NCBI GenBank assembly: GCA_012845835.1
Contig: JABAKD010000010.1
Span: 11,102,311 to 11,166,310 of the forward strand
Direction: 5' to 3'
Source: Undaria pinnatifida
Lineage: Eukaryota; Sar; Phaeophyceae; Laminariales; Alariaceae
Length of the DNA: 64,000 bases
Part shown: piece after piece, positions 1-64,000 of the stretch
Position numbering within the stretch: position 1 is the stretch's first letter
How the letters are laid out: the number at the start of each line of letters is the position of its first letter
Translations under genes and position numbers: made by a program
The notes under the pieces: model-generated
Seen by the model: only the letters and a program-made list of their open reading frames with translations
What the model was told of the DNA's origin: nothing
Database searches by the model: none

Positions 1-2000
<2,000 letters not shown>

Positions 2001-2356
2001 GCGGTACGAGTGGACCCGTGGGACAGCCTGGGCTCACTCAGCCACTCTCTCGGGGACGCCGGACCCGTAGTCGCGGTCGCCTGCCACCCGACACGCCCTG
2101 TGGTCGCCGCCTGTCTATCGGACGGCACCATCAGGCTGTGGGACTACCAGGGAGCGGATGGCAGCGGATCGCGATTTTCTGTTGGCAGCGGCAGCGGCGG
2201 CGGTGGGGGCGGCGGGGGCGGGGGGTGGGGCGCGAACGGCGACTCTTCTGGGATGTTGGGGGGCGGGGATAGCTTTCTCAGCGCCCCAGGGGGGGGTTCG
2301 GCGCCGCCGTCCCCTCAGAGGGGTCGGGGATCGAGCAGGACGGGCAAGGAGGAGAA
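2001..2356 (+). CDS. Exon 1 (first in window): WD40 blade plus Gly-rich loop
   Basis: Starts after a TTTGTCAG acceptor, phase 0, and ends AA|gtgaga, phase 2. It codes [10 protein letters not shown] followed by a typical blade end, [11 protein letters not shown]; the HP and WD positions match a WD40 repeat. In TWD40-1 I recall an equivalent IACHP blade about 145 residues from the N terminus. A Ser/Gly loop of about 60 residues follows. The next intron (2357-4581) holds the GTT/GGTGTT array and a family A element. Confidence 0.8.
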
Positions 2357-3133
2357 GTGAGAGTTGTTCTCCCTGTGTGGGATGGGTTGTTGCTGCGTTT
2401 TTTCGTGTCGTGTGATGGCGTTTGTGTCTTGGTCTTGTTTTGTCAGGGTTTTTGGTTGCTCCGGCGATGGTGATATTTCTTTCTCGCCGCAGGTCCCATT
2501 TCTTGAGTTGTTTTTGTCGCTGATTTTTTATTTCGTGGACGGTCGGTGGCACCGACGTTCATACTCATTTTGTTTTCCCGCTATCCCCGCTTCGATCGTG
2601 ACCACGCCGAGGCTGGCCTCTGCCTGTTTTCTTCCGTCAGCCCATGTCAATGTTTCGGGCAAACCCGAGCTTCCAAAAAAATGCACCGCGCCCAAACATA
2701 CACATGGACCCTCTCTGTCGAGATGGCTGAAGCCTCTGTTTCGGTCCGCCGCCGACCGAACTTTTATATTCTTCCACTCTGTCCCGAGATATAAGCAGCT
2801 TTGGACATTAGTATTGAAACAAAAACGTTGCCTGTATTTACGGACAGCGTGGTATACGATTCGCCATTTACTCAACCAATGCGCACAAGTTGACCGCAGC
2901 TAAAAAAAAAAACTGCTTCGGGAATTCGTTCCTGGCGACAGCTACTCAGTATTCTTGACGACAGCTACGAATACCCTGCTGCGGGAGTTCCTACAGTAGG
3001 CCGGGGCTACGGTAGGGGAGTCACTGTTGGTTGTTATTGGTGTTGGTGTTGGTGTTGGTGTTGGTGTTGGTGTTGGTGTTGGTGTCGGTGTCGGTGTCGG
3101 TATCGGTGTTGTTGCTGTTGCTGTTGCTGTTGC

Positions 3134-3186
<53 letters not shown>

Positions 3187-6100
3187 CTGTTGCTGTTGCT
3201 GTTGCTGTTGTTGCCGTTGGTGTTTTTGTTGCCGTTGGTGTTGATGTTGGTGTTGGTGTTGGTGTTGGTGGTGTCTGGTGTTGGTTGTTGTCGTTGTGGC
3301 TGTTGTTGTTGATGCTGATGTTGTTGTTGCGCGAGTGACCCCCTTGTTCCTTTGAGGTCTTAAGGTTAAGCGTTCGTGATGTTGTAGTTTTTTGTGGTAT
3401 GAACCGGCAGTAGTAAGGTCTGCTGCGCTGCGCCAAACAAAATAGCCTGTAGTATTTTTGTCAGTGAGGAACGGAGCCGCTCGTGTGGATGGTGGAAACC
3501 CGGTGGTGGAACAAGGAGAATATTATTTGAGGTAGAGAACCGAACCAAGAATAATCTAGCTTTTGTTTCGAGAGAGGAATTTCGGAGGCGTTTTGGTTCA
3601 TAACTCTGTGGTTGAGAGGATTGGCATTGATTGCGTCGGCGGGACAGCACTGGTGGATCGCGTTAGCGGCTGTACCAAGTGGATACAGCACGGGACGGTG
3701 CTGGCAGACAGGCCGAACACGCGAGCAGACAGTCGTGCTGTTGCTGGTAGCTAGCCGGCCGCTGCGAGGCCAGGTATTCGTGATTTCCACTGGTGTGGAT
3801 GGTGAAAACCCGGTAGTGCAAAACGGGGTAAGTCATGACATCCGTACACTTGGTCTATCGTGCTGCGCGAGTTCCGATAATGCTATCATGACAGTTACAA
3901 GTATCCTGCTACGCGAGTTCCTATATAGCGACGAGTCATCCCTCTATAGTGCGGTAGGTGTTGCGCTTTTTGGGGTCAATTTTTTTTTTTTCTGGCCGGT
4001 TTGAGCTAGATTCTCAAAGTGAGGAACTACTGGTTTAGTCTGATATGTGCTTTTAAACGGGGTATTTTTTTTGGGGGGGGGGGCTGTTGATAGCGCGTAT
4101 GACTTGTTGGTCAGATTGCGCGAACGAACGCCTTGGCAGTCATTGTTTCGGGTGGGATATTGAGCTCTGCTCCTCGTGCAGTCATTGTTAATCTTCTGCT
4201 GCACCCCTATCGTGGGATGACTTCGAGACAGCCAGATTATTCTTGACAGCTGCAAATATTCCAGAACTTTTCACGGTTCATGACCCGACCCGCGGGCCGG
4301 GTCATTAGGTTTTTAGACTCTCGCGGATCGGGCCGGGACGTCTCACGGGACGGTTCGGTTCGGGTCAGGAGGTTTTGAAGTCTCACGGGTTGGGTCAGGT
4401 ACGGGCCGGATCACCCTGGCTCGACCCGACCCGACCCGACCCGACCCGCGAGAGCTGATCTGACCCGTAAAAATCCATGAAATATTCCTGCTGCGCGGAT
4501 CCCCAGCGACAGGTATTCTCTCTTATTTTTTGTCACTGTGCTTGTCATATTTTTTCACGGCGTTGTGTGTGCCGGTCGCAGGATTCCCCTCAAGCCCCGC
4601 CTGGAAGGGAAGCTTTCGCGAATCGCGACGCTCTCGGCGCAGGGCACGCCGTGGGTGGTCCCCGCACCGGAAATTCTCGCCGGGGGTTTCCAATCGGTGG
4701 CGTTCCACCCTGCACGGTGAGAGGGGATGGTAGCAGGTTGGGTCGAGAGAGTCCTCGCGTTGCGAATATCACACTGCTTCACTGCATTTTACACCGCACC
4801 ACTGCGTAAACGTGTTATATAAAGGACTCCTTTACTGCGTTTGTGTACGAAGTATCGTTAGCTCCATGTTTAGAAACTATAAAATGTAACATGAACACAT
4901 TACAGATTCTGCTTTGGGAATGTCTACCGCGACAGCTGGCTATGGCGTGAACGGGAGAAAAGAGAGGAGGGAGGGAGGAGGGGGGGGGGAGGGGGGGGGT
5001 GCAGAGATCCCTTTCCTCGTCTTCTCGGATATAAAAAAATGCCGCTTTTTCTTGTTTGCATCTCGTCGGCGTATGGCACTTGAACTGTAACAGAAATCCC
5101 GCTTCATCGGAATGGGTGGCATCGACCCGCCTATCCCACGTATATATGAGTACGACCGAAACGCGAGCTGCTATTTATTATCCGCACGAGAAAATAGGGA
5201 CCCCTTTCGAGTTGCCTGATGCGTCCGCTTACCACTAACACCGCGCAAGTTGACGGCAGTTACGGATACCCTGCTGCGCGAGCTCCTAGCGACAGATCTG
5301 TGCTATCTTATGCGCGCGCCGGGTGACAAATGTCTGTCCCGAGCTTTCCACCGCGTTTTTTCCTTCCTTTTTTGTGTCGTGTCATCCGCACGCCTGCCTG
5401 CACACTGAATGGGCGGCAACCCGACCATGACAGACCCCTGTCTGCTACCCTTGCCTTACGTCAGGGAATGGCTGTGCGCGTGTTCCGCTCCGGGTCTGGT
5501 CGGAGTTTGGAATCTAGAAGGCGTTGTCGGGGGGAGATCGCGGCTGTCAGTGGACGGCGATGCTGGCGAGGGTTCGGGCCCAGGGTAAGCAGTCCTGGTG
5601 TAACAGCAAAAACAATAAAAAACGCCAGCTGTGATGTTCTCCCGATCGTTCGATACTCGACTTTGCAAGCTGCGTAGTGCTATTGAATGTTTTCTTGAGG
5701 TGGGAGGTTTTTTTTCTTTTCTTGGTTTGACGGGTGTTTTTATTTTTTCCGCTTGCCCATGGCTTGCAGATATGTCCGTTGTTTTTGTGCGGGCGCGGCG
5801 TCAACTTTAGATGCCCTGCGACTAAAAACGTGCTAATCAGAGACAACTATTTGTGAGTACGTTTCGGTTTGTTCGTCCCGCTCGGTCTCGAAATGGATGC
5901 GTGGTTAACGTTCAAACGACTGCTGCGTAGTGCTATTGAATGTTTTCTTGAGGTGGGAGGTTTTTTTTCTTTTCTTGGTTTGACGGGTGTTTTTATTTTT
6001 TCCGCTTGCCCATGGCTTGCAGATATGTCCGTTGTTTTTGTGCGGGCGCGGCGTCAACTTTAGATGCCCTGCGACTAAAAACGTGCTAATCAGAGACAAC

Positions 6101-6638
6101 TATTTGTGAGTACGTTTCGGTTTGTTCGTCCCGCTCGGTCTCGAAATGGATGCGTGGTTAACGTTCAAACGACTAAAGCAAGCACCAAATAAGTACGCCC
6201 CCCCCCCCACACCCCGCCTGCTCGCTTCCCCCTTTCTATCCCATTTTTTCGTGTCTGATGCCTGTCCCGGGAAGATCTCACGGATCGCTCACACTGGTTC
6301 GGCCGTTTGCCGCCCGTGTCATAGCGCCGGCTGACAGCGATGCGGCGTTGTCGGGCGCTAACGGTGCGGACCCAGGAAACGCCTCCACGGTTACGGGCGG
6401 GGCTGCGTCCCTCGCACCCCCGGACCAGACTGTGAGTACATGGTGTGATAGCACTCGCAAATCGTGTATTTTGTATACGTACCAGGTACATCGTTTTCTT
6501 TTTGTTGCTGATGTTGGTGATGATGGTGTTGGTGTTGGTGTTGGTGGATGTGGTTGCTGTTGTTGTTGTTGTTGTTGTTCTTGTTCTTGTTCTTGTTGTT
6601 CTTGTTGTTCTTGTTGTTCTTGTTCTTATTGTTGTCGT

Positions 6639-6703
<65 letters not shown>

Positions 6704-9700
6704 TTGCTGTTGTTGTTGCTGTTGTTACTGTTTGCACTGTTGCTGTTGTCGTTGTTCCAACATCGGAATACAACCGAACGTTTCTGCCACTCACCGCAGT
6801 TTCGTGCAGCGTGAGTACCTGTCTGTCGATCCTACGACGGGCGTGATGGTGGCAATAAGAGTGCCGACAGCAGCGCGGTACACACGACGGTTTAACTGAC
6901 CACCAAGACCTTGGCATATGTTGCTCCAGTTTCTGATGTGGAAGAAGCAATCGCCTGACGGGGGGATTCCGAAGCTGTGTCATGGCGGTTCGGGCTGGTC
7001 GCAAAGGTCACTGACACTTGTAGCGATGATTTGTCTCTTTTCCGGCCTAGAAGGCGGTAGTTTGTTTTTTAATGCATTGTCCGGCACCCCAATCTCTCAT
7101 TTTCCTGCCTGCAAGGCGGCACTCGTACCTGCATTAGGACCACGTGCGGCTTGCGCGCGTGTATGGTTTCCTTGGTCTGGCCTACGACCACGGGCTCATG
7201 GAAAGGGTTCATGTTTAGGTCGGTATAATCTGGGTCTTGTGTGGTACCTGTCTTTAACGGTACACGACAGAAATGCGGCGCAACCTGAGATAATGCGGTG
7301 GACCCTAAACCAATAAGCTTCAACACATGTAGAGAATCTATGCAAGCGCAATCTTCTGGCAGTTGAACGCTACAGCAATAACTACTCTGCACGTCGGCTT
7401 GGATACAGAAGGTTCATTCTGCCTGGGCTATGACCACGCCGCTTAACCCCTTCGAGCCCCAAAATACCTCCCTATACTAACCCCAAAACGCCTTCCTATA
7501 CTAATTCCAAGTGATTTGTCCCCAAGAATGGGTTTCCAGCTGTAAAGGCGTTAATAAGACCGAGTTCCATGATCGAATTATTTTGGATCCCACCTCTTCT
7601 CTTGGCACTTTTTTTCTCCAGATGCCTGCCTTTTTTTAATAAGCTATTTAAAAACGTCAGCTGTGAGTTCGATAAATGTATAAGGGCCGATGCATCTTTG
7701 CACCTTTTGTGTCGTAACTCAGATCTGAAGAGACGTAGCAGGCACTCCTATGACTACTGCTTGTGGCACCGCTAATTTTGCGCAAAAAAAAAAACATGAT
7801 GAATGGTGCTGATTGATTGGAATTGCCATTTCGGGTACAGGTTTTACCGTCCCCTGGATCTCACAGCCCCTGTTCACGCTCCGCGGCGCCAGTTCATCGC
7901 TGGCACTGCCGAGGGTGTTGTAGCGGCAGAACCCGAACGAGGAAAACCTTGGCTAGGAATCGCCGTCGTCCCACAAAGATGGAGACGGATAAGCAGAACG
8001 TCGAAAGTAACCAGGACAGTACAGAACAGAACGATGTGGGGGATTTTCTCCCTCAGGTACTGTCCACGTACTTGTCAGAGGTACCTGGTTGCGGTTGTGG
8101 TTGTGTTTGTTTTTGTTGTTTTTTTTGTTTCTTGTTTCCTGCTTGCTTTGTATCGATAGAGAACCACCGTCGTCCCACGATTATAACGAGATGGATATGC
8201 AGAACGTTGAAAGTTAACAAACGACAACACAGAACAGAACCACGTGGAAAGCGATGTACCTCGGGAACTGTGCTGCGTCTCTGGTACGGTACTGTCCTGC
8301 ACCTCTGGTGTAAATACATGGTTGGGGTTTTTGATCGTTTTTTTTTTTTCTCGTGGTTGTTTTGTAGGAGACTGCGATACTAGGCGTCTGTTTCTCCGCG
8401 TCAGCCTGTCTGTGTCGCGGGCAGGCTGGAGGAGTTGCTGGGGTGCTTGTCGACCGTTCGCCTCGAGATCACATCCTTTGCGTTATCACAGCCGTGCGAG
8501 CACATGTGTTTTTTGTGTTTTTTGTCTGCTTTTGTTTTTGTTTTTGTTCACCTCTTGTGTTTTTCTTCTTTTTGTATTTCGAAACGCGCGCACGGAAAGC
8601 AGGCTGCAGTAACCTGCGTGTTCCTCGCCTCGGAACCGATCGTCATGGTGGGACTGTCGGCCGGCGGGGGGGCGGTGGCCAAAACAGGAGGCAAAGCTAG
8701 CACCCAAGGGTAAGAGGGAACCCTATCGATGCACAACGGTGGCTTGTGTTTGTTGTGGTCGCTGATGTAGTACCTTGTACTCCATAGAGCTCGCTTTTGT
8801 CTTGCCAACGTGTTCTATCGTAGCCCCATATAGACACTATCGACTCACAGCAGTAGGTGCGGTTCTCGTTTTCGCCAATGTACTACTACGTAGCGCGTTT
8901 TCCTCTCTCGTATGATACCTCGTGCTCTCGCGCTCGCTGTTTTGGTACTAAGGGCACTACGTAGAGCGCATTTTTCCCCTGTGTTTTGTTTTGTTTTGTC
9001 GTATCCGCCGCGCACCCCCTCTCGGGGTCCTTTAAACACGGGGTAGTTACGAGCTGTAGGTACGTGTTATCTGCAGTCTCTCCGACGCGCGCTACGATAC
9101 AGTGCACCACTTTTTTTCTGACGTTTCCTCAGTTTGGGAGCTTAACCCCTTTAGAGCCCCCGAACCCCTCCCTATGCTAAATCCAAGTAATTTTGTCCCC
9201 AAAAACGGGTTTCCAGTTGTAAAGGGGTTAAGACCTCCCCCAAACACTGTTCTGTCCAATAGATAAAACTGCTACCGGATGAAAAATCCCCTAGGTACAC
9301 GACGAGAATCATTGCAAAAAAAAACTATTTTCCGACGATTTTGGGTTAAGGAGCCCCGTCTTTCAGAAACCAGGTACACGACGAGGGTCATTGCGAAAAA
9401 AACCCAACTATTGTCCGACGTTTTTGGTTTAAGAAGCCCCGTCTTTCAGAAACCAGGTACACGACGAGGGTCATTGCGAAAAAAACCCAACTATTGTCCG
9501 ACGTTTTTGGTTTAAGAAGCCACGTCTTTCAGAAACCAGGTACACGACGATGAAGAATCATGCAAAAAAATGGCCTATTATTTTTTTATTTTCCGACGAT
9601 TTTGGGTTAAGGAGCCCCGTCTTACAGAAAACATTTCACACGAGAACGGCTACCTCGATCGTAGCCCGAGACCTCCACGCTCTCTGACGAAACCGAAGGT

Positions 9701-12700
9701 TGCGGTGGTAAGTCCAGAGGTCCGCCTGATTTTTTCGGAGGCTCAAATTGCTTGAGAAGCTCCAGACCCCACCCGCGACTCGGATAGTGCTCGCTCCGTC
9801 CGATAGTGAGCAATCGAAATGGGCTACTGTAGGTGTACAGGAACGTTTATATCAGGAAAGATAAATGGGCCCCTTCGAAGATGTTAGATGATTTGTTCAC
9901 TCAGAATTTCTTGGCTCCGAAAGCGCCACATGATGAGCAAACGGAATGGAACCAGGTGTACGGAAACCATACCAGGAAAAGTAAACGGGCCTTCAAAGAT
10001 GTTGGACGGTTGATTTCCTCGGCTGAGGAGTCGGATCACTCAGAAAATATTTCGGCCCAAGAATAACCACCTCTACCGTAGCTCGCATGCAAAGAAGCGC
10101 ATTCGCGTCTGTGAAAAAAACGTTTTGGTGGGTGCTCTGTGCTGTGTGCTGTGTACGCGCGAAGGGGCGCTGCCGTACCGCTTCCTCATCACTGTTCTCG
10201 GCGCCCCTTCCCGCGACTGCTTCGTACACCAACACCCCTCGATGCCCTCGGCCGCCGTCATCTCTATCTCTCTCTCTGTCCTCCCCCCTCTATGGTCATA
10301 AGACGACGGCCATGCGTGCTGTGATTTCACTCTCCCCCGCCCCCAGTATGACCTAAGGACTAAGACCTACCAGGTACAGACTATCGCATTTATTACACTC
10401 CTGTCTCGTTTGTCTCTCTATCCCCCTCTCGCCCCTCCCGCCTTCTCTCTTTGACTTTGACCCTTTTCTGTATATTCCAGCCTCCAGCCTACAAAGGGTG
10501 CCGACCCAACAACGCCCAGCAGCCGCCTCGTGCTGCTGAGCCTTCTCGACGCCACCCTTCCCGTCCTCTACTCCGTGATCGCCCCACACTCTATCGCGGC
10601 CCTGTGCGTCGAGCCGCGCAGCGGTAGAGTCTTCGCGACAAGAGCTGTCGCCGTTGCCTCCACCGACCCGACCAACAGCGCAAATGCTACCACGGGTAGC
10701 GGAAGCACCCGCGCCGGTTGGCCGGCAGGTAAAGGGGCTGGCTCGCCGGCCTCTGGAGGAAGCGACGGTGCTGGCGCCGCGTCGTACGGGTTTGGAGGGT
10801 GGACGGCGGGGGGCGGTGTGGGAGGGGATGGGGGTGAAGGTGGTGGTGGTGGCGGTGTTGACAGTGGTGGGGGAGTGGTGAGCGTGTTGGCCTTGGCTAG
10901 CGGGAGCTTTCTGGATCGTGGTCCTTTGAGGTGAGGGTTCAGGGTTAGGGTTAATACGAGGTCGCCCTAGATTTCGATGCCACGTTTTTTTTTTCTCAAG
11001 TGGAAATGCATTTTGAGCTTCCCCCCCCCCCCCTCCCCCGGGGTTTTCGGCTTTCGTTTCGGGTTGTTTTCCAACAGCTTGCCGAGGACCCCTACTACTG
11101 CCGCTTTTCTTTCAGTGAGGATGCCTCTGTAGCAATTGTTTTAAGCGCGTTGTGACCTGCTGTCGCAGCTTGCCGGGGATCCCTATTCGTACTGCCCCTT
11201 CTTCCTTCCCCCCCCCCCCCCGGCTCCCCACCCCTCTTGTCTTCTTTGCAAGGTGTTCAACGAAAACCATCGTACCTGGTACCGGTATATATCTATTGTC
11301 ATTCGCGCTTTTCGGCTTGTTTTCGCCGCTTGCCGGTGACCTCTGCGTGCATGCCCCCGCATCGCTTCTCTTCTGGTCTCATGCCTTTTGTCTTTCCTTG
11401 CAGGGTGTTTACCCTCGTAGCAATGTTTTTTCGCGTTTGGGCACCCTCACAGCAATTGTCCCTCGCGTTTCGGCTTGCTCTCGCCGGTTGCCGAGGACCC
11501 CTGCTCCCCCCCGCACCGTTTTCTCCCCCGCCCCCTCCCAACGCCTTTTGTGCTGCGTGCAGGGTGCTCAACACTACAATGGAAGTACCGCCAACAGTTT
11601 TCTTGGAAGGCGTTATGGGAGGGCCGAGATCCCGGGACAGCGGGCGGGGTCAGAAGCAACAGCAAGAGCAACAACCTTTGATATCGCTTCCTCTTCAGGC
11701 GAGTCTTGGGGTCGTTCCCCCTGCGGATAGCGCTCGTTTTTTTTGTTTGTCTTTTGCTGTGTGACTGACAGCGTTTTGCATTGTTACTGCCGTCGGCGCC
11801 AAGGACTTCGAGGAGGTCATGAGCCGGCCCGAGGAGGTCATGACCCGGCCCGCGGGTCGGACCTGGAGTTGTTGAAAATGTTACGGATCGAGTCGGGTCG
11901 GGCCCGGAGGTGTTGGTCATGTTACGGGTCGACTGGGGTCGAGTGGGGATGGGGTTACTCTGACCCGACCCGACCCGCGAGAAGGGATCCGACCCGTGAG
12001 AGTCCCCGAGTAATTCCGGGGGACCTTAAAAAAATCAGAACCCTCGATATAGCGATATATTAAAAAAGCCAATGCAGTAGACTAGTCTGTACTGTAGGCC
12101 TATCCCTATCAATCGACAAGGGAAGTGTCGTTCCGCTCGTGTGCTCCGTTATAGTAGTCGCGGAGCTATGCACGTGAGACGCTTGATACCTCGAGAGTGA
12201 TCCGTCACTGCGTCGTCCGATCCTTGTTGTCCAACCGTCGGTAGGACCCCCCCCACCCCCCCCCAGCATCATTCGTACAAGTTTTTAATTCGCCGGTTTT
12301 TGAAAAAAAATGAAATTTTGAAGAAATATGTTGCATTCTTCTGTTTTTGCTACGCCACATTTGGTCCTATGTATTATTTATTTAATTTACGCTGTAGCTG
12401 TGTAACAAGGGTTCACTGCATCTGCTCTTTCTTTGCTCAACAAACGCCTGTGTTTTGCGCGCGACTACGTGGTAAAGCCCGGGGGCATGTGACGGCCGCG
12501 CTCCGAGGCGAAGACGTCTTCAAATTACTGATCTCGAAATTAACTGAAACAATGTATGCAAGCGGTGTCTTTATATTGGCATATCACTACACCAGCAAGC
12601 GAAGTTTACGTGTTATGGTCGTAGCAAAACTCGTAATCTCGCCGCCCTTTTATTTTATACAAATATTTCAAAGACGTCAGCCGTGAGTTCGACGAATTTC

Positions 12701-13592
12701 GGGTCAATACAAAGCGGTGTCTTTATATTGGCGTATCACTACACCAGCAAGCGAAGTTTACGTGTTATGGTCGTAGCAAAACTCGTAAATCTCGCCGCCC
12801 TTTTATTTGTACTCCAATGCTAAGAAAACGATACCCAAGTGTGCTCATGAGTAGTTCAGTTCACACCAATCGGATACGTGTGGGTCTCGAAGTCCATACT
12901 CCAACACGCCCCCTTGATGATAAATCAGTGGCTAGAGGAGTATTTACCAGAGCTTTTCACGGGTCAGGTCAGTTCTCGCGGGTCGGATCAGGTCGGGGTG
13001 ATCAGACCCGACCTGATCCAACCCGTGAGACTTCGAAACCTCCTGACTCGAACCGAACCGTCCCGTCAGATCTCCCGACCCGACCCGACTCAACTCGCAT
13101 GTTTAGAAACCTACTGACCCGGCTCGCGGGTCGGGTTATGACCCGTGAAAAGCCCTGGTATTTTACCCCATATCACACCAAGATTACACACCCTAGCACC
13201 CCTCAGACGGTTTTGGAGGAGGCTTTTCTCGACAGCGGGGACAGTGCGAACGCCGATCGACGCGTCTACGGAAAAAATCTTGACGAAATGACCTCCCAAA
13301 GCCGCCATTTTCGGTTGGTTTTGTGTCTCCCTGGTTTTAGAGAATAAAATTGGCTCTGAAAATCGTCCAAGGGTGGTGTGTCATCCCATTTCCAACTGTT
13401 ATCCTAATTTAGCTCCGAGTGTTTTTGTCCTCATGTCGGGACTGCGGTGCTAAAAGGGTTGAACACTTGTCACATATATACGGTCACCCGTTTAGTGCTG
13501 AAAAAAATGACCCCCAAGTTTTATTTTCAACCAGTTTTATCACCCGTTCAGTGCTGAAAAAATGACCTCCAAGTTTTATTTTCAAGCAGTTT

Positions 13593-13626
<34 letters not shown>

Positions 13627-16600
13627 AATGTGGGTGCAGTGCTGATGTTGGAACTTGCTGAAAAAGGGCGAATGAAATTGAACCCCAGGTGCGTTTGGTT
13701 TAGCCGCCTTCGCCGCGCCTTTTTTTTAACCAGGAATGTACGCTACATGTATGTACGCTACCGGTTGACGGTAACACAAAAAGGAAACTGGATTCTTGGG
13801 GTGGGTAACAACATTTCTTTCGGTAACACAATGTGGCATGGTGTCCCCTAAACGGGAAAAGTCGCCACTTACGTTTGGAAACCCTCTCAGATTGAACGTC
13901 CCCTGCGGTAAAAGCCACAGCAGCGGATCAACGATTCATTTTTGCGGTAAACCGTGGTAACCAAAAGCAGATGTGCAAATTTTCCTGTGTTACCGGTAAC
14001 GTTTGTCACAACTTTGGGGTAACGTAAATCCCTCTGCCTTTTTGCTCCGTCGAACAGATTTACTTCCTGCGAAGCATGGCCGTTTTGATCCAGGCAGGCC
14101 CTGGGGGTGGCGTGGATGTCCCGGCCGTGAAAGCGGTGCTTCATGCGCAGACACTGGAGAGGTGATATCTACTGTACTTTGAAATGGGGGTAGTTTTGGT
14201 AGGCTACCGTCGTAAATCCTGCAGTCTCGTGAGTTAAGAGTAGTACTTTCAAGGCTGTGCGTTGGCTGGAACAAACAGCCGGATAAGAATTGGGTGGCAG
14301 GGTAGAGGGCAACAAGGCGGGCTAAACTGGGAAGCCATCTAACTGGCTTGCGAGGCCTTCGTCAAATTGACGGTGACTTACGATTACCCTAGTGACTTAC
14401 TATTACTGTAGTCAGTTAAGCCATAGCCCTAGTGATGACCCTACCCCCCCCCCCCACCCACCCCCCCCCGGCCCGGTCGGAGTACGCCTCGCCCGCGCTG
14501 TGATGGACTTCCGACTGTCCAACGTGGGAATTATTATGGAAGTGCTGGAAATGTCTATCTCGAGCCTATCGAATCACTTACCTTAGCAAACCCTAACCCT
14601 TAAAAATACTTGAATGTTTTTTTCAAAACTTTTTGTAAGAGATTTGTGAGAATTGTTTTGAATACGATTATGGTACGGTATTCCCGCAGCAGGTAGACCT
14701 CGTTTTTGGAATGGAGGTGTGGAGACAAGCCGAGGTGGGCTGTACGCGTAACCGCATGCTCGAGGGTCGGCAACGAGGGAACACCTCAGAGTGCCCTCGA
14801 GGAGCCAGGATGGCCTTGAAGGATTGTAGTGACAACGAGGCGGTACGGTCTAGGGGATAGGGCCTGGTATCCACATCACCCCTCCCCCTTTTCGGACGTA
14901 CAGACGTGCGTGTCTTGTAAGAGGTGTCGATTTGGGATGACAGGATCCTAGGAATCCCCTGGAATGCGGCGATGATCACTGTTGTCTCAGCAGAACCCGA
15001 AACTCGATTAAAACGATGTGGATACCAGGCCCTATCCCCTAGATCGTACCGCCTCGTTGTCACTACAATCCTTCAAGGCCATCCTGGCTCCTCGAGGCCA
15101 CTCTGAGGTGTTCCTTCGTTGCCGACCCCCGAGCGTGCGGTTACGCGTACGACTCACCTCGGTGTGTCTCCACACCTCCATTCCAAGAACGAGATTTACC
15201 TGCTGTGGGATTACCGTCCCATAAATTGGCGTCTCGGCTAGAATCTCTGTTGGAGCAACGCTGCTGCCATTTCTAACTTTTTAGAGCGGGTGGGTTTTTT
15301 TTAAAAAACCCCGCCCGTTCGTCCCGCATGCCGTGGTGGCCTTTTTACTACGTTTGTCCCGCACCCTGGAACCTGGTATTTTTTTTTTCGTGTTTTTGTG
15401 CTCGTCCCTTCCGTTTTCTTCGCACTTTTCCTTTCTCCTTCTCTCTCTCTAGACGTAGCTGAGACCCGGGGTCACTTACTAAGTAGGCTCTTCTCCCCCC
15501 TCCCCACTACGGCACGCGCCTTCATTTTCATCGCGGAAGTACTCCAGCTATGTCTTGTCTCGTCGACTCGCATCAAATTGCGTGTACTTGTGTTTGCCAT
15601 TGTATAATGGGGGTTGCCATAGAACCGTTATTTCTATCCTTCGCAAAATCTGCACACCCAGTGCCCTTCCTGGTTCTTCGTCCGAGAGGAGTACCTGGTA
15701 CCCCTGGCACCAACTACGCGTGCATGTTGTGGTGTTTCCCTTTTATGTTGGCGTGTCTTTTCTGAAGGGACAAAGGGTTGAAGGACAGAAGCAAGCCGAG
15801 GCGGTTGGCTTCTCTTCCTGGCCACACCGGCGATCTGCTACGACACGTCGGCGACGAAGAGGTGGATAGCGGAGCGATGTGTTTTTTTGTGTTCGTTTTT
15901 TTGCGTGTTTTTGTCACGGCGGCGTTGGATCGCAAAGGGCTACTCGTATACGAAGTATGTGTTAAGGCTTTGGACGCGTACACATGGCGTTGGTAACCAG
16001 GTGCAGGCGTGTGTCCCAAGGTGCAACACTCCGTAGATACGGTTGAATACCACTTGTAATTTTGCGGAGCCAGATCAAGGCGCGTACTACGACAGAGGTT
16101 GCATTTTTTCGCCGAAATATTTTCTGAATTTGGGGACTCCTCAAAAACCCATTGTCGCTGGAATGTCGTTTTTTTTCCGTTTTTTTTTCTCGTTTCGTAC
16201 TGAAGAAATGAGATTTTTCATGGGGTTGCGCTTTCATTTTTTCCCCCCCTTGTTTTTTCTTTTTTTTTCTTTTTTTTTTCAAGTTAGAGCCTAAAAAACA
16301 ATCGGTGCGTCTCTACCGAACCGTGCCATGCTGCTGTTTTTGCCGCCCCAAGTGTGCTATCTTGAGCTACAACACTATGCTTAACTACTTGTGTGGTAGA
16401 GCGGTGAGGTGTCTGCTACCCCCGCCCCGTCCCTTCACTCTGTATTTTCACGACTCGCCCTTATCCGTATATTTGCGTCGTTTTCTGCCCTCTCCCCCCC
16501 CCCCCCTCCCCGCGCGCGCGCACGCCTTCCCCTCCTACTCCTGCCTCGCCACCTCCCTATTGTGCCTCGTCACCATCGTCCACCCACACCGCCAAACTGG

Positions 16601-19600
16601 TCTCCGCGCCGTAACAACATTGATGGTCTTGGCGATGGTTACGACAACAAATGGTCTTTTGTGACGTCACGACATTACTCGTGACATTTGTGACGTAACG
16701 TCAACACTCGTGATGTTCGCGACGCAACGGCAACCCTCACCGCGGTCTGTCACGGACTTATGCGTTGGCGTCAACGTTCATGGTCGTCGTGGCGTCGCGA
16801 CAACACTCGTTTTGTCTTCGCGAAATCGGTATGACAACAACGCATGGTCGTCGCGATGTAACGACAACACTCATTTTGTCTTCGCGACATCGTGACAACA
16901 ACTCATGGTCTTGGTGACGGAACGACAACACTCATTGTGGTCTGTACTTTCATGGGTCTCTGCATTGGCGCCAATCCGGACAATCTTCGTGACGATACGA
17001 CAAAACTCACGGTCTTCTTGCATGGACCACTGTGCATCGACCTGTGGGATGCAATGGTATCTCCTTCACGCGACTAACAACGACGATCGGTCAACTGCAA
17101 TGAAACTAGTCCGCGGGTTTCCCGTCCGGACATCTCATGCCTTACCGGTTGGTCCCGGGACCTCTCCTTAAGCTAGCGGAGGTCGGGAGCGGGGCGGCGG
17201 CGGCGGGCGCGGGGGCGGGGGTTGGAGCAGGCGGGCAGGAAGAACGGAGGCGTTTTTTGGTGCTTTACGAGATTGTGGCTTCGGAGGGTTCGGACCGCCC
17301 TCCTCCGACCAGCCGGGGTGAGCACCCTCTTCTGGTTCTGGTAGCAACTATATCAGTACCGGGGTGTGTACTGCAACCCCCCCCCCCCCCCTCCCCCAGT
17401 AAGAGCCGTGTTACATCTCGAAGAAGGAGATGCTTGGTCAATGGTCAAATGACGAAGGCAGCAAGCAACAAACGAGTACGACCCTCCCCCCTCCCCGCCC
17501 CTCTGCGAGAGCCTATGATCCTACGGGCAAATGTCTACGCCCGCCCCCCGCCCCCCCGCCCCCCCCCCCCCCCCCCCGTGCTGTGTGGGTTTATGGTCCT
17601 TCGGACTACGGCCGTGCATGATGTGATATTACACCCCCCGCGCGCGCCCCCGCCCCCGTCCCCGCCCTGCCCCCGCTACCCGTACGTTGCGTTCCGGGTC
17701 ACGCTGTTTACCGTGACTCCACGTGCACTTGTTATTGTTTGTCTTGCCGCCTTCGAGAACTTTTGCTCGTAGCGGTTGCAAGCGGTTTCGCACAGGGGAG
17801 CGTGTGTAGCGATCGCTAGAATGGCCGATTGCGTTGGTCTTCGAGACGATTAGCACCGGTGCGCCGCTGCTGCTGCTGCTGTTGTTGACAACATCAGTTG
17901 GGGACCTTTTTTTTTCAGCTGTGCATAGAGCATGCACCTTTGCAGAGCGTACACAGTAAGTTTTTTTCACTGTGCTACGAGCAAGGAACCGCCTCATTTT
18001 CCAACCTTTTTTTTGAGCTGTGCATAGAGCATGCACCTTTGCAGAGGGTACACAGTAGGTTTTTTCACTGTGGTACGAGCAATGAACCGCCTCATTTTCC
18101 AATTGGCACTTTTTTTTGGTAGGTTTGTCATGCCTTGAATGTGGTGAGCAAATATTGACAGCATCCATTCGAACCGCTTGGTCCCTCGGCCGCTCGGCGC
18201 CCGCTCTTGCCCCACCCCCCTCTCGCACCTGTGTCTCTTTCGTCTCTCCGGGAAGACGCTGCCTTGAGGGAGACTTCCCGGACCGTGTGCGGTCTTGTGA
18301 CGCCCGCGGGATACGGAGAGGCTCACGGCAGGTATTGCTCGTTTTATAAAAATATTTCAAGGACGTCAGAGCCGTGAGTTCGACGAATTTCGGGTCAATA
18401 CTCATCTTTGCAAGCTGCGTTGTTGGTACTTGTAATATACTATGTGGGTGAGTTTTTTCATATTGGAAGGGGTCATGTTGTTCTGTCAAAGAAACAAACA
18501 CATATATTGTTTTGTTTTTCAAGTCCAGAAGACACTTCACCTGTGAGACCGAGAAAAAGTTTATGTAATGTGCGGCGCAGCACCGTAAGGATAGCAAGCA
18601 CTTGTTGCTTCGACAGCGCCTACTGGTGGTTGTTTACCTATCACAGTCCTACGTTGCGGCAAAGGCTTATGCTGTGTCCTCCGCTTGCACGCACGAGACC
18701 GAGGGTGTTGAACGACGTCTCAGGGCACCAGTTTGTCCATTAACGGACAGTCGCAACTTTGTTCAGGAATAGTCACGAATTTGTTTTTTTGGAATAAATC
18801 ACGATGGGGGAGAGGACCAGTTTTATCTGCTGGCACTACTGTGGCTGCTCGACGTTCAGCGAGAAAGGTGGCGCACGTTCGTACGCTAGTGCGCTGGTGG
18901 TCCCTGAGACGCTTGTGGCTGCTCGATGTTGTAGCTAGGAGGGCAGCGCGCGTTCGTGCGCTAGTGCGCTTGTGACCCCCCTAAGACGCGGTTCGTAGCT
19001 TTTAGGTTTCCTGCGCCGCCGCCCACCCCGCCCCTCTACGTTGTTCACTGGTATATTCCTTCGGTCGGTCCTTTGGTTTTTGCTTCGGTTCTTCGGCGTA
19101 CAGGTACGAGAACGAGGCGCAGCTGAGCCACCTCTTTCCCGCAACGGTGAGTTTTGAAGCAGACGCACTCTCTATGTACTCTTCCTCACAGCTGGCATCG
19201 GCCGAACTGAATACTGTGTTGCTGCCATATTGGTGGTAGGGCTGTGGCTATGGGTTGGCTCACGATTACTCGCCGGATAGTTTTGTAGTTGGCTTAGGTA
19301 CCTAGACGCATGCCATGGCAATGGTCTTCCTAATATTCCCCCCGCCCCGGCCGGTGGTACCACCCAAACTTCTTGCGCCCTTGCTGACCACCGTGGAGCC
19401 ACCTCACCCAGGTTTAGGTTGCTTGTAGCCTTGCTTCCGCGCGCGGACGGCGAAGCCCGGTGACAAGCGAAAGGGGTCGGACGCGTTGGCCGAGGACTGC
19501 TCCCGGCAACGCTTGGCCCCCACTGCTCTATTTTGTACGGCTGTTGCCTTGAAGAGCTCAGATCCTCACCGAAAAAACGTTACTTTGACGAAAGCTAAAG

Positions 19601-22600
19601 GGGCCGTTCCTACCGAGCGCCGTAATAATCGCGAATCCTGACAAAATGTCACGATTTTTTTTTCATTTTGAAGTTCTGAAAAGTCAGTTTTTTTCAGACA
19701 AAAAAAAAAAATCTTTTTTTTTTGTGTTTTGTCAGGAATCCTGACGTCAATTTTCACGGAAGATGCCAGAACGATTCAAAAGTCCGGATTCAAAAGCAAT
19801 GCTAGGTGCTAAACACGATGTATATGGTATTCTAACGTTATCGGGGTGTTCCACAGTCGGTCGAAGGCGGTAACTAGTTTGGACAACACGTGTTGCTTCA
19901 ATCGCACGCGTTGCTGCAGGTTGGGTGCGTGCGCGGTACATATATGGATAGGGTGCCTTAGGGGGAACAAGTCATCCCACGGGGTAGGGGTTGCACTTTT
20001 TGAGCCAAAAAAAGGTACACCTTGTCATCCCACGGGGTAGGGATTGCAATTTTTGAGCCAAAAAAAGGTATACCTTTCCGGTTGAGCTTCTCGAGTGTAG
20101 AACTACTATCGGCTAACATGACAGTGTTACAATCATATTTTCTTTAAGGACTGGCAGAATAAAAACGTTGGTCGGGTTGCTTGCGCAGACGAATGTCTTG
20201 GAAGGCGTATTTCGCTCGGTGGATATGTTGAACTCCTCAGGGTAGGAACCCAGAAACTTGTGCTGCACCCCTGTAGCGTGGGATGACTCGAAACCATGTT
20301 TTTTTTTGCCCAAGCCCACTGTCCACGCGTATCGTCTCCCCTCGAAACGTGGAAGTTTAGTGCTACTCTACGGTCTATGTCGTATGTGCAGTATGTGCGT
20401 GTACGCGCATACGCTTACGCGCATGCTCTCGTCTTGTTTGGTGTGGATGAATTCATAACGCTATTATCTCCCTAAAACAACAAAAACGATTAATTGATTC
20501 TTCACACCCCTTATAGAACGCTAAATTAAGCTTTATAATGCGATCTCTTTGTCACCCGTACCCGTACTATGCCTTGTTACGAATATCCGCCTCCTTGCTG
20601 CGATCGACCTACCTACGTCACCCCCCCCCCCTTCCCTTCTCATCAGGACGGCTGCTTCGTCTCAACTTCGACTCACGGGGAACCTTCAGCCCTCTTGATA
20701 GAGGGCGGGGGCTACCTGGCCGCGGTGTACTCCATCCCCGAGATGAAGCTTCTCGGGAGGAAGGCGCTGTCTCTGCCGGTCACGAGGGCCTTGGCCACCC
20801 CTGATTGCCTGGGTTCGCAGCGCGGCAAGGTGAAGTTTTTATGTTTCGTTTTATGTTGTATTCGTTTTTCTAAAATTTATGTTCGATTTCTTTCTTTCAT
20901 TTTTTCATTTTTTTTTCATTCTCCGACGGATTGGTAAAACACTTAAAATTGAAATATGCTAAGAGGGACCGAGCGTCGTATTTACCAGGGCATTTCACGG
21001 ATCATGGCCCGACCCGCGGGTCGGATAAGGAATAAATCAAACTGTCGCGGGTCGAGTCGGGTCGGATCAGGTGGTGCTCGAAATATCACGGGACGGGTCA
21101 GGAGTTTGTCAAAACTCACGGGTTGGGTCGGGTCAGGCCGACCAGAAACCGACACGAACCGCGAGAAGCGACCCGTGAAAAGCCCTGGTATTTACCTGGT
21201 ACGTGCTTTTACAGTCTTAGGTTCCTCCTCTTGATATGTTTTGCTTACGGTCACGGAAGCACATGCAGCACGAACTTATCGAGTGAAATTGGACACACGA
21301 CACAGATGTATGCGTGGAAGAAGTATGAGGTGAGCTTAAGCTTTATTGTTGTACACCCGCCGGAGCATGGCATAAACCAACTACGAGCATTACGAAATAC
21401 CACCCTGGTCGGAAACAATGGCTACCTCGTACCGTATTATACACTTGGAATCGCGGAAAAATGCCCTTGCAAGGTATACTTGCCGCGTTTAGCGTGAATC
21501 CTTCGCCGAAGTAACTTAAAGAGTTGTTTCCTCGTATCCGGTGTGTTGTCCACTGCCCGTGCACCCTTTCACGTGTGTTTTTGTTGTTTTGCGTATGTTT
21601 CAGGTGTTGTACGTGGTTCGTTCTCCGCACCCGCCTTCCGGGTTTCTGGAAACCGTGGTTTACAGCGATCGGGGAGGGTTGCAGTGTCCAGAACCGCTTC
21701 TTCCTGTGAGTCAGCTCCTCTACGGCGTACCTTACCTTGCGTTTTTTGTTTGTGTTGCATGTCTTTTTTTGTTATTAGATCTACCTGTCATGGGAAGGTA
21801 GTTCCGTAGCAGGTAAACTCTTTCCTTGGTATGGAAGTGTGGAGACACGCCGATCTTCCCTTGTCAAGGAGGTGTGGAGACACACCGAGGTGAGTAGTAC
21901 GCGTAGCCGCGCGCTCGAGGGTCGGCAACGAGGGAACACCTCAGAGTGCCTCGAGGAGCCAGGATGGCCTTGTAAGGATTATATAGTGACAACGAGGCGG
22001 TGCGATCCATGGTGGGGGGTGGTGCCTGGTGTCCACGCTGTAATATGTTTTGGATACAGATAGGTACCCTGGTAGACTGTAATTGTATGTTTTGAAAGCT
22101 GATTTGAATATTTTGAGATGAAATATTCAACTATTAATAAGTACCAGGTATGACTTTATTACTTTACATATTTATTTATTTGTTTATTAATACACCTGAT
22201 TTGTTTTTTAAACGATAAGACTACTTGTATGTTTTTATGTTTCTCTGCTTATCAAGGTGGGGACTGCAGCGGGATGGGCCAGCGGTCGACCTTACGCCAA
22301 CGCGCATTTAATGCTGGAACCTTCTGAGCGCGTCGTCGACGCCAAGTTTCAGCAACTCAATACGGTGGCTGAGCTCCTGGCCTGGGGCTACCGGGTGAGC
22401 GAGCTGCCGATGACTTTCTTTGGTGACAATACTCGAGCTGTCGTTGTGCCCGCTAGCTATTTGTATCATATTTGTATCATTTTGGACGATTGTCCATGGG
22501 ATCTGAAATAGTGAAGCGGATGCTGTAGAACTGTAGTCACACCAGCGCGATGCCTGTGCTGCTGTGTTATTTGCTGCTTTAGAACATCCCAGCGCCGCTG

Positions 22601-25600
22601 CTGCGCATACGTGGTTGTTCGTGAAGAGCAGACATGAATAAAAAAAAAACGAACTTCTCCCTCCCATTTCGCCGTTGCCCTTTGCCCCCGCTTCCCTCGC
22701 CTTTTACCGCCCCCCTCTAATGTTCTACTCCTGGTCGTTGCCTCCTACGGCCCCCCTTACCCCCCCCCCCCGCCCCCCCTGCCCCTTTCCTTCTACCCCC
22801 CCGCCCCCCTCCATTTGATGGTGCTATCTTCCGTGACGCAACCCCCCCACTGGCGCAAACGCCTAACCAGCGAGGCGGACCAGAAAGCAACAACAGCAGC
22901 GGCGGTAACGCTCCTCCTGCCGTGCCTATGCTCGCCGTTCTTACCACACGGCGCGTGCTTATGCTTTCGGCGGCGCGATTGACGCCAATCGCGGAAGCGT
23001 GGGGGCACCCCCCTGACAGTCGCTCTGCGTTGGGCGCGTCGGGAGGGCTGTCGGTGTCGGCCGTTTCCATCGCGTGGACTGGATCGAGCCTCGTGTGCAC
23101 GCTGGAGGACGGCAGGTGAACGGGATGCTTCAGAGATCGCGGGGGGGAGCGGGGGGGGGGGGGGTGCACTCAGTATGTGCATGGCCGTAGTCGTATGATT
23201 GTGTGTAGTACGGAACGTAGATTGACCGCAGCAGCCCTTTTTTATGCTTTGGTGTCGAAGATGCTGTGTAATCGTCCATTTTTTTTCCACCCATTTTTTC
23301 CTGGGCGGGCCGCCCCTGCTGGGGCAGGAGGCCTCATCTAGTCCAATACTTACGGTAAATGATTGGTGTGGGCGGCGCGAGTACACAACATCGGTAAAAT
23401 GCCCAGATCATCGTTTACATCGTTCACACCGACCGCGTTTATTCTGATCCCGCTCTGAACCCCCCCCCCCGCTCTTCTGCCCCAATTCCGCCCGTGAATG
23501 AAATCAATCCAGGGTTGTCTACCTCGTCCCGGGGGACGGCATGACAAACGCCTCCAAGAGGATCGAAGAGCCCGACATCCCCGGGGGCGGCCCTGCGTTC
23601 TCCAGCCCATGGCGCCCGCTGTGCTCCGTGGACACACGTCTCTGTGCAGGAGGGATTGGTATCGCCGCGTGCTTGCCGGACCGGCTTTGCCTCGTGGCAA
23701 GGGGAGGGTCAGGGGGCGGAATTTCTCATCTCATCACTAGGTGAGGCGGGGCGGAGGGGGGATCAGAAAGCGAGCCTGTTGGTTTTTGTCTGCGGTATCT
23801 AATAACAATGCGACAAGTGAACAAGGATAGGGTTCATCTGGTGGGTGCGTATCGTTGTCTATTTTTTGTAGGAGAGTTAGCCTTGTGTTTTTTTTTCGTA
23901 TTTTTCTTTTTCTTTGGGCATAAAAGAGGGACAGCCATGCCCACGCTCTCCAAAACAAGCCCTTGACTTTTATTGTAGAGCTCCTAGTTTGCAGCAGTCG
24001 TTCCGTCTCTGGTCGTAAGTGTAAGGACCGTTTGTTATGTAATGTTCATGCCCAGAAGGTTTTATATTTCCGTCATGCTACCCACTTTTGGCTTGCTTTG
24101 ACGGGGAGCACCTGTTTAATAAAGCACAAACGTGCTTCGTGCACTTGACTTGGCATTTATTGCCAAGTCTGTGAGGATAACGCTTCGTAAATTTCCAACA
24201 CTCCCCATTGATAGACTAACGAATAAGCTAATCCGAAGCCGTCATCCGATATTCAAGAAAGTACGCCCAAGGTACGGAAGTCCGCCTCACAAGTTGTTCT
24301 TAAAGCTCCGGTAGGATACAGCTCACCCTTGGTGCGACTCGCTGAACTCCTCACGGCGCTTTGCGCTTGGTGCACGCGATGCCTGCCTAGTCAGTGAAAA
24401 CCCGACATGCTTTGTCCCGGCATAGTAGGGATGCTAGGGTCTAATAGCTATGGCCATACCACTACGGCCATGCATGAATATCGAGTACCCCCCCCCCCCC
24501 CCCCCTGATAGACTATCGCCGTGCACGACACTGATTGTACCCCCCACCCCCCGCTCCCCTGATATCTTTGCTCGTGTGTACAGGCCTCTTTTCCCCTTGG
24601 AGCCGCTCGTTACCGGCGTCTTAGCTGCATCCGGATCCGCGTCGCCGCTACCGCCGTCGCACTATCCGCAAAGCAGCACGCACGGCGGCGTGGGTGACCT
24701 GGCGTTAGATGGAGGCACTCTTGACGTGCTGAGACGGTCAGTGACTTTATATATTCCGTGCGCTGTTCGTTACGCGTGCTGCGACAACGGTAAAAGCCTT
24801 GTTTTCTTTTCCGCCTTCAAGAATTTGACTTACAGGGGTCCCCCGACGGACAAAGTATTTCTACACGGTGGGAGCACGATGTGTGCCTTGCAAAGGTGCT
24901 ATTAGCCGGTAGTAGTTGTCATGTATAAAACCTTGGCCGCGAGATTGTTGGTCGTGTTCGCTTTGTTTTGCGCTTTCTTGTAACGTTTTCTCGAAAAAAA
25001 AGTCGGCCTTTTTTGGGAGAGGGGGGGGGGGGGGTATAGAGCTTGAGTAAGGAGCCTCGTTGAAGTTTGGATGCATCCCTACCGTTGGATGCCCTCTCGT
25101 GGGGCACAGCCACCCCGCAGCCTAGGTGTTGCACGTGCTGGGCCAAAACACTTGGTGGCCGGTTGGGCTCCTCGAAAGCGAGGAACTACCGGTTTTGTTC
25201 GGATAGTTTTTTTTTGCGAGTATGTGACGCGTGCTACGATAGAAGTGCACCATTTGTTCCGTGAGGTTCTTCAATTTGGGAGCTTAAGACCTCTCTTGAG
25301 GCAAAAAACTGATTTTTGGAGCAAAAAAATAAGAACTTGTACGGGACGCAGAATCCCGTGGCCTATGGGAACACAACGAGAACCACGCAAAAAAAAATGA
25401 ATAAAGAAAGAAAGAAGCCTAGTTCCGACGATTTGGGGTTGAGGAGTCCCGGACTGATTCTACGATAGCCCCCCCCAAAGCCAGCTTTATTTTTTTTCTT
25501 ACGAACGTTTCATGGTTGCCCAACACGAGGAGGAATGCTATTGACAAAAGGTCTCCACATAGTTTCTTGTGTTCCAAAGGTCTATCGAACGATGACATTC

Positions 25601-28600
25601 GGGGTTTCAAGGGGCGCAGTGTTTGAGGAGATACGGCCGGGAGCTGGTTTCAAAACCGGCGATTTCGTTGAAGAAAAGTTGGGGGGGCTACCGTAGTAAG
25701 ATTCCCCGTCGTTCAGAAGCCGTTTCAGGCGAAAAAGTGCTGCAGTGCTACGACCTCTGTCGTAGCGTGCGTCGTGTTTGTTTTTAGGACTAGCGCGTAT
25801 CATAGGAATGTTTGGTCGGATTTACGCGAGCGAATGCCTTCGCAGTCAGATTTACGGTGAGATATTGAGCAGCTTCTCATCGCGTTATTTAGGAGCTCAG
25901 AAAGTTCTTAGAATCCGCTGCACCCCGTATAGCGTGGGATGCCGCTGGGTCAACGCTTGTGTTTGTTCGGACGTTGCAGCAGTCCTAGGGACGTTGTGCG
26001 GTCCCAGGCGACGCTATGCAAGCTTTCTTGAAAAAAAAACGCACCGCTTAACCCTCTAGGGAGTTGATTTATATTGATTATACAGTAGTATACAGACCAG
26101 AGAGCGACGAGCGCGGTCTAACCAAGCGTCTAGAGGGTAAAACCTTAAGGCAATCCGAGTATTGTCCTGCCTCACGCTTTGCCTCACAGCTAGCTTCCTG
26201 CGTTGCAGGTCGAACACATGTCCTGCCCGAGCAGGTATGGATTGCTTCATGTGGCCGATGCTGCAATCGTCATTTTTTTTGCGTGTGGAGTTCCTAAGTG
26301 GTTAAGGCGTGTTCCTCGGCCGAGCCATACTGACCCTCTTACTCGATATTTCAGTGCTTCAGTCTGTTCTGGGATGCCGCTTGTAGCAAGGTCAGGCCTT
26401 AGCAGAAATCGAATGTATGCACGCGTTTGTCACGTGGTAGGCGTCGGACTAAGAAAGGGTTTCCCAAGAGTACTGTAGTAATATGAGTTGGTCTTGTTTA
26501 CTTCCCGCCAGGGACACCGGCAGAAACATAATATTGCGACCTTCCACGATAGGGCATGCTCAAACCTCCTGTCCACCCACAAACGTCCATCGATCGGCCC
26601 ACCTCTCCAACAGCACCCAAACTGCGTTCCAGATGCAACTACTAGAGGGTAAGGAGCGTTGCTGCCTGGTCTGTCCTCTGCTTGCTGCATCTTCGACGGC
26701 GGTGTCCATGCCGACATTATCTCTCCTCAATAGCCCCCACGGGTACCCCAAAAGGAAAACAGAAAGGGCAAAGCAAAGGGGAAAACAGCTAAAGGGACAA
26801 AGAAACGAAATAAGGATGTTGTCGCCTTTCTGCCAACCACGTATGGGTCTACGTCTTCGCTGTGGACGGGGTTTTCGGTGTGGCGGGCATCGCTCTAGTC
26901 CCCCGGGAACGCTCAATTCCCTTGCGAATACTCTTGCCCGTTTTAAATGCATCATTTTTCCTTCGCACGCGTACCTAGTGGCTCATGCCCGTTTGTGAGA
27001 TTTTGTTTTTGAATACCACTTCTACTCTCCAGCTCAACTCGTAAGAGTTTTTTACCCTCAGCGACCTCCTGGACATGCCGTGGTCACAAGTTGTCTTCCC
27101 TGCCGCCCCCCCCGCCGGTACTTGTCTCCATTTTTATCGCGCATAGCTAGGGTCCAGCGTTCCCTCTTTTCAGCTTTTAGTGCTCGTCAATTTTGCATCG
27201 AATTTCGCAGACTCACGCTCTCCGCGCTTCTCCGCCTGTCGATTTGTAAGAAAGGGTCCCTTTGTGAGATGCGAACCTACGAGCTCGAGCTCAATGGTTG
27301 CGCTTACTACTGGACCACCGGGGATTAGACCATTTCAACACCTCCACCCCTATCCGCTTTGGGGCTCCTGTGCTAACTTCGTTGACTACCCCAGAGCAGC
27401 AGACGCCAGCGAAAAAAAAAAAACATGCCGGCGCGTAATCACTCCTCCACCCCCACCCTATGTCCCGTGTGATGTCGGCGCGTGTTCACCCCCCCCCCCC
27501 GCCGCCCCTACCCTAATGCCTCGTTTGCCTCCACTGCCTGCCCCGACCGTGTGTAACATCACGCTTTCATCCCAGGATCGTAGCACGGTACTCCCCCCCC
27601 CGAGCACGCCTTCCACGTGGTACGAGCCCCGGCGATGGACCGGGGCTCGGCGCTGGTGCGACCTGCGCGGTGTTTCGTCTCCTTTCCCGCTACGGGCTCC
27701 ATGTTTTGGCGGCAGAGGTGACGGGATTGAATGCTGCGGGGGGGGAAAGGGTCGAGGCTCGATCGGCAGATGTGTTCATGCGCAGGTATGTCAGGATTGC
27801 ACTCATTGGGGGGTGGTCTTGTTTCCCCCGTACCTCTGCTAGGAGGGCGGCGTTATGCGCGTTTTGCTGTTTTGTATGCGTTTTTTACTGTTATGGGGGG
27901 GGCGCACTGCTACGACCAATCGTTCGTGGCGGCGGTATCGTAGTGGTGTTAACAAAAAAGTTGGCGCGGCTGAAATGGCATACATAGTACTTTAGAAGTA
28001 TCTATCTGCTTGCGTACGAGCTGAAAAACGGCCCGTTCTGCATACCTATGTTCCTACCTGGTATGTAGTGGCCTGTTATGCAGTGGTAGTTCAACTTTCG
28101 ACGAGGCTAGAATGGCACGGATGCTTCGAAGTGTTTTTCTCAGGTGTGCGAGTTGAAAAACGCTCCGTCTGCTTGTCTGCATACCGCATGATACGCGCCC
28201 GGCAATCCAGGCGACCTTGGATCTCCCCCCTGGAGCGGAGTCACTGCGCCTTCAAGCTTGACCTTCCTTTGACCGCCATGATCGAGGGGATTGGCGACGA
28301 TCCGGCCCTCGCGGACACCTCTGGAGATCCCGACGCGATGACGTCAGCCCTACTGCCGGCGGTGGACAGCCGGTACGATATGATGCCTCACGCTTAACCC
28401 GGTTTTTTTCCGTACAACGTTTTTTTTCGCACAGAGCAGTTGGAACTAGCGTGGGATCATTTATTGTGGTAAATAAGTAGGGTTTTTCCCGGGTCTGGCT
28501 ATTTTTCTCGGGTCGGATAGGGTCAGGGTGTCCCGGTCCGATCCGATCCGCGATATGTGAAAACCTCTTGGCCCGACTCGACCCGACCCGAGAGTGTCCC

Positions 28601-31600
28601 GGTCCAATCCGATCCGCGATGTTTGAAAACCTCTTGGCCCGACCCGACCCGACCCGACCCGACCCGACCCGACCCGACCCGACCCGACCCGATCCGACCC
28701 GACCCGACCCGACCCGACCCGACCCGACCCGACCCGACCCGACCCGACCCGACCCGACCCGACCCGACCCGACCCGACCCGACCCGACCCGACCCGACCC
28801 GACCCGACCCGACCCGACCCGACCCGACCCGACCCGACCCGACCCGACCCGACCCGACCCGACCGGACCTGACCCGACCCGACCCGACCCGACCCGACCC
28901 GACCCGACCCGACCCGTGAGATTTCGAAACACCATTTGATCCGACCCGACCCGACTCGACTCGACGTGCAAGTTTTTGAATGCCTCATGACCCGACCTGT
29001 CCCGGTCCGATCCGATCCGCCATATTTGAAAACCTCTTGGCCCGACCCGACCCGACCCGACCCGACCCGTAATATTTTGTAACACCATTTGATCCAACCC
29101 GACCCGACTCGACTCGACCTGCGAGTTTTTGAATGCCTCATGGCCCGACCCGCGGGTGGGGTCATGATCCGTGGAAAGCCTTAGTAAAAACGAGTTTCCC
29201 GTTTGGAACTAGCTGCACCCGTATTTTTTGGGGTGCACCGTACTTGAGAGATTTGTACAGGATATTTTTTTGTGGTTGTTGAAATCAGGTTTGAGCTTGG
29301 TGCGCTGGTTTCATGTGTTTTTTCGTTTTTTTCCCGCGTTGCTTTCATTTTTTGTGACGTTGGGGAAGGGGGGGGGAGGTCATACGCTTTCAGGTTGTTT
29401 TGTGGTTGCCTGTTGCTTTTTCTTGCGAGATGAGGGAGAGGGATGGGCACGCACGAGCAAGCAAACACGCGACACATCGTAGGTGAAAATGTGGTGAGCT
29501 CAAGGTTCAGTTTTATCGATCTGCCTGAGGGTTACATGCACACAAAACTCGACCTCGAGCTCAGTGGGAGAGGTGTTGTGCTTGTGTGGGGCGGGGACGG
29601 TGTCGTACGGTGCTGTGGATTTTGTTGACACTTGTGTTTTGCTTCCTATTATGTCGGATAGGCTCATGCCGCCGCATTGGTTGTCCACATGAGGGCAGTT
29701 GGGTGTCTTTTTTGTCATGCAAGTGGTGGTTTAAACCAGCAGTGTCCCTTTCTTGAGTCGTTGTCCCCATTTCGCACCCACGACTGTCTTTAACGTCTAT
29801 CCGTTCCCCTGATCCGTCGGTCTATTCGCGACACCATCACCGCCACCACCACCACCACCATCACCACCACCACCACCACCACCACCACCACCACCACTAC
29901 CACCACCCCCGTTTACGCAAACGTCACGCATGGCCGTCGTCGACGATTGTGTTGACGAAAACTGATGGCCACGACAACAAACGACGACAACGACAATAAA
30001 TGGCGGCGGCGGCGACGCGGGCGGCAACCATAAACCCACCGCCGACAACATGATTAACCCACAACGACAACGGGTACGGCTACGGCTACACCACGTCCAC
30101 GGCTCTAAAAGACTATCTAAGATCGCGCTTATCCTCGCTGAACACAGCGACCGTCTCGGTCTCCACGACGACGCGGCACGCCTCTTCGACCTCTCCGGAC
30201 ACGACGACAAGCTGGCGGCATATCTCAACGGTCGGATCCAAGCCGTATCCGACGTTGAACAAGATTGTCCTAACGGTCGAATCCAAGCGCACCTTGGCCA
30301 AGAATCTGTCACCGTCGAGGAAGTCGCCGCCGTTAATGAGCGGCTGAGAGCTTTGATATCTGCCAGAGAAGCTGCAGGGGTAGCCGGGGGTGGAATGGAA
30401 GGGGCGGGGGTGGGAGGAGCGGCGGCGTACGCGTACTTGTTTCGACGTGCGTCTTTGTTAGCTGGCGTGTCGCGTCTTCCGCAGGTGAGATGCTGATGTA
30501 TTAGCCCCTCAGGGCCCCACATGTAGCAGCAAGTACAAAATGACTTGTGCTCTCGCGATCAACCGTCTTTTTGCTGTGTGAGCACGCCATACGTACAAGT
30601 ACAAGTACAGTATATCTCGCTGCGCGCGTGTCGTGCGGCCGCTGTTTGTTGCAGTTCGGATAGTCCATTCGTTTGTAACGATACCCTACCCCAGCCGCCC
30701 GGTTTTTTTTTCGCTTTTTTTTTTCATGGTCGGTGCCGCAATTTTCGTCAGATGTTTTTTTTGTTGTGAATTCCCGATAGGGTTAACGCTTTTACAACTG
30801 GAAACCCGTTTTGGGGGGACGAATTACTTGGAATAAGTATGGGGAGGGGCTTCGGGGCTCTCAAGGGGGAGTTTTAAGCCCGTCTAGGGTTTACATTCTA
30901 CCGTTTCGGGGACGACCCGCGCTGCTTTTTAACCCTTTAGGGGGGAAGGGGCATTCGTAGAACTACTTACAAATAAGAAATGCGGTCACCATGATTATAT
31001 GTAGCACGGCTTTTTCTTTTTTTCTCTTTTTTTCTCTTTTTATGGTCTGGCTTGTTTTTGTTGTGTTCTCGTACACCTCGGTACGTGAGCATTTTCACTT
31101 GTTTTACCTTGATGAATTTTGCGGCTGTTTGGTTTACTCTGTCTCACAGTCTGTGACCACATAATTCGTACCTGGTATCTTCTCTAGGATGAAGAATCGG
31201 TACGAACGCTGGGCGTACTGATGTCGTAGGGTAGAAAGAACGGTTTGATGTGAAGACAACACACACAGAGTGCGCCACGCACGATAGTTGGTGCTGCGCG
31301 CGTGTCGTGCAACTCAGGACTTGCGCGGGAGTCCCGCATGAGAAGTCTTTCGCCCTCTTAAGCTACAATAGCGGCCCGTGTAGCTTTGTGTGTCTCATCC
31401 TGCAATCGTCAGCTTTATTTCCTCAGTTTTTCCCCTCTGAAGCCCGGAACGGGTTATAATCCGTTTAGAACCCCAAAACCCCTCCCTATACTAATTACAA
31501 GTAGTTTGTCCTCGAAAACGGGTTTCCAGCGGTAGAAGCGTACCACGATAGGGGTAGCACATTTCCACTTAACCCCTTTAGAGCCCCAAAATCCCTCCCT

Positions 31601-34600
31601 ATACTAAGTTCAAGTAAATTTGTTCCAAAAAAGGGTTTGCAGTTAGTTATGAAGGCGTTCAATTGTTTCTGAGTGCGCCGGGGCTCCTCGACTGGGGAAC
31701 CATACGGTCCCCCGACAAGGCGGGGTCTGAGTAAGGCGGTATCCCGATGTAATTCGGTCAGAATCGCTTGGCGCGACTGGGGAATAATTGCACTCACTCT
31801 TGAACCGGAATGAATGAGGCTGTTTTCCCCCTACAAAGGCGGGCTTCCGCCAGTGAGGCGGGTTTCCCCGTATAAGGCGGGCTTCCACCTATAAGGCGAA
31901 TTCCCCCCTTTAAGGCGGGCTTCCCCCTATAAGGCGGGTTTCCCCCTAAAAGGCGGGCTTCCCCCTATAAGGCGGGTTTCCCCCTATAAGGCGGGTTTCC
32001 CTCTATAAGGCGGGCTTCCCCCTATAAGGCGGGTTTCCCCCTATAAGGCGGGCTTCCCCCTATAAGGCGGGTTTCCCCCTATAAGGCGGGTCATGTTTGC
32101 TCTGGCTGGCACATCACCGCCTTTCTGGGGGAACCTTCTACTATATCGTTAGAATGCTGTTTGTGCTTTTGTACGGATAACACTTTCAAGAAATGCTACC
32201 CTCCGAGATATTTGGAGGGGACGATAACTAAGAAATCTCCGAGTCAATGTATTACCCCCCCCCCCCCATTTATTCTGTACCTGGTATGTAATCGTCTCAG
32301 AAGGCGCCTTCACGAGGTCTGCAGGGACAAGCGCTAGAAGCTGCTGGCGGGGGAGCTAAATGGGACGAAATGGTCGAGGACGCGAAGCCCACCGCGATGA
32401 GGTTGAGAGGGGGAGGCGGAGGCGGTGGTGGTGGTGGTGGTGGCGGTGGTGGCGAAGGTCCTCCTTCGTCCAGCCTTCGTCCGCTGGCGCTGCACTGCGC
32501 GGAACAGTGGGTGGGCAGGGCCCGGCCGGAATGCTTGGAGGTGAGAGGCGTTTATAATGACACAGCAAAGATGTGGGGGAGGGGGGAAACTTGCCTATTG
32601 CAAGATTGAAACTTTTTTTTTTTTTCGAGTTTTTTTTTTCACAAGCCTCGAAGTGGCCAATCCAGATATTGTCGCACTTTTTTTGCGAAATAAAGAAATC
32701 CGCAAACTTTTCCAACGACAAACTAAAGAAATGCCATTGTATCCAAGATATTTTTTAATGTCGAAAACTTTTCCAAATTTCCACACAGTAAACTTTTGCC
32801 ATTTTTTGGCAAAAAGCTTGCCACGTATTATTCGTCATGTACCGGTGTGCGTGTCGTCAGAAACGGCCCTGAGTACAGTACAGAACCTCTAACAATAGGA
32901 AACACACTTGCCCAGGTTGGGTTTGTTGTTTGTGAGAGATAAAAAAACAGAAACGCGGGCTCAGGCTGGATTTCTTTTTCGACAAAGGGCGCCATCTAGA
33001 CTCACGTCCGTATGACGGCTCCAGAGTTTGTTTCCAGGTAAAATCTCAGCCTGCCTTGCTTAACTGCTCGTTTTCCTTGCAGGTGTCCTGTGTACCATCG
33101 CGTGTGCCGTGCGCGATTATAGTTACCGTGCTTTATTTTTTTTTGTGCTTGTTCGTTCTGTACGCGGTGTGATACGTGTTGGGCGAGTGTCTGTACAGCT
33201 TACAGCGCATAGATAGGTACCCGGTAGACACGTTGACACTCGTTCTCGTCGTCTTGTGACGCTTTGGACGGATCTTATTTCCGCGCCTGCGACGACGCCA
33301 ACAAGCGAACAACACCGGGCATTGACAGGCTTCACCATTCGGCGGGATAAAACACTTGGAGCATATTTGGTGCTCACTCTGAAAACCCGACGTGCTCGAT
33401 CCCGGTTTTGTAGGGATGCGAGGGTCTATGGTCTAAAGACTACGGCCATGCATGAGAATGCTCCCCCCCCCTCCTGCTCTCCCCCCCCTCCCCCGTTTCC
33501 CCGAAGGTGAGCGCCGGTGTAGGGACGTCCATCTTCGCGACCGCCTTGCGCCGATCGGTTCTCCCTGCTGCATCACCTTCTACCCCCGGCGCGGCGGCCT
33601 CTACTGACCGCGAGGCAGTGACAGCGGCCGGAGGTAGCGGCAGTAGCAGCGTTAGCTATGGGTTGAAAACGCCGGTTCCTTCGGGAGCTGGCGCGCAACC
33701 AGCGGCGGCAGGGGAGGCGGCGGCAGCGGCCGCTACTGCAACAGCAGCGGGTACCTTGTCAGATGCGGCAGGCTCTGTATCCTCGTCTTTGGGGGGGGTC
33801 GATCCTTCTTTTGCTGGCGCCCCCGGTCTTGAAGGAGGTGCGGGTGATCTCGGCGAAGCTAAGGCCGAGGTGGTAGAGCCTTGGGTAGCCGTGGGAGGCT
33901 CCTGGAGGGACGAGGATAACGTGTGCGGGTATTGGAGGTTCAGTGAGGGAGCCGAGGTTGGGCACTTGGAAGGCGAACAGAAGGTGACTGAGTTGCATGC
34001 CCGTGGGTGTAAATCGGTACAAGCATACAGCAGAGGGTGATTCTCGTCTTCTAGCTGTACAATTACGTCAGCTGTGATTTCTACGGTTTGAGTGGGCGAG
34101 GCTCAGCTTTGCAAGCTAAGTGATACGTCGGCCGCCGCGTGTTCCATGTTTCTCGATTTTTTTAATATTTGTTTTCAAAGTGAATTTTTTACTACGAATA
34201 CGTCAGCTCTGAGTTCGGTCGATGGTCACGTGAATGATCGGTTTTGCCTCTCTGCAATACTAAATGCTTTTTTAATGGTGCAGGTGGAAATCCGGGATCT
34301 GAGCAAGTTCGGATCGAACGCGGTTGTAAGAGGACGCGGGGTGCGTTTCGAGGACACGACCTCTCCGGTCGACCCGGGCGACAAGGGGAAGGTGGCAGAA
34401 GCGGTGGATGTGTGCTATCCTGACGAGGAGGTGCGTGCTGACATACCAGATGTTGTGTGCTCGGCAAATGATAAAGCTACGATCGAACCCCACACTGATG
34501 ATGATGATGATGATGACGAGTGATAATGATGTGATGATGATGAGTGATAGCAATGTGATGATGAAGACGATGATGAAAACAATGACGATGGCGACGATGA

Positions 34601-37600
34601 TGATGATGATGATGATGATGATGAAGCTGATGATGATGACGCTGATGGTGATGACGATGATGATAACGATGATGATGATGATATTGATGATGATGATGAG
34701 GATGATGATGGTAATGGTGATGACGAGGACGACGACAACGATGACGACGGTGACGACGACGACAATGATTATGACGATGCGTGCTGACACAGATTTTACT
34801 CGACAACCGACAAAGGAAGGGGTCCCTGTTGTCTTGCGCCGCGTAAATTACTTCCTCACAGTGGCCTGCATATGCCGACTATACTTTGTTCTGCCCTTTT
34901 CGAATTGATTGGCTCTAGCGTAAACCTTCGAGAAGTGCCATCACCCCTCCCCCCAAGCGCCATCCCCCGCCTTCCCCCCCCCCCGACCCTGACCCTCACT
35001 CGCCTCCAACATAGCAAACCCCGCCCCCCGGTGACGAGGATGTTTCTACCGCGGCCAAATCGGGCCCCGGTAATTACAGCCGAGGGGTATTCGTCAGGGT
35101 CGCGAGGGGGTCAAGCGTCGACGTGGGTCTGTTCCATGACGATCAGAGACGCAGCGTGGCTACGGTGGAGGCCTGGGTCAACGCCGGGGAGAAGGTGGGT
35201 GGGTGGGTGGGTCGGTGCTGCGGACGGAAAAGAGATGCGCGCGGTGTCGGTATCGGGGGCGGGGGTTACCGTCGCAATAGTAACGAAATAGCCGGTATCG
35301 GAGGCCGATATTACACACGGAAATGCGATACTCGGTGTCTTTGACGTATGTGTGGTTGCTGCCAATGTAGGTGGGTGGATGGGTGGGTTGGGTTGCCCAG
35401 GCTTGGGTTGGGGTTGGATTGGGGTTGGGTTGGGGTTGGGTCAGGTTGCGGGGTGCGGCAGCACGGGTGGGTCCGTGGATGGATGGGTGGGCGGGCGGCC
35501 TTGCGTGCTCGAATCTATTTCGAGCGAATGTGCTTCCTTTCGCCCGAGTGTGATTTTATTCGTCTGGTTGTTGCTCGGGGTCAAATCCGCCCTGAATGAC
35601 GAATGTCATAGACATGACAAACCCGTAGGCGCTGTGAAGCAGTGCTACGTGTTTGCATTTTGCGTTTTCGGGAGAGCGGGAGATTCTTGCCTTTTGTTAT
35701 TTATTAGGGCGTAGGATATGTCTTCTTCGTTGGTTGTGTTTCGTTCAAATTCGTAATGTTTCGACCGTGTTTCCTTTTTTGGCGCAGCCATCTGCTGACA
35801 AAGACATCGGTGCAGATGCGGCCGGAGCTACCGAAGGAGCAAGCGGCGACAAAGCAGCTTCTCCGTCGTCGCGACGGTTTCAGCAGGAGTTCCACGTTCT
35901 GGCGTGCCGCGTGTCTGCATCGGGGGAACACGTTTGGTCGCTGGTGGTCGAGAACAACGGTCAGGTGCATACACAGTGCCCATTTTTTTTTTTTTTCTTC
36001 ACAAAACATGCACTTTCAGCTGTGAGATCGACAGGGTTTCGTCGAGACTCGTCGTTGCAAGCTGTGTGTGGTGCTGTGGGCCACGGGCGTGTTACGGGGT
36101 GTGTGTGTCTGTGACGCATGCTTCGATAAGATCTAGCACTTTTGGGCTGAAAACGGTTTCCGGGAGATTTCCTCAACCCAAAGTCGTCAGAAAAATTTAT
36201 TGTTTAGCAATACTTATTGTTTAGCAATATTTTTCGTGGTTTACCTATAATATATATATAGGCCAGGCCATGGGATGCTTCGTTGGGTACGTAGAGCTTT
36301 TTTTTTTTTGCTTCCAAATCAATTAGTTTTTGCCTCGGAAGGCGACAAAAAATAGGGCTCCTCGAGTGAAGAGCCCCAAAACAAAAAAAAAAGAAAAAAG
36401 GTGCAACACTACCCCAGCGCTCGTCGTTGTCCTCGTCAAGAGCATAGCTCGGTGACTCCCCTTAGTGCCTTTTTACGGAAATAGAACCCTGAATAACACA
36501 AAAATCTATAGATATATATATATCAATATGTATAATTGTCGTTTTTTTCTTCCTTCAGGCACATCTCTTCGTGCTCGCACCTTTGTCCGAAACGTCGGAT
36601 GGGGTGGGCACAATTCGACCGTCGGGGTCACGTTGCCGGAGGTTTGGGCGCGATCCGTGCAGTGTGTCGCGCGTGGCAAGCCTTTTAAACTTTCCTGGCC
36701 TTGGGCACACTTGAGGCAAATCCCCGGGTTTCCGCAACATCCCCGGGGATTGGGTTTCTGCATCCCCTATCCCCGTGTACGCACGTAAGATTTGGTTGCA
36801 AACCGCGTTTTTCTGCTCGAAGAAGGTACACGTAGGCGCATTTCCATATTTTTGCACAGAGCACCGCGCTTCGATCCTGCCGCCCAGCAACAGTCCAGCT
36901 CCCTGGCAGCAGCAGCCTGCAACTCTCTGCGCGTGTGGCTGCTGTTGTTGTAGCTAATTGCTTTGATCGGAGCCTGGGATGCTCTACCCACCTATACGCC
37001 GCTACCTCTCGCTGCTGCTGCTACTGCTGCTCCTGTCAAGTGTCAAGTGACATGCCGGCGTAAAGTGTAAGGATCGTTTGAATATCATATTAGTACTCAA
37101 ACGGTCGTTATATTCATGTTCATGTTGGTGTGCTTCGTATATGTTATCGTACCATACCAAGAGAGCACAACGCTACAGCTCTGCCGCACTGCAGCAGCGG
37201 TAGGCAACACCATTCATGTGGGATCGCATATGACAGACAACAGACAACATGCGGAGAGCACAACGCTACAACCCTGCCGCACAGCAGCAGCGGTAGGCAA
37301 CGCCATTTATGTGCGCGTGGCGTGTCCTCGCTATTCTGCGGCGAGTTGCTTGTGTCGGAACCTGTCATGTGTCACCCCACCATACCACACGTTGCTGCTG
37401 TACGCAGAAGCCTTTAAAAAGAGTAATAATTTAGATAGACCAACCAACCCATCCTTATACGTTTACGTCCACCGAGGCAGTTTTTTAACGAGTATTTTTT
37501 CTGTTTTTTTTTTTGCGAAGATCGCAAATGACAGGCAGCAGCAGACAACATGCGGAGAGCAGAACGCTACTACCGTGGTTGGACCATGTGCGCGTGCCGT

Positions 37601-38688
37601 ATCCTCTCCTTAGGGCGACGAGTTGCTTTTGCCATAGCCTGTCAAGTATTGTCCTCTTGCTCCCTCGTTCTCAATAGGTGCTATTTACGTAGTACTCTAC
37701 AGTTAGCCGCATCCCACGCCACACGTGCCCCTTCTCGCTTCCTGGCGGTCCCTAACCTGGAGGTCGAAGTGTGACGCTCTTCTCGAAATCATACCGTCTA
37801 ACCGTGTAAAAGTTTGTGTGTTGTGTGTATTTTCTCAACAACAGATCGGTCGTGGGCACGTCTGTCTCGAGTACCCAAAAAGTGCTAAAAGTACTGCTAT
37901 TGAGTACACCCAGGAAGTACTGCGGGTAAAATGCGAATTCATTATTTTTCCGGGCAAGTTTTTTTTGTATGTACAAACAAATGGTCATTGCGTCCCGCAG
38001 TGATAGTAGTCATGTGTCCTTGCGCCATTCCCCTAGGCACTTCCCGGAGGGGAACCTTGTATACATATATATTCCTGTTTTTCACGAACCATACGTATTT
38101 GGTACTGATTACTAGGTTCCTCCATAATACAAGCAGCTACAGTAGTACCAGCATGTGTACAGGGTATATATATATATTTTTTTTTTAACACACATCTACT
38201 TTCCAGCTTCTGGGAAGCCGTGGTCACAGGTGTCGTCCCTTTTTCCCCCCGGTTCTTGCCTTCAATTTTTATCGCGCATAGGGTTCAGCAATCCCATCGC
38301 TCGTCGATTTTTCATCGAGTGCTGCTAACTCACGCTCTCGCACTTTCCGCAATATATACTGGGTACTGGGAATACCGCCAGTACACTGGGAATACTGCCA
38401 GTGTATTATTAGGCTCTTAGGCTTGCAGTACCTCTCTGTGGTTGACGAAGTATATGTGCGGTACATGTCTGGTACATGTAGAGCAGTGAAAAGGCAGTTT
38501 GTAATTGCCATCTCGAGGGCGAGGCCGAGGGGGTTGAAGGGAGGGGCGTTTGCGCCCCTAGGGTACCGCCTTTTGACGAAGGTCAAACCCAAATAGTTTA
38601 TGTTTTCAGCTTATCCGTTTTTGTGTCGTTGGGGACGCCAACAACGTTTTGATCCACGGGCTCATCGGCTCGCAAGAAAATCGTTATT

Positions 38689-38751
<63 letters not shown>

Positions 38752-41700
38752 TTGCTGTTGTTGTTGTTGTTGTTGTTACTGCTGTTGCTGTTGCTGTTGC
38801 TGTTGTTGCTGCTGTTGTAGTTCTCACGACAACTGGTCACAGGACGAGCTCCAGTCACCCTGCAGCGGAAGAATAACTCAGAAAAAAAAAGACACCAAAC
38901 CAAAGGAAGATCCCGTACACCTTTCCTCCCCTTACCTGTGCCGAACTGCAGCTTGCGTTTATCCCTGGACCGGGTGGCCGCCGCGATCTGGGACCAGGAT
39001 TCGTCAACGCTGCCGTCAACGAAGAGGAAAATCGCAGTAGCACCAGGATAGGCGCTCTGAAGGCGGCCGTCTACTCCGAGGTGAACAGGCGGTCGATGCC
39101 ATCGTGGCGACATGTGGTCGGCAAATGAACCCCCTTACAAAGTGCACCCACGCGTTTTTTTTTTTGCGCACACCGCTTGGGAATAGTATGGAATTTATCA
39201 CCTTTGCAAATCTAAAGGTGTGGATTGGCCATCGCGTAATATTGCCCCTGTGATGTATGCGAGGCACGTATTTTTTTCAATTGTTTTAACAACGTCAGCT
39301 GCGAGTTCGACAAATTTAGGGTCGATACTCATCTTTGCAAGCTGCGTAACACACCGGTCGCCCGTTTTTACTCATGTATGGTAGCGCTTTTCGTGTACTA
39401 TGATGACAAAAGCCTACTTGGACGCCCGTACCTTCGTGCGCTTTTTCTGTCTCACACCCCTCCCTTTTTTGTCAGCACGGAATGATGAGGGGATTATCAT
39501 CAGCCTAGGCGAACATGTTGGTAGGAAACGATGGTAAAAAGCCTCGGTGAACGTTGGGTAGGAGCTGTGTGCTTGAAGCTTGCTGCCTTTCTTTGCCCAT
39601 GGGAGTTTCGCACCGAGAAGCAAGAATATTTTTGTTCGCGCGGTGAAAGGGCCGGGCGGCTAGGGTATTAAACGCACGGCACGATTGGGCTGCGCCGAAT
39701 GTCGCTCAGGCTCACCACTTGAAAAACTGATTTTGAAAAACAAAGATAAAGGCGAAAAAAAGTAATGAAGAAATCCCACGGCTTGTACGAAGGCAGCATG
39801 AATGAAACCGTGCATCACACGGTAGAGGTATCAAGGGTATACCGTTTTTTGGCTGAAATGGTTTCTGAATGACGGGGGGCTCCCTAACCCCAATATCGTC
39901 GGAAATAGAGGTATCAAGGGTATACCGTTTTTTGGCTGAAATGGTTTCAGGATGACGGGCACTCCTTAACCCCAATATCGTCGGAAATAGAGGTATCAAG
40001 GGTATACCGTTTTTTGGCTGAAATGGTTTCTGAATGACGGGGGGCTCCTTAACCCACAATCGTCGGAAATAGAGGTATTAAGGTATACCGTTTTTTGGCT
40101 GAAATGGTTTCTGAATAACGGGGGGCTCCTTAACCCCAATATCGTCGGAAATAGAGGTATTAAGGGTATACCATTTTTTTGGCGAAAATGGTTTCAGAAT
40201 GACGGGCGCTCCCTAACCCCAATATCGTCGGAAATAGAGGTATTCAGGGTATACCGTTTTTTGGCTGAAATGGTTTCTGAATGACGGGGGGCTCCTTAAC
40301 CCACAATCGTCGGAAATAGAGGTATTCAGTTATACCGTTTTTTGGCTGAAATAGTTTCAGAGTGACGGGCGCTCCCTAACCCCAATATCGTCGGAAATAG
40401 AGGTATTAAGGTATACCGTTTTTTGGCGAAAATGGTTTCTGAATGACGGGGCTCTTCCTTAACCCCAAATCGTCGGAAATAGAGGTATTGATGTATACCG
40501 TTTTTTGGCTGAAATGGTTTCTGAATGGAGACCCCCAAATCGTCGGAAAAGTCGTGTTCTTGTTTTTGCAAAACTGAATTTTGTTTTGTATTTTGTAGGT
40601 TGTATTTTGTATTATGTGGTTTGTATTTTATTTTTTTATTACATGTTTCACACTTCTACTTTCCAGCTTCTGGACAAGCCATGGTTACAGGTGTCGTCCC
40701 TTCCCCCCCCCCCCGGTTCTTGCCTTCAATTTTTATCGCGCATAGGGTTCAGCAATCCCACTGCTCGTCGATTTTTCATCGAATGTTGCTAACTCACGCT
40801 CTCGCGCTGTCCGCAAGTCAATTTTGTGCACAAGAAAAAGTCTCCACGAAATGATACGTGCATGTGCTCGGGGGGGCTCGAACTCACGAAACTGACCAAT
40901 ACCAGGCTCGAGACTAACCTGATACGCCACCGGGGCGACCGGCATTATTATAAAGTGCCTTGGCCGCGGGTTTGTACATCGTATTTTGGCCCTTTTTTTT
41001 TGCTCCAAACATGACTTTTTTTTTCGGGTTAGAGGTATGTATGTAGAGTAGACCTCCTCGAGTGCACCTCTCTTCCGTAGTACTTCAAGTATGAACCTTT
41101 CAGCGATATTGGGCCGTTCCTCAGTTGAGCCCCGAGTGGCCATTGAACTCGTTGAAGCTGTCATCCATGTGCAAGTCCGCCTCACAAGCTGTTGTTAGTA
41201 GGATGCAGCTCACCCTTCATGCGACTCGCCCTTTTCGCGGACAAACCACCTCAATACGAAAGGATTTTTTTTCCCGGTAGATTCATGAGCTCGTGAAACG
41301 ACATAGGTCCGTCAACACCCCACAGCGATTCGCGCTTGGTGCAAGCAATGTCTGCCTGGTTGGTGAAAACCCGACGTGCTCCGTCCCGGCATAGTAGGGA
41401 TGCGAGGATCTATGGTTATACACGACTACGGCGATGCACAAACTGAGTACCCCCCTCCCCGCCCCCCCCCCCCCCGCGTCAGCAGAAAAAGCAGGTTTCA
41501 CAAAAAAGTGCTACTTCATATACCCGTATCGTAGCCCTCGTCGTGCCACGCTTTAGGGCCATCTCACCCATCCCCGCCGCCGCCCCGCCGCCCCGCCGCC
41601 CCGCCCACCAACGGCACCTCCTATCTATCTTGGACAGCCTGCAGCGTTTTCGTGGGACAGGTGGACGCATGTCGCGGTGACCATGGATACTTCTCGGGAC

Positions 41701-42225
41701 GAGAGCTCGGCGGAAGTCAGGTTGTTTTTGGACGGCCACGCGGTGGGGTCGGGGGTCTGCAGGTTTAACAAAGTGAGCAGAAAAAAGGAAAATATCGTCC
41801 ACGCTCCGACCTTTTTTTTCTTTTTTTTTTTCTTCTCTTATAATCAGGTCAACCTTTTGACGAGGAGTCAAACCAACTAATCGTTAACGCTGTTTTAACA
41901 CTGTATTTCTGTTTGGGGGGAAACACGCTTGCGATTTTCGCCTGGATTATCTTATAGTTGGAATAGAGGTAAGATTGAGGGAAGGTCTTGTCTAAGTACA
42001 TTTTGATTGGTCGACCAAAAGGGTCTGCATTGGCAACTTTTTTTTTTCGTATCATCAATAGCCCTTCTTTTTCCGCTGGATTGTTTTCCTCTAAATCTTC
42101 CTGCGTTTTTTTCCCATGCTGTTTTCAACTACTGTATTGTTTTCTCCAAAAACTCGGCTGCAGCTCTAACAGGGTTATGCGTCAATGGTAAAGCTCAGGC
42201 CACCTACTGCCGAACCAACCAACCC

Positions 42226-42265
<40 letters not shown>

Positions 42266-45200
42266 ATCAATCAATCAGTTAATCAATTAATCAACCAATC
42301 AATCAATCAATCAACCAATCAATCAATCAAAATCAATCCGAACCCGTGAACCAAATCAGCGACCTCAGCCCTCGCCAGCATGCAGCGATCATGAACCACG
42401 CACCGCACATTTTTCTGCAGTCTTTTAGGTTGTCGTTCGACGAGTGCTGCGGACAGGGGCAACGCTTGTTTTTGCCCGAAACGGTTTTTGGTTTTCTGAA
42501 TGACGGGGGGCTTCCTTAACCCAAAGTCGTCGGAAATAGACGTATTAAGGTGTACCTTTTTTTGGCATGATTTTCGATGTTTTTATTTAGACCATAGGGT
42601 TGATTGTGTGTTCATCGGAGGTACGACGAGCCGAGTTTTAACCCCCCCTCCCCCTCCCGGATAATTTTTTTGAGAGCGATCTGAGAGCTCAAGTTAGGAA
42701 CTTGAGAATGAGAAAGCGGTGCAACCTCTGCCGTTTCATGTTTCGAGCTGAAACGCATGCTCGACTGACCCAACTAGTTATCAATACCAGGTAGTATCGT
42801 TGGAGTAAACAGTATGCCAAGGGCTTTTTCGCGTGTCAAAAGCCCGACCAGCCGGTCGAGTAATGAGGTTTCCTCGCAGGTCGAGTCGGGTCAGGTCTGG
42901 AGATTTGTTGGATATCACGCGCCGGGTCGGGTCACTCCGACCAGATCCGACCCGCGAAAAGCGACCTGACCAGTGAAATGCCCTTGGCATATACATATAC
43001 CGTCGTGTGTTTTTTGGCAGCATGCGCTGTGTAGCCTAGGCCACCATGCGATGGTTGATCGTGCTGCACTATCTCTTTTGTCTCAAGGTCGAGGTGTTGG
43101 GCGATGTAGAGAGTTCTTCAAGCGAGGAAAGGGTCTCAGAAACAATTTTTTTGCCTCTACGGTAGCATTCATCTCTGGTGTTTGTCAATTGTCTCTTCCC
43201 CTCCCCCCCTCCCCGTGCACGCCATTCTACATGTCCTCTCAGGTGCGGCAGTTCTCACTCTCTGAGACGTGGATGGTTCTCGGTCCCGATCTGGTAAGCT
43301 GGAAGCTGACGGAGGCGCGGGTGTGGGCTATGCTGCGCGACGAAGAAGCTCTGCAGGCGAGCAAATGCGCACTTTTTTTGGCTGTCGGCGTGTGTCAGAA
43401 ATAGGCCTTTTACGCGTCGTCTGTACCAACTCTGTGAAGCTGCCCGCGGGTAAAAATAAAATGATACTGCTGTGCGCGTTTGTCTGTACAGTGGTTTTTG
43501 TAGCCCGTCCCCGCGTCAGAAAGAGTTGTTTGTGTCATCTGTTCCAACGTTTTCGAAGCCGTCCGCGTGTCAGGTCAGGGGTAAAACCGTGTGCGTCATC
43601 TGTTGCCAACATTTTTTATGCAGCTGTCTACCTGTCAGAAATAAGCTGTGCGCGTCGTCTCTTTATGAACATGTATGTTTGGTACAGGCTGGTTGAAGAA
43701 AAAAATATATATATATCTCCCCCACGAATACCGCTCGCAATGTCTAGTCAAAGAGTGAAAAGTGGGTATCGTAGTGACCCCCGGGGCCAGTGGAAGAGGG
43801 TGACATGGCCAAAAAAAGTTTGCCGGCCTCCGGCTGTCTCTTGGAGCGAAAGTCGTATCGACCCAATCACAGGCCTATGATGTTTTCAACAATATTCAGG
43901 CTTTTTCCCAGCGGGGTCGAAGAAACAAAATGCGCCGCACTTTTGCACGATCCGGTTGGACGTACTTCAAGGCATGTCTGTAGAAAAAATTCGCGCAAAA
44001 AATCGAAGATCTGACCTGCCTGTGTTCAATTCAACATTAGGCATACTCTAGCGGAAAAACTGGACCCTACACTAAAACCAAGCCATTTGAAGGAAATCAC
44101 GTATCTTACTCAGTTTTACGCACAAAAGTCCAAATGTCCACGCCGGTTATGAGAGATAGACCCTGAAATTTTGCACACGTGTTCTACATGCCCATCCTGA
44201 GGTCTGGTCCACGGGAGGGGGGTTTCTTTCTTTTTCTTCGCCGAAAAAAAAATGGGCTACAAGTATGGTGGTCTGCATTTTTCGGGAAATATTAACTGAC
44301 GAAAAATCAGACAACGAAAAGAAGTAAAAAATACATCGGGTGAGGTCTTCGCAAGGGCACATAGAAGACGTGTTGCAAAACGTTACGGCCTGAATCGAAA
44401 AAACGGCGTGGACATTCGCCGGGGAATAAATTTGGTTTTTTTAACGTCAACCGGCCTGTAGCCGTCCGCGTGTCGGAGATGAGCTGTGCGAGTCATCGTA
44501 TGGACCAAGCACTCTTTTTGTAGCTGTCCGCGTTTCACGAATAAGCTGCGCGTTTCATCTGCACCAACCTTTTTGTGGCTGTCAAGGGTGTCATGAATAC
44601 TTGATTTAATATAATATTCCAACAAACGTCAGCTGTGAGTTCGACAAATTTAGGGTCGATACTCATCTTTGCAAAGCTGCGTACGATACTCATCTTTGCA
44701 AAGCTGCGTAATACATCGATCAGTCGTCCGTTTTCAGTAAGTTTTCAAGAGTCAACACCTACTATAAAGTTACATTTTATTAGAATACTTACCATGCATG
44801 ACCCAAGTGTTGGATTGGTAACACATCAATATTTCCCGTGCAATATCGTGCTTGATATTTTTTTTTGTTTGCACAACGCACTGTTGGTTGACAGCACTTG
44901 TCGTGCGCTTTTATCTTTATTTATACCACGCGCCGTTGCTTTTGCAGGACTGGAAGGATAACTCCCTCTCCCTTGCCGAGGCGAAGAAAGCAAGGCTCAT
45001 CATCCGCGCCGTGTCTAAATCGAAGATTTCACCTTCCACTCCCAGTGGACCTGCTGGACAGATGTCTGGAAGGCTTGCCCCACCCCCTGGCTCCGGCCCC
45101 GGTTCCTCAACGAAGTCAAGGTGAAAAGACTGACTTGTGTGTGTGTGTTTTTTAACAACTTAGGGTCTCACGAGAAGAGTTCCCAACTCGTGTTTACGGT

Positions 45201-48200
45201 TGTTGATGCAAGCAGCTCGTTGCTCCGTCGGATGTTGATGTTTGGATTGCGGCAGACTCGATCGCCACAGTATTACGGCGATTCACTGTGAGCAGGATGA
45301 ATTGTCAAACAACCAAAGGGTACGAAAAGGAAACCGCCTTGCGTTTGAGTCAAGTTTATTTTGTTGGCTGGTCTTACCAGACATACAGAGCCTCAAATCG
45401 GACACAGACAGTCGTAGCGAAGGAGAGCTCGCCTGAAAAGGTGGCGATGCTTTCCTTTGGTGTGCGTGAATACGTCTTGTCAACTCTAGATCTCCGTAAT
45501 AGTCCCTGTCGGCACCAGCCTTCGCCGGTGCTTTTCCCCAGTGGTTTCGTGGTGACACGTTTATTGCGACTGTTGAGCCTGACGTACTGCAGTAAGTACG
45601 TGCTCTACACCCCTGCCGAGTGCATGGATCGGGGGCGATACGTCCTACTTGGCACACGGTTACATTTCTCCACCCTTCCGTCGCCACGTTAATAGGCGCG
45701 GCGGGGGTCTCGGTCTGGCCCCTCCCCCCGGAGACCTCAAGATCGCGAAAGGTGGCATTTTGACCCCGCCGGAGACAGGGGGGTCGGCAAACCGGCCCCA
45801 AGACCGCCGTGTTATGCGCCCGGGAGCACGGACGTTAACCCCGGTGGGCATAAGGTGAGTGTGGTTCTCGGCACCCTGGTGGGTTTCAGGTTACTGTGGT
45901 TCTCGGCACCCTCGTGGGTTTCAGGTTACTGTGGTTCTCGGCACCCTAGTGGGTTTTAGGTTGCTGTGGTTCTCGGCACCCTTTGGGGTAACAGGTTGTT
46001 TTGCTCGTTCGGTACCCCTTCGCTGAACCATACTACGCTGTAACGGTTGCGCTTTCGACCCCATCGTTTGTCGACGAGCGTTTCCTAAAAAGAATTTTGA
46101 CGCTCGATGTGCACTTTTAGTGCGGGCGTTCCGAATCATACCCCCCCCCCCCCCGCAGTTTAGTTGACTATGCATGCGTCCTCGGCTGATGTTAGTATCT
46201 TTTTTTTTTCAGAATGTTTAGCGATTTTTAATGCGCACTACCAGGTATGTCGCTCATGGGATGGTGTATCCGGCCTTTTATTTTTTTTGTCCCCGAAGGA
46301 GGTTTGGTCTGTCATTTTTTCCTTCTGAGGGTGGCTGCTTAACGCCTTTGCAACTGGAAACCCTTTTGGGGGGCATATTTACTCGAAGTTAGTATAGGAG
46401 GGATTTTGGGGCTATAACCCCACCGCAACACTTCCTCCGGTGTTCGCGACACCTCACCTCAAACCTGACTACGTTCATGGCGAAACAAAACACTAAAGAA
46501 AAAAAACACTCCCGAGTCAGTCTACGGTAGAGCCCCCCAACTTTTCTTGAACAGTGATCGATGGTTTCAAAGCCAGCTCCCGGCCGTATCTCCTAAAATA
46601 CGGTGCCCCTTGCCACTCCGACGTCGTCGTGTGATGGTCCGTGACAAACAAGAAAATATTGTGACGGAATTTTTTTTTCATAGCATCCTTCCTCGTGTCG
46701 AGTTGCCATGAAACGTTCGCAATAAGAAAATTCGCTGTTTTTTTGGGGGGGGAGTTACCGTAGAATCAGTCTCCGGCGGTAGGACAATTGTTTTGACTAG
46801 CGCTTGATAAACGCGCGCAAACCTACATAGATGGTATCCTGCTAGCCCTGGTGCCGGAAGGACCGAAGGGATCATTCGTTGGGGGGCAGTATGTACCGTT
46901 GCCCTTCCCCACCTGTAGCATGTTTGCTTTTTGAGCTCCTCAAGTGAATAGCAATGTTAGTTGCCACCGCTATATCGTAGCACGCCTCTTCACGGGCAAT
47001 GGAAGTGCGAGGAGGGGGTGGGCGGGTGGGTGAGCGGATGGGCTGATCGATCGTCGGCAGCTTCTCCTTTCAAGTGTCCTCAGTAAGCTTGCCCTCAAAA
47101 CCTCGAGATGCTGTGGCCTTTTGGGGTGCGTGGGTTGAAAAGCAGTTTATCTCAGGTGCACCTCGCCTTACACCTGATAAGCTTCGACCCCATATATTGG
47201 AACCGCCTATGTACCGTGAAAAAATTGTCACACGAGAGCACATCTCCAGAACAGCAGATGGGGTCTCATTCTCGCCTTTCTTCTGTCGTGGAGACGACGG
47301 GGTTGTGGAACAACGATTTTATTGTTTTTGCTATTCTGTCCTTTTCACTGCTGAAAACAAACCTACATTAAACCCAAGTGGTGTGTCCCGAAAACGCGGC
47401 TAGAATTCTCGCAACAATCCTTCCGCTACATGGGCGAACCTAGCTTAAGTTCAAGCGTTTCTCCCCAAACCGGAGTGCGACTCTCAAGTATTTAACGCTT
47501 GGCCCATTTCCAGCTCCTCAGATTAATATAGTCTAACTCCAAGTGTTTTGTCCCCGTGTCCGGACTGCGGTGCTAAAAGGGTTAATTCGTTTGCGTGTAC
47601 TTCCGTGTATCCAACGACGCTCGCAGCCGAGATCCAAGGAAAGCTGAACTGGCCGCTAGGCGCCTACCGTCAGCCTCGGCGGGAACGACCCCGAGAATTT
47701 CGCGACCGTCCCGAGTCATTGCTCTCTCTGGGCCTTCGGCTGCCGGTTCTCCAGCATCATTTTCTTCTTTCGCGTCGTTTTCATCGACACCAACCGGTGG
47801 TGGTGGCCTCCCGATCGGGGCACTTGCAACGCAGACGGGCATCGAGGACGCCGTAGCTGCCGCGTTCAACAGGGGTAAGACAACCGCGACTTTGTCGCCG
47901 CCACAAGCGCCGTTGTCAATGAGCGCACCGCCAGCAGCTGCCGTGCAAGAACCGGTAGAATTGTCCTCGACGACATTGAATTTTGCGTCCTTTCCGGACG
48001 GAGGAGGAGATGCTGTGGGGACAACCCCCACGCTTATTACGCCTTCCGTCGTGTCGACAACTCCCTCCGCGGATTGGTCAGCGTTTGGCGAAAAGGAAGG
48101 AGGAGGAGGAGGAAGAGGAGGTGGAGGAGGAGGAGGAGGAGGAGAAGCAGCAGGAGGAGGAGGAGGAGAAAAAGGAGGAGGAGATGGAGGAGGAGAAGGA

Positions 48201-51200
48201 GGAGGAGGAGGAGAAAAAGGAGGAGGAGATGGAGGAGGGGAAGGAGGAGGAGGGGGAGGAGGGGGAGGGCGAGGAGGGAGTTTTTCCGGATACCCTTTCT
48301 CTGCCGCAGCGCTGGCATCGCCGACAAACTCGGAGGTGTCGTCGATCGCGACACCATCTTCGTCTCCGTGGGCAACGTTTGGGGATGATTCGCTCACCAC
48401 GTCTGCGACAGCCACAGCGGCAGCGGCAACGGCGGCAGCGACAACGGCGACAGCGACAACAGCGGCAGCGGAAGCAACGGAAGCGACACAAGCCGGTGCC
48501 GGGAGATACTACACGTCGCAGTGGGGGGAAGGAGGACAACCAACCGGTGAAGGGCAACATGCCACAGGTGGCCAAGACTTGGTTGCACCGATTTCTGCTG
48601 GTGCTCCCGTTCATGGAGCGATAGGAGGCAAAGAAAAGGACGCCACCTTATCGGGGCCGCAAGGAGCGCTGCCAGCAGTAACTCCGGATTCGGAGACGTG
48701 CGAAAATAATCGGCCTACCGAAGAAGCATCAACCACTGAAGGAACGTCACCCGCCATGCCCTTTGACGGAGGTGGCGCTGTTGCGGAATCGAAACGCGCG
48801 ATTTCTGAAGTTCCTGTTGTTGCGTCGGCCGAGAGCCTTCCAGGGAAATCGGCCGCAACGCACATCAAGAACCTGAACGGAGAGGAGACTGCTGCCACGG
48901 ACGAACGGGAGACACCACCGGAGGGTGTCGGCGCCGATGCGAGCATTCAGATGCCGAGCACAGGGCAACTGCCTGCTGATGAACACGAGGACGGTGCTAC
49001 AGCAAAGACCAATAACATAATCACGTGCAACATTCCAGACAACCCCGGCTCGGACCCGGACCGTTTAGGTTCTGATGAAGAGGAGAACCAGGAGGTGCGC
49101 GCACAAGGTTCGGAGCTGTCGAAAATCACGTCTGATGCGGCTGCGGGGAAGCAGACCGCGGCACCTTCTGGACAACCGAACGAACCAGGTGACGAGGAGG
49201 AGGAGGAGGAGGAGAGGGAGGGGGAGGGGGAGGGGGAGGAGAAGGAGGAAGAGGCCGTTTCTAAACCTTTCGAACGCGAGGTGATGCAAGGCGAAGGGAA
49301 AGTGTTGAAAGAAGACAATGTTTTGCAAGAGGAGAAGGTGCTTCAAGCGGCTAAGGCGGTGTCGAGTGGTGACGGTGACAGCATCGCGGGAAGCACGCGG
49401 GACAACCGCAGGGACAACGACGGCGCGGCCATGGTTGAGGAGGGCTCTAACTCTACCGCACCCGTGGTTGTGGCAGAGACTGCGGCGGCGCTTTCGACTG
49501 ACGTCTCCGAGAGACAAGCGGCTAATGTCGACTCTGAGAGGCAAGCGGCTAGCGTCGAGTCCGAGAGGCAAGCGATTGGCAGTGTCGACTCCGAGGGACA
49601 GACAGTTAGCGTGGGCTCCGACAAACCAGCGGCCAGCGTCAGCTCCGACAAACAAGTAACTAGCGTCGACTCCGGGGGACAAACGATTAGCGTCGATTCC
49701 GAGGCGTCTGCGGCGTCTTCGGCTGTCTGCTCGGAGAGACACGCTGCTACCGTCGACGGTTCCGAGAGAGAAGAGACTACAAGCGTCAACTCCGAGAGGC
49801 AAGCGACAAACGTCGACACAACCGACGGTGTCGTTGACGACGCCGCTGCATCCGCGCCTTCGTCGACTGCCGCCGCGTCGAGCGCGGGGTCGGCTCAAAG
49901 CGAAGGGTCGACACTGCCAGGCACCCAGGAGACTCACGAGGAGCAGGTTGTTATCGCGCCGGGGGGCACGGTCACGGAGGAAACGGTAACAGATCGCGCG
50001 GTAACGCCGGTGGCGGCGGCGGCGGGCGGCCGCGTAATGGTTCGCGTCGAGGTTGGCGGCCGTGCTGTTGTCTTGGCGGGGCCTAAGTCGGTGTTGTTAG
50101 CGGCGGAGGCGGCGGCGTCGCACGCGAGGTCACCGTTGCTGGGATCGAACCCGAGGTTTCCGACGGCGCCGTCGTCGAGAGGGGACATGACTACGGTTGC
50201 GGTGGTCGATATGTGGAATGGAGGTGCTACGACAAGGTGAGTGGGTTGTCGTAAGGATTATCTTGGGTACGTCTTCAGTTAACCTTTTACTTACCGGTAG
50301 GACTTCATTGCTATGATTGAAAGGCTACGAATTTACTGCGCGTCAGTTGAGCATCGCCTATGGATGCCTTGACTCCGGCGCAAGAAACACGATCCTTGTG
50401 AGTTAAAAAACACCGGGTGCTTGGTAAGTGAAATGGTCAAATGAATGTTTTGCCTGTTTTGTCACATAATGCTGTGTTCGCATTTGTTTTGTTGCGTAGA
50501 ACCGTGCTTGCATACTTCCGGGCGACGCCACACCCCGCGTCATGTTGCTGCTCGCGCTCTCGAGAGCGCATCTTTGCACAAGCAAGAAGCTGTGGCTTGC
50601 ATACCGTTTGCGCCCTGAATGGTTTTGGCGAACTACAGTAATATTTTTTAACTGTCTACCGTTTCCTGCCGGTCTTGCCGTTTGGACGAAATCTGTCCTG
50701 AAGGTACCCGATCACCTGTCTGAGTGCCGTCCTCAGCCCGAGATCGGATGAACAGGTCATCGCCTTGCTTGCGAAAGGCGGAGTCCAGGTGAGGCCTCTG
50801 AACGTGTCTATGCCACAAGTTTTGTACTAATACCGTAGGGGTCCCTCTATAGTGCCGGTTGAGTAGTGCAGGTTGCGAAACAATGCTCATGACATTTTTT
50901 TTTTCAAAGTGTCGTTCCGATGATTTTGGTTTAAGGACCCCCGTCGTTCATACAGTACTGTAGCCAGAAGTGCTATACATTTGTTGCAGCACGTCTTCCA
51001 GCGTTTTGAGCTATTAGACACTTTTGCAGCGTGCTTTTGACCCATTTTATAAAGAAATATTCTAACAACGTCGGCTGTGAGTTCGACAAATTTAAGGTCG
51101 ATAGGTACTCATCTTTGCAAGCTGCGTGATACCACCGGTTCCCCGTTTTTTGCATGTTTTTCATGAGTTCAAAACCTGATCAATAGTAAATAGCATTTTC

Positions 51201-54200
51201 TTTATTTGCTATGTACGACTTCGCGGTCTTTCGAGGCAGCCGATTAGATCCCACGTCTCCTCGTGTTTTTGGTTGTGGATGTACACGGGTCCCCCGCCCC
51301 ATAAAAGCTCCAAGGTTGAACAGGCAATCCTTCCTTTGTTTTGGCGTTGCGAAGAACTTGTGACAGCATACGTGGGGCTCCCACTCTGTGGCAGTGCTTC
51401 TTTGCCGCTACTGGAGCTGGGGTAAAATACAGCATTTAGCATTTATAACATTTTTTCTTTTTCAGGACATGGTGGGATATATAATGTAGTTCGTTTACGT
51501 ACGTGGTTGATCGCAGGTTTGCTAGGGACTGCGACCTGTTTTCCTAAGAGTATAGCTTGTTAATCGGTAGCAAGAAGAAAGACGAAACGTCTAATAAGTA
51601 CATCGCGGGGTCTCCCAGTGAAGAAGTCGGAGTAACGCGGTATCCCGGCACAATGCGCTCGAAATTGTTCAACACGACGGGGAAATTGCACTCATAACGT
51701 GGGATTAATAGGAAAAGCTTTCCCCAATAAGGCGGTAGTAATGCTCTGGCACACCTACGGTGGTGATACATGTATTTTCGATGTTGCAAGACGGCTGAGC
51801 GTGCCGTGGTTAGTCCTGCGAGGCAACAACGTTGCCGTTTGTACGCTTGAGATGTGCTGGCCTATATGTTCCGTACACATAGTTCGCCTTCGCCCTTTCA
51901 TTCTCCGTCCCCTCGTCCCTTAGCTGCTGCCAACAAACGTGGCGCGTTGTCCACTGTCTGCGCCATCTGAAGCAGCTGTCCTCAAAAATAACGCGCGGTC
52001 AATTTTATGCACGGTCGGTCTCCCTGCTTCGGCATGCCAACAGTGTTCGCGCTTTTCTCCTGCGCGCTTTCCTGTGTAGCCTCTTTAATTTTGGATCCTA
52101 AGAATCCTCGGTCAACGCGCTGTCCGTGCTCGATCTGACTGCTTCGGCACGCCCATAATGCCCGTGCGTTCTCCTGCGCGCTTTGCTATATAAACATCCT
52201 CCCTGCTCTTTTTCACCCTTAAAGGTGTTCAGCGTCACCCAAAGGGTTCGCCGACGGCACGAGGTGATCGAGGGCTCCGATGTTCGATTCTGGAAGTGGA
52301 TGTCGGACGATGTCATCGCCATCGTCACCAAAACCGTGAGTGCTTTTGCGCTGCTGCGACGGCGGGATGCACGCTACGGTAGATATACCACTTTTTTTAT
52401 TCTTCTTCTGGGAATCCTCGCTTAAGAATCGCTCCACACGACACCAAAAACTGATTTTGGAGGAGAGAAAAAAAAGTCCTACCCGATGAACAGTCGATCC
52501 CATTGCCCAGGTATGCAACCAAACATTTTGCAAATCAAGAATGAAATTCTGGCGATTTTGGGTTAACGCCGTTACCACTGGAAGCCCTTTTCGGGGACAA
52601 TTTTACTTGAAAATAATATACCGGGTATGTTGGGGCTCTAAAGGGGTTAAGGCGCCCCGTCACTCAGAAACCGTTTCAGCCAAAAAAAGGTATACCTCTA
52701 TCGTAGCACGCGTCGCGGTCAGTAGCTGCTCCAAACATCGGCACAAGGATTGTTGACTACCCCCAGGCACCATGAACTTTTTTTATGTGTTCTACGGATG
52801 GACCCAAAACCGGTATATGCGAAGGAAAAGCGTACTGCGTGCCCACCACGCTACTTCTCGTACAGACACGCTTGAAAATATTGAAATGTTTTTTTTTTGG
52901 GGGGTCGCTATACGACTATAACCAAGAAATAATCAACTTCAACGCCCAAAACAGTTAACCCTTTTAGAACTGCAAAATATAGTCCACACTAATTCCAAGT
53001 AGTTTGTTCCCAAAGTAAAACGTGTGCGGCTCTAAAGCTAAGCCACCCCCCCCCCCCCCCCCCGCCGTCTCTGCTATTGTAACAATAATTGGAAAACCAA
53101 ACCTTCTAAGCTTATGCTGCGCTTGCGTGCCTCTTTTAGGTAAAACGTGTGCAGCTCTAAAGCTAAGCCACCCCCCCCCGCCGTCTCTGCTATTGTAACA
53201 ATAATTGGAAAACCAAAACTTCCAACGTTATGCTGCGCTTGCGTGCGTCTTTTCAGGCGGTGCTCAGCTGGGACGTGCGGGGGAAATCAATGCCGAAGAC
53301 TTTGTTCAAGCGACGCCGAGCGTACGATTCGTCGACAGTCCCTTCTAACCGCGTTTGCGCATACAACGCTTCGTCAGACGGCAGGTGACTGGCTGCCTGC
53401 CCCTCCATCCCTTCATTTTGCATCGCGTGGCTCATATTCCGCAATATATATTGTCAGGGTTTATTATCTCTGGTGAACCTTTGTGACAATATCTAAATTT
53501 TACACCAAAACGAGAAGGAAAAACACACGGAGTTTTTTTTTTTCTGGGTAGCTTTTTTTTCAGATCTTTTACGTCTTGCGGGTTTGACTCCCGTACGGGG
53601 AGGAGGCGCTTCCCGAACCCGCGCGTACTCGTTGCGTGATCTTAACCCTTGCTGTAGAACGGCAAAAAATATCCCCCACTATTATACTGTAGTTCCCAAG
53701 TCTTTTCTGCCCGCCAAAAATGTGGGTACAGCTGTAAAGAGGTGAATTTCGTCTCCGATAAGTGTTAATTTTTTTTCAATGTTGTTTTTGCCCCGTCCCA
53801 TTTTTGATTGTGTTGGCACTTTTTCTTTCTCCTTCTTCTCCCTCCTTAGCCGTAACTCAGATCCAGAAGTCATTAAGCAGGGTTTTCTCCCTTCCTCCCC
53901 ACTACGGCACGCGCCTTCATTTCTATTCGCGAGAAGACGTAAGACCTTTTTCTTCCCTCGTCGACTCGCATCGAGTTGTATACAGTATGTAGGGTCCCCG
54001 TTGAAGCGAGTACAGGAAAACTTGTTTGAGCGGAGTATAGCCTGTTTGTACAGTTTTTTCGTCCTCGCATTCGGACGATGGACGCGTGAAGCACCCCATG
54101 TGGTAGTTATCATAGTGAAATGTCCATGCCTTAGTTTGTTGTAAAAATGTTCACGTATCAGGTGTGTTGTATAGATTTTTATTTCTTATTCTATTGCTTT

Positions 54201-57200
54201 CGAAGGGGGGCGTCCGAGCGATCGGTAACTATGCTGTAAAGGCCGATGCGGGCGATAGGACGGACCGTGGCGTGTACCGATTGGCGCGGCTGCGGGGCCC
54301 TGTGGTATGCTCCGAGGACTTCCACTCGTAGGCTCGGAGTGCGTTCGTCCACAACGCAATGGTTCGTTCGCTAGCACACGAAGAAGTGCCATGCTATCGG
54401 CCATGGACCTTCCCGTCCAGCTTTCAAGAATCACTAGGAACGCAATCAGGGAAAGCGGAACTCCCTGAAAAATTGTATCCAACCATTCTATATGCGGTAA
54501 CATGCCCAATGATACGACCACAGCGGTACAGGCTGTTCAGGCTGCCGGCTCCGGCAGCGTAGAGCAGTCCCCACTCTTGCACCTTGTGCTCTTGCCCCTC
54601 CGAGAAAACGCGGAGTCGCTGCTCACGCTGCACGATAGGCTCACATAAGTCGCGCTCGGGCTTAGTTGATGGCGTGGGGGGTTATCGTGCATGGTGGTCA
54701 TCAGGCGAGCAAAGCGAGTCAAAAATTCAATCCCCTCCCCGCGTATACCATTCGCCCTCGTATTCGTACAATGCCGCGTCGGGGCGCGTCGAGGTTTCGC
54801 CCACCAGGCACAAATTTCTTGCACCAAGCGCGAAGCACCGCGAGGTGTTCAGCGACTGGCGTGAAGGGGCCAGTTAGCTTGCATCCTAAGAACCGCTTGT
54901 AAGGCGGGCACTTTCTAGCACACGAATGATAGCGTCAAACGCCTTGATTTGTTTTTCGGTGTGGCCATTTCCAGAAACAGCTAGGGGTAGTACTGTGCAG
55001 CTGCCCCACAGGGAGGAGGGGTCTCTCTGTCTTCTGCTGTGTTTGTGCGTGTGCTTGTCTGTCTCGTCTGTCGGCCCGCATGGCGTTCACTCGTTTTCGT
55101 TGGGGACTCTTATCGCTGACTCGTGCTGGTCGGTGAACACAGGTGGGGTCTGCTGGCCGTGGCCGATAGCGAGCGGCTGTGCGATGGTTGCAAGGGCGAC
55201 GCTGGCGTGGAGGGGGGCTGCACTTGTCAGGTGACGAGGGGCTTGAAAAATTATTACGGCTGTGAATAAGCCGAACGTGACGGCCACGATAGAGGTGCAC
55301 CACGATTTTTTCTTAATACTACCCCTCGCTTTAGGAGGCTTAAGACATGTCCTGCTTAGCCCCAAAAAAAATTGTTTGGAAAAAAAAGAAAACCTGCTTT
55401 ATCGCGGATGAAACATCCCGTGGCCTAGGTATACGACGAAAAATCATGCAAAAAAAAAAAAATGTTCCGACGGTTTCGAGTCAAGGAGCCCCGTCATTCA
55501 GAAAACATTTTTTTCAATCGAAAAGTGCCACCTCAATCGTAGCACGTTTCCCGACTCTTTTATGTGTAGACGCGTGCTAAGATAGAGGTGCACCACGTTC
55601 TTCTCTTAATACTACCCCTCACTTTAGGAGGCTTAAGACATGTCCTTTTTAACCCCAAAAAAAATGATTTGGGAAAAAAAGAAAACCTGCTTTACCGCGG
55701 ATGAAACATCTCGTGGCCTTGAGGTACAAGTATACAACAAGAACCATGAAAAAAAATGGCCTATTATTATTTTTTTTTCCGACGGTTTTGGGTGAAGGAG
55801 CCTCGTCATTCAGAAAATATTTCGCCAAAAAGAGGTACCTTTCTGCCAAAAAGAGGTATACCTTAATACCTCTATCGTAGCACGATTATATTGTCAACAT
55901 GTTACCAAGGCTATGGTGGGGGGGGGGTGTTACAAGTAATATCCCCGTTTTTTCACTGCTGAACGTGAGCCAGTCGCACGAGTGAGTCTGTACCTCACTG
56001 GACGAAGATACTTTAGGCGATTGGCTTGGCGCTGGCGTAGCCAACCGTTCCATGTCGGATTCATGTCTCAAAAAACAATATTAAAAACAGTACGAAAGTT
56101 TAAACAAGATCGCGAAGGAAGGGGCGGGAGGGGGGGGGATCGCTCGCGCGAGTGACTCCAAGCCAATGCAAAGCAAAAGTCCCCAAACCCAAACCGTAGC
56201 CTTGGTCAGTTTTGTTTTCTCTTTCTCGATGTTTAATGCTCTGCGAGCCACAAAATAAACGGGCAGAACTTAGGGAATTACCGCGAGGAACTTGCTGTAA
56301 TTTTTAGCCAAGTACGGGTAAAATACATAATTCGACGACTTAGTGCACGCCAACCCACTGTCCTACGGGCAAACTTGGTAAATTACCGCATGGAACTTGC
56401 TCTATACTTGCTGTAAGTCCTAGCCAAGTACGGGTAAAATGCGTATTCAACGACTTAGTGCACGCCAACTCACTGTCCTACATGTTATATGTCTTAGTTT
56501 TTGTCGTGCTCCCGATCTCGGCAAATGCAATGCAACTTGTTATTGTAGTCTCGTAGCCTGCCTTGTTCTTGCGTGGGCTTATACAGCAGGCTTGCCGAAC
56601 AGGGGCGCTCTCTGTATACTCCAGGCGATCTCCCGCAATCAAAACAGGAACAAGTCTGAGTGGGAGTGCAATGTTATCTGGTTAACACGCACTTGTGCTA
56701 TGTACATCTTCGAGCACGTTCTTGCGTCAAAGAGCGCATTTTATTATTTCTGCACCGTCGGCTAAAAGCCGCTGAACGGCCAATTAGCGTTGAGCGCGGA
56801 GAAACAAAAACAAAAACCTACCCTATAGCGATGCTTGGTCCTATAAATATATTGTCTCGAAGGCTCCTTTGTCCTAGCTCATCTCAAACGACGATTTTTC
56901 CTGCCTCTGCTGACATGATTCATGTTCCTACCTCGTCTCAAAACGATTCCTTTTTCTGCCTCACCTCAAGAAACGATGCTTTTTTATGTGCATATCTCGT
57001 TTTTCTCTCCATCTCCGCGACGCATGACGGAAAGACTTCCTTGATGGTAGACCTCCAAAGCTTCGACGAGCCGAACGCCACGCGCTGCTTCCGCGCCCTC
57101 GGCGCCGCCCTCTTGGACGCCCCTACGTCCCTCACTGAAGCTGCTGGTGCTGCGACTACAAAGGCAGCTTCATCTTCCGCCTCCGCCGGCCAAACTTCGA

Positions 57201-58096
57201 CGACAAGTGAGGGCGGAGTTTCTTTGTTTATTTTGTCAGGATTCCTTCTTCCGTGGAGAGGGGCTTTTTTTTTGTATCACATGTGGTCAGGACTTATATT
57301 CCCGTACTACTGTAGAGCGAGACAACTGCGAATATCATAATGCCTTCGATGGGTCGAGTACGTACATGGTGGAATCGTATGGTCTATCGGGGGCCATTCG
57401 TCTTATACGGCACCTTAGCCGGCTTTTCTGTTAGGACCGACTACATCAGTACACGTGCTGCCGAACTCAGAAGCTCGCCAGAAAACTCGTTCATTACACC
57501 CGTCTTCATAGACCTCATGCTGATGCAGTTGTTTCCCTGCGGTTCCGCCCGTACCGCTGGTACAACGGCTGGCGGTGGTGTGGTCCCAAACAATCATCGG
57601 CCTCCTTTTTTCGATAGTTAACGTTTCCGGTCTTCCCACGCCTTCCCGTTATGTGTGTCGTACGTAGACGCGTGGAAGGGAGCACTGCTTGTGGCTGTTG
57701 TTCCTGACGCGGAAAATCCCGGTTCGAACGTGCTTCAGATGCTGCGCCCCGAGGGCGTGATTGGAGGTCACGACGACGACTGCCTGTGCTCGATGGCCGT
57801 ACAGGCAGACCGAAGCCAACCCGCAGGTGGGTTATCTGTATACCGTGGTGCCCCCTTTGTAGCCTTTATAGCGCCGGTTGAGCAGTGCCGGTTGCCCTCT
57901 ACAGTGCCTGTAAAATCGCTTGGCACAGGTGGGAACAACCTGTAGTGGCGGCATGCGGAGTAGTGCCAGTTGCCGTAATAGTGCCGGTGTTTCCGGCCGG
58001 CACACACCAGCACTATAGAGGAATCACTGCTGTATATATATTTGGGTGTTACCGGCGTCATCCTTGTTGTTGTTTTGTTGCTGTTGTTTTTGTTTG

Positions 58097-58128
<32 letters not shown>

Positions 58129-61100
58129 GTTTTTGCTGGTGTCTTGTGGGATGTGCTTGAAATAGTTTGGTCTCGCGAAATTCTGCCGCCATAAGGCGTT
58201 TTTGTTGTATTCGGTGGGTTACTTGCCGGGTGACGGCGACTGTTGTTGTTGTTTTCGAATTTGTTTTTCGTCGGCGGTATCGATGCGAGACTGGTGTTGT
58301 CGATTGAAAACTTCGAGGTCTCGATGTTATACGTGCCCGCCTATGTTTCTCATATGGCAGACAGCAGTACGCTCGTCTCCTGCAACATTCTTACGCACCC
58401 GCTGAAAATATGGAAGTATTGTTGTTTTGTTTTTGCTATTACAGCACGCTGAAAAACAACACGAACGTATAGTCGTTTAGTGGTTGTGCTGTAATCGTCA
58501 TTGCAGTAGTTCAGTGCAAACTCCGGGTCACAAAGTTAGACCATCTCTGCCGTCCACACACACACCTCACGTACCGATTTTTTGCTGTTGTTTTGTGTCG
58601 CGCATTAGGTTTCTCCCTCTTGAACACTTGCCCGCGTTTTGCGGACAGAGTGCATACTTGGAATTCGCGTGGAACAATTTTTGCGGAGGTGTAAGGATTG
58701 AAACCCCCAACGCTCCTCGACCTGCTGTGTCAAATGACGCTCACTTTCATTCGGCACATTCCCACGCGGTTCACGAAAAACGAAAGAAACAACAACAACT
58801 CATGGTTGTGCGGTCGACGTTAATTTGATACTGATGGAATGCTATAATAGTAGGTTTCGTGTCAGGCGAACGTTAGGCTTTGTGTCAGGCGTCAATTTTT
58901 GCTTTTTTTTTTTCGTGTCCGGGGGGTCGTTGGGTTTACAACCTTCCCCCCTACGTTCGTGAACGTGTGTCAACTCTGTTGCTCAACTTACGCTCGGCTT
59001 TCTCCGCGCGGTTTACGAAGAACGACGACCAAAGGGTGTGTGGTGGCGTGTGGTCAACGTCAATACTCGATTAAAAAAAAACGAAAAAACATGAACCCAC
59101 GATTGTGCGGTCAGCGTTGTGGTGCTGCCTCAAAACTGCAAGCAGTGACCACCACCGCCTATATACCTCCCCCGCACCTACTACTGTGGCAGCTCCCCAT
59201 CCACATTCGCTTACCGCCCGCCTGACGTAACAGCTGGGGTATTATGGACTGGCCTTTACTTGAAGTGGCAGTTGCAGAGCGTGCTACAACCTGCCTACCG
59301 CCGGGGTATTACAAGTATGGATAGGTCTTTACTTGAAGTGGCAGTTGCAGAGCGTGCTACAACCTTCACACGCGAAAAGTTGGAACGATTGTGTTGTTTT
59401 TTCATCAGACGGGGGTGTCTTTGCTGTTGTGAGTGCGACGGGAAGATGCCCTCATCTCAGTATATCATGTTGCAACATTTTTTTTTTTATGCGCACTTAA
59501 TAGTTGCGCATAGAAGCCATGCACACCTACCTATCTTACTCTCGCACTCGTGTGCGGGGTTGACTTGTTGTGCGGTCTGCCAAAGGAAAAGGGTGGAAAG
59601 GTGACCGCTTCACAGCGAAAAAAATGTATGCACCCTTAGAGACCCTTATCGGTTTACATAAGCCATGCACCCTTACCCAAAGTACTGTTTTTTTTTTTGT
59701 TTTTTTTTTTATCCTCCTGCGGATGATGTGAAAAAATAAAGCTTTAGCTCACCACACTTCCACGTATTTTCATGCGCGTCGTGTAACGATTTAACTCAGT
59801 TGCTTTCGCAGCCCAACGCTAGCTGGCGCACCCTTCGGGTCCCATCGTAGGTATAGCGTGAGCTGTCCCTATCAGTGGTCTTCGTTGCAACCCCGGCAGC
59901 GCAAGCTGCCGTTGTATACGGATGCGTGTGTATGTCGACCAGTACTGAATTTTGATTTTTATGTTACACACCCTGATCCCACCCTCTATGATATTTGGGC
60001 TAGGCTAGGTTAGGGCTTAGGCTTCTGGTCGGGTTGGGACCTGGAACCAGGTATATCAGGCCGGTCGCCCCGGTGGCGTATCAGGTTATCTTCGAGCCTG
60101 GTATAGGTCAGTTTCGTGAGTGAATCCACCCGAGTGCATACTCGTATAAATTAGTGGAGACTTTTTCTTGTGCACAAATTGACTTGCGGAAAACGCGAGA
60201 GCGTTAGTTAGCAACATTTCGATGAAAAATCGACGAGCAGTGGGATTGCTGAACCCTGTGCGCGATAAAAATTGAAGGCAAGAACCGGGGGGGGAGAAAG
60301 GGACGACACCTGTGACCACGGCTCGTCCAGAAGCTGGAAAGTAAAAGTGTGCACAAAAAAAAAAAAAAAAAAAAAAGTACGCTGCTACTGCTACTGCTGT
60401 ATTAATAGTAGTACGTTAAATAGGGGTGCATACCATACCAGGTATATATATTTTTTGAACTACGAGTACAGCAGTAATAGTATACCGATAAACCTGGTAC
60501 CAGATCCCAACCCGACTAAGGAGCCTAAGCCCTAACCTAGCCCAAATACCAGGGGGTGGGATCAGAGTGTGTACATATAAAATACAGTTACTTTGGGTAG
60601 GTAGGGGTGCATGGGTTGTGGACTCCGATAAGGGTCGCTGAGGATGTATATATATTTTTTCGCCCCGGAGCGGTCACCTTTTCACCCTTTTCCTTTGGCA
60701 GACCGCACAACAAGTCAACCTTGCACGCGAGTGCGAGAGTAAGATAGGGAGATGCGCATGGCTTATATGCGCACATAGGTGGGCATAGTTTTTTTTTCGA
60801 TCCCAGAGAGATACCTGGTACAACTTATTATTATGTGGTCAGACTGTGAAACAGAGTAAACCAAGCAGTCGCAATTGATCAAGGTAAAGCAAGTGCATTT
60901 GCTAGCGTACCGGGTACGATAACACAACAAAACAAGCCAGACCATAAAATAAGATGAATAAAGTAAAATAAAGAAAACAAAAAGGAAAACTTAGCAGAAC
61001 AAACGACAGGTGTTTCGAAGAATGTGATGCAAGAAGATCAGAAAGGATTTACTGTAAGAAGAACAGCATACGTGCTGAAGAGGAACAGTTGCCTGTTGCA

Positions 61101-62937: not shown

Positions 62938-62965
62938 GTGGTTGGCTAATGGGGCTGGCTGGGTG

Positions 62966-63003
62966 GATGGATGGATGGATGGATGGATGGATGGATGGAT
63001 GGA
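62966..63003. repeat. (GGAT)n tetranucleotide run
   Basis: About ten GGAT units just after the exon 39 donor. Confidence 0.92.
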
Positions 63004-63376
63004 GGGTTGTGGGAATTTTTCGTATGCCTTTTGCTTTGTTCGTATGGAGGGAAGCGTTTTTTTTTTCTGGTAATTTTACGTTGTGGTTGTACTGGAGGGA
63101 AATGTTTTGGTAAGGTTACCTACCTATTGTCAGACTCGTAGGTTCGGTGGACTTTTACGGGAGGGGGGGGGGTTGTCGGTCTTATTCTTGTTGTTCTTGT
63201 AGGTTCGGTGGACTTGTGCGGGGGTGGTTTTTAAGTCTTCTCGTGGTTGTACTCGTAGGTTCAGTAAACTTTTTCGGGAAGTTTTGTTCGCCCTTTGGGG
63301 GGGCCATTTCTTTTTTTCGACCTAAAAAACTCGGGAGTGAGATATGTTCCAACAGTCTAGAAGGAACGTCCAACAG

Positions 63377-63463
63377 GTACGAGCCGCAGCAGCAGCACCG
63401 CCATGGTCTACGCGTGTCGCACCGCTATATCCTTATCTCTTGCAGTCCCGACACATCCCCTCC
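63377..63463 (+). CDS. Possible next exon of the clathrin-like part
   Basis: Phase 0 after GTCCAACAG; possible donors TCC|gtagca (63463) or GCA|gtgacc (63469). It codes VAPLYPYLLQSRHIP, weakly like the I-I-P-Y-I-T-N-V-L-Q-N-P linker after the clathrin propeller. The Ala-rich start and weak donor keep this tentative. The remaining 63470-64000 has T runs and no convincing exon. Confidence 0.28.
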
Positions 63464-64000
63464 GTAGCAGTGACCCCGGACTGCTTCGTGTGGTACGACG
63501 CGCATATAATCGCATTTTTTCGTCATATTTGTCCGTCGGACGTCTGAAGCGGGCTTAAGGTAGTTAGCAGGGACAACACATACGTGGTGGGGTTATAAGA
63601 AAATACTTTTTTGCTTGTTTTTTTGGCACGTTCCGTAACTTTTGGATTTTTTTTTTTTTTGGCGTAGCAGCGAACGTACTGTAGTGGGGCTTTCAACGAT
63701 TTTGTTTCTTTCTGTGTTTTTTGGTGCCAGCCGGCGCGTGTGGCAAGTGCGGGCGGAACGTAACGAGGCGTATTTCTTCGAGTATGCGAACGAGCCGAAC
63801 CCGAGAGGCCATAAGGCGGGTTGTGTGCGTGTCGATACTCCTTCTATGTGACGCTGTATGACCCAACATGCCATGCGAAACGGATATTGATGCGAAAGCC
63901 CTTCTCGCAAGAATTTAGACGCTAGGGGGAAATATTGCGAGGGAGTCTTGATTGGGTACGGCATAAGTTCGGGGGTATTATACCCGGGTACCTGCCGGCG

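Follow-up and report, generated by a model that had tools for sequence, protein, structure and literature searches.

We have analysed a 64,000-nucleotide stretch of Undaria pinnatifida DNA (hereafter, the window) and propose that it carries most of a gene which, on balance, encodes a TSET-type coat scaffold (probably TTRAY1) followed by a Laminin-G-like domain, a linker and a leg-less clathrin-like propeller, with a proposed role in adaptor binding. TSET and clathrin are otherwise known as separate machines.

The final gene model, which was guided by relatives and to which 6.9 kb of upstream flank was added, lies on the + strand, begins near -5477 (some 5.5 kb ahead of the window), ends with the TAA at 62947-62949 and comprises 45 exons encoding 3,382 residues. 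Forty-one of the 45 exons lie inside the window, in which coding reaches back to 1351, and four lie upstream of it; two modelled exons are doubtful, 34551-34778 (poly-Asp) and the upstream -2299..-2231. A splice and codon model that uses no homology recovers a single + strand gene at 1433-62949 with 36 exons (minus strand score 89 versus 320 for plus before training, and 99 versus 509 once the model had been trained on the + strand gene), and tblastn yields colinear + strand HSPs with proteins of Scytosiphon promiscuus (P0002; 35 HSPs, rising to 38 once the 6.9 kb upstream flank is included), Hapterophycus canaliculatus (P0003; 15) and Pylaiella littoralis (P0004; 37). Together, these two lines of evidence bear out the one-strand, multi-exon gene described in an earlier note on this DNA. 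The note had 39 exons beginning at 2001: strand and order stand, whereas the exon count is now 45 (41 in the window), the start lies upstream and the product has 3,382 rather than 3,082 residues. The end of the frame, previously placed at a donor at 62937, is replaced by the TAA that completes 12 bases further on, and the five relatives that reach the C-terminus (P0002, P0003, P0004, P0007 and P0008) stop within a few residues of it. The order of domains is a WD40-type coat scaffold, the Laminin-G-like domain, a disordered linker and a propeller resembling the clathrin N-terminal domain:

1351..32540, + strand: coat-scaffold part (WD40/propeller plus presumed alpha-solenoid, probably TTRAY1-like), 23 exons in the window; gene models, tblastn
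1351-1501, 2001-2356, 4582-4716, 5465-5584, 6275-6431, 8603-8709, 10481-10930, 11563-11698, 14058-14161, 15768-15861, 17110-17317, 18256-18331, + strand: scaffold exons 1-12 of 23
19104-19146, 20647-20829, 21604-21705, 22257-22394, 22871-23115, 23513-23740, 24584-24736, 27576-27785, 28211-28372, 30112-30484, 32301-32540, + strand: scaffold exons 13-23 of 23
33507..43356, + strand: Laminin-G-like (ConA-like) domain and leader; PF13385 match in a piece of the window
33507-33983, 34284-34430, 34551-34778 (poly-Asp, doubtful), 35015-35194, 35788-35964, 38952-39080, 41638-41772, 43243-43356, + strand: Laminin-G exons
44948..45120, + strand: conserved exon after the Laminin-G-like domain; donor overlaps the in-frame TGA 45122-45124
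45696..45854, + strand: junction exon whose last bases fall within unit 1 of a 35-bp minisatellite; gene models
47627..50236, + strand: giant exon, disordered linker and then propeller start from about 50068; gene models, tblastn, same exon in seven ORF-style predictions of other sources
48075..48092, + strand: WxxFx[DE] motif WSAFGE in the linker; motif scan
48369..48386, + strand: WxxFx[DE] motif WATFGD in the linker; motif scan
50704..50788, + strand: propeller exon; tblastn, guided model
52225..52335, + strand: propeller exon with clathrin signature; PDB matches
53257..53384, + strand: propeller exon; PDB matches
55143..55230, + strand: propeller exon; tblastn of relatives, guided model
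57035..57206, + strand: propeller exon; tblastn of relatives, guided model
57668..57826, + strand: propeller exon; homology-free model, tblastn, guided model
62636..62949, + strand: last exon, propeller end and TAA 62947-62949; tblastn, guided model, ends of relatives

Ten single ORFs gave no meaningful match to Pfam, and Rfam gave 0 matches at the gathering threshold. Several repeats accompany the gene: a perfect 253-base tandem duplication in an intron (5669-6174, 100% identity), either very recent or an assembly artefact; a CCCGA pentamer array of 56 copies (28638-28916, 98%); an 82-bp tandem array of 8.6 copies (39823-40527), to which another copy at 42493-42566 is related; and a dispersed 99-bp intronic repeat at 24345-24443, 41314-41412 and 62394-62492, possibly the remnant of a mobile element.

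Three protein searches returned 15 proteins: three in which the parts are joined, two with the C-part alone, seven ORFs of the linker exon, two with the N-side only and one (P0015) that is the window itself. Since these searches scored only those candidates with the most words in common (7,981, 7,984 and 7,996), absence from them shows little. The six organism-named relatives (P0002-P0005, P0007, P0008) come from five brown algae (Phaeophyceae), four of the Ectocarpales and one of the Laminariales; P0007 comes from Ectocarpus sp. 12 (6 member sequences) and P0008 from Laminaria digitata. P0002 (3304 aa) and P0004 (3252 aa) are similar in layout and length to the window model. P0005 is partial and covers the N-side only, being cut before the Laminin-G part. 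The sole distant relative, P0006 (1822 aa, 37% identity), has the scaffold, the Laminin-G-like domain and a tail, but no propeller, and its model may be truncated.

The N-part of the protein is probably TTRAY1, the known TTRAY proteins being described, in the portion of PMC4031984 consulted, as two N-terminal propellers followed by an alpha-solenoid. One WD40 repeat (PF00400) scores above the Pfam cut-off (7e-7, 30 bits versus 27). The comparisons with TWD40-1, TWD40-2 and alpha-COP used approximate, manually typed reference sequences. Against these typed references, the region from the end of the second propeller through the solenoid favours TWD40-1 in P0006 (z 5.1, versus 0.2 for TWD40-2 and 1.6 for alpha-COP) and P0004 (3.0, versus 1.7 and 0.0), with values of 1.2, 1.1 and 0.2 in P0002 and of 1.4, 2.0 and 0.4 in the window. 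Two hhalign runs with the typed TWD40-1 gave colinear segments (P 0.0014, 0.017 and 0.03; 0.0024), and neither TWD40-2 nor shuffled sequences did better than 0.057. In agreement with such an assignment, reports from the PX clade, which holds the brown algae, cover all six TSET subunits, although no single library of that clade had them all; the one stramenopile library with all six is that of Blastocystis (PMC12167817, as far as the text consulted goes).

We consider it rather doubtful that the N-part is instead some other coat scaffold of the propeller/solenoid type, be it alpha-COP-like, TTRAY2 or unassigned, to which the clathrin-like propeller is joined. Several results do lean that way: coatomer alpha provides the best PDB matches of the N-part, confined to one WD stretch; a profile of five N-parts lists alpha-COP (E 0.0007, set search space) while TWD40-1 is absent, both being typed references; and hhalign ranks the WD repeat of alpha-COP (P 5.2e-5) over that of TWD40-1. 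Furthermore, with the typed references alpha-COP stands above TWD40-1 over the whole N-part, both in P0006 (z 5.7 versus 4.7) and in P0004 (6.7 versus 2.5), a lead that we attribute to the WD repeat, and in the solenoid region of the window itself TWD40-2 scores above TWD40-1. Outside the WD repeat, however, it is TWD40-1 that P0006 and P0004 fit, and the colinear hhalign segments and the reports of TSET subunits from the PX clade also stand against this alternative. A further hhalign run with a three-sequence N-part profile found only one WD stretch in the typed references (probability 18.6), and the AF2 model of P0005, built from 4 sequences, had a pLDDT of 30.3, too low to be of use. The TTRAY1/TWD40-1 label of the earlier note holds as probable only, carried by weak matches to a typed Arabidopsis sequence but not by the other profile and hhalign tests.

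The architecture first proposed had no Laminin-G-like domain; the PF13385 match places one between its two halves. Laminin_G_3 matches at 1.8e-7 (31.8 bits versus a cut-off of 27.6) in a piece of the window without the poly-Asp stretch and exon 43243-43356, and at the corresponding place P0002, P0003, P0004 and P0006 score 18.5 to 21.4 bits, below the cut-off. Since the domain is also found in the distant P0006, it may predate the clathrin-like part.

The linker that follows occupies about 810 residues within one exon of 2,610 bases and is poorly conserved. Six of the seven single ORFs of this exon end at the donor position, while P0014 reads on. Across brown algae, [ND]FA[AST]F motifs are kept in this fast-diverging linker; we know of no function for this motif type. 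The motif WxxFx[DE] occurs 17 times in the linkers against 0.12 in shuffles, a figure that overstates the excess because the sequences are related; WxxF is kept in 11 of the 12 linker sequences and WxxFx[DE] in 9, and the tail of P0006 also has WxxF. According to the part of PMC3794858 consulted, WxxF binds the sandwich subdomain of the AP-2 alpha-ear. Clathrin-box motifs, on the other hand, show no excess in the linkers (1 versus 0.87 in shuffles), so there is little reason to expect the propeller head to bind the linker that tethers it.

A first model of the C-part matched nothing because the signature exon at 52225-52335 was missing from it. With that exon included, all 18 PDB matches of the single sequence are to clathrin heavy chain (best 2.8e-9), as are all 18 of a four-sequence profile (best 3.9e-19, chain residues 30-168); P0007 gives 18 such matches out of 19 (4.7e-11), with the remaining match at E 0.55. 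An hhalign comparison with clathrin covers 136 columns at 30% identity (probability 98.0, typed reference). For the second half of the propeller the similarity to clathrin is not significant (z 1.4, the score being reached by 49 of 500 shuffles); a complete seven-bladed fold is therefore no more than likely. The AF2 model of P0007 from 5 sequences had a pLDDT of 35.2, again too low to be of use. By sequence statistics, then, the relation to the clathrin N-terminal domain is established for CHC residues 30-168 only. Pfam searches, a kind of check suggested earlier, found WD40 and Laminin_G_3 and showed no clathrin family in the C-part. What had been called a clathrin-like chain is borne out by PDB statistics for the first half of the propeller, but the stop directly after the propeller leaves a head without chain or leg. 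With a typed clathrin-leg query, neither the window nor the 9,990 bases downstream gave a significant match (best E 3.7). Searches of the alga's own genome for a canonical clathrin heavy chain with PF00637 and a typed human chain, which had no working positive control, gave no match and so carry no weight for or against such a chain, or a second copy of the present gene, elsewhere in the genome.

We take K96, K98, R64, I80 and T87 to be residues of the clathrin pocket. Residues Q89 and F91 are clathrin-box residues in the portion of PMC5182127 consulted. Q89, F91 and I80 are kept in all five sequences compared (window, P0002, P0003, P0004 and P0007), and K96 and K98 are Arg in all five, so that both positions stay basic. 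It is unlikely, in our view, that the propeller is a structural module of the one polypeptide (a third scaffold propeller or a dimerisation unit) that has lost adaptor-peptide binding: the basic positions and the invariant Q89 and F91 argue against it, even though the second half has diverged, the pocket residues R64 and T87 are changed, the W-box is lost in five sequences (Q152/I154 being R or G, and C or F) and Q192 of the arrestin box is lost as well. Between P0002 and P0004, identity is 63-79% in four propeller alignment blocks (column 3300 on) versus 20-44% in the linker blocks 2400-3200. The higher identity of the propeller suggests a domain under constraint, and fits the adaptor-binding and the structural readings alike.

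The weak point named in the earlier note, the junction at 45854-47627, is real. The in-frame TGA 45122-45124 overlaps the donor of exon 44948-45120, which if unspliced would terminate there. The junction exon is weakly conserved, with z of 1.5 for P0002, 2.5 for P0003 and 2.1 for P0004 (46, 10 and 19 of 500 shuffles, respectively, reaching the observed score). Its donor is provided by the first unit of a 35-bp minisatellite at 45838-45997. It is nevertheless highly probable that one gene encodes one polypeptide from scaffold to propeller. Single annotated proteins of three genera, P0002, P0003 and P0004, span the junction from Laminin-G through linker to propeller, and P0002 and P0004 also contain the scaffold; P0003 and P0004 are labelled partial, and P0003 (1637 aa) begins in the Laminin-G part. 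All of these fused annotations are from Ectocarpales and may share an annotation pipeline. Immediately after the acceptor at 47627, (S)RDPRKA-LAA is kept in the window, P0002 and P0003, with TLDPRKAALAA in P0004. The first in-frame ATG of the giant exon (47919) comes 97 codons after this point, which argues for translation arriving from an exon further upstream. The homology-free model joins the junction at all five start/stop penalty settings, zero included. The codon table it used came from training on the gene found by that same model, and since the three loosest settings cut the gene elsewhere, propeller included, what the model says about the junction carries limited weight.

Two adjacent genes, the first (scaffold and Laminin-G) stopping at TGA 45122-45124 and the second (linker and propeller) starting between there and about 47.9 kb, strike us as quite improbable. 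Such an arrangement is favoured by the TGA at the donor, by the weak junction exon and by the C-part being annotated alone in Ectocarpus (P0007, 375 aa) and Laminaria (P0008, 281 aa), and P0006 carries the first part only. Yet P0007 and P0008 look truncated, since both begin inside the propeller (their first residues correspond to positions 43 and 145 in the propeller segment of Scytosiphon); three of the four Laminin-G-containing proteins returned continue into linker and propeller, P0006 being the one that does not; coding conservation extends as far as the 47627 acceptor, ahead of every in-frame ATG in the exon; and the homology-free model joins the two parts throughout. On orthologue architecture, a check suggested earlier, the fusion first proposed has three annotated proteins from other genera in its favour, and two relatives with the C-part alone and one without a propeller against it. 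Of two further candidates, a generic WD40 propeller for the C-part was rejected since all significant PDB matches are to clathrin, and the idea of a complete clathrin heavy-chain gene extending beyond the window was rejected given the stop at 62947-62949 and the matching ends of five relatives.

Taking the protein as a single polypeptide with a peptide-binding propeller, we tentatively suggest a mechanism in which a leg-less head and a WxxF-bearing linker tie TSET to clathrin adaptors. The N-part would sit in TSET at the membrane, and the conserved WxxF motifs of the linker would bind the appendage of AP-2 alpha. At the end of a tether of about 810 disordered residues, the propeller would use the site that clathrin itself uses to take up clathrin-box peptides from adaptors. 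The protein could either tie TSET to clathrin adaptors or hold the adaptors until real clathrin displaces the propeller. Since it has no leg, the propeller would not itself join the clathrin lattice. It is plausible, then, that this is a hybrid brown-algal subunit, one protein gathering TSET, AP-2 and clathrin-box adaptors, in which a clathrin head is re-used as a lattice-independent adaptor catcher.

To our knowledge, no other clathrin head is used without its leg, and if our reading is correct, this would be the first one known. The covalent link would also show directly which part of clathrin TSET must reach, and would provide a testable handle on TSET-clathrin cooperation in another complex multicellular lineage. 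Plant TSET works together with AP-2 in clathrin-mediated endocytosis, while in Dictyostelium TSET possibly acts without clathrin (PMC12167817, in the part consulted). The earlier note knew of no described protein of such architecture, and we found no published account of such a fusion among the titles and openly available main texts searched, which is no proof of novelty. In the portions consulted of PMC4031984 (2014) and PMC12167817 (2025), no TTRAY is said to have a clathrin or Laminin-G domain, and the main texts of both lack the term laminin; the domain analysis of the 2025 algal survey, in the same portion, concerns TCUP and TSAUCER only (PMC12167817).

Among known systems, the algal protein resembles TSET TTRAY1 and plant TWD40-1 in its propeller-type scaffold and in its weak colinear matches to the typed TWD40-1; it differs in the Laminin-G-like domain, long linker and clathrin-like propeller, which are undescribed for TTRAY1 in the sources consulted. 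With WxxF endocytic accessory proteins such as NECAP 1 it shares WxxF-acidic motifs within a segment of low conservation, but here these candidate binding motifs belong to a protein with a coat scaffold on one side of them and a clathrin-like propeller on the other. Finally, like the N-terminal domain of the clathrin heavy chain, the propeller aligns over residues 30-168 and keeps the clathrin-box residues Q89 and F91. Unlike the heavy chain, it has no linker, leg or trimerisation region of the clathrin kind, has lost the W-box, is unrecognisable by sequence in its second half, and sits at the C-terminus of another protein.
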